Below are positions 1 to 48,129 of a DNA stretch of 48,129 nucleotides, piece after piece. The stretch is from assembly GCA_030040965.1 (NCBI GenBank), contig JASHOT010000350.1, forward strand, positions 1 to 48,129, written 5' to 3'. Origin of the DNA: Candidatus Sulfotelmatobacter sp. (GTDB lineage Bacteria; Acidobacteriota; Terriglobia; Terriglobales; Acidobacteriaceae). The position numbers and the translations under genes were made by a program. The notes under the pieces are model-generated. The model searched no databases. It was not told the DNA's origin and worked only from the letters and a program-made list of their open reading frames with translations. The stretch's first letter is position 1, and each line of letters starts with the position of its first letter.

Positions 1-580
1 CGTTGCTTGCCTTCCGTATCGATCGTAACGCCGCACCCGCGGAGTCATGGTCGTGCTCCATCATGGCAACGGGGTTCTGCACCGTTCCGAATGGGGCCGG
101 CAACACAGGCTCGCCTTGGATGACCGACTCTTCCATTCTTTCGATGTACGGGAACAGCACCATTTCCTCTTTCATCATGTGAGTCATCAGTTCCTGCGAC
201 AGCCACCCGAACGTTTCACGGATTCCGAGCAACTCTGGACGGTTCTTGCCGTGTACGGAGCAAACCTTCTGAAGCAACGCTGCCAGTCGAGTGGTTTCCT
301 CACGAGTGTATTTGTGGTGAGTATTCTTGATGTGCGTGATCAGTTCGGTAAGGGGCTCGCCCAGCCAGTCGCGGAGCTGGGCTGCGGCACGCGCCGTCGC
401 TTCCTCCATCTCCAAGGAGTCGACAACCTCATCGAAAGAAACTCCGGCTCGCTGGCAAGCCTGTTCCAGAGCCTGGTTGCCGCCGCAACAGTAGTCAATG
501 CCAAATCGCTCAAATACCCTGGTTGCAGTGGGGTTTTCTACCGCCACCTCGCGCACTGTCTTTGTCGTCATCATCGTCAT
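1..580 (-). CDS. Iron-sulfur cluster repair di-iron protein (RIC, YtfE/ScdA/DUF542 family), 3'-truncated by window
   Basis: Members of this family repair Fe-S clusters damaged by nitric oxide or oxidants, using a hemerythrin-like di-iron centre in the cytoplasm. Reading starts at the ATG at 580, with AGGAG eight bases upstream, and stays open to the window edge, so the last residues are missing. About 193 codons are visible out of a usual 220-240. The N-terminal DUF542 (ScdA_N) domain shows a DYCCGG motif near residue 30. A hemerythrin domain follows with His/Glu ligands, including HHKYTREE, a histidine run in LMTHMMKEE and MMEHDHDSAG near the end. An FNR-family regulator lies directly upstream on the same strand, and an FNR-type dyad sits in the gap. 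The family call is firm; the stress signal is inferred. Confidence 0.9.
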   Translation of the reverse strand, partial: MTMMTTKTVREVAVENPTATRVFERFGIDYCCGGNQALEQACQRAGVSFDEVVDSLEMEEATARAAAQLRDWLGEPLTELITHIKNTHHKYTREETTRLAALLQKVCSVHGKNRPELLGIRETFGWLSQELMTHMMKEEMVLFPYIERMEESVIQGEPVLPAPFGTVQNPVAMMEHDHDSAGAALRSIRKASN

Positions 581-617
581 CGCTGTTCTCCTTTTCGGCT
601 CTCGCCTCGACAATGTG

Positions 618-659
618 ACAATAGCGAAGGATGGTAAGAGGCCGCGATGACTTATGTCA
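618..659 (-). promoter_or_regulatory. Predicted FNR/DNR-type operator and promoter of the RIC gene
   Basis: An inverted repeat TGAC-TTAT-GTCA occupies 648-659, which fits the xTGAC-N4-GTCAx layout of FNR/DNR-family sites. On the minus strand TATTGT (623-618) is a plausible -10 box, placing the start near 612. The dyad centre (653.5) then lies about 41.5 bases upstream, the classical position for activation by FNR-family proteins. The regulator just upstream carries the matching E-x-x-S-R recognition helix. The site and spacing are seen directly; activation is inferred. Confidence 0.5.
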
Positions 660-684
660 CGGCAGGAAGAAACCCATAAGGAGA

Positions 685-1449
685 TTATTCGCCCGATTGG
701 AGTTCCGCTTCCAAGGCTTTGAGGTCCGTTACGGTAACTTTGCGGCCATCGACCTTGAGCATTCCTTCGGCTTGAAATCGGGAGAGGTTCCGCGAGACCA
801 GTTCGCGAACGGTGCCAATTTGAGAGGCCAACTCCTGGTTGTTGGCAGGCAACATAATTTCAATGCCACCCGACGCGCGCTCTCCGGATGTTTTTGCCAA
901 CCTCACAAGAAATGCCGCCAGCCGGTGGCGGACGGTCGTAAAGGAAAGCTCCTCTATAATGCCAACCAGCCGTCTCAGTCGCGCCCCAACCACTCGCAGA
1001 ACCTTGAGAGAAACCTGCGGATGAGCCAGGCAAAGAGACTGAAAGTCGTACTTGCTAACGAAAAGAAGAGTTGCATCATCGATCGCAGTCACAGAAGCCG
1101 GGTAATTGCCGCCATCAAATACTGGAAGCTCGGCGATCGAACTTCCGGGGCCTTCGATGCTGAGCACGTGCTCTCTTCCACCCGCCGAACTCTTGAAAAT
1201 CCGCACCTGGCCCGACTCGACCACATAAAGCCCAGTGCAGGGCTCACCTTCGGCGAAGACCGTTTCACCCGCGGAGAAACGGCGCACGACAGTCCGCTGG
1301 GACAGGAAAGCGAGTTCAGATTCGCTGAGTCCGGAGAAAATCGCGGCATGAGTCAGAGTCTCATTACGACTCGGTTTTGTCTCGGGCACGACGAGTATTG
1401 TAGCGGCATGGGGACGAACTATGCGACCTGGACGCCGTGTCCCTGGCAT
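685..1449 (-). CDS. Crp/Fnr-family transcriptional regulator (DNR-like, no FNR iron-sulfur cysteines)
   Basis: This is a cytoplasmic DNA-binding regulator. The cyclic-nucleotide-type beta-barrel spans about residues 38-150 (FSAGETVFAEGEPCTGLYVV), followed by a dimerisation helix and a winged HTH near residues 205-245. The recognition helix reads VRELVSRNLSRF: the E-x-x-S-R pattern typical of FNR/DNR proteins that bind TTGA half-sites, not the E-x-x-G-R of CRP. Only two cysteines are present and neither forms the N-terminal four-cysteine set of FNR, so oxygen sensing by a 4Fe-4S cluster is unlikely. Placement before an Fe-S repair gene suggests a nitrosative-stress role. The start is unsure: ATG at 1449 gives 254 aa, while GTG at 1389 gives a more usual 234 aa. 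Neither has a clear ribosome site. Confidence 0.88.
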   Translation of the reverse strand: MPGTRRPGRIVRPHAATILVVPETKPSRNETLTHAAIFSGLSESELAFLSQRTVVRRFSAGETVFAEGEPCTGLYVVESGQVRIFKSSAGGREHVLSIEGPGSSIAELPVFDGGNYPASVTAIDDATLLFVSKYDFQSLCLAHPQVSLKVLRVVGARLRRLVGIIEELSFTTVRHRLAAFLVRLAKTSGERASGGIEIMLPANNQELASQIGTVRELVSRNLSRFQAEGMLKVDGRKVTVTDLKALEAELQSGE

Positions 1450-1579
1450 CGCAATCGCAGCAATGTCGTCAGCGTGCTAGCGAAGAATCACTTTGCAAGC
1501 GGCAACTTTCGTCATATCTCGCGTTGAACCTGCGGGGCAAAACTTCGTGGCATGTTTCGCGATCAATAGCAGAGAATCG

Positions 1580-2569
1580 CTACGGTACTGGAACCGTAGG
1601 CAGCGCTAACGCTTGCTGTCGAAGATTCTCGAACAGCACGCTGCTCAAGTAACGTTCGCCGAAAGAAGGCAGAATCACAACGATCAGTTTGCCGGTGTTT
1701 TCCGGCTGGGAAGCGACCTTCAGGGCGGCAACCACGGCCGCTCCCGAAGAGATTCCGACCAGAAGTCCCTCTTCAAGCGGGAGACGACGCGCCATGTTCA
1801 CGGCTTCGTCATTGGTGACGGTGATGATCTCATCGATTAAATCGGTGCGCAAGATGCTGGGCACAAAACCGGCGCCGATGCCTTGGATTTTGTGAGGCGA
1901 AGGTTTGCCGCCTGAGAGCACGGCACTATCCGCCGGTTCCACAGCAATGGCCTTGAACGACGGCTTCTTCGGCTTTATGTACTGGCTGACTCCGGTGAGT
2001 GTGCCCCCTGTGCCGACGCCGGAAACGAGAAAATCGACGCGGCCGTCCGTGTCATTCCAGATCTCCGGTCCGGTCGTTTCCACGTGGATCTTCGGATTGG
2101 CGGGATTATCGAACTGCTGCAGCATGTAGGCGTTCGGGGTCTTCGCCAGAATCTCCTCAGCTTTGAAGATGGCGCCTTTCATACCGCGTGGTCCGGGCGT
2201 AAGAACAATTTCCGCTCCGAAAGCCAGCAACAGTACTCGTCGCTCCAGGCTCATCGTATCCGGCATGGTGAGAATGAGTTTGTATCCGCGTACCGCCGCG
2301 ACAAAGGCAAGCGCGATTCCGGTGTTGCCGCTGGTGGGCTCAATCAGCACCGTTTTCCCCGGCCGGATTTTTCCGGCACGCTCGGCTTCGAGAATCATGC
2401 TGACGCCGATGCGGTCTTTCACACTGGCGAGCGGATTTTGGCTCTCCAGCTTAGCCACAACTTCCGCGACGGCACCGCGCGTCACATTGTTCAAGCGAAC
2501 CAGAGGAGTTCGGCCGATGAGTTCGGTTATGTCGTTTGCGATCTTGCCTGTTGCGGTATGAGTTGTCAA
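1580..2569 (-). CDS. cysK: Cysteine synthase A (O-acetylserine sulfhydrylase)
   Basis: The enzyme makes L-cysteine from O-acetylserine and sulfide with PLP, in the cytoplasm. The 329-residue chain starts at a TTG (MTTHTATGK) preceded by GGGAG. Family marks are the PLP lysine in SVKDRIG near residue 50, the substrate loop [13 protein letters not shown], the phosphate-binding [10 protein letters not shown], and the C-terminal GISSGAA. Length and order match CysK-type enzymes; there is no extra CBS regulatory domain. It stands alone, with an EF-hand gene upstream on the same strand. No cysE or sulfate-assimilation gene is in view. Confidence 0.95.
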
Positions 2570-2622
2570 TTTATTCTCCCACGCGAGCGCAACGGTTGCC
2601 CGTGCATCGATTAGACACGAGA

Positions 2623-2628
2623 ATTGTA
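2623..2628 (-). promoter_or_regulatory. Candidate -10 box of cysK
   Basis: TACAAT lies on the minus strand about 55 bases before the cysK start, within GGCTACAATTC. No convincing -35 hexamer is visible 16-18 bases upstream, so this is a weak prediction. Confidence 0.25.
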
Positions 2629-2728
2629 GCCTGATCTACGTTCTCTTTATCGACTCTGTTCTAAACAGGGGCACAGTCCCGCTCCCGCAGGGCTGCGAAT
2701 GGAGGGGCTGCGGATCTATATCGCGTTC

Positions 2729-3046
2729 CTATTGGTTGGAGGCGGGGACTGCTGTGCGAGATGACCGAGCAGAGATTCTGGCGACCTGAAGTTCCTCCTG
2801 GTCGAGTTCGCCGTCGCCATTTCGATCCAGCTTGTTGAACTCAGCTTCCATGAAACTCATCCATTCTTTCTTCGAAATTTTCCCGTTTTTGTCGGCGTCC
2901 ATCAGCAGCAATAGCTCTTTCACATTCACATCGGCGAGGGCAAGCTTATCCTGCGAACCGGCGGCCGCCAGTTTTGGTATCACGGCAACTCCTGCCACAA
3001 CACCCACTGCGTTAAGGCAAATAGTGAAGAGATTTCTACGCGTCAT
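2729..3046 (-). CDS. Small exported EF-hand calcium-binding protein
   Basis: The chosen start is the ATG at 3046 (MTRRNLFTICLNAVGVV), with GGAAA upstream; an upstream in-frame extension looks non-coding. The first 28 or so residues form an export signal with two arginines before a hydrophobic core ending near KLAAAGS, so Tat or Sec export is likely. Two EF-hand loops follow: DADKNGKISKKE near residue 55 and DRNGDGELDQEE near residue 79, both with the usual acidic ligands. The protein is only 105 residues, with no catalytic domain. A role in calcium buffering or sensing in the periplasm is inferred; nothing nearby identifies a partner. Confidence 0.8.
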   Translation of the reverse strand: MTRRNLFTICLNAVGVVAGVAVIPKLAAAGSQDKLALADVNVKELLLLMDADKNGKISKKEWMSFMEAEFNKLDRNGDGELDQEELQVARISARSSRTAVPASNQ

Positions 3047-3255
3047 CGTGAGATTTCCATGATCGGGCAACTCTTGCTGGCGGCCCAGGAACGCAAGACT
3101 CCGCCAGCCCGGCACCATTGGAAGCCTAGCGCAGGCGTTTTGCTATCCGTAGATGACGACAGTAATGTACACCCCATGCTCCGATGAGCATGGCTTGGGC
3201 CGAGAACCTAACCCGGGACTTGGTGCGGAATGATTCGGCTGGATCGTTTGGATTG

Positions 3256-3603
3256 CTACCAACGGTCGCGGTCTCGATGCCCACCGCCGCGGCCGCCCCG
3301 ATCTCCGCGATCGCCGCGATCCCGGCCTCCGCCGTAACCGCCCCCACCCCCACGGTCGCTCTTGGGCCGCGCTTCGTTCACGTTGATGGTCCGCCCGCCG
3401 ATTTGTGAGCCGTTTAAGGCTGTGATTGCTTTCTCTCCATCCTCGTTGCTGACCATCTCTACGAAACCAAAGCCACGGGAGCGGCCCGTATCGCGGTCGG
3501 TCAGGATGCTGACCCTCTCGACCTGACCATAGGCCTCAAAAGCCTGGCGCAGTTCGTCTTCGCTGGTGTTGAAGCTGAGATTCCCCACAAAGATATTCTT
3601 CAC
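3256..3603 (-). CDS. RRM-domain RNA-binding protein with Gly/Arg-rich tail
   Basis: A single RNA-recognition motif fills residues 1-80: RNP2 is IFVGNLSF near residue 4 and RNP1 is RGFGFVEM near residue 42. A tail of about 30 residues made almost only of Gly, Arg and Asp follows (RGGGGGYGGG, repeated DRGDRG units). The start is taken as GTG at 3603, giving VKNIFVGNLSF with AGAGG upstream, because this is where homology-like sequence begins; a longer frame to 3753 adds about 50 residues that do not resemble the family. The layout matches bacterial Rbp proteins known in cyanobacteria, which bind RNA and often respond to cold. The RNA target is unknown. Confidence 0.9.
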   Translation of the reverse strand: MKNIFVGNLSFNTSEDELRQAFEAYGQVERVSILTDRDTGRSRGFGFVEMVSNEDGEKAITALNGSQIGGRTINVNEARPKSDRGGGGGYGGGRDRGDRGDRGGRGGGHRDRDRW

Positions 3604-3819
3604 GTAGTCTGCCTCTGCATTGAGCTGTCGAAGTGCGAGCTGAAATCGGCGGACTGGCAGGCCGGGAGAACCGTTCCTGAAAATCGAAACCGGAGCTGGC
3701 GAACAGTCAAATGCGGCGAAAGTATAGCAGGTTTCTGTGAAACCGCTTGTCAAATCCGATTCACAGGCAGTTTACGGAAAACGCAGGCTCTAGCTGCTTA
3801 TGGCTGCAATGCCCGGCAG

Positions 3820-4047
3820 TCAGCACGAGTCTACCTTCCAATACCCTTCACGATGAAATCCCATTTGCAACAGGCGATTCTTGGGATCGTGCCTCTTACC
3901 ACACCCAGGACAGGTCATGTAACGGGACCAGGCGGTTCCGCGCTGGTCGTAGTTTTCAGCGACGGCGAAAGTGGTGCCGCAGCTGCACGGAATTAGAAAC
4001 ATGCGCAGGGGCTGATGAACCGGCTTCTCCTTTTTCTGGTTCTTCAT
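3820..4047 (-). CDS. Small zinc-ribbon protein, translationally coupled to upstream membrane protein
   Basis: This 75-residue protein starts at ATG 4047 (MKNQKKEKPVHQ). The start overlaps the stop of the preceding gene in an ATGA, so translation is probably coupled. It has a basic N-terminus and two cysteine knuckles: PCSCGTTF near residue 25 and TCPGCGKRH near residue 50, a likely four-cysteine zinc ribbon. The C-terminus (MGFHREGYWKVDSC) ends in a further cysteine. No enzyme motif is visible. I do not recognise a named family; a nucleic-acid or protein-binding role would be a guess. Confidence 0.6.
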   Translation of the reverse strand: MKNQKKEKPVHQPLRMFLIPCSCGTTFAVAENYDQRGTAWSRYMTCPGCGKRHDPKNRLLQMGFHREGYWKVDSC

Positions 4048-4619
4048 ACAGCGTCGGTTGATTCTCGAGTTAGGGAGACGCCACAGAGGCCGGCCATGAC
4101 AGAAAAAAGAACAAATTGGAGCCAGCCATAATGAACCTCCCCGTGGGTACCCATAGGGCCGTAGAACGTGTCGCGAAATTCCAACCTCGTCGAAAGACCG
4201 CCGAGCCCGAGAGCCAACAATACCCCAAGGCCAGCCATAACAGTAAGACCCCTTGAACCGTTGCGGCAGGAGAGGGGTATAAGCGAGCCAAGCGCAAGCA
4301 GGTAAATCATAGTGAGTTCGAACGGCAATGCGACGAGCGAGCGAATCAGCGGCTCGCCGCATCGCTCACAGGTAGGGCTCGGAAGGTTCCCCTTATACAT
4401 CTCGACCACAACGGCCATGGGAGACCAGCGCGCCAGATGTGCAACTGGGGGCCTAACCGTGATGAGGGGAACGAGCATGGTACACAGGCCGCATATGACT
4501 ATCAGAAACCCGAGCACTCTGTCTGCTTTGCCAATAGCCTGATTTCGTCGCGGATTCACACGACGGTCTCTATTGTGGGACGAAAAGTAGTCAGGCGGCG
4601 TACCAATTCGTGTTCCCAT
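4044..4619 (-). CDS. Hypothetical four-TM membrane protein with CxxC loop
   Basis: The 191-residue protein starts at ATG 4619, with GGAG six bases upstream, 18 bases after typA. Four hydrophobic segments are visible: about residues 35-55 (LGFLIVICGLCTMLVPLI), 95-115, 123-142 and 165-183. Between the first and second lies TCERCGEPL, a CxxC pair that could bind metal or be redox active. The last four bases overlap the start of a small zinc-ribbon gene. The order typA, membrane protein, zinc ribbon suggests one transcript. The function is unknown. Confidence 0.65.
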   Translation of the reverse strand: MGTRIGTPPDYFSSHNRDRRVNPRRNQAIGKADRVLGFLIVICGLCTMLVPLITVRPPVAHLARWSPMAVVVEMYKGNLPSPTCERCGEPLIRSLVALPFELTMIYLLALGSLIPLSCRNGSRGLTVMAGLGVLLALGLGGLSTRLEFRDTFYGPMGTHGEVHYGWLQFVLFSVMAGLCGVSLTRESTDAV

Positions 4620-4637
4620 GACAGCTCCAAGCAGGGA

Positions 4638-6458
4638 CTACGATTCTTCCACGGTCGCGAGCGCACTCTTCTTCCGCTTGTTCGCCTGTAATACTTTTTT
4701 GCGCAGACGAAGCGATTTCGGCGTCACTTCCACGAACTCGTCATCAGTGATGAATTCAATGGCCTGCTCGAGGTTCAGCGACTTGAACGGCACCAGACGG
4801 ATAGCTTCGTCGGCCGTCGAGGCGCGCATATTCGTCAGCTTCTTTTCGCGTACCGCGTTGACGTCGAGATCGGTATCTTTTGCGTTTTCGCCGATGATCA
4901 TGCCCTCATATAAGTCGACCCCAGGACCAACAAAAAGTTCACCGCGCTCCTGCAAACCCCAGAGAGCGTAAGCAGTCGAGACGCCGGGGCGGTCAGCAAT
5001 CAACGCACCAGTGAGCCGGTGCGGAATTTCTCCCTGCCATTCGGTGTAGCCGTCGAATAGCGAATTCATCACGATAGTTCCGCGGGTATCGGTCAGCAAC
5101 TGGCTGCGCAGTCCGATCAGACCGCGGCTGGGCACGCGAAACTCAATGCGCACGCGGCCATAGCCGTGATTGTGCATGTTGGTGACTTCGCCCTTGCGCG
5201 CGCCGAGTTGCTCCATGACCACCCCGACGAATTCCTCGGGAACATCGACGGTGAGATGTTCGACGGGTTCCATCAGCTTGCCATCAATTCGCTTAGTAAC
5301 GATCTCCGGTTTGCCGACCATCAGTTCGTAGCCTTCGCGGCGCATCATCTCGATCAGGATTGAAAGCTGCAGTTCGCCGCGGCCAAGCACTTTGAATGAA
5401 TCGGTTGTGCCGGTCTCTTCCACGCGCAGAGACACGTTGGTCAGCAACTCTTTCTCCAGCCGTTCGCGCAGATTGCGCGAGGTGACATATTGGCCGTCTT
5501 TGCCGGCGAAGGGCGACGTATTGACCGTGAACAGCATAGCGATGGTTGGCTCGTCGATCGCGATGGAAGGCAGAGGCGCAGGATTTTCCGCGTCGGTGAT
5601 GGTTTCGCCGATCGTGATGCCTTCGACGCCGGCGACTGCGACGATGTCGCCTAATTCTGTTTCAGTGATGTCGGTTCGCTTCAGGCCGGAAAATGAAAAC
5701 AGTTTCGTGATCTTCGTTTTGTGCAGCGTGCCATCCAGCTTGGCAATGGCAACTTCTTCTCCGGTGAACATCTTGCCGTTGAAAACGCGCGCAATCGCGA
5801 GACGCCCGAGGTAGTCGCTGTAGTCGAGGTTGGCGACGAGAATCTGCAGCGGGCCTGCGGGATCGCCCTTCGGCACAGGAATGGTCTTCAGAATCGCGTC
5901 GAAGAGCGGGCGCAAATCCTCGCCACCCTTGATATCCGTCGAAGCAGTGCCGATTTTGGCATTGGTGTACAGCACCGGGAAATCGAGTTGCTCTTCTTTC
6001 GCGTCGAGATCGATGAAGAGGTCGTAAATCTCATTCAGCACTTCCTGCGGACGGGCATCGGCGCGATCAATCTTGTTGATCACGACAATCGGAGGCAGCT
6101 TGGCCTCGAGCGCCTTGCCGAGCACATAGCGCGTCTGCGGCAATGGGCCTTCACTGGCGTCGACCAGCAACATGACGCCATCGACCATCTTCAGCGCGCG
6201 CTCGACTTCGCCGCCGAAGTCGCTGTGGCCGGGCGTGTCGACAATGTTGATCTTCACGTCGTGATAAAAAATCGCGGTGTTCTTGGCCAGAATCGTGATG
6301 CCGCGCTCGCGCTCCAGTTCGTTTGAATCCATGACGCGGTCGACGTGGTGCTCGTTGGCGCGAAACGTCCCGCTCTGGTTGAGCATGGCGTCGACCAGCG
6401 TGGTCTTGCCATGGTCGACGTGCGCGATAATGGCGATGTTGCGAATGCTGGAGCTCAA
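4638..6458 (-). CDS. typA: Ribosome-associated GTPase TypA/BipA
   Basis: This translational GTPase of the EF-G superfamily acts in 50S assembly and stress adaptation. From the TTG at 6458 it is 606 residues, the normal length. The start is chosen because AGGAAGGA (6464-6471) sits five bases before TTG, while a GTG further upstream (6491) lacks a site. The G domain shows [10 protein letters not shown] (P-loop), RGITI (switch I), [14 protein letters not shown] (G3) and NKIDR (G4). Domain II, the EF-G-like domains ([18 protein letters not shown]) and the TypA-specific C-terminal region ([10 protein letters not shown]) all follow in order. Confidence 0.96.
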
Positions 6459-6463
6459 GGGAG

Positions 6464-6471
6464 TCCTTCCT
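6464..6471 (-). promoter_or_regulatory. Ribosome-binding site that fixes the TTG start of typA
   Basis: AGGAAGGA on the minus strand, five bases before TTG at 6458-6456. No comparable site precedes the longer GTG start, so translation probably begins at TTG. Confidence 0.7.
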
Positions 6472-6583
6472 GAACTTATGAGTACTACCACTCTACTATG
6501 CGGGAAGGCCGTTCTGGGGTGAAACTCAGAAGGGATATCTTGGTGCTAGAGCTTGTGCACGGTCCTATAGAATCGGACAGCGT

Positions 6584-8113
6584 CTATCCCACCATCGCCG
6601 TTCGTTTTGCAATCGTTCCGGCCAGCCGTGCCTCGGCCTGGTGCACCGCGCGGCGCGCGGCCTTGATCGCTTCATTCGTCGTCGACTCCGGCCCTTCGGA
6701 ATCTGTGTTAGCAAAGAAGACGCGATCCATCGGCTGGCGCACGATCGGCTGGATTTGCGTGTAGAGTCCCGGCGTCGACATATACATGGGATGGCCGCGC
6801 CGGTAGATGTGCACCTCGATCGGATTGATGCTCGTCTCGGGCGTGAGCTTCTGAAAGTCGCGGAGAACGTCGGCGGCGAGTTCTTTTGCGCCGTCGTCGG
6901 TCAGGAGGCGCGGCCGATCGGTCTCACGCAGCGGCGTGTAGCAGCTCAGGATGTTGTATTTCTGCTTGTATCCCGGCTTTTTGCGGATCACCCAATCGGC
7001 CACAATAAAATCGGTAAATGTATTTCCTGGACACCAGTTGTCATATCCGCGGTTGAACACCGGCCCGTTGAAAATCAAGTTGACCACGCAATAGGGAGCG
7101 TAGCGAATGGCTTTCATCGCGTTGCTCTGTTTTTCGGGAATGTCTTCCACTATGCGACGCGTGATGAACTTGGGCGTCGCCATAATCACGGCTTTTGCAC
7201 TGACGGTTTTCAATTCTGCGCCGAGCATGTAGGTAACTTGTACCTCTTCCTTGCCGGGAACGACGGCGACAATGGTCGCGCCGGTCTGCATGCGCGCCCC
7301 ATAAACGGGTTGCAGAATTTCGGCGAGCTTTTTCGTGATCGCACCCAGTCCTCCGGGAAACGTGTAGCGATTGTCTTCGCGACTCGAGATTACGTTGTAC
7401 TGCAGCGCTTCAATGCCCATGCTTGCGGGCGTGTCATCGCTGGTTGAGCCCCAGTTGGATGGTCCAAACGTATCCCACCACTGCTTCACTTCGGCGGCGT
7501 AGACGCCCATGAAACTGGAAAACGGTACCGTGAAAAGTTCCTCGCCGCGCTTGTCCAGGTCGATAGCCATCATCTCTTTGCGGAATTTCTTGAAGCTCTC
7601 CACCACGAACGGCGGATAAGGAAGTTTTCCCAATCCCTCGCCCCACGTGTCGGGAACGAACTTGCCGTTGATGATGCTGCCATCGGGGCAATTGACGGGC
7701 AGCGGCTCCAGGCCAATTTCCTTCGAGAATTGAAATGCCTCCGATTTCGCTTCCAGAAACGCGGCTCCGGTTGCGTATGTGCTGCCGTCATATTCCATGA
7801 GATAAGCGTTGCCGCCCCAGTGCGGTTCTTTTTCAAGCAGCAATGCGTTGCGATGCTGCAATTGGTGCGCGGCGGTCAGGCCGCTGACCCCGCCGCCGAC
7901 GATCACGACATCATGTTTGGCCGAGGCTGGCGGCCGCGAAAAGATTTTGCCGTCGCGAACCTCGTGGCAAATGCGATTGCTTTCGCCGTCGACGGTCGCG
8001 CCGCCATGCGACTCCGTGTTTTGTGCGGAGACAAGAGAAAGATCCAGCGGGCATCCTGCCGTTACGGCACCAGCCACCACAAACCTGATGAACTCCCTGC
8101 GATTTGCGCTCAC
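6584..8113 (-). CDS. Tat-exported FAD-dependent amine oxidase-like oxidoreductase
   Basis: The 509-residue protein has a GTG start overlapping the permease stop (GTGA) and preceded by GGAGG. The N-terminus ANRREFIRFVVAGAVTAG is a twin-arginine signal, so the folded flavoprotein is probably exported. The FAD-binding Rossmann motif is HDVVIVGGGVSGLTAAHQL near residue 68, followed by LLLEKEPHWGGNAY. The C-terminus (RVFFANTDSEGPESTTNEAIKAARRA) is the usual flavin-closing segment of the amine oxidase/protoporphyrinogen oxidase clan. It is the last gene of a polyamine-type ABC import operon, which points to oxidation of an amine in the periplasm. The exact substrate cannot be read from sequence; spermidine dehydrogenase-like activity is a hypothesis. 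Confidence 0.8.
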   Translation of the reverse strand: MSANRREFIRFVVAGAVTAGCPLDLSLVSAQNTESHGGATVDGESNRICHEVRDGKIFSRPPASAKHDVVIVGGGVSGLTAAHQLQHRNALLLEKEPHWGGNAYLMEYDGSTYATGAAFLEAKSEAFQFSKEIGLEPLPVNCPDGSIINGKFVPDTWGEGLGKLPYPPFVVESFKKFRKEMMAIDLDKRGEELFTVPFSSFMGVYAAEVKQWWDTFGPSNWGSTSDDTPASMGIEALQYNVISSREDNRYTFPGGLGAITKKLAEILQPVYGARMQTGATIVAVVPGKEEVQVTYMLGAELKTVSAKAVIMATPKFITRRIVEDIPEKQSNAMKAIRYAPYCVVNLIFNGPVFNRGYDNWCPGNTFTDFIVADWVIRKKPGYKQKYNILSCYTPLRETDRPRLLTDDGAKELAADVLRDFQKLTPETSINPIEVHIYRRGHPMYMSTPGLYTQIQPIVRQPMDRVFFANTDSEGPESTTNEAIKAARRAVHQAEARLAGTIAKRTAMVG

Positions 8114-8982
8114 TTTGCCTCCCCGGACTTAGCCTCAATCAACTCCATGCCAACCTCTGCTCCGCCCTCGCCGCGAACGCGCAGGCGGTACCAGAAGACG
8201 ATCGTCACCAATGAAAAAAGAAAAATAATTGTGGAGATCGCGTTGATCTCGGGAGTGATGCCGCGGCGCAATCTTCCCCAGATTTCGAGCGGCAATGTGT
8301 TGTCGCGACCGATCAGAAAGAAGCTAACCGCAATCTCGTCCATGGAAAGCGTGAAGATCAGCAAAGCCGCACCGATGATCGAAAGCTTCAGATTCGGCAC
8401 CGTGATCCGCCAGAAAGTCTGCCAGTAATTGGCGCCGAGATCGAGCGATGCTTCCTCCTGGCGGCGATCCAGTTTTTGCAGTCCGGCGAAGACCTCGGTG
8501 GTTGCAACGGAAATGAGCGCGGTGCCATGGCCAAGCGTGATGGTAAGCAGGCTGAGTTGCTGTCCAGTCACCAATTTCAGAATTGTCGATACAAAGCCGA
8601 CGTTGAACAACATCAGCAGCGACAACCCGGTGATTATGCCGGGCAAAATCAGCGGCAAGAGAACGAGCCGTCGAAATAACGCCTTGCCGGGGAAATTCGC
8701 GCGATCGAGCGCGAGCGCCGCTGGCACGCCGAACGTGAGAGAGATCGCCATCGCAGCAAACGCAACTTTCAGGCTGTTGAAAACAGAATCCCAGATCGAT
8801 TCATCGCTGAGCAGGATGCGATACCAGTCGAGCGTCCAATGATGTGGAGGGAATCCACCGACTCCTTCTCCGTTGAACGAATACACGATCAGAACTGCGA
8901 TCGGCAAATACAGAAACGCAAAGACGGCGGTGGTATGCGCGACCAACCAGCGCGAGCGCGACGAATTGGCGGCGTCGGTCAT
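8110..8982 (-). CDS. potC: Spermidine/putrescine-type ABC transporter permease (PotC-like)
   Basis: This is the second inner-membrane permease of the importer. The start chosen is ATG 8982, which overlaps the upstream stop in ATGA and has GGAG six bases before it; a second ATG 12 bases upstream is possible. The 290-residue chain has six hydrophobic segments, starting with WLVAHTTAVFAFLYLPIAVLIV. The binding-protein-dependent transport loop near residue 185 is EEASLDLGANYWQTFWRITVPNL, matching the EAA motif that docks with the ATPase. The C-terminus runs four bases into the flavin oxidase gene. Confidence 0.9.
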   Translation of the reverse strand: MTDAANSSRSRWLVAHTTAVFAFLYLPIAVLIVYSFNGEGVGGFPPHHWTLDWYRILLSDESIWDSVFNSLKVAFAAMAISLTFGVPAALALDRANFPGKALFRRLVLLPLILPGIITGLSLLMLFNVGFVSTILKLVTGQQLSLLTITLGHGTALISVATTEVFAGLQKLDRRQEEASLDLGANYWQTFWRITVPNLKLSIIGAALLIFTLSMDEIAVSFFLIGRDNTLPLEIWGRLRRGITPEINAISTIIFLFSLVTIVFWYRLRVRGEGGAEVGMELIEAKSGEAK

Positions 8983-9830
8983 GCGAAGCTCCATTTCTTC
9001 TCCAGCTTTTCAGAAAGAAAGAGGAGGCACAAAACCAGCAGCAACATACCGAGCGAGATCGCCGCGCCCAGCGGCCAGTTGTAAGCCGCGCCAAACAAGC
9101 TGACGACAATATTGGAGATCATGATGCCGCTGGGTCCGCCCAGCAAGAGAGGTGCGAGAAAATCGCCGAGACTTAACACGAAGGCGAAGGTCGCTCCTGC
9201 CACAACGCCGGGAATCGACAGGGGGAAGATGACGTGCCAGAAAGTTTGCGCCGGGGTTGCTCCCAAGTCATGCGATGCCTCAACCAGATTTCGCGGAATG
9301 TGTTCGAGCGCCGCATAAATCGGCAGAAAGGCAAAAGGCGTATAGATGTGCGTCAATGTGAGAACCACGGCGAACGGACTGTATAACAGAAATTCAAGCG
9401 GATGCCTGGTCAGGTGCAAATACTGCATCGACGTATTCAGCACACCATCAGAGCCGAGGATCGTCTTCCACGCGTAAGCTCGCACCAGATAACTGACCCA
9501 CAGCGGAATAATGACCAGTTGATAGAGAAGATCTTTTCGCCTTCCCGCGTAGAAGGACATGAAATACGCCAGCGGATATCCCAGAAACAGAGAAAACAGC
9601 ATCACGCGCGCGGCGATCCACATCGAGCGCAGCAGCGTTTCCCAATAAACCGGCTTTTCCAGCAGTTTCCGGTAGTTGTCGAAGTTCCAGCTGTGAACGA
9701 TACTCTGCGTCGACGAAACCGACCAGAAGCTGTAGCAGAACATCAGCAGGTAAGGAATCAGTAGAAACACCGCGACCCACGCCACCGGAGGCACGGTGAT
9801 GACCATCCTGTAAGCGCGTGAAAACATCAC
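8979..9830 (-). CDS. potB: Spermidine/putrescine-type ABC transporter permease (PotB-like)
   Basis: This is the first permease subunit, 283 residues, six membrane segments starting at VPPVAWVAVFLLIPYLLMF. The EAA loop near residue 200 reads VEASHDLGATPAQTFWHVIFPLS. The start is either GTG 9830, overlapping the potA stop as GTGA, or ATG 9827 just after; AGAGG precedes both. The overlap on both sides shows tight operon packing. It pairs with PotC to form the channel served by the PotA ATPase and the lipoprotein PotD. Confidence 0.9.
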   Translation of the reverse strand: MMFSRAYRMVITVPPVAWVAVFLLIPYLLMFCYSFWSVSSTQSIVHSWNFDNYRKLLEKPVYWETLLRSMWIAARVMLFSLFLGYPLAYFMSFYAGRRKDLLYQLVIIPLWVSYLVRAYAWKTILGSDGVLNTSMQYLHLTRHPLEFLLYSPFAVVLTLTHIYTPFAFLPIYAALEHIPRNLVEASHDLGATPAQTFWHVIFPLSIPGVVAGATFAFVLSLGDFLAPLLLGGPSGIMISNIVVSLFGAAYNWPLGAAISLGMLLLVLCLLFLSEKLEKKWSFA

Positions 9831-10915
9831 GTCCTCTCCGGAGATTCGCGAACCGGGACTGCATCTGTGGCCGTAAACTCCAGTGCGATCTCTTTGTCCG
9901 GCTCAATCCTGTTGGCGGTTCTCACGGTCAAAACCAGCCCACCGCAATCCACGCGAATCAACTCCGTAGCGCCGTGAAATGCCTGATGCACGACTCGCCC
10001 GCGAACACGGATGGAAGAGCTTGCACCCGAATCGCCGGTACGAATGTGCTCCGGGCGCAGAGAGAAAAGTGCGGGGCCATCGGGAAGTGAGGTTTTCCAG
10101 CGCAGGCCATTGCACTCGGCCATCCCTGCGCGGATTTCGCCTTTCAGCAGATTTGTGTGGCCGATGAACTGTGCGGCGTAGGCCGTGGCGGGAAAGCTGT
10201 AAATGTCTCGCGGAGTTGCGACCTGCTCCAGTTCGCCGGAGCGTAGAAGCGCGATACGATCGGACATAACCATCGCTTCTTCCTGATCGTGCGTGACGAA
10301 GACAAATGCGATTCCGACTTCGCGCTGCAGGGACTTCAATTCGACCTGCATCTGGCGGCGAAGGTTGGCATCGAGCGCGGACAGGGGTTCATCGAGAAGC
10401 AGCATCTGCGGACGGTTTACGAGGGCGCGCGCCAGGGCAACACGCTGTTGCTGGCCGCCACTGATTTTCGATGGCTTCGATTTCGCATAAGCCGTCATTC
10501 GTACTTTTTCCAGAGCTTGTGCAACTCGCTCGGCGATCTCCGCGGCCGGTCGTTTCGCCACGCGCAATCCATAGCCGACGTTTTCTTCAACACTTAGGTG
10601 AGGAAAAAGAGCGTAGTGCTGGAAGACTGTGTTGACGCGCCGTCGGTAAGGAGGTTTACGGTCGAGCCGTTCGGCGCCCATCCATACTTCGCCGGACGTA
10701 GCACTCTCAAATCCGGCGATGATGCGCAACAGCGTGGTTTTTCCCGATCCGCTCTCACCAAGGATCGTGAGAAATTCTCCTTCGGCGATCTCCAGAGAAA
10801 TGTTGCGCAGCACGACATTTCGGCCAAATGTTTTCGCGACCGCGCGAATGCTCAGCAGCGTGGGCTTCGCTGCCGAGGAAACGCTATCGATCGCACTCGG
10901 AGTAGTTGCCGCCAT
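9827..10915 (-). CDS. potA: Spermidine/putrescine-type ABC transporter ATP-binding protein (PotA-like)
   Basis: This cytoplasmic ATPase energises the importer. Over 362 residues it shows Walker A GESGSGKTTLL near residue 56, the Q-loop in VFQHYALFPHLSV, signature SGGQQQRVALARAL near 153, Walker B LLLDEPLSALD near 175 and the switch histidine in FVFVTHDQEE near 208. The last 100 or so residues form a TOBE domain, as in PotA/CysA-type proteins. It begins nine bases after the potD stop codon, and its own stop overlaps potB. No strong ribosome site is seen, which fits coupled translation. Confidence 0.93.
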   Translation of the reverse strand: MAATTPSAIDSVSSAAKPTLLSIRAVAKTFGRNVVLRNISLEIAEGEFLTILGESGSGKTTLLRIIAGFESATSGEVWMGAERLDRKPPYRRRVNTVFQHYALFPHLSVEENVGYGLRVAKRPAAEIAERVAQALEKVRMTAYAKSKPSKISGGQQQRVALARALVNRPQMLLLDEPLSALDANLRRQMQVELKSLQREVGIAFVFVTHDQEEAMVMSDRIALLRSGELEQVATPRDIYSFPATAYAAQFIGHTNLLKGEIRAGMAECNGLRWKTSLPDGPALFSLRPEHIRTGDSGASSSIRVRGRVVHQAFHGATELIRVDCGGLVLTVRTANRIEPDKEIALEFTATDAVPVRESPERT

Positions 10916-10924
10916 AACGATCAG

Positions 10925-11992
10925 CTACTGTGCCGCTTTCACCTCGTTCCAGATTTCGTTGTACTTGGCGCGGCGCGGAACGTTTTGCCAGAAATAAAGC
11001 CGCTTTTGATAGTTGTCGACGTCATCGAGATGCAGCGTTTTCACATCTTCGCGGGTCATGAACTGCGCGGCCTGCGGATTGGCCGGCACATAGCGGGTTA
11101 CATCGGTTACGAGCTTCTGCGTTTTGGCTTGCACCATGTATTCCAGAAACGCCGTGGCCAATTCTTTGTTTTCGCTTCCCGCAGTAATCATCAGGTGATC
11201 GATCCAGCCGGTTGTGTTTTCTTTCGGAATGGTCTCTTCGACCGGGAAGTTTTTCTTCCTGAGTTCCGCCGTATTCAGCGGCCAGCCCATGGCGATCACG
11301 ACTTCGTGATTCTCGAAAAGGTTGGTGAGCTCTCCGCCCGTGGCCCACATTTTGCGGATGTTGGGCTTCAACTCCAACAATTTTTTCTTGACCGCCTCCA
11401 GCTGTTCATCGCTCAAATTGTAGAGTCGCGAAGGATCGGGCTTGTCGAATCCCAAAACCTGCGCCGCCATGTAGACGGTCGACAGGTCGTCCCAAACCGC
11501 GACTTTGCCTTTGTACTTCGGATCCCAGAACACGCTCCACGAATCGGGAGGAGTGGGAAACACGGTTGTGTCGTAGATGATCGGGTCGGGCCCCCACATG
11601 AACGGCACACCGTAAACTTGTCCGTTCGCATGCACCAGGGGCAAAGAAGTGAGCTGCGGAGAAAGCTGGCTGTAAGTTGGAATCTTCGACAAATCGAGAG
11701 GCGCGGCCAATCCCGAGGCCACAATCGAGGTAGCCACATCACTCGAAGGCGAGATCACATCGTAGTTTCCGGCGCTGCCGCCGCGCAGCTTCGCCACCAG
11801 TTCATCGCTCGATCCCATGTACGAAGCTGAGACCTTGCAATGGTTCTGCTCTTCGAATGCTTTCACGAACGATGGATCGGCATAGCCTTCCCATACCAGC
11901 AGATTCAGGGTTGGCGTTTTTTTCGTGCATGCTCCCGCAAACAATATTGCCGCCAGAAGAGGCAGTAAATGCGCCACATGCCGCCAGTACAT
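10925..11992 (-). CDS. potD: Polyamine-type ABC transporter substrate-binding lipoprotein (PotD/PotF-like)
   Basis: This captures substrate for the importer. The start is ATG 11992 with GGGAGGG five bases upstream; the frame extends further but without a site. The signal peptide ends in a lipobox-like LFAGAC near residue 22, so it is probably a lipoprotein. The mature part opens with LNLLVWEGYADPSFVKAFEEQ, the usual beginning of PotD/PotF proteins. Later marks are YDVISPSSDVATSIVASGLAAPLD and the domain-crossing VPFMWGPDPIIYDT. At 355 residues it has normal length. Ligand preference (putrescine, spermidine or another cation) cannot be settled by eye. Confidence 0.9.
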   Translation of the reverse strand: MYWRHVAHLLPLLAAILFAGACTKKTPTLNLLVWEGYADPSFVKAFEEQNHCKVSASYMGSSDELVAKLRGGSAGNYDVISPSSDVATSIVASGLAAPLDLSKIPTYSQLSPQLTSLPLVHANGQVYGVPFMWGPDPIIYDTTVFPTPPDSWSVFWDPKYKGKVAVWDDLSTVYMAAQVLGFDKPDPSRLYNLSDEQLEAVKKKLLELKPNIRKMWATGGELTNLFENHEVVIAMGWPLNTAELRKKNFPVEETIPKENTTGWIDHLMITAGSENKELATAFLEYMVQAKTQKLVTDVTRYVPANPQAAQFMTREDVKTLHLDDVDNYQKRLYFWQNVPRRAKYNEIWNEVKAAQ

Positions 11993-12032
11993 TTTCCCTC
12001 CCGCCTGCGAGATCCTCGATTCGTTTCTCAAT

Positions 12033-12827
12033 CTAAAATGTCGGAGGAGTGTTTACCCACAGCAGCCAGGTTTCCTTGCGTCCCGGATTTCTCCACCGAT
12101 GCGGCGTTGCACTTTCGAAATAAAAACTGTCGCCGGTTTTCAGATAATACTGTTCGCCATTCAGTTCGATCTCCAGATCACCGCGCAACACGTAAATGAA
12201 TTCCTCACCCTCGTGCGTATAAGAGTCGCCGCTGCCCGCGTCGGGGGCGACGCGGAACAAATGCGGCTCCATGACCGTATTACCCCAGGCCAGCAGTTCC
12301 ATTCGTACGCCTTCGCCGGCCTCGAGAACCTTGCGCTCAGCCGGGCGCACTTGCCGGCTGCTGGCTCCGTTCGCGTCATAGAATTCCAGAATATTGGTCT
12401 TGTAATAGCGCGCCAGCTTGCGCAGCGTTCCCACCGAACCGCTCATTTGCGACCGTTCGAGCGCACTCAGAAATCCAACCGAAATCCCGACGGCGTTGGC
12501 TACCTGTGCCAGTGAGAGCTTGCGTCTTGATCGGAGTTGACGCAGGTGAGCACCAATTGCGCCGGTATTGCCATCAGCAGCCGGACGTACCTTGCCTTCC
12601 CGCTTCAGCAATTGCACGATGGCCGCTGCGTTCAGGCCCCGCACCTTGCGCAGGAAGCGAGCGCGCTTGAGCACTTTTACATCTTCTGCCGCGTAGAGGC
12701 GATACTTGCTTTCGGTACGGCGCGGGCGGGTCAGTCCCAGGCTTTCCCAGGTACGGATCACTGACGGCGACACTCCAACCTGCTTCGCCACATCTCCGAT
12801 CTTTAAATAACTCTTCCCGGACTTCAT
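12033..12827 (-). CDS. MerR-XRE-cupin three-domain transcriptional regulator
   Basis: The 264-residue protein from ATG 12827 (MKSGKSYLKIGDVAKQVG) joins two DNA-binding folds and a sensor. Residues 7-75 are a MerR winged helix (IGDVAKQVGVSPSVIRTWESLG, then YRLYAAEDVKVLKRARFLR). Residues 91-148 are an XRE/Cro helix-turn-helix (LRQLRSRRKLSLAQVANAVG). Residues 185-258 are a cupin barrel with HEGEEFIYVLRGDLEIELNG and the final histidine in SATPHRW. XRE-cupin proteins such as PuuR are known polyamine regulators; the added MerR domain is the odd part. It lies 40 bases before potD on the same strand and divergent from the TonB receptor, so it likely controls both and itself. Confidence 0.85.
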   Translation of the reverse strand: MKSGKSYLKIGDVAKQVGVSPSVIRTWESLGLTRPRRTESKYRLYAAEDVKVLKRARFLRKVRGLNAAAIVQLLKREGKVRPAADGNTGAIGAHLRQLRSRRKLSLAQVANAVGISVGFLSALERSQMSGSVGTLRKLARYYKTNILEFYDANGASSRQVRPAERKVLEAGEGVRMELLAWGNTVMEPHLFRVAPDAGSGDSYTHEGEEFIYVLRGDLEIELNGEQYYLKTGDSFYFESATPHRWRNPGRKETWLLWVNTPPTF

Positions 12828-12950
12828 GATTTCGCACCCGCGGCAGGACGGTAAGAGAAAACACAGGATCGGAAACCTTATGATCGCAATCACAGTTTTC
12901 TCTGCGAGAAACGCGTTTTTTCTCCTTGACAGTCCCCGCTATGCTTCTCT

Positions 12951-12975
12951 AACCTTGCGGGATTATAGCAAGGTT
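12951..12975. promoter_or_regulatory. Perfect inverted repeat, probable operator of the MerR-XRE-cupin regulator
   Basis: AACCTTGC, nine bases, GCAAGGTT: eight-base arms with no mismatch, in the 237-base gap between the divergent regulator and TonB-receptor genes. The arms resemble known MerR-family operator halves (ACCTT...AAGGT). The spacer contains the TATAAT of the leftward promoter, so binding would block or remodel it. The repeat is seen directly; the binding protein is inferred from position. Confidence 0.6.
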
Positions 12976-12989
12976 GTAGCTGGACACAA
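12962..12989 (-). promoter_or_regulatory. Predicted promoter of the regulator-pot operon
   Basis: On the minus strand a consensus TATAAT (12967-12962) lies 16 bases after TTGTGT (12989-12984). The start would fall near 12955, about 130 bases before the regulator ATG. The -10 box lies in the centre of the inverted repeat at 12951-12975. On the plus strand TTGACA at 12926-12931 could serve the receptor gene, but its -10 partner (TAACCT, 18-base spacing) is poor. Confidence 0.5.
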
Positions 12990-13064
12990 GCTGTGGTTTC
13001 AACGAAAAAAATCAGCTCTCCGCCGTGTCTGACTCACGGGCGTGGGGAGATGCGTGGAGGTTCC

Positions 13065-16000
13065 ATGCCGTCACTGCGAGCCCGCTGGATTATGCTGTCG
13101 CTGTTGGCTGCTCTTCTTCCTTCGATGCTGGTCGGTCAGGGCGCCACCGGCCGCATTCTCGGCCGCGTTGCCGATCCTTCCGGCGCAGTGCTCGCCGGCG
13201 TGAAGGTCACGCTTACCAACCAGGGGACGGGAGTCGGCGTTCAGGCTCAGACGAATGACAGCGGCGATTACTCTTTCGTGAACATCGTCCCGGGAACCTA
13301 TCAGGCGAGCTTCGAGCTCAAAGGATTCAAAAAGAACGTTCAGAAGGACATCATTCTCGACGTCAACCAGGTGTTGACATTGAATTCCGTGCTGCAGATC
13401 GGTGCGACACAGGAAGTCGTCGACGTGACTTCAGAAGCTCCGCAGGTCGACACCACCAGCACGCAGCTCGGGGCAGTGATCAACGACCGCTCCGTCAACG
13501 AATTGCCGTTGAACACGCGCGATACGTATCAGTTTCTGCAGCTGCAGCCCGGCGTGCAGTCGCAGTTAGGTTCCAGCGGCAGCCTATTCTTCGGTTCCGA
13601 CGATCCTGGATCCGTCTCCGTCAATGGCGGCCGCACTCGCGCCAACAATTTCAGCGTCAACGGCGGAGACGCCAACGACCAATTTGTAAACACCCCGACC
13701 ATCGAGCCCACGCCCGATGCCGTCGAAGAATTTCGCGTCATCACCAATACGTTCGACGCCGAATACGGGCGCAACTCAGGATCAGTCGTCAATGTCGTCA
13801 CCAAGTCGGGCACGAATCAGTTCCACGGCAATATCTACGAGTACTTCCGCAACACGATCCTCGACGCGAAAGGCTTTCCCGCTCCCACCACGCCACAGCT
13901 CAATCAAAATCAGTTCGGTGGCACATTCGGCGGCCCCATCAAGAAGGACCGGACCTTCTTCTTTCTGTCCTATGAAGGGCGCCGAATCCGCGCGGGACAG
14001 GTTGGGCAGTTAGTAGCTGTACCTACCGGCACACCAGCCACGGCGACTTCGCCCGCCACCGGAGAGTTCGGCGGAGATTTTTCCGCCTCGGGAGTACCGT
14101 TCGTCGGAGGTATTGCCAACCCTTTCGTGGCGCAGGTTCTCGACGGCCGTCCCGGCTGCGATGCGGCCCTGGGTCTACCCGCCAATGGCATTTACAACAT
14201 GGGAACGCCCAGCTGGGCCAGTGTTTTTCCAAACATGATTATTCCGACGGCCTGCCAGGATCCCGTCGCCGCCAACCTTCTTCAGCAATTTGTGCCCCCC
14301 GCCAACATCGGCTCCAACGGATACGAAGCGGTTCCGGTGGGAACCGACAATGCGAATCAATTTACCTTCCGCTTCGACCACAGAATCAACGACCACCAGG
14401 GCTTCACTGCTTACTACTATTTCAACGATGGCGTGCAGCTTCAGCCCTACAACACGTTTGAACAATCCGGCGCTAATCTGCCGGGTTTTGGAAACTACAA
14501 CGATCTCCGCTTCCAGCAGTGGAACCTCACGCACACCTGGACTATCAACAACGCCCTGGTCAACGAAGCCCATTTCACCTACATGCGCGAGGGCGAACTT
14601 GGTTTCCTGAAATCGCAGTCGACCGGCGCCGTTACATCCTCCTGCACCGGCCCAGCAGTTCCGTATTGTTTCACGGGTGTGTCGGACTCGAACTCTGGCT
14701 CGAATTCCCTTCAGGGACAGTTCGGAACCAACCCCAAGTACGGCATCACTCCCGGTTTGCCTTCAAATCTGACGGGCGTTCCCTACGTCATCATCGGAGG
14801 TGGCGCCGAGTTCGGCAACAACTGGGAAGGATTTCTTCCTCAGGTGGGTAACAGTTTTCAATGGACTGACGGCCTGACGTGGGTCAAAGGCAACCATACA
14901 ATGAAGTTCGGGGCAGAGGTTCGACGCGCCCGCTTCGACCAGTATTATTACTTCGATATTAACGGCTACTTCAGCTTCAGTAACACCGGACCCAACGCCA
15001 TCGTTCCTGGGGACCAGAGCAACTATGCCGAGTACTTGCTGGGGCTGCCTGATCTCTACATTCAAGGATCAGGCCAGCGCGAAGATATTCGCAGCACCGC
15101 GGTCTACCCGTTCGTTCAGGATAGCTGGAAGATCAAACCGAACCTGACGCTGAACTACGGCCTGCGCTGGGAGTTCAATCCACCATTGGTCGATATCGCT
15201 CAACACGTCGAGACATTCCGGCCCGGCGAAAATTCCACGGTTTATCCTTGCGGAATCACGACCAGTGCCTCCTACTGGGAGAGCTTGGGCGTATCGAATC
15301 CCACCTGTGCGAACACCGGCACAACACCGACGGGTTTGGTCGTCCCCGGCGATCCGGGCGTTCCCCCCGGCCTAACCTCAACCTATTACAAGGCCTTTGC
15401 CCCGCGCATTGGAATCGCCTACAGCCCCAACTTCAGCAGTGGCCCACTCGCCGCATTATTTGGCAGCAATGGCAAGACCAGCATTCACGCCGGCTTTGGA
15501 CTGTTCTACAATCCGATTGAAGAATTGGTCGCGGCGCAGTTTGGCGCCGAACCTCCCTTTGGCGGAAGTTCCTCGCTGTCGGACGTTTTCTTCAACACGC
15601 CGTTCGTCGGCCAGGGAGGCTTTACCAATCCCAATCCCTTCAATGGCATCATCACGCCAACCAAAGGTCAACCCACCGATTTGTCGTTGTTTCGCCCCAT
15701 TCTTCTCTATGGCGATTTCGAGCCCCATCTGCGCACTCAGTACACCAGTCAATACAATCTCACCATCCAGCGTGAGTTAAGCACCAGCACCATGCTGCAG
15801 ATTGGGTATGTCGGCTCCGAGGGACATCGCTTGCTCGCGTCGCACGACATCAATCCCTCGACCCCGCAGAGCTGCCTAGACATTATGAGCGTTGCCGCTG
15901 AGAGTCCGAATCCCAGTACCAATCCTTACGTGACATCCTATGGTTCGGGAGCCAACTGTGCTCCCACTTTCGAAGACTCTCAGTGGACCATCGTACCCCA

Positions 16001-16958
16001 GGCCACCGCGCCCCCCGGAGGGTTTCACGTTCCTTATGGTCCCAACGGCCCGACCGTGATTCCGGCTGGCACTTCGATCGGTTCGGTGGCGCCCAACGGC
16101 CTCAACCTGGTTGGTTTGCGGCCATATTCTTCGCCCAATTGCAACCCCTACAACGGAACAGGTTGCCCGGTCGACGGCGTTCCTGTGTTCACCGACGTCT
16201 TCGCCGAAGACACGATTGCCAACTCGGTTTACAACGCGCTCGAGATGATGCTGCAAAAGCGCTTCTCCCACGGCCTGCAGTTCCAGGCTGCTTACACGTT
16301 CAGCAAATCGATCGACGACGGCTCGACCTTTGAGGAAACGCTCGACCCCTTTAATTATCGCGCCAGCCGTGCCCTTTCGATCTTCAACGCCAAGCAGCGC
16401 TTCGTGGTCAGCTACGATTGGGAGATTCCCACCCGTAAGTACTCCGGCTTCCTGCACTCCGTACTGAACGATTGGGAGGTTTCAGGCATAACTCAGTTCC
16501 AGAGCGGTTTCCCCATCCGTCTGGATACGGCTGACGACAACGAACTCATCAACAGCTTCTTCTTCCTGGGCACCGAGGCGCCAAGCCTGGTGGCGCCTTT
16601 CCAAACGCTGAATCCCCGGCATACGCTCGTAGATAATGCGCTAGGTATCTCCGGGACAGGATATTGGTTTGATCCGGGCGACTTCCAGGACCCGCCCCTC
16701 GGCCAGTTCAACAACGGTACGCAGCGCACGATCTGCTGCGGCCCCGGGCTCATCGATTGGGACTTCTCGGTCCACAAGAAGATCACTCTTAGCGAAAACA
16801 AATACTTCCAAGCCCGGGCTGAAATCTTCAACGTATTTAACCGGACAAATTACTCAAACCCGGATGGGCACTTTTCCGATGGCCCAACCGAATTCGGTAG
16901 GATCACTGAGGCCGGCGATCCCCGCCTCTTCCAATTCGCCTTGAAGTTCTTTTTCTGA
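13065..16958 (+). CDS. TonB-dependent outer-membrane receptor, Oar-like with carboxypeptidase-regulatory-like domain
   Basis: From ATG 13065 (GGAGG four bases before it) the protein is 1297 residues; longer in-frame starts lack a site. A signal peptide covers about residues 1-26 (ending LPSMLVGQG). Residues 27-115 form the Ig-like carboxypeptidase regulatory domain (ILGRVADPSGAVLAGVKVTL, GDYSFVNIVPGTYQ). A plug follows (VNGGRTRANNFSVNGGD, EFRVITNTFDAEYGRNSGSVV), then a long beta-barrel ending in a terminal phenylalanine (FALKFFF). This family is expanded in Acidobacteriota and is thought to take up large or scarce substrates. It diverges from the regulator/pot operon and precedes the catabolic genes, so it may bring the same substrate across the outer membrane. 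The ligand is unknown. Confidence 0.92.
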   Translation: MPSLRARWIMLSLLAALLPSMLVGQGATGRILGRVADPSGAVLAGVKVTLTNQGTGVGVQAQTNDSGDYSFVNIVPGTYQASFELKGFKKNVQKDIILDVNQVLTLNSVLQIGATQEVVDVTSEAPQVDTTSTQLGAVINDRSVNELPLNTRDTYQFLQLQPGVQSQLGSSGSLFFGSDDPGSVSVNGGRTRANNFSVNGGDANDQFVNTPTIEPTPDAVEEFRVITNTFDAEYGRNSGSVVNVVTKSGTNQFHGNIYEYFRNTILDAKGFPAPTTPQLNQNQFGGTFGGPIKKDRTFFFLSYEGRRIRAGQVGQLVAVPTGTPATATSPATGEFGGDFSASGVPFVGGIANPFVAQVLDGRPGCDAALGLPANGIYNMGTPSWASVFPNMIIPTACQDPVAANLLQQFVPPANIGSNGYEAVPVGTDNANQFTFRFDHRINDHQGFTAYYYFNDGVQLQPYNTFEQSGANLPGFGNYNDLRFQQWNLTHTWTINNALVNEAHFTYMREGELGFLKSQSTGAVTSSCTGPAVPYCFTGVSDSNSGSNSLQGQFGTNPKYGITPGLPSNLTGVPYVIIGGGAEFGNNWEGFLPQVGNSFQWTDGLTWVKGNHTMKFGAEVRRARFDQYYYFDINGYFSFSNTGPNAIVPGDQSNYAEYLLGLPDLYIQGSGQREDIRSTAVYPFVQDSWKIKPNLTLNYGLRWEFNPPLVDIAQHVETFRPGENSTVYPCGITTSASYWESLGVSNPTCANTGTTPTGLVVPGDPGVPPGLTSTYYKAFAPRIGIAYSPNFSSGPLAALFGSNGKTSIHAGFGLFYNPIEELVAAQFGAEPPFGGSSSLSDVFFNTPFVGQGGFTNPNPFNGIITPTKGQPTDLSLFRPILLYGDFEPHLRTQYTSQYNLTIQRELSTSTMLQIGYVGSEGHRLLASHDINPSTPQSCLDIMSVAAESPNPSTNPYVTSYGSGANCAPTFEDSQWTIVPQATAPPGGFHVPYGPNGPTVIPAGTSIGSVAPNGLNLVGLRPYSSPNCNPYNGTGCPVDGVPVFTDVFAEDTIANSVYNALEMMLQKRFSHGLQFQAAYTFSKSIDDGSTFEETLDPFNYRASRALSIFNAKQRFVVSYDWEIPTRKYSGFLHSVLNDWEVSGITQFQSGFPIRLDTADDNELINSFFFLGTEAPSLVAPFQTLNPRHTLVDNALGISGTGYWFDPGDFQDPPLGQFNNGTQRTICCGPGLIDWDFSVHKKITLSENKYFQARAEIFNVFNRTNYSNPDGHFSDGPTEFGRITEAGDPRLFQFALKFFF

Positions 16959-16991
16959 TGGCAGGCAGTAGACTGTAAGAAGACGCAATCC

Positions 16992-17013
16992 CCGGGCGGC
17001 TCCGACCGCCCGG
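16992..17013 (+). terminator. Hairpin after the TonB receptor gene
   Basis: Perfect eight-base arms CCGGGCGG and CCGCCCGG with loop CTCCGA, 34 bases after the receptor stop and 52 before the next start. No T-run follows, so it may be an attenuating or mRNA-end-stabilising stem, not a classical terminator. Confidence 0.4.
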
Positions 17014-17065
17014 CAATCTAATGGCCCGCCAATGATGCCGGGCCTGAGTCATCCCGGAGACCTCG

Positions 17066-18448
17066 ATGTACCCCGATTTGCAGAAAGAACTTTCAACCTT
17101 CGAGCGTCGCACGCCCAAATCCGCCGAAGCCCACAAGAAAAATTTGAAGCGCATTCCACTGGGCGTGGCCAGCAATTATCGCGCCTACGATCCATGGCCG
17201 ATTTTCGTGAAAGAAGCCAGCGGTAGCAAATTCCGCGATCTCGATGGCGATGAATACATCGATCACAACTTGACCTTCGGTGCGTTAATGGCCGGACATT
17301 GCCACCCCGCGGTCATGAAGGCGGTCGAAAAACGGCTCTCCACCGGCACGATGTTCGGCATGCCGCACGACATGGAATGGGAACTCGCCGAGGAAATCTG
17401 CAATCGCTTTCCTGTGGAGATGTGCCGCTTTGGCAATTCGGGCACCGAAGCCACCATGCACGCGATTCGCCTCGCCCGCGCCGCGACCGGACGTGACAAG
17501 ATCGTCAAGTTCGAAGGCGCCTATCACGGGTTGCACGACAGTGCGCTCGTGAGCGTGAAACCGCACGCGCCGGACTACGGCGACATCAACGCGCCGACTT
17601 CTGTCCCCGGGGGCCTGGGCGTTCCCAAGGCAGCCGTTGAGAACGTAAAGATTGCGACCTTCAACAACCTCGCGACCGTGGAACGGCGGTTCCAGGAAAA
17701 TCCCGGACAAATCGCAGCGATCATTCTTGAACCGATTCTCATGAACGTCGGACTCTGTCTGCCTCAACCCGGCTTTCTGCAAGGACTTCGCGATATCTGC
17801 GACCAGAACGGATCGCTGCTGATCTTCGATGAAGTCAAGACGGGCGCGAAACTCTGCTGGGGCGGAGCCAGCGAATATTTCGGCGTTACGCCCGACATGG
17901 TCTGCCTGGCGAAGTCAATCGGCGGTGGTCTGCCGCTCGCTGCATTCGGCGCGCATAAGTCGGTGATGGATCTCATCAGCCAGCACAAGGTTTTCCACGG
18001 CGGAACTTACAACACGAACCCGGTTTCGATGGCTGCAGGCCTCGCGACTTTCCGCGAAGTGCTTACGCGTGACAACTACACACACGTGGAGAAGTTGAGC
18101 AAGAAACTTGCCGACGGCTACCGCAAAATCATCGCGAAAGTCGGGTTGCAAGCCTACATCGCGCAGGCGGGCGCGAACGGCGCGCTCATGCTCTACCCGA
18201 AGGAAATTGTGAACTACCGCGACTGGGAGGCGATCGACGTCGATCTCTGGCGCCATTACTGGTTCGGCATGGTCAATCGCGGCGTCATGGCGCAGCCTTA
18301 CTGGTGGGATGAGCAGTGGACGATCTCGGTGCAGCACACCGATGCCGACATCGACAAACATCTGGCCGCGTTCGAAGACATCGCCGCTTCGCTGGCAAAA
18401 GCGCAGCAGGAGCGTGGCGCAGCCGAACCGGCCGAAGTCGCGCACTAG
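17066..18448 (+). CDS. Class III PLP aminotransferase, glutamate-1-semialdehyde aminomutase-like
   Basis: The 460-residue enzyme starts at ATG 17066 with GGAGA before it. The fold-type I marks are FGNSGTEATMHAIRLARAAT near residue 120, GAYHGLHD, the PLP-aspartate stretch LLIFDEVKTGAK near 255 and the Schiff-base lysine in CLAKSIGGGLPLAAFG near 283. The body looks like HemL-type aminomutases, but it lies in an amine catabolism cluster with no other heme gene, so an amine or amino-acid aminotransferase is more likely than heme synthesis. A first transamination of putrescine or a similar diamine is a reasonable guess, not proven. Confidence 0.8.
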   Translation: MYPDLQKELSTFERRTPKSAEAHKKNLKRIPLGVASNYRAYDPWPIFVKEASGSKFRDLDGDEYIDHNLTFGALMAGHCHPAVMKAVEKRLSTGTMFGMPHDMEWELAEEICNRFPVEMCRFGNSGTEATMHAIRLARAATGRDKIVKFEGAYHGLHDSALVSVKPHAPDYGDINAPTSVPGGLGVPKAAVENVKIATFNNLATVERRFQENPGQIAAIILEPILMNVGLCLPQPGFLQGLRDICDQNGSLLIFDEVKTGAKLCWGGASEYFGVTPDMVCLAKSIGGGLPLAAFGAHKSVMDLISQHKVFHGGTYNTNPVSMAAGLATFREVLTRDNYTHVEKLSKKLADGYRKIIAKVGLQAYIAQAGANGALMLYPKEIVNYRDWEAIDVDLWRHYWFGMVNRGVMAQPYWWDEQWTISVQHTDADIDKHLAAFEDIAASLAKAQQERGAAEPAEVAH

Positions 18449-18493
18449 GAAAACAGTCATCCGTCATCGGTCGCCGGCGATCTCACTGCTTGC

Positions 18494-18521
18494 TGACGAC
18501 CGACGACTGACGACCGACGAC
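18494..18521 (+). repeat. Four tandem seven-base units
   Basis: TGACGAC, CGACGAC, TGACGAC, CGACGAC in direct succession, ending five bases before the APC permease start. Related GTCATC/GGTCG motifs continue upstream to about 18460. Other gaps in the window carry unrelated bases with the same seven-base period. Confidence 0.85.
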
Positions 18522-18526
18522 GAACC

Positions 18527-19978
18527 TTGTCTACCACCGCCCAACCCGCCCAGCCACATCTGATCCGTGCCCTCGGGCGCCGCGATCTTGTGCTGCTTTT
18601 CGTGGTCGCCGTTTTCAATCTCAACGTAGTTCCGTCGATTGCCGCCAACGGCGGCGTCACGGTCTGGCTCTGGATCATCTCACTCGTCCTCTTTTTTTGG
18701 CCGCAAGGCATCGCCGTCATCGAGCTCGCGCATCGCTACCCGGGCGAAGGCGGCGTGTATCTGTGGGCCAAAGAAGTTTTCGGCGACTTCCACGGATTTC
18801 TCTCCGGTTGGTGCTACTGGACCAACAACATGCTCTACGTGCCCACGGTGATGCTCTACTTTGTGGGAGTTTCGGTCTACGTGCTTGGCCCGGGGCATCA
18901 GGGACTGGCCGACAACAAGCTTTTTGCCTCGATCGCCTCGCTTACTTTGTTGGCGTTACTCACGCTCTTCAACATTCTCGGCCTCGGCGTGGGCAAGTGG
19001 ATCAATAATCTCGGCGCGATCGGTACGTTCGTTGCCGCGGCCGTGCTGATTGGACTTGGCATTGTCGTTTTCTCGCGCTTTGGCACCACTATGACCGCGG
19101 CAGACTTCAAGATCCCGGCCAATCCAAAGTTTGTTCTGAATTCTTTCGGCGTGATCTGTTTCGGTCTGGTCGGTCTCGAACTCGCTTCTGTCATGGGCGA
19201 CGAAATTCAAGACCCCAGCCGCACTCTTCCCGGTGCAGTTGCCCTGGGCGGAATTCTTTCCGGCGCGCTCTATGTGGGTGCTACGTTGGCCCTGCTGATC
19301 GCGATTGGAAAAAACGTAAACGTGCTGCAGGGAATCGTTCAGGCCGTCACGCATATGGCGGCACAGGTTGGGCTCGGTGGAATCACGATTCCGTTCGCGA
19401 TCATGCTCAGCCTGTCCATTGCCGGCATTGGTTCGGCCTGGATGGGCGGCTCGGCTCGCATTCCCTTCGTCGCCGGCCTCGACTCGTACATGCCGTCCTG
19501 GCTCGGCAATGTGCATCCACGCTATGCGACACCCTATGCGGCGTTGATTGTCCAGGGAATCGTGTCCGCAATCCTTGTCATTCTGAATTTTGTTGGCGCG
19601 GGCGTGCAAGAAACCTTTCAGAAACTGCTGTCGCTTGCCGTCGTGTTGCAGCTTGTTCCCTTCGTCTACATGTTCGGTGCGCTGGTGAAGTTTGCCGCGA
19701 CAGAGTCCGTTCCAAAAGGTCAATACAGCCGTGCAACGATGTTTGTCGCTGGCCTGAGCGGATTTCTGACTACGCTTCTCGGAATCGCTCTGGTATTTTT
19801 TCCGGCCCAGCAGATTACCTCTCTACGGTCTTACGAAAGCTGGATGGTTGGCGGCACGCTGTTTTTCATCGGTCTAGCGGCATTCTTCTTTTTCGTCTAC
19901 GGACGGAACAAAGTGCCGCAGCCGATTCATGTGGGGACAGCCGAGGCGGCTGTCCAGGCGACCGACGCTCGACGGTAG
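18527..19978 (+). CDS. APC-superfamily amino acid/polyamine permease
   Basis: A 483-residue inner-membrane transporter with about 12 hydrophobic segments, the first being LVLLFVVAVFNLNVVPSIAANGG. The start is the TTG at 18527 (MSTTAQPAQPHLIRALGRRD) because the frame has no better start and homology-like sequence begins soon after; there is no strong ribosome site. The GEGGVYLWAKEVFG loop after TM2 and EIQDPSRTLPGAVALGG in the middle are typical of the glutamate:GABA antiporter/amino acid permease branch. Set between aminotransferase and aldehyde dehydrogenase genes, it likely moves the amine, GABA or a product. The last 15 or so codons run through a perfect palindrome (19935-19955). Confidence 0.87.
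   Translation: MSTTAQPAQPHLIRALGRRDLVLLFVVAVFNLNVVPSIAANGGVTVWLWIISLVLFFWPQGIAVIELAHRYPGEGGVYLWAKEVFGDFHGFLSGWCYWTNNMLYVPTVMLYFVGVSVYVLGPGHQGLADNKLFASIASLTLLALLTLFNILGLGVGKWINNLGAIGTFVAAAVLIGLGIVVFSRFGTTMTAADFKIPANPKFVLNSFGVICFGLVGLELASVMGDEIQDPSRTLPGAVALGGILSGALYVGATLALLIAIGKNVNVLQGIVQAVTHMAAQVGLGGITIPFAIMLSLSIAGIGSAWMGGSARIPFVAGLDSYMPSWLGNVHPRYATPYAALIVQGIVSAILVILNFVGAGVQETFQKLLSLAVVLQLVPFVYMFGALVKFAATESVPKGQYSRATMFVAGLSGFLTTLLGIALVFFPAQQITSLRSYESWMVGGTLFFIGLAAFFFFVYGRNKVPQPIHVGTAEAAVQATDARR
19935..19955. repeat. Perfect palindrome inside the APC permease 3' end
   Basis: Arms GGACAGCCG and CGGCTGTCC around AGG. It is read as coding sequence for the permease tail (TAEAAVQA). It resembles a mobile REP-type hairpin that has become part of the gene end. 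Confidence 0.7.
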
Positions 19979-19986
19979 TTTGAAAG

Positions 19987-20044
19987 GGCGCGGCTTAAGC
20001 CGCGCCACAAAAGAGCCAATATAAGGAGTCGGGGCTTTAGCCCC
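19987..20044 (+). repeat. Bipartite palindromic element, copy 1
   Basis: First part GGCGCGGCTTAAGCCGCGCC (19987-20006), a perfect 20-base palindrome. After 24 AT-richer bases comes GGGGCTTTAGCCCC (20031-20044). A second copy with the same two parts and nearly the same spacing lies at 46728-46786 in reverse orientation. It fills the gap between the permease and the aldehyde dehydrogenase. Confidence 0.75.
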
Positions 20045-20059
20045 TGCAGGAGGGCCAAG

Positions 20060-21541
20060 ATGCCCAGCGGAGTCCAGACCGAAGTTAAAACCTACCAGAT
20101 GTTCATCAACGGCGAATGGGTTGCCAGCCAATCGGCGAAAACCTTCCCCGTCTACGATCCGTCAACTGAAGAAGTCATCGCGCAAGCTCCGGATGCAAAC
20201 GCCGAAGACGTCAACCGCGCCGTCTCGGCTGCTCGCGTCGCAATCGACGACGGCCCGTGGTCCACGACCACCGCACAGGAACGCGGCCGCGTGCTCTTTC
20301 GCCTTGCCGACAAAGTTCGCCAGAATCTTGCCGCGCTCGCTGAACTTGAATGCCGCAATACCGGGAAACCCATCGTCGAGGCCGAATTTGATATCAACGA
20401 CGTCGCCACCTGCTTTGAATACTACGGCGGGCTGGCAACAAAGATTACCGGCTCGGTGAATCCCGTCCCCGACAACGCCATGTCGCTCTCGCTGAAAGAG
20501 CCGGTCGGCGTTGCCGGACAGATCATCCCGTGGAACTATCCGCTCCTGATGGCGGCGTGGAAACTCGCGCCCGCCATCGCCGCCGGTTGTACCTGCGTGC
20601 TCAAGCCGGCTGAGCAGACGCCGCTCACCGCGCTTGAATTCGCAAAATACTTCGCGGACTGCGGCCTTCCCCCGGGAGTCGTCAACATCGTGACGGGTTT
20701 CGGTGAGACTTGCGGCGCTCCGCTCGTCCAGCATCCTGACGTGAACAAGATCGCATTCACCGGCAGCGCCGCTGTCGGGAAGATCATCGTCAAACAGGCC
20801 GCCGATACGGTGAAGCGGGTCACGCTCGAACTCGGCGGTAAGTCACCCAACATCTTTTTCGCCGACGCCGACTTCGAAGCCGCCATCGACGGCGCGCTGT
20901 TCGGCGTGTTCATCAATCAAGGCGAAGTGTGCTCGGCGGGCAGCCGCATCCTGGTGCAGAAATCTATCTACAAGAATTTTGTCGAAGCGATGACGGAGAA
21001 AGCAAAGAAAATCAAACTCGGTCCACCGCTCGATCGCGATACAAAAATGGGACCGCTCGTCAGCAAAGAGCAATACGAGCGGGTGAATCAGTACCTCGAG
21101 ATTGGCAGGAAGGAAGCGAAACTGGCTTCTGGTGGCGGACGTCCCGACAAAATCGCCAAAGGATACTACGTTCAGCCGACGATTTTTTATGATGTGAACA
21201 ATTCGGCCCGCATTGCCCGCGAAGAAATTTTTGGTCCGGTCGCAGCCGTCATTCCATTCGACGACGAAAAAGATGCGATGAAGATTGCCAACGATTCCCC
21301 ATACGGCCTCGCCGCCGCAGTCTGGACGCGCGACATTTTCAAGGCCATGCGGGCGGTGAAAAGTCTGCGCGCCGGAATCGTCTGGGTGAATCACATGCAG
21401 CCAACGTACGTCGAGGCACCCTGGGGAGGGTTCAAACAGTCCGGCTTTGGCCGCGAACTTGGTCCCTGGGGCATCGAAGAATATTTGGAGACCAAGCAGG
21501 TTCACATCAATCTGAACGAGGCGCCGATCGGCTGGTACTGA
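20060..21541 (+). CDS. NAD(P)-dependent aldehyde dehydrogenase, betaine/gamma-aminobutyraldehyde type
   Basis: It oxidises an aldehyde to the acid. The start is ATG 20060 with GGAGGG seven bases before. The 493 residues show the cofactor fold IIPWNYPLLMAAWKLAPA near 157, FTGSAAVGKII near 233, the general-base glutamate in LELGGKSPN near 257 and the catalytic cysteine in NQGEVCSAGSR near 291. The Trp-Asn-Tyr signature and overall pattern are those of BetB/PuuC/PatD enzymes that act on amino-aldehydes. In this cluster the likely reaction is 4-aminobutanal to GABA, or 3-aminopropanal to beta-alanine. Substrate assignment is inferred from the neighbours. Confidence 0.87.
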   Translation: MPSGVQTEVKTYQMFINGEWVASQSAKTFPVYDPSTEEVIAQAPDANAEDVNRAVSAARVAIDDGPWSTTTAQERGRVLFRLADKVRQNLAALAELECRNTGKPIVEAEFDINDVATCFEYYGGLATKITGSVNPVPDNAMSLSLKEPVGVAGQIIPWNYPLLMAAWKLAPAIAAGCTCVLKPAEQTPLTALEFAKYFADCGLPPGVVNIVTGFGETCGAPLVQHPDVNKIAFTGSAAVGKIIVKQAADTVKRVTLELGGKSPNIFFADADFEAAIDGALFGVFINQGEVCSAGSRILVQKSIYKNFVEAMTEKAKKIKLGPPLDRDTKMGPLVSKEQYERVNQYLEIGRKEAKLASGGGRPDKIAKGYYVQPTIFYDVNNSARIAREEIFGPVAAVIPFDDEKDAMKIANDSPYGLAAAVWTRDIFKAMRAVKSLRAGIVWVNHMQPTYVEAPWGGFKQSGFGRELGPWGIEEYLETKQVHINLNEAPIGWY

Positions 21542-21599
21542 ACTGCAGTTGCCAGTACCCAGTTGCCAGAACGTGGGTCTTGGCAGCATGAGCGATCGA

Positions 21600-21624
21600 C
21601 TGAGTACTGACAACTGAGAACTGA
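21600..21624 (+). repeat. Seven-base tandem repeat before the GABA aminotransferase
   Basis: CTGAGTA, CTGACAA, CTGAGAA, then CTGA: three and a half units with period seven, ending two bases before the ATG at 21627. About 40 bases earlier, CAGTTGCCAG occurs twice. No ribosome site is visible in the repeat. Confidence 0.75.
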
Positions 21625-21626
21625 TC

Positions 21627-22988
21627 ATGTCTACCATTAGAATCCGTACTGAAATCCCCGGCCCAAAGTCCCGCGCGCTTGCCGAGCGCCGTTTGAAAGC
21701 CGTGCCCCGCGGGCTTTCTCACGGCACGCCGATCTATGTTGCAAAAGCCGAAGACGCCTGGCTCGAAGACGTCGATGGCAACCGCTACCTCGACTTCGCC
21801 GGAGGCATCGGCTGCGCCAACGCCGGCCATCGCCGCAAAGCCGTGCTCGAAGCGATCAAAGATCAGCTCGACAGTTTCCTGCACACCTGCGTGCAGGTCA
21901 CTCCCTACGAAACCTACATCCACCTGGCCGAGCGCATGAACGAAGTCACTCCAGGCAAGTTTGCCAAGAAAACGATTTTCGTCAACAGCGGCGCAGAAGC
22001 CGTTGAGAATGCCGTCAAGATCGCCCGCGCCTACACGAAGCGCCCGGGCCTCATCGCGTTTGAAGACGCATTTCACGGCCGCACCATGATGACGCTCGCT
22101 CTCACCAGCAAAACGCATCCGTACAAAGCGGGCTTTGCTCCGTTCCCGAGCGAGATCTATCGCGTCCCGTTTGCCTATTGCTATCGCTGTTCGTATTCGA
22201 AAACATATCCATCTTGCGACCTTTATTGTGCGCGCCATCTCGAAGACACCTTCAAGCGCGTTGTCGCAAATGAAGAAGTCGCGGCCGTGATCGCAGAGCC
22301 GGTCATGGGAGAAGGCGGATTCATCGCGCCACCTCCGGACTATTTCAAGGTTCTCGTCGATCTCTGCCACAAACACGGCATCCTCTTCATCGCCGATGAA
22401 GTGCAATCCGGCTTCGGTCGCACCGGCGCCCTCTTCGCCAGCGAACGCTACGGGATCGAGCCCGACCTCATCGTCACCGCCAAATCGCTCGGCGGAGGTT
22501 TGCCCATTGCCGCTGTCACCGGACGCGCGGAAATCATGGATGCACCGGGTGTCGGTGGACTCGGTGGAACGTTCGCGGGAAATCCTCTTTCGTGTGCCGC
22601 AGCGCTGGCGGTGCTCGACCTATTCGAGCGTGAAAATCTGCTGCGGCGCGCCAACGAACTGGGCGACCGCTTTCAGCGTCGCGCCCGCGACTGGCAGCGC
22701 CGTTGGCCGAAGATCGGCGATGTCCGCGGGCTTGGCGGCATGCAGGCCATCGAACTGGTCCAATCCCAGGAGACAAAAGCGCCTGCGGCCGATGAAACGA
22801 AAAAAATCACGCAATACTGTTACGAGCATGGCCTTATCACGATCACCGCCGGCTCGTACTCGAATGTAATCCGCGTGCTCGTCCCGCTGGTCATCACGAA
22901 CGAGGAGATGGACGACGCACTCGACGTGCTCGAATCAGCCATCGCGACCGTGTGTGATGCTAAGGGAGCTGTAGCGCAGTTGGTGTAA
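21627..22988 (+). CDS. gabT: 4-aminobutyrate aminotransferase (GabT-like)
   Basis: The PLP enzyme converts GABA to succinate semialdehyde with 2-oxoglutarate. The 453 residues carry FVNSGAEAVENAVKIARAYT near 127, EDAFHGRTMMTLALTSK near 150, IADEVQSGFGRTG near 255, the lysine in VTAKSLGGGLPIAAVTGR near 290, and GGTFAGNPLSCAAALAVLD near 316. These match bacterial GabT/PuuE closely. An insertion near residue 190 holds a cysteine pattern (CYRCSYSKTYPSCDLYC), a feature seen in some GabT relatives. It stands next to the two aldehyde dehydrogenases that would make and use its substrates and products. Confidence 0.9.
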   Translation: MSTIRIRTEIPGPKSRALAERRLKAVPRGLSHGTPIYVAKAEDAWLEDVDGNRYLDFAGGIGCANAGHRRKAVLEAIKDQLDSFLHTCVQVTPYETYIHLAERMNEVTPGKFAKKTIFVNSGAEAVENAVKIARAYTKRPGLIAFEDAFHGRTMMTLALTSKTHPYKAGFAPFPSEIYRVPFAYCYRCSYSKTYPSCDLYCARHLEDTFKRVVANEEVAAVIAEPVMGEGGFIAPPPDYFKVLVDLCHKHGILFIADEVQSGFGRTGALFASERYGIEPDLIVTAKSLGGGLPIAAVTGRAEIMDAPGVGGLGGTFAGNPLSCAAALAVLDLFERENLLRRANELGDRFQRRARDWQRRWPKIGDVRGLGGMQAIELVQSQETKAPAADETKKITQYCYEHGLITITAGSYSNVIRVLVPLVITNEEMDDALDVLESAIATVCDAKGAVAQLV

Positions 22989-23024
22989 TAATCGAGGCAT
23001 ACTCTTCGCGATCGAGGCATTCCC

Positions 23025-24515
23025 ATGAGCGTAGCCGCACCTCCCACCATCAAGCTGACCAACTACATCAATGGCCGCTGGACTGACTCTCACGCTTCCG
23101 AGTGGCGCGATATCACCAATCCCGCGACCGGAGAAATTCTCGCGCAGGTTCCCATGGCCGACGCCACAGACGTCAATGCCGCCGTCGAGGCCGCGGCCGC
23201 CGCCTTCCCCGAGTGGCGCCGCACCCCGCCCGAAGACCGCATCCAGCCGCTGTTCAAGCTGAAGATGTTGCTCGAAGAGCACATTGACGACATTGCCCGC
23301 ATCATCACACAGGAAAATGGCAAGACTTTCACCGAGGCCAAAGCCGAGATGCGTCGTGCCATCGAAAATGTGGAAGTCGCCTGCGGCATTCCCATGATGA
23401 TGCAGGGCTACAACCTGGAAGACGTCGCCCGCGGCATCGACGAGATGATGATTCGGCAGCCGCTCGGCGTGGTTGCGGCGATTGTGCCCTTCAACTTCCC
23501 CGGCATGATTGCGTTCTGGTATCTGCCGTACGCGATTGCGACTGGCAATACGTTCATTCTGAAGCCGAGCGAGCGCGTGCCGCTCACCATGCGCTACATC
23601 TACGAACTGCTCGAGAAGACTGGACTGCCGAAGGGAGTAGTCAATCTCGTCAATGGCGGCAAGGCGGCGGTAGATGCACTCATTGATGATCCAAAGGTTC
23701 GCGCCATCAGCTTCGTCGGATCAACTCCGGTTGCGCGCTATATCTATTCGCGTTCGGCCGAGCAAGGCAAGCGCTGCCAGTGCCAGGGCGGCGCCAAGAA
23801 TCACGTCATCGTCCTTCCCGACGCCGACATGCTCATGGCCACGCAGATCATCTCCGACAGTGCATTCGGCTGCGCCGGCCAGCGTTGTCTTGCCGTTTCC
23901 GTTGCCGTAACCATTGGTGAAGCGCAAAAAACATTTCGCGATTCCATCGCGGATGCCGCCTCGAAACTGAAAGTCGGTTACGGCCTCGAAGACGGCGTGC
24001 AAATGGGACCGGTCATCACTCCGCAGAGTAAAGAGCGCGTCGAGCACCTTATAGGAGTGGGAGAAAAGCAGGGCGCGAAAGTCCTGCTCGACGGCCGCAA
24101 CGCTAAGATTTCGCGGCATGAATCAGGTAATTTCGTGAAGCCAACCATTCTCGACGACGTTCCGGCCGCAAGCGAAATTACCGACACGGAAATCTTTGGT
24201 CCCGTGCTCAGCCTCGTTCACGCCAACAATCTGGAGGAAGCGCTGGCCTTCCTCGAACGCAGCGCATATGGCAATCAGGCGTCGCTGTTTACCTCGAGCG
24301 GATCGGCCGCCCGTCGCTTCCGCTACGAAGCGCCGGCGGGAAACATCGGCATCAATATCGGAGTTGCCGCGCCCATGGCCTATTTCCCTTTCAGTGGATG
24401 GAAGAACAGCTTCTTCGGCGATCTCCACGGCCAGGGCCGTGACTCAATCGAGTTCTACACCGATAAGAAAGTTGTAGTCGAGCGCTGGGCCAAGGAGCAC
24501 AGCCGCAAATTCTGA
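23025..24515 (+). CDS. mmsA: CoA-acylating methylmalonate-/malonate-semialdehyde dehydrogenase
   Basis: This family converts methylmalonate or malonate semialdehyde plus CoA and NAD to propionyl- or acetyl-CoA. The 496 residues start at ATG 23025 with GAGG upstream. Family marks are [29 protein letters not shown] near 158, [12 protein letters not shown] near 228, and the catalytic cysteine region [15 protein letters not shown] near 283. In place of the usual general-base glutamate it has the MmsA-type CQGGAKNH, as expected for CoA-dependent members. In this locus it could complete beta-alanine breakdown after transamination to malonate semialdehyde. No valine-pathway genes are in view. Confidence 0.92.
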
Positions 24516-24542
24516 GAAACCATTGTGCAATCGGGCAATTTT

Positions 24543-24614
24543 GTAATTGGTAATTGAAAAACCTTTCGGCAACTTGGCTTTGAGCGGTTCTAAACTACCC
24601 AATTACCAAATTAT
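24543..24614. repeat. AT-rich heptad repeats in inverted arrangement
   Basis: GTAATTG occurs twice in tandem at 24543-24556, and a near-inverse, CAATTACCAAATTA, starts at 24600. The two arms could pair around a loop of about 43 bases. The gap (24516-24664) is much richer in A and T than the flanking genes. Confidence 0.6.
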
Positions 24615-24664
24615 CCGATTACAAATTCATCTGCGATACTCTCGCGTTCGCAACTGAGGATCCT

Positions 24665-26002
24665 ATGACAACAACTCTCGCCACGCCATCCATGACCGGA
24701 CAGGAAATCATTGATCTCAGCAAGAAGCACACTCTTTTCGAGTGGTCAGCGCAGTCGAAGGTCGACCCTATTCCTGTTGCTAAAGCGAAGGGCATTTATT
24801 TTTTTACGCCGGAGGGCAAGCGCTTCATCGATTTCAATAGCCAGTTGATGTCGGTAAATATCGGGCACGGCGACGAGCGGGTCATCAACGCCATCAAACA
24901 GCAGGCTGAGACGCTGGCCTATGCCAATCCTTTCATGGCACACGAACCGCGTGCCCGGCTTGGTGAGAAGCTTGCGGGAATCTGCCCTGGCGACATTGAC
25001 ACGTTTTTCTTCACCAACGGCGGCGCGGAAGCGAATGAGAACGCCATCAAACTCGCTCGCTTCTTCACCGGACGTCACAAGATCATCGCGCGCTACCGCT
25101 CCTATCACGGTGCAACCGCCGGCGCGATTTCGATTACGGGCGATCCGCGTCGCTGGGCCGTTGAGCCCGGTATGCCGGGCGTGGTTCGCGTGCTCGATCC
25201 TTATCATGGCATTGAGCGCGGCTGGGACTCGACCGAAGCTTCTCTCGCGCTGATCGAGGAGACGATTCAGCTCGAAGGCCCGCAGAACATCGCCGCGTTT
25301 ATTCTTGAGCCGATCACCGGAACCAACGGCGTCCTCGTTCCTCCCGACGGATATCTCGAAGGCGTGCGCAAGTTGTGCGACGAGCACGGAATCCTGATGA
25401 TTGCTGACGAAGTCATGTCGGGCTTTGGCCGCACGGGAAAATGGTTCGCGGTCGATCACTGGAGTGTCGTTCCCGATCTGATCTCCTTGGCCAAGGGATT
25501 GACTTCGAGTTATCTTCCGCTCGGTGCTGTGGGCATGCGGCATCACATTGCGCAGCACTTCCAGGACAAAGTTTTCTACGGGGGCCTGACCTACAACTCG
25601 CACCCCATGGGATGTGCCGCGGCCCTGGCGACCATCCGCGTCTACGAGGAAGACAACCTTATCGAAAATGCGCGCAGGATGGGCGAGATCATGAAGGAAA
25701 TGGGCACGCAGCTGCAGGCGAAGCATCCTTCAGTCGGTGCAGTTCGTTCCATTGGCTTATTTGGCATCGTGGAACTCATTCGCAGCCGCAAAACCCGCCA
25801 GCCACTGGCGCCCTTTAACGGTACGTCGGAAGAAATGGCCGCACTCGGCAAGTTCTTTCGCGAGAACGGACTCTACACGTTCGTGCGTTGGAATACATTT
25901 TTCACGAATCCTCCGCTCTGCATCAATGAAGTGCAACTGCGCGAAGCGTTTGCCATCATCGACCGGGGACTTGAGATCACTGACAAAGCGGTAAAGGATT
26001 AA
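24665..26002 (+). CDS. Class III aminotransferase, taurine/beta-alanine:pyruvate type
   Basis: The 445-residue PLP enzyme starts at ATG 24665 with GAGGA before it. It shows FFTNGGAEANENAIKLARFFTGRHKI near 117, RYRSYHGATAGAISITGDPRR near 145, IADEVMSGFGRTGKW near 246, the PLP lysine in LAKGLTSSYLPLGAVG near 279, and GGLTYNSHPMGCAAALATI near 310. These resemble omega-amino acid:pyruvate and taurine:pyruvate aminotransferases more than GabT. It may take beta-alanine to malonate semialdehyde, feeding the MmsA-type enzyme just upstream. Taurine use is the main alternative, but no sulfoacetaldehyde gene is nearby. Confidence 0.85.
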   Translation: MTTTLATPSMTGQEIIDLSKKHTLFEWSAQSKVDPIPVAKAKGIYFFTPEGKRFIDFNSQLMSVNIGHGDERVINAIKQQAETLAYANPFMAHEPRARLGEKLAGICPGDIDTFFFTNGGAEANENAIKLARFFTGRHKIIARYRSYHGATAGAISITGDPRRWAVEPGMPGVVRVLDPYHGIERGWDSTEASLALIEETIQLEGPQNIAAFILEPITGTNGVLVPPDGYLEGVRKLCDEHGILMIADEVMSGFGRTGKWFAVDHWSVVPDLISLAKGLTSSYLPLGAVGMRHHIAQHFQDKVFYGGLTYNSHPMGCAAALATIRVYEEDNLIENARRMGEIMKEMGTQLQAKHPSVGAVRSIGLFGIVELIRSRKTRQPLAPFNGTSEEMAALGKFFRENGLYTFVRWNTFFTNPPLCINEVQLREAFAIIDRGLEITDKAVKD

Positions 26003-26276
26003 GTCACATTTCCTGTTGCGAACGCAAGCGATCGCAGCGCGTTTCTAAGAGCCACTACCGCACTTATTGTTTGGTTACAAAACATACTCAACTCGTGCCA
26101 TAATGCTTGCCGCTGAATTGGGGCAGGGCTATTGAGTGAACTCCTACGGGGAAGGAAGTGAAGTTGTGTGCCCGGGAAAGTGTTCTCAGAGACTTAGTGC
26201 TCGGGTTTACTCAAGAAGATCTGGCAGCATAGAACGACAGCGTCCCCGAAGATTCCCTGATTTTTAGAGGTTGGCC

Positions 26277-26939
26277 ATGAGTGTTGCCGATCTCTGGGAA
26301 GCTCTCAAGAAAAAGCTCTCGGATCAACTGCATACTCCGCATTCCCGCTATGGCTTCGCGGTGCTGGCCGTAGCTACCGCAACCTTTCTCGAGTTTGTCC
26401 TCCATTGGATTGGGCCATTTCACCAGTCGTTCGTGCTTTTTTATCCCACGGTCGTGCTTGTTGCCATGCGTGCGGGCTTCGGACCCGGCATTCTGGCGAC
26501 CGTGCTGTCGGCCGTTTCCGCTGGCTATTTCTTCGTTGAACCTCGGTACACGTTCGCAATCCGGACTTCGGAAGATCTGCTTGGTCCTGCGCTCTTTGCT
26601 TTGATTGGTGTCTTTCTTACAGCTCTCACTTCCAGCCGGAACAAGGCCAGGCAGGCGCTACTGGTCAGTGACGCGGAATTGAACCGCGCACAGGCCGTGG
26701 CGCATATCGGAAGTTGGCATTACGACATTGAAAACGGAGATATGCGTCTTTCCGATGGAGCCTGCCGCATTCTCGGCTGGTCACCGCAAGCCTCCATTTC
26801 GCTGCAACAGGCACGCGATCTGGTTCGCCCGGACGATCGCGCGCAAGTCGATGACGGCTGGAGAGTTGCTCTGAAAACGGGAGTGTATGACGATGAGATC
26901 CGGATGATCTCGACTTCGCGGCGAAGGCTCCTCTACTGA
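26277..26939 (+). pseudogene. Truncated DUF4118-PAS sensor protein lacking a kinase domain
   Basis: From ATG 26277 the frame gives 220 residues. A DUF4118 membrane module like that of KdpD covers about residues 20-120 (VLFYPTVVLVAMRAGFGPGILATVLSAVSAGYFF). A PAS domain then begins (LNRAQAVAHIGSWHYDIENGDMRLSD, RILGWSPQ) but stops at DEIRMISTSRRRLLY, where a PAS fold should go on for another 25 or so residues. No histidine kinase, GGDEF or HATPase follows: the frame runs seven bases into the 3' end of the convergent peptidase gene. Either a broken kinase remnant or a stand-alone sensor; the abrupt end favours a remnant. Confidence 0.6.
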
Positions 26940-28120
26940 GCTGAACGATTGTATTTTTTCAAGACTTCCCGTAATCGCTCGTGCGGCAGTGCGATGACGG
27001 TTCGGTTGTTGATTCCGGTCATGGTCTCAGCAGCAACCATCGCGTTCACAACCGCCTCTTCAGTTGCCTGCACCGTCGCCAGAAAAATCGGATCGAGCGA
27101 TTCGTTCGGCAGCATGGCGAGCTGATGAACTCCTTTGGCCGTCGCAGCTCCGGGATTCGCCGTGGAAAACGCGATGAAAATATCTCCCGACCCGTCGCCC
27201 GAATAGCTTCCATCCCTTCCCAGGCCCAGTGAGACTTTTTTCGCGATCCTCTTCAATTGCGTCGGAATCAGTGGCGCATCGGTCGCCACCACCACAATGA
27301 TGGAGCCCACATCGCCTTGCCACACCGTGTGTTCCGGAATCTCGCGGCCAACGTTAACCCCCGCGATTCGCAGCTGTTCCCGCGATCCGTAATTGCACTG
27401 CACGAGTACGCCGACCGTATACCGTCCGGCCGTAGCCTCGAGCAGACGCGAGCTCGTTCCGATGCCGCCTTTGAATTCGTTGCAGATCATACCCGTACCG
27501 CCGCCCACGTTGCCTTCCTCGACTGGCCCGCTGTGCGCCGAATCGAGCGCGTGCCAAGCGTCTTCCGGCTTCACGTGAAATCCATTGATGTCGTTCAGAT
27601 ACCCGTCCCAGGTTTCGGCGACCACGGGCAGCGACCACCAGTAACCTTCGCTGTCGACCGAGCCGTGCTTCACTTTCCACGCGATCACCGCATCGCGCAC
27701 CACGCCCACGCTATGCGTATTTGTGATCATCACTGGACCATCGAGAAACCCCGAATCGTCCACCCAGGTCGTTCCCGTCATCTCCCCGTTGCCATTGAGC
27801 GTGAACCACGCTGCCAAAACGTCATCGTTGGACCCCTTACCGCGCGGCAGGATCGCGGTGACTCCCGTGCGCACCGGCCCCTTGCCCACCTCAAGCTTGC
27901 CATCGCCCGAGATGAGCGTCGTGTGCCCGACCTCGACGCCTTTGACGTCGGTAATCGCGTTGTACGGGCCGGGAGTTCCGTCGAATGGGACCCCCAGATC
28001 GCGGGCACGCGGCTTGGATTGCCCCCAAAGCGTTGCCGCAAGAAAAATCGCGGCAGACGCCAGAATTACTGCGCGAAGTTGCGAAAACGCAAACCGCAAG
28101 AATCTCTGATCGGAAAACAT
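26933..28120 (-). CDS. P1-family aminopeptidase (DmpA/BapA-like, N-terminal nucleophile)
   Basis: This is a self-processing aminopeptidase of peptidase family S58. The start is ATG 28120 with GGAGG four bases before. The 395-residue chain has a signal peptide (FLRFAFSQLRAVILASAAIFLAATLWGQ is the hydrophobic lead), so it is probably periplasmic. The mature part starts with RARDLGVPFDGTPGPYNAITDVKGVEVGHTT. Key stretches are LPVVAETWDGYLNDINGFHV near 200 and EGNVGGGTGMICNEFKGGIG near 230, the glycine-rich region where autocleavage is expected. Relatives cleave N-terminal D- or beta-amino acids, which could release beta-alanine-type residues; that link to the adjacent cluster is speculative. Confidence 0.9.
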   Translation of the reverse strand: MFSDQRFLRFAFSQLRAVILASAAIFLAATLWGQSKPRARDLGVPFDGTPGPYNAITDVKGVEVGHTTLISGDGKLEVGKGPVRTGVTAILPRGKGSNDDVLAAWFTLNGNGEMTGTTWVDDSGFLDGPVMITNTHSVGVVRDAVIAWKVKHGSVDSEGYWWSLPVVAETWDGYLNDINGFHVKPEDAWHALDSAHSGPVEEGNVGGGTGMICNEFKGGIGTSSRLLEATAGRYTVGVLVQCNYGSREQLRIAGVNVGREIPEHTVWQGDVGSIIVVVATDAPLIPTQLKRIAKKVSLGLGRDGSYSGDGSGDIFIAFSTANPGAATAKGVHQLAMLPNESLDPIFLATVQATEEAVVNAMVAAETMTGINNRTVIALPHERLREVLKKYNRSAQ

Positions 28121-28230
28121 GGCGCCTCCGGCAAATATCGCAGTATACAGGGAGCAGCCCGCAAATCGCGGCTTTTGGCGCGCCTTACCCATTGCGGGTA
28201 GAATTGCTGAAGACGGTTTTGGGGGACACG

Positions 28231-28509
28231 ATGGATAGCTGGAAGAAAGCTGTAGTCATGACTACGGTCGGCGCAGCCGCACTCTTATTCATGAAGAAAA
28301 AATACGCCGCAGGCGTACTTTCTACAGGCGTCGGATTGGCTGTTTTGGCGTCGGAGTATCCTGAAAAATTCGACAAGGTGCGGCGGGCACTTCCTGATTA
28401 TTTTGAGCGAGGAATGCAAGTGATGGAGATGGCGGGCAAGGCCGGCAAGCGCCTTACCGATGCTGCCGGACGAAGCGCCGCGGAAGCCTGGGAAGAGATC
28501 GGCGGATAA
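28231..28509 (+). CDS. Small hypothetical membrane-associated protein
   Basis: A 92-residue protein starting at ATG 28231 with GGGGGA six bases upstream; the same frame continues further upstream but looks non-coding there. Residues 5-45 are hydrophobic (AVVMTTVGAAALLFMKKK, then YAAGVLSTGVGLAVLASEYP), giving one or two membrane passes. The rest is an amphipathic, charged helix (KVRRALPDYFERGMQVMEMAGKAGKRLTDAAG). This resembles small YtxH-like proteins, but I cannot assign a family with confidence. Confidence 0.65.
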   Translation: MDSWKKAVVMTTVGAAALLFMKKKYAAGVLSTGVGLAVLASEYPEKFDKVRRALPDYFERGMQVMEMAGKAGKRLTDAAGRSAAEAWEEIGG

Positions 28510-28537
28510 ACGCTGCTCCCTTCCCCGTTCCAGTTCG

Positions 28538-28864
28538 CTATTCGATTCCCAGCTGTTTTCTGGCTTCCGCGCTTAGGCGTTCAGGCGTCCAGGGCGGAGT
28601 CCATACCACATTCACCGTACAGTTCCGCACACCCGTCAACTGCTCTAACCGGGACTTCACCTGTGCGCTGATGTTGACATGCTCTGGGCAGCCTTGCGCG
28701 GTCAGCGTCATTTCGATGGTGACATCCTGCTTGTCTTCGTCTGAGCTTCCCACTGGCGTCAGGCCAACTTTGTAGATCAGTCCCAGATCCACAATGTTGA
28801 CCGGGATCTCGGGGTCATAGCAGCTTCTCAACGCGCTGAGGATATCTTGTTCTGTCACGGCCAT
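28538..28864 (-). CDS. MIP18/PaaD-like (DUF59) iron-sulfur assembly protein
   Basis: The 108-residue protein starts at ATG 28864 (MAVTEQDILSALRSCYDPE) with AGGAAAAG upstream. It matches the DUF59/SufT family: DPEIPVNIVDLGLIYKV near residue 17, LTAQGCPEHVNISAQV near 55 with the reactive cysteine, and the C-terminal VVWTPPWTPERLSAEARKQLG. Members help load or mature Fe-S proteins. No suf or isc operon lies beside it, though an Fe-S repair gene is at the window start. Convergent with the small membrane protein gene, 28 bases away. Confidence 0.9.
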   Translation of the reverse strand: MAVTEQDILSALRSCYDPEIPVNIVDLGLIYKVGLTPVGSSDEDKQDVTIEMTLTAQGCPEHVNISAQVKSRLEQLTGVRNCTVNVVWTPPWTPERLSAEARKQLGIE

Positions 28865-28970
28865 ATTCTTTTCCTGAGTCTGCCGAACCCCTTGGAATCT
28901 ACAGTTTAGCATTCCAGCTGCTCATGGCTTCTCCCCTGTGTGCATTTCCCGATTGTCTGATAGATTCTCC

Positions 28971-29699
28971 ATGATGAGCCCTGAGGCGAGGCAGCGCATT
29001 CAGATCGTTTTGATTGCCGCCATGGTCGGCGCTGCGGCGCGAACCGGCTACATCCTGTACCATCGCCACGAAGATGCACTCGAAGCCGCGCGGAAGAAAA
29101 ATGCACAGAACGTCGGCTATTCCAATCCCGATTATTACATCTCTCCCAAAAAACTTTATCCCTACGATTTGAAGTCCGCCAAACAACTGACGCAGCAGCC
29201 AGCTTGGGTGCGCGAGGGATACCGCTATACCTATTATCGCTATGACGCTGCGACCAAAAAGGTTGATTTCGCTCATGAGACGGGTTTGCTGTTGCCGATC
29301 GAAAAGCTCGCCATTAGCGATATCGTCACGGCTATGCCTCCTGGCCCCGGTCAGAATAAACAAGTGCTTGCGGTGTTTGATAACGACGGAAAAAGTTATG
29401 CCGTCCCCATCGGCTTTGAAGCCGATGGTCAGTACAAGATCTATTCCGACGAAATGTTCTACGTCGAAGATCCCAACGATCTGTACAAATTCTGGCCGCC
29501 TGACATCTGGCAAGCCATCGAGCAGCATCAGGTGAAAACCGGCATGAATGAACTGCAGGCTTCTTTCGCGATTGGCATGGGCGTTCCGGATACCGGCGAT
29601 ACTTCGTATGAAAAGACCGTGCACTACCCGAACGGCGGAAAACCGCTGGTGATTGTCTATCACGATGGCAAAGCCGCAGAAATCACTCCTGGATCGTAA
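28971..29699 (+). CDS. Hypothetical membrane-anchored protein
   Basis: A 242-residue protein, started here at ATG 28971 (MMSPEARQRIQIVLIAAMVG). There is no strong ribosome site, and the second ATG three bases on is equally possible. One hydrophobic segment at residues 8-24 is followed by a short basic stretch (HRHEDALEAARKKN) and then a soluble domain rich in Tyr and Asp (REGYRYTYYRYDAATKKVD, ADGQYKIYSDEMFYVEDP). No catalytic signature is evident. It probably faces the periplasm. I do not recognise the family. Confidence 0.65.
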   Translation: MMSPEARQRIQIVLIAAMVGAAARTGYILYHRHEDALEAARKKNAQNVGYSNPDYYISPKKLYPYDLKSAKQLTQQPAWVREGYRYTYYRYDAATKKVDFAHETGLLLPIEKLAISDIVTAMPPGPGQNKQVLAVFDNDGKSYAVPIGFEADGQYKIYSDEMFYVEDPNDLYKFWPPDIWQAIEQHQVKTGMNELQASFAIGMGVPDTGDTSYEKTVHYPNGGKPLVIVYHDGKAAEITPGS

Positions 29700-29767
29700 G
29701 ATCAGGTTCGTGAGCCCATACGAATTGTCCGCGACCGCCACACTTCTGGTAAAAATAGAAAACTGAC

Positions 29768-30376
29768 ATGATGAACCGTCGCGAAGCATTGCGATTGTTG
29801 GCTGGCGGTGCAGCTTTGCAGCTCGCTCCGGCAAAGATGGTCGCCTTGTTGCGCGAGGCGCGCGGAGTGCTCGGCGCTTACCCAGCGGTACAGACTCTGA
29901 ATTCGCACCAGGGCGAGACGCTCAAGGTCATGGCAGAGATGATTCTTCCCCGCACAGAGACTCCGGGCGCAACCGACGTGGGCGCAACTGAATTTATCGA
30001 CCTCATGCTGACTGAATGGTATGAAGAATCGGATCGCAAGCGTTTCCTCAGCGGCCTTGCCGACGTCGATGCGCGCACTCAGCACCTGTTTCACGCCGAC
30101 TTCATCCACTGCAACGCAGATCGGCAGGCTGAAACTCTCGACGCGCTGGGCGAGGAGATGCTGAAAGTGAACCGCGCGTCCAGAGATCTCCTTCCTCTGG
30201 AAGAATCCGTCTTGGCAAGCACAGGCAATTTCTATCTTATGCTGCGTTGGCTCACGTTGACCGCATATTTCACATCCGAAGACGGAGCCACCCAGGCGCT
30301 GCACTTTGAAATCATTCCGGGTCGTTACGACGGATGCGCTCCCGCGCAGGAAGCAGGAGCAACGGAGCGCCCGTGA
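29768..30376 (+). CDS. Gluconate 2-dehydrogenase subunit 3-family protein
   Basis: This is the small partner subunit of a membrane-bound or exported GMC dehydrogenase. The 202 residues open with MMNRREALRLLAGGAALQLAP, a twin-arginine signal. The core holds LNSHQGETLKVMAEMILPRTETPGATD near 45, typical of this family, and WYEESDRKRFLSGLADVD. The gene overlaps its GMC partner by four bases (GTGA), so the two are made together. The catalytic flavin sits in the partner; this subunit likely carries the complex through Tat export. Confidence 0.88.
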   Translation: MMNRREALRLLAGGAALQLAPAKMVALLREARGVLGAYPAVQTLNSHQGETLKVMAEMILPRTETPGATDVGATEFIDLMLTEWYEESDRKRFLSGLADVDARTQHLFHADFIHCNADRQAETLDALGEEMLKVNRASRDLLPLEESVLASTGNFYLMLRWLTLTAYFTSEDGATQALHFEIIPGRYDGCAPAQEAGATERP

Positions 30377-32121
30377 CCGTCCGCACAGGTAACAATCTCG
30401 CCAGCCACGCTCGCATAGACTACGCTCGCACAAGTAACGACCGCACGACCTTTGACGCCATCGTAATCGGCTCGGGCATGACCGGCGGCTGGGCCGCAAA
30501 GGAATTGACCGAGAAAGGCCTCGATACGCTTGTGCTCGAGGCTGGCCGTCCCATCGTCCCCGAGCAGGACTATGTTGAACACGTGCCCTCATGGGAGATG
30601 AAATTTCGTGGTATGGGCGATCGCAGACGCCTCCACGACGACCAGCCCATTCAGAGCGAGTGCTACGCGTGCGATGAATGGTCGTCGAAATTTTTCGTCA
30701 GCGACAAAGAAAATCCCTACACCACCGCTCCCGACAAGCCTTTTCACTGGATTCGCGGCCGCCAGGTCGGCGGACGCTCCATCGTGTGGGGCCGTCAGAG
30801 TTACCGCTGGAGTGATCTGGATTTTGAAGCCAATCTGCGCGAAGGAATCTCCATCGATTGGCCGATTCGTTACGCCGATCTGGCTCCCTGGTACGACTAT
30901 GTAGAGTCGTTCATCGGAATCAGCGGCGAAGCGCTCGGGCTTCCGCAACTGCCTGACAGCCGATTCTTGCCGCCGATGGAAATGACTTGCGCAGAAAAAG
31001 TTGTCCGCGAGGCCATCGGAAAAAAATTTGGCGGCGAACGCGTGCTGACCATAGGCCGCGTCGCCATCCTCACCCAGACCCATGGCGGCCGCGCTGCCTG
31101 CCACTACTGCGGACCATGCGAGCGAGGCTGCATCACCCGCTCTTATTTCAGCAGCGTCAACGCGACCTTGCCGGCCGCGGAGAAAACCGGCCGCATGACC
31201 CTGCGTCCGTTCAGCGTCGTACACAGCCTTATGTTCGACGCCAAAACGCGAAGAGCCACCGGTGTGCGCGTGATCGACTCCAACTCTCGCGCCGCGCTTG
31301 AGTTCCGAAGCAAAGTCATTTTTCTCTGCGCCTCAACGCTCGAGTCAACACGCATTCTCTTGAACTCCTCCACCACCGAATTCCCCAACGGCCTTGCCAA
31401 CTCAAGTGGACAACTGGGCCGCAATCTCATGGACCACGTAATGGCCTCTGGAGCCGCAGCTACGATTGCCGGCAAGGAAGACCGAGTGGTTCTGGGCAGG
31501 CGCCCGAATGGCATATACGTGCCCAGGTTCCGCAATGTAAAAACGAAATCCCCTGATTTCTTACGCGGCTATGGTTTTCAGGGCTCCGGGCTGCGAGATA
31601 ACTGGGAGCGTGGCATTCAGCAGACCGGTTTTGGCGCCGATTTTAAGAGATCGATCAGCGGCCCCGGGCCATGGCGATTCATTTTTTATGGCTTTGGCGA
31701 GTGCCTTCCTAACCCCAATAACTACGCGGAACTCGACAAGCAGAAAGTAGATGCCTGGGGAATTCCGGTCCTCAAGATTCATTGCGCCTGGAGCCAGAAC
31801 GAGGTGGCCATTCGAAAAGATATGACAATCACGGCGGCCGAGATGCTCGACGCGGCCGGCGCACGCGATATCCAAACCTTTACCCATGATTACCCGCCTG
31901 GGCTCACAGTTCACGAGATGGGAACAGCACGCATGGGTCGCGACGCGAAGTCCTCTGTGCTGAATGCCCAAAACCAAAGCCACGAAATCAAGAACCTTTT
32001 TATTACCGACGGCGCAGCGATGGTTTCATCCTCATGCGTCAATCCCTCCCTCACTTACATGGCTTTGACCGCGCGCGCCTGTGATTACGCCGTTGCGCAA
32101 ATGAAGAAGGGCGAGCTGTAG
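30373..32121 (+). CDS. GMC-family FAD dehydrogenase (large catalytic subunit)
   Basis: This flavoprotein oxidises a sugar or alcohol. The start is GTG 30373, overlapping the previous stop, with GGAG upstream. The 582 residues contain the FAD motif FDAIVIGSGMTGGWAAKEL near 29, FHWIRGRQVGGRSIVWG near 124, and the GMC C-terminal block HEMGTARMGRD near 515, followed by NLFITDGAAMVSSSCVNPSLTYMALTARA. A cysteine group CHYCGPCERGC near 244 may bind a cluster or metal. With no signal of its own, it is probably exported by the Tat signal of its partner. No cytochrome subunit is adjacent, so the electron acceptor is unknown. Confidence 0.92.
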   Translation: MTVRTGNNLASHARIDYARTSNDRTTFDAIVIGSGMTGGWAAKELTEKGLDTLVLEAGRPIVPEQDYVEHVPSWEMKFRGMGDRRRLHDDQPIQSECYACDEWSSKFFVSDKENPYTTAPDKPFHWIRGRQVGGRSIVWGRQSYRWSDLDFEANLREGISIDWPIRYADLAPWYDYVESFIGISGEALGLPQLPDSRFLPPMEMTCAEKVVREAIGKKFGGERVLTIGRVAILTQTHGGRAACHYCGPCERGCITRSYFSSVNATLPAAEKTGRMTLRPFSVVHSLMFDAKTRRATGVRVIDSNSRAALEFRSKVIFLCASTLESTRILLNSSTTEFPNGLANSSGQLGRNLMDHVMASGAAATIAGKEDRVVLGRRPNGIYVPRFRNVKTKSPDFLRGYGFQGSGLRDNWERGIQQTGFGADFKRSISGPGPWRFIFYGFGECLPNPNNYAELDKQKVDAWGIPVLKIHCAWSQNEVAIRKDMTITAAEMLDAAGARDIQTFTHDYPPGLTVHEMGTARMGRDAKSSVLNAQNQSHEIKNLFITDGAAMVSSSCVNPSLTYMALTARACDYAVAQMKKGEL

Positions 32122-32272
32122 ACCTGCAGCGCGAATGTCATGCAGAAACATCCGGCGGCGATACAACCATTGACTAGGCCGCGACAATCGAACAACTTTG
32201 GTAACTTATCTTTAGGTCGAGCATTTGCACTCGAGGAAGCCTTGAAATATCCTAGAAACGCCTACCCATCAA

Positions 32273-32620
32273 ATGCCTGAGATGCTTCGGCTGACCAATC
32301 TGGAGAATCCGCGCCGCCGCTGCCTGTGCGCGCTCGTCGTTTTGTGTGCGGTTTGCACCCTTACTATCCATGTTGCCACCCGCTACTGCTTTACGCGCGG
32401 ACTTCCCAATTCCACAGTAAATACGGTCCAAAAAGATACTTCGCCTCGGTTGGGCCGCCAGCGCATGACGAAAACGGCGGAGCTATGGCTCGCACCGCTG
32501 GTTCTCGAGGCTCTGCTTGACCCGCCGGCCTCCTATCCACGGATCGCTCCTGCAGGACCTCCGCTCCCAGGCCTTGTCGTTGAAAATAGCCTCTACAACC
32601 GACCTCCTCCTTCCCTCTGA
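32273..32620 (+). CDS. Possible small secreted protein, lineage-specific
   Basis: A 115-residue frame in a 776-base gap between the GMC gene and the RraA-like gene. It has GC-rich third positions, a positively charged start (ENPRRR), one hydrophobic stretch at residues 18-35 (LCALVVLCAVCTLTIHVA), and a proline-rich end (YPRIAPAGPPLPGLVVENSL). The pattern, signal then short Pro-rich tail, is like other tiny exported proteins of soil bacteria. There is no good ribosome site (ATG 32273 or 32282), so it may not be real. The flanking stretches 32122-32272 and 32621-32897 hold no other feature I can support. Confidence 0.45.
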   Translation: MPEMLRLTNLENPRRRCLCALVVLCAVCTLTIHVATRYCFTRGLPNSTVNTVQKDTSPRLGRQRMTKTAELWLAPLVLEALLDPPASYPRIAPAGPPLPGLVVENSLYNRPPPSL

Positions 32621-32897
32621 ATTAATCCTTTGCGCTCGTAAGGGCCCCTTTTTTCGAACTTCGCGTTGGCCGTAATCCGCATCAGAACTTGGCTGATTCC
32701 AATCATTTGCCGGCTCTCGCGGGCGCTTTGGTGCTTTAAACATTTGCTCACGCTTTGGTCCAGGTGGTGGATGTATCCGCTTCCCCGGGATCATAATGCT
32801 GGCATTGCCCCTGCTGGCCATGGCAAAGACCACTGAGTCGTGAGCGGGCACCGATGAGAGGAAGCAAGCTCCACGAGAGCCGCGGAAAGGAAATTTC

Positions 32898-33596
32898 ATG
32901 GCTGTCACGGCGCAGTTGACGTCAGAAGACCTGGATGCTCTCCGTAACTTCGATACCTGCATGATTGCCAACGCGGTGGAAAAATTTAATGTCAGGCTGC
33001 ACAACACCGGTTTTACAGACGGCACCATCCGATGCATCTTCGAGGATGCTCCTGCGATGGTGGGTCACGCATTTACCGCACGCCTTCGCTCCGGGGAGCC
33101 TCCGATCGAAGGCGGTACGTTTCATGACCGCAGCGATTTTTGGAACCGGCTCATGGAAGTTCCGGCGCCACGAATTCTTGTCCTTGAGGATACGGATCGC
33201 CCTCCCGGACGAGGTGCTTTCATCGGCGATGTACATGCCGCGATCCTGAAGGCGCTCGGATGCGTCGGCTACTGTACCAATGGCGCGGTCCGCGAACTGT
33301 CGGCGGTGCGAGCGTCGGGAATCCAGCTCTTTGCCGGCAATGTTGCCGTCTCCCATGCCTACGCCCATATTTTCGACTTGGGGGTCAAGGTCACGGTCGG
33401 CGGCCTCGATGTGAGTCCCGGAGATTTACTGCATGGAGATCGGCACGGCCTCCTGACCATCCCTTTGGAAATTGCCCGCAAAGTCCCGGAGGTCGCGTCT
33501 CGATTGCAGGTGAATGAGCATAAGGTTGTCGAGTTCTGCCGATCAAGCGCGTTTTCTGTCGCAAAACTGAGCCAGGTGATACGAAACATGGGCTAG
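32898..33596 (+). CDS. RraA-family protein (HMG/CHA aldolase-like)
   Basis: The 232-residue protein starts at ATG 32898 with AAAGGAAA upstream. The RraA fold is shown by FDTCMIANAVEKFNVR near residue 18, GAFIGDVHAAILKALGCVGYCTNGAVREL near 107, and GGLDVSPGDLLHGDRHGLLTIP near 168. This family includes 4-hydroxy-4-methyl-2-oxoglutarate aldolases and the RNase E inhibitor RraA; the older label 'dimethylmenaquinone methyltransferase' is usually a misannotation. The expected G-x-x-D metal site is only partly clear: NGAVREL has Glu where many aldolases have Asp. The exact reaction is open. Confidence 0.85.
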   Translation: MAVTAQLTSEDLDALRNFDTCMIANAVEKFNVRLHNTGFTDGTIRCIFEDAPAMVGHAFTARLRSGEPPIEGGTFHDRSDFWNRLMEVPAPRILVLEDTDRPPGRGAFIGDVHAAILKALGCVGYCTNGAVRELSAVRASGIQLFAGNVAVSHAYAHIFDLGVKVTVGGLDVSPGDLLHGDRHGLLTIPLEIARKVPEVASRLQVNEHKVVEFCRSSAFSVAKLSQVIRNMG

Positions 33597-33685
33597 CCGC
33601 GGTTCGCCAGATTCAAATGTTCGAGAACACTCTTAAGAAGAAGTCGCATCTACGTTTTGGTTTGAGCTGGAGGTCGATCGCCAAC

Positions 33686-34921
33686 ATGCAACCACAAAAC
33701 TACAGAAAGTCTGTAGCCTTCGCGTTCCTTCTGGCTGCGATTGCGGCCACTCTCGGATCATGTTCTTCCACTGGCAGACCTGTCGAGGCCGGTGGCCCCG
33801 CCGTAACCGTTGGTGTGACCAAAGTCGTGAAGAAATCTCTGGGACGCGAACTCACGCTTTCCTCTGAGCTTGTGCCCTTTGAGGAAATCGACGTCTACGC
33901 CAAAGAGTCCGGATACATAAAAGATCTCAAAGTTGATTACGGAACGCACGTGAAGGCCGGGCAGGTGATGGCGGTGCTCGAGATCCCCGAACTCGAGGCA
34001 CAACTGCAAGAGGATCAGTCGGAGGTTAAAAGCGCGACCGATCAGGTCACGCGTGCCCAGCATGAACTCTCCCGCGATCAGGCGCAGTATAACGCCCTTC
34101 ATCTCGAATACACCCGCCTGAACGGAGTGTTTCAAAGTCAGCCCGGCATCGTCGCCCAGCAGGAAGTCGACGACGCGCAGGGCAAGGATCTGGCTGCGGC
34201 CGCGCAGGTCGACGCCGGACAAGCTGCACTCGAAGCCGCTCAGAGTCAGCTGGGCGCGGCCAAAGCCAAGCTGGCCCACGATCAGAGCCTGTTCGATTAC
34301 TCCAAAATCACCGCGCCCTTTGCCGGAGTTGTTACCGAACGCTACGCCAACCTAGGTACGCTGATGCAGGCCGGGACCGGCTCCAGTACGCAGGCCATGC
34401 CGCTGGTGCGGCTCTCCGAGGATGACCTTTTTCGCCTCGTCATTCCGGTCCCTGAGGCCTACGTTCGCTACATCAAGATCGGCGATCCTGTCAGCGTTCG
34501 CGTTCCCTCCCTCGATCGAACCTTCCCCGGCAAAGTCGCCAGATTTTCCGTAGATGTGCGATCGGATACGCGCACCATGCACACCGAAGTCGATGTGCGC
34601 AATCCTGAGCGTGTCCTGCTGCCGGGTGTCTACGCGGAAGCCCAACTTCACTTCGACCAGAGAGAGAACATTCCGACGGTTCCTGTGCAGGCCCTGAGCC
34701 ACCAGGGCGATAAAACCACTGTCCTGGTCGTCAATACGGACGGAACAATTTCAGACCGCCCGGTGCAAATCGGAATTCAAACCAGCAGCGATGCGGAAAT
34801 CGTTTCCGGACTTAGCGACGGCGAAGCGGTAGTGGTCAGTGATCGCGCCGGTTTGAAGTCTGGCCAAAAAGTTCGTCCGCAAATCGTTGAGGTTCCGGAA
34901 TATCACGGACAAGGATCTTAG
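33686..34921 (+). CDS. RND efflux periplasmic adaptor (membrane fusion protein)
   Basis: This links the inner-membrane pump to the outer-membrane channel. The start chosen is ATG 33686 (MQPQNYRKSVAFAFLL), 411 residues; ATG 33617 would add 23 residues without a better site. A lipoprotein signal ends in TLGSC near residue 27. Next come a beta-barrel/lipoyl half (FEEIDVYAKESGYIKDLKVDYGTHVKAGQ near 66), a long alpha-helical hairpin rich in Gln and Ala (residues 110-200), the second lipoyl half (YSKITAPFAGVVTERYANLGT), and a beta-barrel domain. The RND pump follows 69 bases downstream. Confidence 0.92.
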   Translation: MQPQNYRKSVAFAFLLAAIAATLGSCSSTGRPVEAGGPAVTVGVTKVVKKSLGRELTLSSELVPFEEIDVYAKESGYIKDLKVDYGTHVKAGQVMAVLEIPELEAQLQEDQSEVKSATDQVTRAQHELSRDQAQYNALHLEYTRLNGVFQSQPGIVAQQEVDDAQGKDLAAAAQVDAGQAALEAAQSQLGAAKAKLAHDQSLFDYSKITAPFAGVVTERYANLGTLMQAGTGSSTQAMPLVRLSEDDLFRLVIPVPEAYVRYIKIGDPVSVRVPSLDRTFPGKVARFSVDVRSDTRTMHTEVDVRNPERVLLPGVYAEAQLHFDQRENIPTVPVQALSHQGDKTTVLVVNTDGTISDRPVQIGIQTSSDAEIVSGLSDGEAVVVSDRAGLKSGQKVRPQIVEVPEYHGQGS

Positions 34922-34944
34922 CGAGCCCTCGCCCGCTGACTGGC

Positions 34945-34972
34945 GAGTTTGAGATCGAGAGTTTGAGGTCGA
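34945..34972 (+). repeat. Two tandem 14-base units before the RND pump gene
   Basis: GAGTTTGAGATCGA followed at once by GAGTTTGAGGTCGA, one difference. The 14-base unit is two times seven, matching the seven-base period seen in other gaps. Confidence 0.75.
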
Positions 34973-34990
34973 AAGAAACAGGAAAATTTT

Positions 34991-37900
34991 ATGCCGGGAT
35001 TTTCTATTCGCAATCCGTACTTCATCATCGTCATCTGCCTCGCGCTGCTGGTCATCGGTGTTACCAGCATTGCACGCATGCCGGTCGACCTGTTCCCGCC
35101 GATCAATATGCCCGAGGCGGTCGTGGCAACGTTCTATTCGGGCATGCCGCCGGAGGACATAGAGTTCGATATCACCGACCCACTCGAGCGTTTCTTTACT
35201 CTCGGCTCCGCCATCGACCACATGGAATCGCGCTCGCTTCTGGGAGTCAGCATCATCAAGGTCTACTTCCAGCCGGGAACGAATCCCGATACCGACGTGA
35301 GCGAACTCTCCAATCTTGCCCTTGCCGATCTCAAGCGTCTTCCGCCCGGAACGCTTCCGCCCGTCGTGCTCAAATTCGACGCTTCCAGCCTGCCGGTGGC
35401 TTTGGTCACGGTGAAAGGCGAGGGTCTCGACGAAACACAACTCCACGATTACGCACAATTCGCCATCCGCAATCAGATTGCAGTGGTCCCCGGCGCTGAA
35501 ATCCCGATCCCGTTTGGCGGTCGGTATCGCCAGATCATGGTTTATGTCGATCCCTACAAGCTCTCATCCCGCCAGATGAGCCCCATGGACGTCGTGAACT
35601 CGGTGAACGATGCCAATCTCATCCTGCCCGCGGGCGACGTGAAGATGGGTCCCTACGACTACTTCGTGTACTCCAACAGCCTTGTCGACAACATGGAGGA
35701 GTTGGCCAAAGTTCCGATCAAAGTCGATGGCCACTCGTGGGTGAGCGTGAATGACGTGGGTAAGGCCGAAGACGCCAACCAGATCCAGTACAACATCGTC
35801 CGCATCGATGGTCAGAAATCGGTTTACATCCCGATCATGAAGCAGGGCGGGAACACCAACACCATTGCCGTCGTCGATGGCGTCAGGGCACTCATCAAGC
35901 ACTTGTACGACATTCCCAAACAATTGCAGACCAGCCTCGTCTTCGACCAGTCCGTTTATGTGAAAGAAGCCATCGATACCGTGCTGCACGAAGGATTCTT
36001 AGGTCTCATTCTCACCAGCCTGATGATCCTGGTTTTTCTGGGCAGTTTCCGGGCCACTTCCGCAGTGCTGCTCTCGATTCCTCTGTCGGCGCTGGCTGCG
36101 TTCGTGGTCCTCGCCCTGCTGGGTGGCACCGTCAATACCATGATTCTGGGCGGAATGGCGCTGGCCTTCTCGCGCGTGATCGATAACTCGGTCATCTCGC
36201 TGGAAAATATTTATCGCCATCTCGAAATGGGCGCGGTTCCCATCGTAGCCGCCGAGGTCGGCGGCGCGGAAGTGAACCTCGCCGTGCTGGCTGCGACCCT
36301 GGTCGACGTCGTCGATTTCTTCCCCGTCATCTTTCTCTACGGCGTCGCCAAGTTTCTTTTCAGCGCTCTCGCGCTCGCGTTCTGCCTTTCGCTCCTGGCT
36401 TCGTTCGTCGTGGCTATGACTGTCATCCCTCTATTCTGTTCGCGATTCCTGAAAGCGGTGCCGCACGTCGCCACCCACGCGCAAAAGGCTGATACGAGTA
36501 AGGGCGAGCGAAACGGCGAACGTAAAGAAGAATACGAGGTCGAACCCACCGCCCCTGTCAGCCGCTACTGGATGGACCGCTTCAACGCGAGCTTCAACCA
36601 GATGTTCAACAAAGTTCTTGACTATTACGAGTTCTGGGTTCGCAAATGCGTCGCGCGTCCCGGGCTCACCGTCCTCATCCTCAGCGGTGTATTCGTGGTG
36701 AGCCTCGCTATCTATCCTCTGTTAGGCCTTGCATTCTTCCCCAAGACCGACGCCGGCCAGTTCACCATCAATCTGAAAGTTCCTACTGGCACGCGCATCG
36801 AAGTCTCCAATGATTACGTGGCCAAGGTCGAGGATCTCATCCGCCACAATGTCGACAGCGGCGATCTGAAGCGCATCGTCTCCAACATTGGCGTCGTGCC
36901 CGATTTTTCCGCGCTCTACACCAACAATGCCGGCCCCTACACCGCTACTGTGCAAGTGCAATTGAACCAGCCACACAAGATAAGCAGCTTCGACTACATG
37001 GACCGCGTTCACGCTGCGCTGGCGAAACAATATCCCGACATTCGCACATTTTTTTCCAGCGGCTCCATGGTCGATGCCATCTTGAATTCCGGCGCCATTG
37101 CTCCCATCGACGTGCAAGTGAGCAGCCCCGAGTTGCCGCAGATCTACGGCATCGCCCAGAATCTGGCCAACCAGTTTCGCGGCATTAAGGGAGTGGGCGA
37201 GGTCTACATTCCGCAGGACATCAACTATCCCGCTCTGCGCCTCGATGTCGACCGCGTTCACGCCGGCGAAATGGGACTCACGCAAAAAGACGTGGTCGAT
37301 AACGTCATCACCGCGCTGAACTCCAATTACATGATCGCTCCCAATTACTGGGTCGATCGCAAAACCGGCAATGACTATTACCTGACCGTGCAGTATTTCG
37401 AACACGGCGCCGGAGCCATTCACAATCCCACCGATCTCGGACAGATTCCGCTACGAGACCCCGGCGCCTCCCAATCTGGCATGAACTGCGGCCTGGCCAC
37501 ATCTCCGCGTCTAGGAAGCGGGCAAGCCTCGTGGGCATGCTCGGCGCAGGGCCGTCCCACGACCGTCCTCAACAATGTGGTTAACATCCAGCAGATTCAG
37601 ACTCCCACCGAAATCGACCACTACCAGATTCAGAGAATCATCGACATCTATGTGACTCCGTTCGGAGAAGACCTGCAAGGCGTCACCAGCCAGATCCGGA
37701 AAATCCTCGCCCGTGACAAGGACATTCCCTCGAACGTCCGCATCAACCTCCGCGGCATGGTCAACGGGATGGAGGAATCATTCAGGAGCTTCGCCTTCGG
37801 ATTCATCATCTCGTTCATCCTGCTCTACCTGATTCTGACGGCTCAGTTTAAGTCGTTCATCGATCCCTTCCTGATCATGCTGGCGATTCCCATGGGATTC

Positions 37901-38302
37901 GTCGGCGTTTTGATCATCTTGCCGATCACCGGCGCTACGCTCAACGTCATGTCGCTGATGGGAGTGCTCATGCTGGTCGGCATCGCTGACTCCAACAGCA
38001 TCCTGATTGTGGACTTCGCTCACAACCTCGAGAAAGAAGGGCTCTCGCCGCTCGATGCCGTGGTCACCGCATGCCGCGTACGTCTTCGCCCGATTCTGAT
38101 GACTTCCCTCGCCACCATCATCGGCATGATCCCGATGGCGTTGAAGATGGGCACCGGCGCCGAACAGTATGCCCCGATGGCGAAGGCCATCATCGGCGGG
38201 CTCAGTTCCTCGGTCCTTCTGACCATCTTCATCGTGCCGGCCGCATATTTATTGGTGTACGGCAGGAAGGGTCGTCAAAATGCACCGCCCGCTTCCGCCT
38301 GA
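34991..38302 (+). CDS. RND-superfamily efflux pump with altered proton-relay residues
   Basis: An inner-membrane antiporter of 1103 residues starting at ATG 34991. It has the AcrB-type plan: TM1 at residues 10-30, a large porter loop, TM2-6 near 330-490, a second porter loop, then TM8-12 to the end. In TM4 the usual Asp-Asp pair is Asp-Asn (RVIDNSVISLENI, residues 398-399). In TM10 the relay lysine is serine (ADSNSILIVDF, near 1000-1003). A charged spacer sits near 500-520. Residues about 823-853 (DPGASQSGMNCGLATS to WACSAQ) look like an insertion between IPLR and TVLNNVV. It is flanked by adaptor and TolC genes, so it forms a three-part exporter. The substrate is unknown. Confidence 0.92.
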   Translation: MPGFSIRNPYFIIVICLALLVIGVTSIARMPVDLFPPINMPEAVVATFYSGMPPEDIEFDITDPLERFFTLGSAIDHMESRSLLGVSIIKVYFQPGTNPDTDVSELSNLALADLKRLPPGTLPPVVLKFDASSLPVALVTVKGEGLDETQLHDYAQFAIRNQIAVVPGAEIPIPFGGRYRQIMVYVDPYKLSSRQMSPMDVVNSVNDANLILPAGDVKMGPYDYFVYSNSLVDNMEELAKVPIKVDGHSWVSVNDVGKAEDANQIQYNIVRIDGQKSVYIPIMKQGGNTNTIAVVDGVRALIKHLYDIPKQLQTSLVFDQSVYVKEAIDTVLHEGFLGLILTSLMILVFLGSFRATSAVLLSIPLSALAAFVVLALLGGTVNTMILGGMALAFSRVIDNSVISLENIYRHLEMGAVPIVAAEVGGAEVNLAVLAATLVDVVDFFPVIFLYGVAKFLFSALALAFCLSLLASFVVAMTVIPLFCSRFLKAVPHVATHAQKADTSKGERNGERKEEYEVEPTAPVSRYWMDRFNASFNQMFNKVLDYYEFWVRKCVARPGLTVLILSGVFVVSLAIYPLLGLAFFPKTDAGQFTINLKVPTGTRIEVSNDYVAKVEDLIRHNVDSGDLKRIVSNIGVVPDFSALYTNNAGPYTATVQVQLNQPHKISSFDYMDRVHAALAKQYPDIRTFFSSGSMVDAILNSGAIAPIDVQVSSPELPQIYGIAQNLANQFRGIKGVGEVYIPQDINYPALRLDVDRVHAGEMGLTQKDVVDNVITALNSNYMIAPNYWVDRKTGNDYYLTVQYFEHGAGAIHNPTDLGQIPLRDPGASQSGMNCGLATSPRLGSGQASWACSAQGRPTTVLNNVVNIQQIQTPTEIDHYQIQRIIDIYVTPFGEDLQGVTSQIRKILARDKDIPSNVRINLRGMVNGMEESFRSFAFGFIISFILLYLILTAQFKSFIDPFLIMLAIPMGFVGVLIILPITGATLNVMSLMGVLMLVGIADSNSILIVDFAHNLEKEGLSPLDAVVTACRVRLRPILMTSLATIIGMIPMALKMGTGAEQYAPMAKAIIGGLSSSVLLTIFIVPAAYLLVYGRKGRQNAPPASA
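37457..37549 (+). repeat. Apparent in-frame insertion in the RND pump gene
   Basis: About 93 bases coding for residues 823-853 split a stretch that normally reads IPLR...PTVLNNV in related pumps. The peptide (PRLGSGQASWACSAQ within it) is Gly/Ser/Cys rich, unlike its surroundings, and the frame is kept. The boundaries are estimated by eye. Confidence 0.45.
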
Positions 38303-38333
38303 GGCAAATGCTTAGGCAGGGTCCAACTGGAGC

Positions 38334-38350
38334 GCCGCCGTCGCGGCGGC
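38334..38350. repeat. GC-rich palindrome between the pump and TolC genes
   Basis: Arms GCCGCCG and CGGCGGC with a three-base TCG centre, in the 92-base gap. It could be an mRNA hairpin tuning the ratio of pump to channel, or a REP-type repeat. No T-run follows. Confidence 0.5.
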
Positions 38351-38394
38351 TACAGGAGCAATAGACAGAGGCGCGTGATATAGAGGCTAGAGAA

Positions 38395-39912
38395 ATGAAG
38401 ACAATCTCAAGGTTCATCGTTTACGGGCTGCTGCTCTTAACCGCGGCTTTGATCAATTCGGCAACAGCCCAACTCGAGCCGGCAGAGAATTTGCCTTCGG
38501 CTCCGCAGCCGCAACCGGCAAAAACTGCAATTCGCGTTGAGCCTGTTTCCGCCGCACACCTCGAAGCCGAAGCAATGCTGCTCGCAAAATTTCCGCGCGA
38601 AATCGCAACCCATGCCGAGCCACCCGCCAATGCTCAAACTCCACAAACCCCCGTTCCCACCGGACCCATGACTCTGACACGCACCCAGGCCGAACAACTC
38701 GCCATCAAGAATAATCCCCGCATCAGCGTTGGACGTCTGCTCGCGCTCGCCCAACATCAGATCTACCGCGAAACCCGCGCCGCCGCCCTTCCCAGTTTCA
38801 GTGGCGCCATGACGGCTGTCGACGCCAACGAAGGCAGCCGCATCGGAGCCGGATCGCTCACCGCATCCCGCCTGCTCGAACATGCTGGAGCGGGTGTCGT
38901 GATGAGCCAGCTCATCACCGACTTCGGCCGCACCATCAATCTGGTATCGTCATCCAGGCTGCAGGAAAAAGCGCAGAACGCAAGCGCTCTCGCCACCACC
39001 GAAGATATTGTCCTCGCCACCGATCAGGCTTTTTACAACGTGCTCCAGGCGCAGGCTCTCCTGAAAGTCGCGCAACAGACGGTCTCCACGCGCCAGTCGG
39101 TCGAAAACCAGGTCGACGAACTCGCGAAAAACAAGTTGAAATCAACGCTGGACCTGACTTTCGCCCAAGTAAATCTGTCGCAGGCGAAGATGCTTCTGCT
39201 CGACGCGCAGAACAACGTCGACTCCTCCATTGCGGCCCTCAGTGCGATTCTGGGCTTCGATAAAGAGGTGAATTATCAGTTGACCGAAGAAAATACCCAG
39301 GCGCCCGCTCCGCCGCCCGACGTCGACGTGCTCATCAACACCGCCTTGCAGCAGCGCCCCGACCTGCAGGCGCTCACCTTCGGACAACAGGCCGCGGAAA
39401 AATTCCGCCGCGCTCAACGCGATCAGTTTTTCCCCACCATCAGCACATTGGGCATGGCCGGAGCCACCCCTGTCCGCCCCGACTGCTTTGGCGGATGCTT
39501 TCCCACCTACTTCATCTCCAGTTGGTATGGCGCTCTGGGCGTGAATATGAGCATTCCCATTTTCAACGGCTTTTTATTTTCATCGCAGGCGTCGGAGGCG
39601 AAATATCGCGCCCAGGCTGCCGCCCAAAACACGCGCGATTTGCGTGACAACATCGTTCGCGACGTGCGCACCGCCTGGCTGGCCGCCAACACGGCTTTTC
39701 AGCGCGTCGCGGTCGCAGAGGAGTTAACCAAAGAAGCCGACCTGAGCTTAAGTCTCGCGCAGAGCCGCTATCAGCTCGGCCTCGGATCGATCGTCGAACT
39801 CAGCCAGGCGCAACTCCAGCAAGCCGACGCCGCCATCCAGTACGTCAATGCCCAGTATCAGTACCGCCTCTCCCTTTCCACCCTGAACTTCGAAATCGGC
39901 GTGCAACCCTGA
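38395..39912 (+). CDS. TolC-family outer-membrane efflux protein
   Basis: The 505-residue protein forms the outer-membrane channel and periplasmic tunnel of the exporter. A signal peptide covers residues 1-25 (FIVYGLLLLTAALINSATAQ). Two repeated OEP halves follow: the first with LTRTQAEQLAIKNNPRISVGRLLA near 98 and YNVLQAQALLKVAQQTV near 211, the second with LQQRPDLQALTFGQQAAEKF near 318, AWLAANTAFQRVAVAEELTKEAD, and QSRYQLGLGSIVELSQAQLQQ near 460. The heptad-rich helices are typical. It starts 92 bases after the pump gene, with a palindrome in the gap. Confidence 0.93.
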   Translation: MKTISRFIVYGLLLLTAALINSATAQLEPAENLPSAPQPQPAKTAIRVEPVSAAHLEAEAMLLAKFPREIATHAEPPANAQTPQTPVPTGPMTLTRTQAEQLAIKNNPRISVGRLLALAQHQIYRETRAAALPSFSGAMTAVDANEGSRIGAGSLTASRLLEHAGAGVVMSQLITDFGRTINLVSSSRLQEKAQNASALATTEDIVLATDQAFYNVLQAQALLKVAQQTVSTRQSVENQVDELAKNKLKSTLDLTFAQVNLSQAKMLLLDAQNNVDSSIAALSAILGFDKEVNYQLTEENTQAPAPPPDVDVLINTALQQRPDLQALTFGQQAAEKFRRAQRDQFFPTISTLGMAGATPVRPDCFGGCFPTYFISSWYGALGVNMSIPIFNGFLFSSQASEAKYRAQAAAQNTRDLRDNIVRDVRTAWLAANTAFQRVAVAEELTKEADLSLSLAQSRYQLGLGSIVELSQAQLQQADAAIQYVNAQYQYRLSLSTLNFEIGVQP

Positions 39913-39920
39913 TCTCCGTA

Positions 39921-39939
39921 GCCTGCTCGAAAGAGCGGC
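39921..39939 (+). terminator. Weak hairpin after the TolC gene
   Basis: GCC-T-GCTC, tetraloop GAAA, GAGC-GGC: a seven-pair stem with one bulge, nine bases after the stop. No T-run, so only a possible terminator. Confidence 0.3.
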
Positions 39940-40039
39940 TTACGCCCGTTGCATCTGCACTTCTAGTAGACTCGAACAAGGAAGAAGGAATGCGGACAGG
40001 AATAATCTTGCTCAGATTCCTCAAACTCAACTCACATCG

Positions 40040-41212
40040 ATGAAGCAATCAAGAACGAAAGAGTCAAAAACTCTCGGTTTCGCCACACGCGCCATCCACG
40101 CCGGACAAGATCCCGATCCCCTGACCGGTTCCGTTACCGTTCCCATCTATCCGACTTCGACCTATGTGCAGCAAGGCATCGGCGAGCACAAGGGATACGA
40201 ATACTCCCGCGTCTCCAATCCCACGCGGACGCGCCTCGAAGAGAACCTCGCCTCGCTCGAAGGCGGAGTCGCCGCGCGCGTCTACGCGAGCGGCATGGCC
40301 GCCATTCACGCCATTGTGAGCCTGCTCAAGTCGGGCGATCACGTCGTCTGCGGCAACGATCTCTACGGTGGCACGCCGCGCCTGTTCAATCAGGTCATGG
40401 CCGATCTCGGCCTCGAATTCGCCTACATCGATACCACCGAGGCCGGCAATGTCGAGCGCGCCATCCGCAAGAACACGCGCTTTGTCTACGTCGAGACACC
40501 GACCAATCCCATGATGCGCCTCACCGACCTGGCCGCGGTCGGCGACATATGCAAGCGCCGCAAAGTCTCGGTCGTCGTCGACAACACGTTCATGTCGCCA
40601 TATTTTCAGCAGCCGCTTGCGCTCGGCGCAGATCTGGTCGTCCATTCCACGACAAAATTTCTCAACGGCCATAGCGACGGACTGGGCGGAGTAGTGGTCT
40701 GCGCGAAACAGGAGCATGCCGAGCGGCTCGCCTTTCTGCAGAAAGCCGTGGGCGCAATTCTCTCTCCCTTTGAATGCTGGCTCGTGCTGCGTGGAGTGAA
40801 GACGCTGGCCGCGCGCATGGAAATTCATGACCGCAGCGGGCGCATCGTCGCCGATTTTCTCGCCAGGCACAGAAAAGTGCGCGCCGTCTTCTATCCCGGC
40901 CTGCCTGATCATCCCCAGCATGCGCTCGCACGCCGCCAGATGACGGGTTTCGGTTCCATGATCAGCTTCGAGACCGGTTCACTGAAGAACGCGAACAAGA
41001 TGCTGAAAAAAGTTCGCATCTGTTCGCTCGGCGAATCGCTCGGCGGAGTCGAAACGCTCATCTCCCATCCCGCTACCATGACCCACGCCGCGCTCGGCGA
41101 GAAGGGACGAAAAGCGATCGGCATCACCGACGGCCTGGTACGAATCTCAGTAGGAATCGAAGATGTCGACGACATTCTCGAAGACCTGGACCAGGCCCTG
41201 AACGCGATCTAA
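40040..41212 (+). CDS. Cystathionine gamma-synthase/lyase-family PLP enzyme
   Basis: A trans-sulfuration enzyme of sulfur amino acid metabolism. The 390 residues open with GFATRAIHAGQDPDPLTGSVTVPIYPTSTY, the usual start of the Cys/Met PLP family. The PLP lysine is in VVHSTTKFLNGHSDGLGG near 210, and the C-terminus has CSLGESLGGVETLISHPATMTH near 332, with EDVDDILEDLDQAL at the end. Such proteins may be cystathionine gamma-synthase, gamma-lyase or beta-lyase; sequence by eye does not separate them. No ribosome site is clear before ATG 40040. A cysK gene lies in this window but 37 kb away. Confidence 0.92.
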   Translation: MKQSRTKESKTLGFATRAIHAGQDPDPLTGSVTVPIYPTSTYVQQGIGEHKGYEYSRVSNPTRTRLEENLASLEGGVAARVYASGMAAIHAIVSLLKSGDHVVCGNDLYGGTPRLFNQVMADLGLEFAYIDTTEAGNVERAIRKNTRFVYVETPTNPMMRLTDLAAVGDICKRRKVSVVVDNTFMSPYFQQPLALGADLVVHSTTKFLNGHSDGLGGVVVCAKQEHAERLAFLQKAVGAILSPFECWLVLRGVKTLAARMEIHDRSGRIVADFLARHRKVRAVFYPGLPDHPQHALARRQMTGFGSMISFETGSLKNANKMLKKVRICSLGESLGGVETLISHPATMTHAALGEKGRKAIGITDGLVRISVGIEDVDDILEDLDQALNAI

Positions 41213-41312
41213 CGACTTCTGGTTGCCATCCCGCGCTGCGTTCTTTGCGGCGAAGGACGACAATGCAGGTTTGCCTCCATCAGCCGAGCGGCTGCCAGCT
41301 ACAATTTCAATC

Positions 41313-42107
41313 GTGACGGAAAAAGGTCATCGCGAATGGAATTCCGCCGTTTACCATCGTCTTTCCGCTCCGCAGGTCAGTTGGGGAAAGAAAGTTCTTT
41401 CTCGCCTCAAGCTCCGCGGCGATGAACTCCTGCTGGACGCAGGCTGCGGCACCGGTCGCCTGACCGCTGACCTGCTCGAAGCCTTACCGCAAGGACGCGT
41501 CGTAGGCGTTGATCTCTCCCAAAACATGCTAGCCTCCGCGTGCGATCACCTTACAAAGAACAGTCCACGTGTGAAGCTCATTGCTTGCGATCTTCTGCAT
41601 CTGCCGTTCCAGCGCGTCTTCGATGGCATCGTAAGCACCGCAGCGTTTCACTGGGTAATGGACCACGATCGGCTGTTTGCAGAACTTCATCGCGCGCTTC
41701 TCCTCGGCGGATGGATCGAAGCCCAGTGCGGAGGCGGACCAAATCTGCGCCGCTTGCGCGATCGCGCCGATGCGCTCGTCGCGACTCCAAAGTTCGCGCT
41801 GTTTTTCAGGAACTTCCGGGAACCCTGGCTCTTTCAGGATGCAGAGAGTGCGGCAGGGACTCTGCGCCGCGCCGGATTCTCTGATGTGCAGACATCAGTC
41901 GAACCCGCGCCGACAATTCTTGCAAACGCAGAGGAATACAGTGAATTCGTGCGCAATATTATTTTGATGCGGCATCTCGCGAATATCCCGCGAGAGGAAG
42001 ACCGCGCAGGATTTATGGCTGCGCTCACGGCACAGGCAGCGGAAGACGCTCCGCCGTTTTCGCTCGATTACTGGAGGCTCAATCTGCGCGGGAAAGTGCC
42101 GCTATGA
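41313..42107 (+). CDS. Class I SAM-dependent methyltransferase (trans-aconitate methyltransferase-like)
   Basis: The 264-residue enzyme is started here at GTG 41313 (VTEKGHREWNSAVYHRLS), where family-like sequence begins; a TTG at 41223 would add 30 unconvincing residues, and neither start has a good ribosome site. Motif I is LLLDAGCGTGRLTADLLEA near 44, motif II has GVDLSQNMLASA, and the AdoMet pocket is closed by ACDLLHLPFQRVFDGIVSTAAFHWV near 95. HWVMDHDRLFAELHRALLLGGW is like Tam and UbiE relatives. The substrate is not evident. It may share a transcript with the upstream PLP gene. Confidence 0.87.
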   Translation: MTEKGHREWNSAVYHRLSAPQVSWGKKVLSRLKLRGDELLLDAGCGTGRLTADLLEALPQGRVVGVDLSQNMLASACDHLTKNSPRVKLIACDLLHLPFQRVFDGIVSTAAFHWVMDHDRLFAELHRALLLGGWIEAQCGGGPNLRRLRDRADALVATPKFALFFRNFREPWLFQDAESAAGTLRRAGFSDVQTSVEPAPTILANAEEYSEFVRNIILMRHLANIPREEDRAGFMAALTAQAAEDAPPFSLDYWRLNLRGKVPL

Positions 42108-42122
42108 ATGGACCCATCTTTG

Positions 42123-42168
42123 GCGTCATTCCGAAGGCCCGCGTTTTTACGAGCGGGCCGAGGAATCT
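42123..42168 (+). repeat. GTCATCCCGA-type hairpin element, unit A1
   Basis: It begins GCGTCATTCCGAA, has stem arms GGCCCGC (42136-42142) and GCGGGCC (42153-42159), and ends GAGGAATCT. The same layout recurs at 42191-42234 (reverse) and 46062-46108 (reverse). Confidence 0.75.
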
Positions 42169-42190
42169 CCCGCGCAACGGTCCCTGCCTA

Positions 42191-42234
42191 GGATCCCTCG
42201 CTCCAAGTGAAGAACGGATGGCTCGGGATGACGC
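42191..42234 (-). repeat. GTCATCCCGA-type hairpin element, unit A2
   Basis: On the minus strand it reads GCGTCATCCCGAG at 42234 and ends CGAGGGATCC at 42191. It is opposed to unit A1 23 bases away, forming an inverted pair after the methyltransferase gene. Confidence 0.65.
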
Positions 42235-42279
42235 AAGATAAGAGGAATACGGGTTAAACTTCAGACCCGCGAATCTCTT

Positions 42280-43062
42280 CTACTTGCTTCCACCGCCGCT
42301 CACCGAAGCCGTAGTCGTCGGCGGTGCGCTCACGGGAATCGGCCGGTTCACTTCCAGGGTCAGCTGCGTTCCTGCCGGCAGAGTCGCCGACCGATGCTTC
42401 GCCAGCCAATGCCCGGTCGTCGATCCCGCACCCACAGCGCCGCCCACCAGCACCCCGACGGGACCGCCGACCAGACCGCCGATCAGCATGCCGCCAGCCG
42501 TGCCTCCCCCAACTTCCAGTTGATCGCGCCGATCATGGCCTGATCCTTTGAACTGGCCTTCCGAACTCACGTCCGATCCGGGAATATTCGTATCGGTCAG
42601 GGTGGCATCGAGAAAGTAGCGTTCCCCGCTCGGCATGATTACTGCTTCGGGAAGAATTCCAATGGTCGGCTTACCCGAGATGCGTCGCGGTTCGCTGACC
42701 TTCGTCACGCGCCCTTCAATCATCGCGCCAGCCGGAATGATCGTGCTTCCGTTGACCACGACCGGTTGCGTGATGTGTCCCTGGAACGGATCTCCCACGC
42801 GGTTGCTGAATGTCGCCAGGGTCGTGTCGAGGCGCACCATCAAGGCCGTACCCGCAGGAACCGCGGGTGCCGGAAGCATCGGAGCCAGTTGAGGAGTTTC
42901 CGCTGGCGCGGTTTGCATCGGGCTTTCAGCCGGCGTCGCGGGCGAGGGCTTGGCCGTATCAGCCGGAGTGTTCGGAGGCAGATCAGTTTCTGTGGGCGAA
43001 CTGGTTTGAGCCGCCAACATCGAGGCCAGCAACAGGCAGGGTACGAGCATCCATCGCTTCAT
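42280..43062 (-). CDS. Secreted Pro-rich, glycine-zipper hypothetical protein
   Basis: The 260-residue protein starts at ATG 43062 with GGAGG six bases before it. A signal peptide ends near MLAAQTSS. Residues 22-68 are a low-complexity Pro/Ala/Thr linker. A soluble domain follows (PAGTALMVRLDTTLATFSNRVGDPFQGHI and STIIPAGAMIEGRV near 104), resembling outer-membrane or TrbI-like beta-rich domains that hold a tunable barrel. A glycine-zipper stretch (GGGTAGGMLIGGLVGGPVG near 187) could insert in a membrane. The end is Thr/Ser rich. A cell-envelope role is likely; the exact function is not known. Confidence 0.7.
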   Translation of the reverse strand: MKRWMLVPCLLLASMLAAQTSSPTETDLPPNTPADTAKPSPATPAESPMQTAPAETPQLAPMLPAPAVPAGTALMVRLDTTLATFSNRVGDPFQGHITQPVVVNGSTIIPAGAMIEGRVTKVSEPRRISGKPTIGILPEAVIMPSGERYFLDATLTDTNIPGSDVSSEGQFKGSGHDRRDQLEVGGGTAGGMLIGGLVGGPVGVLVGGAVGAGSTTGHWLAKHRSATLPAGTQLTLEVNRPIPVSAPPTTTASVSGGGSK

Positions 43063-44771
<1,709 letters not shown>

Positions 44772-44856
44772 TCCTGCAGCGTGGAGAATGCGTGGAAGTC
44801 TCTGAATCTGAAGGAACATTGATTTCTATCCGGCGGGGTGGGACGAGAATCTAATT

Positions 44857-45969
44857 ATGTGTATGCGCCTTCGCCGGATCGTTCGGATCATCGTCATCGT
44901 TCAGACGGTTCTTTTCTTAACCCACTTCCTTCTGTATCAGACATTCACTTTTTGCTGGACAGCAACCTCCGCATCTGCATTCTGGCTGAAACTTGTTCTC
45001 GGTGTTCTTTCCATCAGTTTTGTTTCCGCCACGCTACTTGCCCATCGCTATAACAACCCCCTGCTGCGCGCGTTTTATCGTGCGGCTGCCGTGTGGCTGG
45101 GATTGCTCACTTTTCTCGCTGTAGCCGCTGTCGCCTCCTGGCTATCTCTCGGCATCGCGTCGCTCGCCGGTCTGCACATCAACTTTCATCGCATCGTCGA
45201 CTGGCTCTTCGGCGCAGCCGCCGTTCTCGGCGTGGCCGGAGTGATCAATGCCAGTTGGACGCGCATCACGCGAGCCACGATTCGTCTCGCGAACTTACCC
45301 GCGGCGTGGCGCGGGCGCAAAGCGGCGCTGATCAGTGATCTGCACCTCGGCCATGTGCGCAATGGAAATTTCATGCGCAGACTGGTTGCGAAGATTCTCG
45401 ACGAAGGTCCTGACGCGATATTTATCGCGGGCGATTTGTACGATGGCACTGCCATCGACGCGCATAGTGCCGCGGCTCCGCTCCGCAAGCTGACGGCACC
45501 GCATGGAGTTTATTTCGTGGCTGGGAATCATGAGCAGTTCGGCGACGACAGCAAATATCTGCAGGCGGTCAAAGACGCTGGCGTACGCGTACTCAACAGC
45601 GAAAAAGTCGAAGCCGATGGGCTGCAGATCGTCGGAGTGCCGTACCGCAATGCCCACGGCGAACATCTCGCTTCGGCGCTGAAAAATCTTGGACTTGATC
45701 GCGACCGCGCCAGTGTGTTGCTGGTTCACGCCCCGGATCATCCTGAAATTGCCGAAGCTGCGGGTGTTTCGCTGCAGCTCTCCGGTCACACGCATCTCGG
45801 GCAGTTCATCCCGTGGAGTTGGTTCGCGCGCAGGATCTATCGCCAGTTCGTGTATGGACTAAGCCGCATCGGAAAGATGCAGGTCTTCACTTCGAGTGGC
45901 GCCGGAACCTGGGGACCACCGCTGCGGCTGGGATCGAATCCGGAAATTGTGATGCTGCAGTTCGAATAG
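44857..45969 (+). CDS. Membrane-anchored metallophosphoesterase (YkuE/YaeI-like)
   Basis: The 370-residue protein has three to four hydrophobic segments in residues 8-135 (IIVIVQTVLFLTHFLLYQTF first), then a calcineurin-like phosphoesterase domain. The metal motifs are ALISDLHLGHVRNG near 160, AIFIAGDLYDG near 188, VAGNHEQFGD near 223, LLVHAPDHPE near 289 and LSGHTHLGQF near 308. Relatives cleave phosphodiesters or phospholipid-type pyrophosphates at the cytoplasmic membrane; the substrate is not certain. It follows enolase by 85 bases but has no clear functional link. Confidence 0.9.
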   Translation: MCMRLRRIVRIIVIVQTVLFLTHFLLYQTFTFCWTATSASAFWLKLVLGVLSISFVSATLLAHRYNNPLLRAFYRAAAVWLGLLTFLAVAAVASWLSLGIASLAGLHINFHRIVDWLFGAAAVLGVAGVINASWTRITRATIRLANLPAAWRGRKAALISDLHLGHVRNGNFMRRLVAKILDEGPDAIFIAGDLYDGTAIDAHSAAAPLRKLTAPHGVYFVAGNHEQFGDDSKYLQAVKDAGVRVLNSEKVEADGLQIVGVPYRNAHGEHLASALKNLGLDRDRASVLLVHAPDHPEIAEAAGVSLQLSGHTHLGQFIPWSWFARRIYRQFVYGLSRIGKMQVFTSSGAGTWGPPLRLGSNPEIVMLQFE

Positions 45970-46061
45970 GCACAGCGGAACACATTTAATCGCCAGGCCG
46001 GATATAATTTCCGGCCGCGTTGCAGAATCAGAGATAGATTGAGCATGCAGAGGACCCGCGC

Positions 46062-46108
46062 GAGATCCCTCCGCCCGCTGATGCAAGCGCGGGCGTTCGG
46101 GATGACGC
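46062..46108 (-). repeat. GTCATCCCGA-type hairpin element, unit B
   Basis: On the minus strand it reads GCGTCATCCCGAA, then stem arms CGCCCGC and GCGGGCG, and GAGGGATCTC. The outer stem pair is changed from G-C (unit A1) to C-G on both arms, a compensatory change that supports a selected or inherited hairpin. Confidence 0.75.
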
Positions 46109-46173
46109 AGCCACAGCAAAATCCCAGAATTTTGGAGTGAGCCACAAAGACCAAACCGAAAGGACATGGCATC

Positions 46174-46674
46174 ATGATCAGCGATTTTCTACTCAGCGAA
46201 TTTGACGCAGAAGCCAAAACGACGGCTTTGACATTGGAACGCGTTCCGATGAAGGCCGATTTCGCGCCGCACGCCAAGTCGATGCCATTGGGCAAGCTGG
46301 CGCCGCATGTGGCCGAGCTTCCCGGCTTTGGGCACACGGTTCTGACCACTCCCGAACTCGACTTCAGCGCTGGACCGCCGCGGACGCGCCCAGGGTTCGA
46401 ATCGCCGGAGCAGTTGGTGAAGGCGTTTCAGGAAGGCGCGGCCAAAGTTCGGATAGCGCTCAAGCAGACAACGGATGCGGCATGGAGCGACCCCTGGAAA
46501 TTGAGTTTTCAGGGTAAGACAATTTTCAGTGGCTCACGCTTTCTCGCCTATAGAGAGATGTTCCTGAATCATCTGGTCCATCACCGGGCACAGCTGGGCG
46601 TATATTTGCGGCTGAACGACAAGCCGCTGCCGGCGACGTATGGTCCGTCGGCGGATGACAGGATGGGGTTCTAG
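46174..46674 (+). CDS. DinB-family metal-binding four-helix protein
   Basis: A 166-residue protein starting at ATG 46174 with AAAGGA upstream. The DinB/YfiT-like bundle is shown by LLSEFDAEAKTTALTLERVP near residue 6, the histidine in APHVAEL near 48, and the paired histidines in FLNHLVHHRAQLGVYLRL near 130, the usual metal-binding triad. Many members are thiol-dependent transferases or of unknown role. It stands alone between repeat elements. Confidence 0.87.
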   Translation: MISDFLLSEFDAEAKTTALTLERVPMKADFAPHAKSMPLGKLAPHVAELPGFGHTVLTTPELDFSAGPPRTRPGFESPEQLVKAFQEGAAKVRIALKQTTDAAWSDPWKLSFQGKTIFSGSRFLAYREMFLNHLVHHRAQLGVYLRLNDKPLPATYGPSADDRMGF

Positions 46675-46727
46675 CGCTGGTAAGTCCAGTTGTCCCGCCT
46701 GCCCACGATGGCCGTTGAATATCCTCA

Positions 46728-46786
46728 GGGGTTAAAGCCCCTTTTCGCGATTTGTATACTTACATCGGCACGACTCAAGTCGTGCC
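46728..46786 (-). repeat. Bipartite palindromic element, copy 2
   Basis: Reverse orientation of copy 1. The part GGCACGACTCAAGTCGTGCC (46767-46786) matches the 20-base palindrome of copy 1 with paired compensatory changes, and GGGGTTAAAGCCCC (46728-46741) matches its second part on the other strand. The spacer is 25 bases. A short TTTC after the longer palindrome could let it end transcription of the DinB gene. Confidence 0.75.
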
Positions 46787-46835
46787 TTTCCCGGTTCACG
46801 CTAAGAGGTAAAAGCCAGGAGCCAGCAGCTCACAT

Positions 46836-48129
46836 ATGTCACGTCCGAAACCGCTCATTCTCGTCATCCTCGACGGCTGGGGATACCGCGCCGAAACCAA
46901 GGCCAACGCAATCGCGCTGGCGCGCAAACCAACGTACGATCGGCTGTTGCGCGACTATCCCAACACGCTGATTCATACAAGCGGGCCTTTTGTTGGCCTG
47001 CCCGAAGGCCAGATGGGCAACAGCGAAGTCGGGCATTTGAATATTGGGGCGGGGCGCATCGTGCACATGGACATCACGCGCATCGACCTGATGATCCAGA
47101 ACGGCGAACTGTTCAAACATCCGGTGCTGCTTGAGGCCATGAAGCAGGCCCGCGCGGGCGACCGTCGCCTGCATCTTTTCGGACTCGTTTCTGACGGCGG
47201 TGTGCACTCGCAGCAGGCGCACCTTTATGCGCTGCTGAAGATGGCAAAGCAGCAGGGGCTGGAGCGCGTTTTCGTACACGCGTTCATGGACGGCCGCGAC
47301 ACGCTGCCTACGAATGGGGCGGGATATCTGGAACAACTGCAGCAGAAGATGCGCGAGTACAACTGCGGCAAGATCGCGACCGTCAACGGGCGCTACTACG
47401 CCATGGACCGCGATCGCCGCTGGGAGCGCATTGCCAAGGCTTACAACGCGATGGTCTTCGCCGACGCCGAAGGCGGGAAAAAGTCTGATCCCGTACAGGG
47501 AATGAAAGACTCTTACAACAATGGTGTAACGGACGAATTTGTAGTTCCCTTTACTGTGGAAGATTCAAAAGCCGCGGGCGGGGGCGCCCGCGCCACACAA
47601 ACGATTCGCGACGACGATTCCTGCATCTGCTTTAATTTCCGGGCGGACCGGGTGCGGCAGATCACGCGCGCGCTGTGCCGTAACAGCGGATTAAATGCGC
47701 AGGGCGGCAGCGATCTACCGGGAGCGGCTGATCTCGACGCAACGATTCCGCGCGATCGCGTGCCGAAAAATCTGCACTACGTCTGCATGACGCAATACGA
47801 CAAGAATTTTTCTTTGCCTGTGGTCGTTCCTCCCGAGTCGATGGCGAACATTCTCGCCAATGTCATGGGCGGTTTGAACATGCGCAACCTGCGCGTGGCC
47901 GAGACGGAGAAGTACGCGCATGTAACGTACTTCTTCAACGGCGGCGTGGAGCAGCCCTTTGCCGGCGAGGAACGCATTTTGATTCCCTCGCAGAAGGTCG
48001 CAACGTACGATCTGGCGCCGGAGATGAGCGCCGAAGGCATCGGCGACACCATCGTGAAGGCGATCGGCGACACGGCTTTCGATCTTGTGGTTTCGAACTT
48101 CGCCAACGCCGACATGGTGGGCCACTCGG
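46836..48129 (+). CDS. gpmI: 2,3-bisphosphoglycerate-independent phosphoglycerate mutase, 3'-truncated by window
   Basis: The glycolytic enzyme interconverts 3- and 2-phosphoglycerate with two Mn2+ ions. About 431 codons from ATG 46836 are visible of a usual 510-540; the rest lies past the window. The start shows [13 protein letters not shown]. The phosphoserine is in [17 protein letters not shown] near 58-75. Other marks are [55 protein letters not shown] and [16 protein letters not shown] near 262. Between VVPFTVED and TIRDDDS the chain carries [12 protein letters not shown], coded through a GC palindrome, which looks like an in-frame repeat insertion. Confidence 0.95.
47573..47592. repeat. 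GC palindrome inside gpmI
   Basis: Arms CGCGGGCG and CGCCCGCG around GGGG, perfect over eight pairs, in the coding frame. The flank CGCGCCACA is shared with the end of the bipartite element at 19987-20010, hinting at a common source. Confidence 0.65.

Follow-up and report, generated by a model that had tools for sequence, protein, structure and literature searches.

In a review (PMC9397018), Pseudomonas aeruginosa is described as using polyamines through an aminotransferase pathway, SpuC-KauB-GabT, together with SpdH and a beta-alanine branch. The locus analysed here shares with that pathway a Pot-type importer, a class III aminotransferase, a GABA transaminase, a probable two-arm aminoaldehyde dehydrogenase, a predicted route from beta-alanine to acetyl-CoA, and SpdH-like enzymes in the genome, but its first aminotransferase is GSAM-like rather than SpuC, and it is one divergon with an Oar-like receptor, a (methyl)malonate-semialdehyde dehydrogenase (MMSDH) and a MerR-XRE-cupin regulator (REG); a word search of this one review gave no hit for “TonB” or “outer membrane”. 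The PuuR-controlled Puu pathway of E. coli likewise has an APC permease, an aldehyde dehydrogenase and a GABA transaminase, and PuuR resembles the XRE-cupin half of REG, which differs in having an extra MerR domain; no gamma-glutamyl-putrescine synthetase or hydrolase was found among the locus proteins scanned. At 18 rhizobial gabT loci (among L121-L147), a related regulator (39-44%) lies beside a GABA transaminase and an aldehyde dehydrogenase, the latter being a succinate-semialdehyde dehydrogenase (SSADH) in the one tested, but the receptor, the GSAM-like enzyme and the exact palindrome arms were not found there, and Pot genes were seen only in L130. Haloarchaeal plasmid clusters, such as those of Natribaculum, Natronosalvus and Natronorubrum, carry a homolog of the GSAM-like enzyme (43-46%), an ABC importer whose solute-binding protein is of Pot type or of another kind and, in one case, MMSDH; they differ in their glutamine-synthetase-family genes, their other regulators and the absence of an outer membrane. 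The kind of pathway is already known, and its unusual parts here are the GSAM-like first aminotransferase, the fused regulator and the receptor. A search of open-licence papers returned nothing on this locus.

The window, i.e. the whole 48,129-nt stretch analysed, contains between positions 6584 and 26002 two back-to-back gene sets, leftward and rightward, arranged around one palindrome, as seen from open reading frames and Pfam/NCBIfam profile searches. Every gene named for this interval in the original prediction was recovered at its stated coordinates. The features of the locus, with one gene beyond the interval, are:

6584..8113, minus strand: flavin amine-oxidase-family protein with a Tat signal, NRREFIRFVVAG; optional (PF01593, 84.3 bits)
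8110..8994, minus strand: PotC-type permease (PF00528; best NCBIfam model PotC, 160.9 bits, cut-off 326)
8979..9830, minus strand: PotB-type permease (PF00528; best NCBIfam model PotB, 202.4 bits, cut-off 348)
9827..10915, minus strand: PotA-type ATPase (PF00005 and TOBE_2; best NCBIfam model PotA, 370.5 bits, cut-off 482)
10925..11992, minus strand: PotD-type solute-binding protein (PF13416; ORF opens at 12031)
12033..12827, minus strand: regulator REG, with MerR HTH, XRE HTH and cupin (Pfam/NCBIfam; ORF 12033-12893, start by alignment)
12926..12931, plus strand: conserved -35-like TTGACA, towards the receptor (CTTGACA in 29/29 aligned intergenic regions)
12951..12975, no strand: operator-like palindrome of 25 bp, AACCTTGC-GGGATTATA-GCAAGGTT, between the two halves
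12962..12967, minus strand: -10-like TATAAT of the leftward operon, within the palindrome (read from sequence)
13065..16958, plus strand: Oar-like outer-membrane receptor (PF25183, 616.6 bits, and PF13620; ORF opens at 12993)
17066..18448, plus strand: GSAM-like class III aminotransferase, not HemL (TIGR00713, 391.1 bits, cut-off 527.3)
18527..19978, plus strand: APC-family permease, GadC-like (PF13520; TIGR03813, 158.1 bits, cut-off 650)
20060..21541, plus strand: ALDH1, BADH/AMADH-like, omega-aminoaldehyde dehydrogenase-like (D111, D114 and I440 by alignment to spinach BADH)
21627..22988, plus strand: GABA transaminase (TIGR00700, 558.8 bits, above the cut-off of 506.65)
23025..24515, plus strand: MMSDH, CoA-acylating (TIGR01722, 563.6 bits, above the cut-off of 448.5)
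24665..26002, plus strand: class III aminotransferase, probably of beta-alanine/taurine type (PRK06062 subfamily, 524.4 bits, above the cut-off of 472)
26933..28192, minus strand: S58 beta-aminopeptidase-like protein with a signal-like N-terminus, a patchy accessory (PF03576, 394.9 bits)

Thirty relatives were picked because they possess REG. Wherever the contig permits, all of them show the series receptor, GSAM-like aminotransferase, APC permease, aminoaldehyde-type dehydrogenase, GABA transaminase in unchanged order; PotD adjoins the divergon in 27, and the gene order is kept across two families. The third aminotransferase slot and MMSDH differ from genome to genome, which leaves the C3 arm more variable than the C4 arm. 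The separation of the two halves that would have told against the original prediction was not seen: they are kept together with one common palindrome and, judged from these comparisons, constitute one conserved divergon. A locus general in the phylum was rejected, as matches to the GSAM-like enzyme (E 1e-140) and to PotD (E 1e-60) occur in only 6 and 4, respectively, of 297 sampled genomes, the source genome included in both counts.

The palindrome occurs once in the window at up to three mismatches, against none in 100 shuffles, and is present in 29/29 aligned intergenic regions. In a search of 101 genomes, 54 of the 55 that encode the regulator carry the palindrome next to that gene, and it is absent from the 46 that do not; the sole exception (G021) has its regulator only 72 bp from a contig end. 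A consensus promoter and terminator scan was uninformative (7 and 23 sites, with 7.2 and 23.1 expected) and missed the -35-like TTGACA. The palindrome search also yielded 13 places away from the regulator, and the neighbour survey covered all but G049:C158, G025:C489 and G005:C210. In G003 and G018, a second copy precedes replacement permease genes sitting in PotD's place (2/61 genomes), and no PotD match was found genome-wide; in G048, G040 and G006 it precedes SpdH-like genes, which, judged by coordinates only, also lie on the contigs concerned in G023 (C128) and G027 (C286); in G009 it precedes another Oar-like gene. The arms are broken in G000:C101, and the G054:C25 copy, inside a dehydrogenase reading frame, was taken as chance.

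Dyads with at most one mismatch were found upstream of SpdH-like genes in 16 of 52 regions, with about 0.1 expected; three of the 16 had been found via the palindrome itself, leaving 13/49 without them. These SpdH-like genes fit the spermidine suggested earlier. Counted against polyamines are the 36/52 regions without such a dyad, the 239 bp examined upstream of the SpdH-like gene of G000, which hold none, and the fact that 9 of the 13 non-circular cases are one sequence type.

REG probably starts at the ATG at 12827, the sole in-frame ATG near the start. It does not pass the PuuR model NF007408 (79.8 bits, cut-off 211), and the match is confined to its XRE-cupin half. Among the best 80 relatives returned, a GABA-transaminase gene lies within 600 bp of the distant regulator in 19 of 29 full-length loci, 18 of them in Rhizobiales; exact palindrome arms (AACCTT, AAGGTT) were found upstream in none of 23 such loci.

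The receptor, whose probable start is the ATG at 13065 behind GGAGG, combines an Oar-type barrel with an N-terminal carboxypeptidase-regulatory domain (PF25183 and PF13620), an architecture known as Oar-like; the Pfam search reported no Plug family at E 0.001. Its inclusion had been thought unusual, which does not hold for this genome, where 117 stretches match and such receptors are ordinary.

The PotD-type protein has a lipoprotein-like start (LFAGAC, read from sequence), and its PDB matches include PotD and PotF, but it falls short of the PotD equivalog model NF007048 (107.1 bits of 582) and of YdcS (141.3 of 725). Of eleven residues of the PotD polyamine pocket, nine are kept, with Y85 changed to D and E171 to T; this counts against polyamines, as does the lack of a PotD match in 4/55 regulator-bearing genomes (G003, G018, G044 and G056, G044 being 61% complete). 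In a distant family (G207), the neighbours of PotDABC are a GSAM-like gene and one for a different class III aminotransferase.

All three class III aminotransferases predicted originally are present, but the first is neither HemL nor of GABA/putrescine type. An identity as HemL was rejected on the TIGR00713 score, the genome's HemL being encoded elsewhere (597.2 bits, 35% identical); the wider subfamily model NF000818 is passed (412.4 of 398). A PatA/SpuC-type enzyme was likewise rejected, the putrescine aminotransferase model NF008570 giving 144.8 bits (cut-off 612), and this model is not among the best 25 for the other two aminotransferases; the lack of a PatA/SpuC-type enzyme in the block counts against polyamines. 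R39, the arginine with which GSAM binds a carboxylate, is kept in 42/42 GSAM-like sequences, which makes a diamine a poor fit unless R39 serves the amino acceptor. The haloarchaeal relatives lie among polyamine-type genes: in the seven loci viewed, an ABC importer with a solute-binding protein lies within 8 kb in six; a glutamine-synthetase-family gene occurs in five of the seven, a class II histone-deacetylase-like gene in three and agmatinase in two.

ALDH1 scores below whole-protein models (PRK13473, 525.2 of 615; TIGR03374, 404.1 of 909.3). D111 and D114 are found in 39/39 loci and I440 in 36, with Val in three; under the 441 rule (PMC4046141), in which Ile marks the aminoaldehyde type, these residues would place ALDH1 with the I441 enzymes. 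MMSDH has R111, R287 and C288 in 25/25 loci. A catalytic Cys and two conserved Arg are hallmarks of its family. The absence or non-orthology of MMSDH in 4/27 assessable relatives counts against polyamines. The nearest solved structure to the third aminotransferase is taurine:2-oxoglutarate aminotransferase (6jix). None of 13 SSADH matches in the genome exceeds the TIGR01780 cut-off, which only 3/14 control genomes pass; this too was counted against polyamines.

The flavin oxidase, treated earlier as central, loses that place, being found in only 15/28 assessable relatives and probably exported to the periplasm, as judged by a Tat-like RRxF motif in 21/21 sequences gathered, a set that contains the one from the window and in which at least two genomes appear twice. 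Its fold, predicted from six sequences, was too poor for a fold search (mean pLDDT 53.7).

Gene content, order and co-conservation can be read directly from the sequences, as can the palindrome and its association with the regulator; from them we infer the substrates, the directions, and the binding of REG to the palindrome with its sign. With a probability of about 0.68, the divergon would serve to take up and degrade polyamines, putrescine and spermidine being the likeliest. Counted in favour of this reading are the co-conservation, the association of palindrome and regulator, the replacement permease with its second palindrome copy, the ALDH1 residues, the GABA transaminase and MMSDH scores, the distant REG relatives near GABA-transaminase genes, the G207 arrangement, the gene neighbourhoods of the haloarchaeal relatives, and the dyads at SpdH-like genes. 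The receptor would bring a polyamine or polyamine conjugate through the outer membrane, and PotABCD, perhaps with the APC permease, would take the polyamine through the inner one. The GSAM-like enzyme would convert a terminal amine to an aminoaldehyde, a step with which exported flavin oxidases or SpdH-like enzymes may help in some genomes; ALDH1 would oxidise 4-aminobutanal to GABA and 3-aminopropanal to beta-alanine, after which the GABA transaminase would lead the C4 arm to succinate semialdehyde, and the third aminotransferase and MMSDH would turn beta-alanine via malonate semialdehyde into acetyl-CoA. The two arms proposed originally fit these enzymes: aminoaldehyde-type dehydrogenase and GABA transaminase for C4, malonate-semialdehyde dehydrogenase for C3. 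REG would bind the single palindrome overlapping both promoters and switch both operons jointly, probably as a repressor freed by an amine-derived ligand.

GABA transaminase and MMSDH are the surest enzymes, which would also suit a locus for omega-amino acids, in which the Pot-type importer carries GABA and beta-alanine, free or cut from small peptides by the S58 protein (PDB matches DmpA/BapA), and the aminotransferases make semialdehydes with no diamine step. REG relatives marking gabT in Rhizobiales, with SSADH passing its cut-off in the locus tested, agree with this, as do two acidobacterial REG relatives near third-aminotransferase-like and MMSDH-like genes (74% and 45% in L143, 39% and 76% in L132), the conserved GSAM-like arginine, the S58 gene, which among the 30 relatives adjoins the locus in five further genera of this family, and the altered PotD pocket, with one weak PDB match to a fluorescent GABA sensor. 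Yet ALDH1, with its aminoaldehyde residues, would have no role without an aminoaldehyde, and the agmatinase, glutamine-synthetase-family and class II histone-deacetylase-like neighbours of the haloarchaeal relatives, together with the dyads at SpdH-like genes, also speak against it; we consider it unlikely.

Quite improbable, in our view, is a locus for N-acyl or phenolic amides of polyamines, whose receptor imports the conjugate and whose secreted amidohydrolase, lost here, frees the amine for degradation by the remainder. An Amidohydro_3 gene whose product has a signal-like N-terminus does lie between REG and PotD in 14/30 relatives (11/11 outside the genus, 3/19 inside) and at 12/17 assessable named loci, its ortholog (E 1e-150) being confined to this locus (2/61 genomes), and some haloarchaeal clusters include histone-deacetylase-like, deacylase and amidase genes; but it is missing from the window, most of the genus, L110 and L103 while everything else remains, and is therefore not essential. 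Mere relocation in this genome was rejected, with no match at E 1e-150. That two unrelated operons stand back to back by chance is highly improbable: the locus pieces are rearranged in Silvibacterium (L116) and some genomes have no Pot genes, but the order is kept over two families, one common palindrome lies inside both promoter regions, and the replacement permease is under the same palindrome. As an extension of the polyamine divergon, we suggest tentatively, and with some doubt, that the GSAM-like enzyme belongs to an unrecognised polyamine aminotransferase family of Acidobacteriota and haloarchaea, that the receptor is an outer-membrane importer dedicated to polyamines or their conjugates, and that REG controls all of these and, in addition, exported spermidine dehydrogenases.

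It is very likely, as far as gene content can tell, that this soil or peat acidobacterium imports polyamines and degrades them for carbon and nitrogen. The mostly uncultured acidobacteria of soil and peat would thereby gain a specific, testable route to polyamines as a carbon and nitrogen source, with a receptor that may admit polyamines through the outer membrane, an aminotransferase that may represent a new polyamine-acting type, and, in REG and its palindrome, a compact putative regulator-operator pair testable in vitro without culturing the organism.

The gene set of the original prediction was confirmed throughout by open reading frames and Pfam/NCBIfam matches in the window, which belongs to a 5.87-Mb draft genome that is 93.6% complete. 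On the leftward side the reading frames, taken as they open, abut or overlap (gaps of -16 to 9 bp), and regulator, PotD, PotA, PotB, PotC and oxidase are therefore read as a single operon; on the rightward side, which runs from the Oar-like receptor to the third class III aminotransferase, gaps measured in the same way are 36-149 bp. The regulator combines a MerR-type DNA-binding domain, a second one of XRE type and a cupin domain. PotD has a lipoprotein-like N-terminus, and the flavin oxidase, assignable to flavin amine oxidases at a broad level only and with weak matches to MAO-type PDB entries, carries a twin-arginine signal in 21/21 sequences (window included, some genomes represented twice), which suggests that it is probably periplasmic. 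The features with coordinates of interest here are:

12827, leftward: most likely start of the regulator gene
12951-12975, between the two halves: operator-like palindrome
20060-21541, rightward: BADH/AMADH-like aldehyde dehydrogenase (ALDH1)
23025-24515, rightward: CoA-acylating (methyl)malonate-semialdehyde dehydrogenase (MMSDH)
26271-26939: reading frame with DUF4118 and PAS but without a reported kinase domain, which extends into the end of the following gene; either a short sensor or a broken kinase
26933-28192: S58 beta-aminopeptidase-like gene (DmpA/BapA type), adjoining the block

The locus is real, conserved and probably jointly controlled. The regulator is present (threshold E 1e-30) in 55 of 101 genomes, the window's own counted, and PotD in 53, including G077 and G096 by weak 28-31% matches; PotD had no match in four regulator-bearing genomes, G003, G018, G044 (61% complete) and G056. 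We mapped 24 query proteins on the surroundings fetched for 30 relatives, every one of them picked for holding the regulator. Where the contig allows, these contain the receptor in 30/30 cases, the GSAM-like aminotransferase in 29/29, and the APC permease, ALDH1 and GABA transaminase (GABA-T) in 28/28 each. MMSDH occurs in 23 of 27 assessable relatives; it was not found in the assessable loci of G050, G079 and G094, and G087 has a relative at 49% in place of the ortholog. PotD lies at the locus in 27/30, that of G057 sits on another contig, and genome searches located none anywhere in G056 or G003; G053 keeps PotD, with PotABC not found in the 11 kb fetched beside it. The flavin oxidase is present in 15 of 28 assessable relatives, and 14 of the genomes fetched have a third aminotransferase like that of the window; in four (G048, G049, G056 and G057) a different class III enzyme takes its place. 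Several genes are in two pieces, owing to either assembly or decay: PotD and PotA in G034, PotA in G094, ALDH1 in G037, the APC permease in G027 and the receptor in G029.

The block is spread over two families within one class and is scarce in the genome sample of the phylum at large. It was also seen in genomes named Candidatus Sulfotelmatobacter, Acidobacteria gp1/gp2, Acidobacteriaceae, Acidobacteriales and Terriglobia, which places the window among acidobacteria of this circle. Silvibacterium (locus L116) has homologous genes in a rearranged order. TypA flanks it in 17 of 19 genus members and G049 and in none of the other ten relatives, so that the block outlasts this neighbor, although TypA is also present in four named loci whose regulators are 70-76% identical (L102, L104, L105 and L108). 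The S58 gene stands beside the block in five other genera; in further members of the genus, the stretches fetched past the last gene, 2-3 kb at most, showed none. An Amidohydro_3 protein with a signal-like N-terminus, not encoded in the window, is an ancestral extra component of the locus: its gene lies between regulator and PotD in 11/11 fetched relatives outside the genus and 3/19 inside, and in 12 of 17 assessable named loci (missing from L098, L099, L100, L103 and L110), and the ortholog is confined to the locus, with 2 of 61 searched genomes having it.

Alignment of 29 intergenic regions (the window and 28 relatives) revealed a conserved CTTGACA followed 18-19 bp further on (45 in one) by a palindrome of the form AACCTTGC-N9-GCAAGGTT, the 8-bp arms of which are perfectly complementary in 24/29. 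In the window it is the sole match at up to 3 mismatches, and shuffles gave 0/100. The TATAAT of the leftward operon lies within its center, and on the left the palindrome reaches into the expected -10 of the rightward operon, a placement that would suit a repressor site; dyads of the MerR family are of the ACCTT/AAGGT type. The palindrome is found in 54 of the 101 genomes, i.e., all 55 with the regulator minus G021, in which the regulator begins 72 bp from a contig end, and in 0 of the 46 without it; a reversed control pattern matches a single genome, G085. All 54 lie no further than 150 bp from the match to the regulator (coordinates compared by eye), and 13 further places lie away from it. 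At one of them (G009, contig C5; L185, 3679-3703) a variant with two mismatches is upstream of another Oar-like receptor gene.

In G003 and G018, genomes without a PotD match, a second palindrome copy precedes a SnoaL-like gene. In G003 (L182, 5806-8036) an APC permease comes next, at the place expected for the Pot genes; in G018 (L183 and L184, two contigs) the same permease adjoins the regulator on a contig other than that of the SnoaL-like gene, and a PotC tail (residues 234-292) is left beside the palindrome. At E 1e-120 the permease is limited to these two among 61 genomes, and its best models are far under their cut-offs (urea-system permease, 216.5/740; amino acid permease, 161.8/598). 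The importer appears to have been exchanged for a non-orthologous one, with its control retained.

In G048, G040 and G006, palindromes lie ahead of genes for exported flavoproteins about 650 residues long, one only partly covered. Their Pfam/NCBIfam matches are weak; relatives (43-44%) on Sphingobium plasmids, 3 of 14 records in all, carry the annotation spermidine dehydrogenase SpdH. Such palindrome-linked SpdH-like genes stand in tandem in L188 (7988-14169, G048) and L191, and are found in L190 as well; the opposite strand of L188 encodes, in addition, a molybdopterin/2Fe-2S oxidoreductase pair. A dyad scan, allowing one mismatch over 12 arm bases, covered 52 regions upstream of SpdH-like genes (51 of 81 places plus the partial gene of L190), some of the genes being second in a tandem. 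Dyads occurred in 16 regions versus about 0.1 expected (0.075 in shuffles; three sites without the operator core in 822 kb of other fetched DNA); three of these had originally been found via the palindrome, leaving a non-circular count of 13/49. Nine of the 13 are of one sequence type, AGCCTTACTAGAAACCCGTAAGGTT and near variants, in interrelated upstream regions, and might be bound by a sister regulator. No dyad was seen in 36/52, including the window's genome, for which only 239 bp were covered. Paralogous MerR-XRE-cupin regulators (44-46%) share contigs with SpdH-like genes in G011 (C7), G038 (C357; L096/L097) and G043 (C70).

Residues D107, D110 and A441 of spinach BADH align with D111, D114 and I440 of ALDH1. 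The two acids, to which we assign a presumed functional role, are invariant in 39/39 loci; position 440 holds Ile in 36 loci and Val in three, and tryptophan 285 of the plant pocket is replaced by Ile or Val. According to PMC4046141, Ile441 marks plant ALDH10 enzymes that oxidize aminoaldehydes (3-aminopropanal, 4-aminobutanal) and hardly betaine aldehyde, and PMC9397018 describes Pseudomonas KauB as acting on both C4 and C3 aldehydes. Such dual use would parallel the predicted scheme of a C4 arm via GABA and a C3 arm via beta-alanine. ALDH1, GABA-T and MMSDH fit this scheme, the latter two exceeding curated model cut-offs; no gene in the window's genome passed the SSADH cut-off. The C3 arm may form an independent module, since two other acidobacterial loci pair a regulator relative with third-aminotransferase-like and MMSDH-like genes (74% and 45% in L143; 39% and 76% in L132).

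The GSAM-like enzyme, the first of the three aminotransferases, is not HemL (391 bits against a cut-off of 527.3); HemL is encoded elsewhere in the genome and is 35% identical. The HemL model matches six regions of the window's genome, namely the three of the locus, HemL, an ArgD and a PRK05769-type enzyme, and this search showed no further class III enzymes. The PLP lysine and arginine R39 are conserved in 42/42 GSAM-like sequences, and a nearly invariant PYWWDEQW segment stands at the position of HemL's catalytic glutamate, the residue roles being those we presume for GSAM. An arginine here suits a substrate that carries an acid group, so GABA or beta-alanine could be substrates as well. In G207, from a distant family, PotDABC precede a different class III aminotransferase and a GSAM-like gene at 47%, with no aldehyde dehydrogenase match in the 19 kb covered; G124 groups ALDH1, APC permease and GSAM-like genes together.

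Judged from sequence, the locus most likely serves polyamine uptake and catabolism, with a probability of roughly two-thirds; the main rival reading, use of omega-amino acids, appears unlikely. The regulator bears on both: the best 80 of 565 candidates contain 29 distant full-length relatives, and 19 of these have a GABA-transaminase gene no more than 600 bp away, a sign that the effector is GABA or a closely related compound. Those 80 include 18 Rhizobiales loci, among L121-L147, in which the relative adjoins gabT and a gene for an aldehyde dehydrogenase; the single record inspected (L226) annotates it only as MerR family, and these proteins are possibly a little-studied regulator of GABA use in rhizobia. 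The window's PotD keeps nine of eleven pocket residues of PotD proteins, with two changed. The best independent hint that the GSAM-like family handles polyamines comes from haloarchaea, which supply its closest plasmid-borne relatives among the matches listed (43-46%). In seven loci viewed, from nine haloarchaeal among the best 20 of 1936 matching records, an ABC importer with solute-binding protein is within 8 kb of the GSAM-like gene in 6/7, accompanied by a glutamine-synthetase-family gene (5/7), a class II histone-deacetylase-like gene (3/7), agmatinase (2/7) and MMSDH (1/7); histone-deacetylase-like enzymes can deacetylate polyamines. The one weaker bacterial match viewed (39%) had no such neighbors. 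The supposed unusualness of an Oar-like receptor was not borne out: the window's genome has 117 matching stretches, which makes such a receptor ordinary in this group, although the locus receptor is specifically tied to the block; its substrate may be conjugates. Overall, the locus represents a variant form within an already known type of catabolic cluster.
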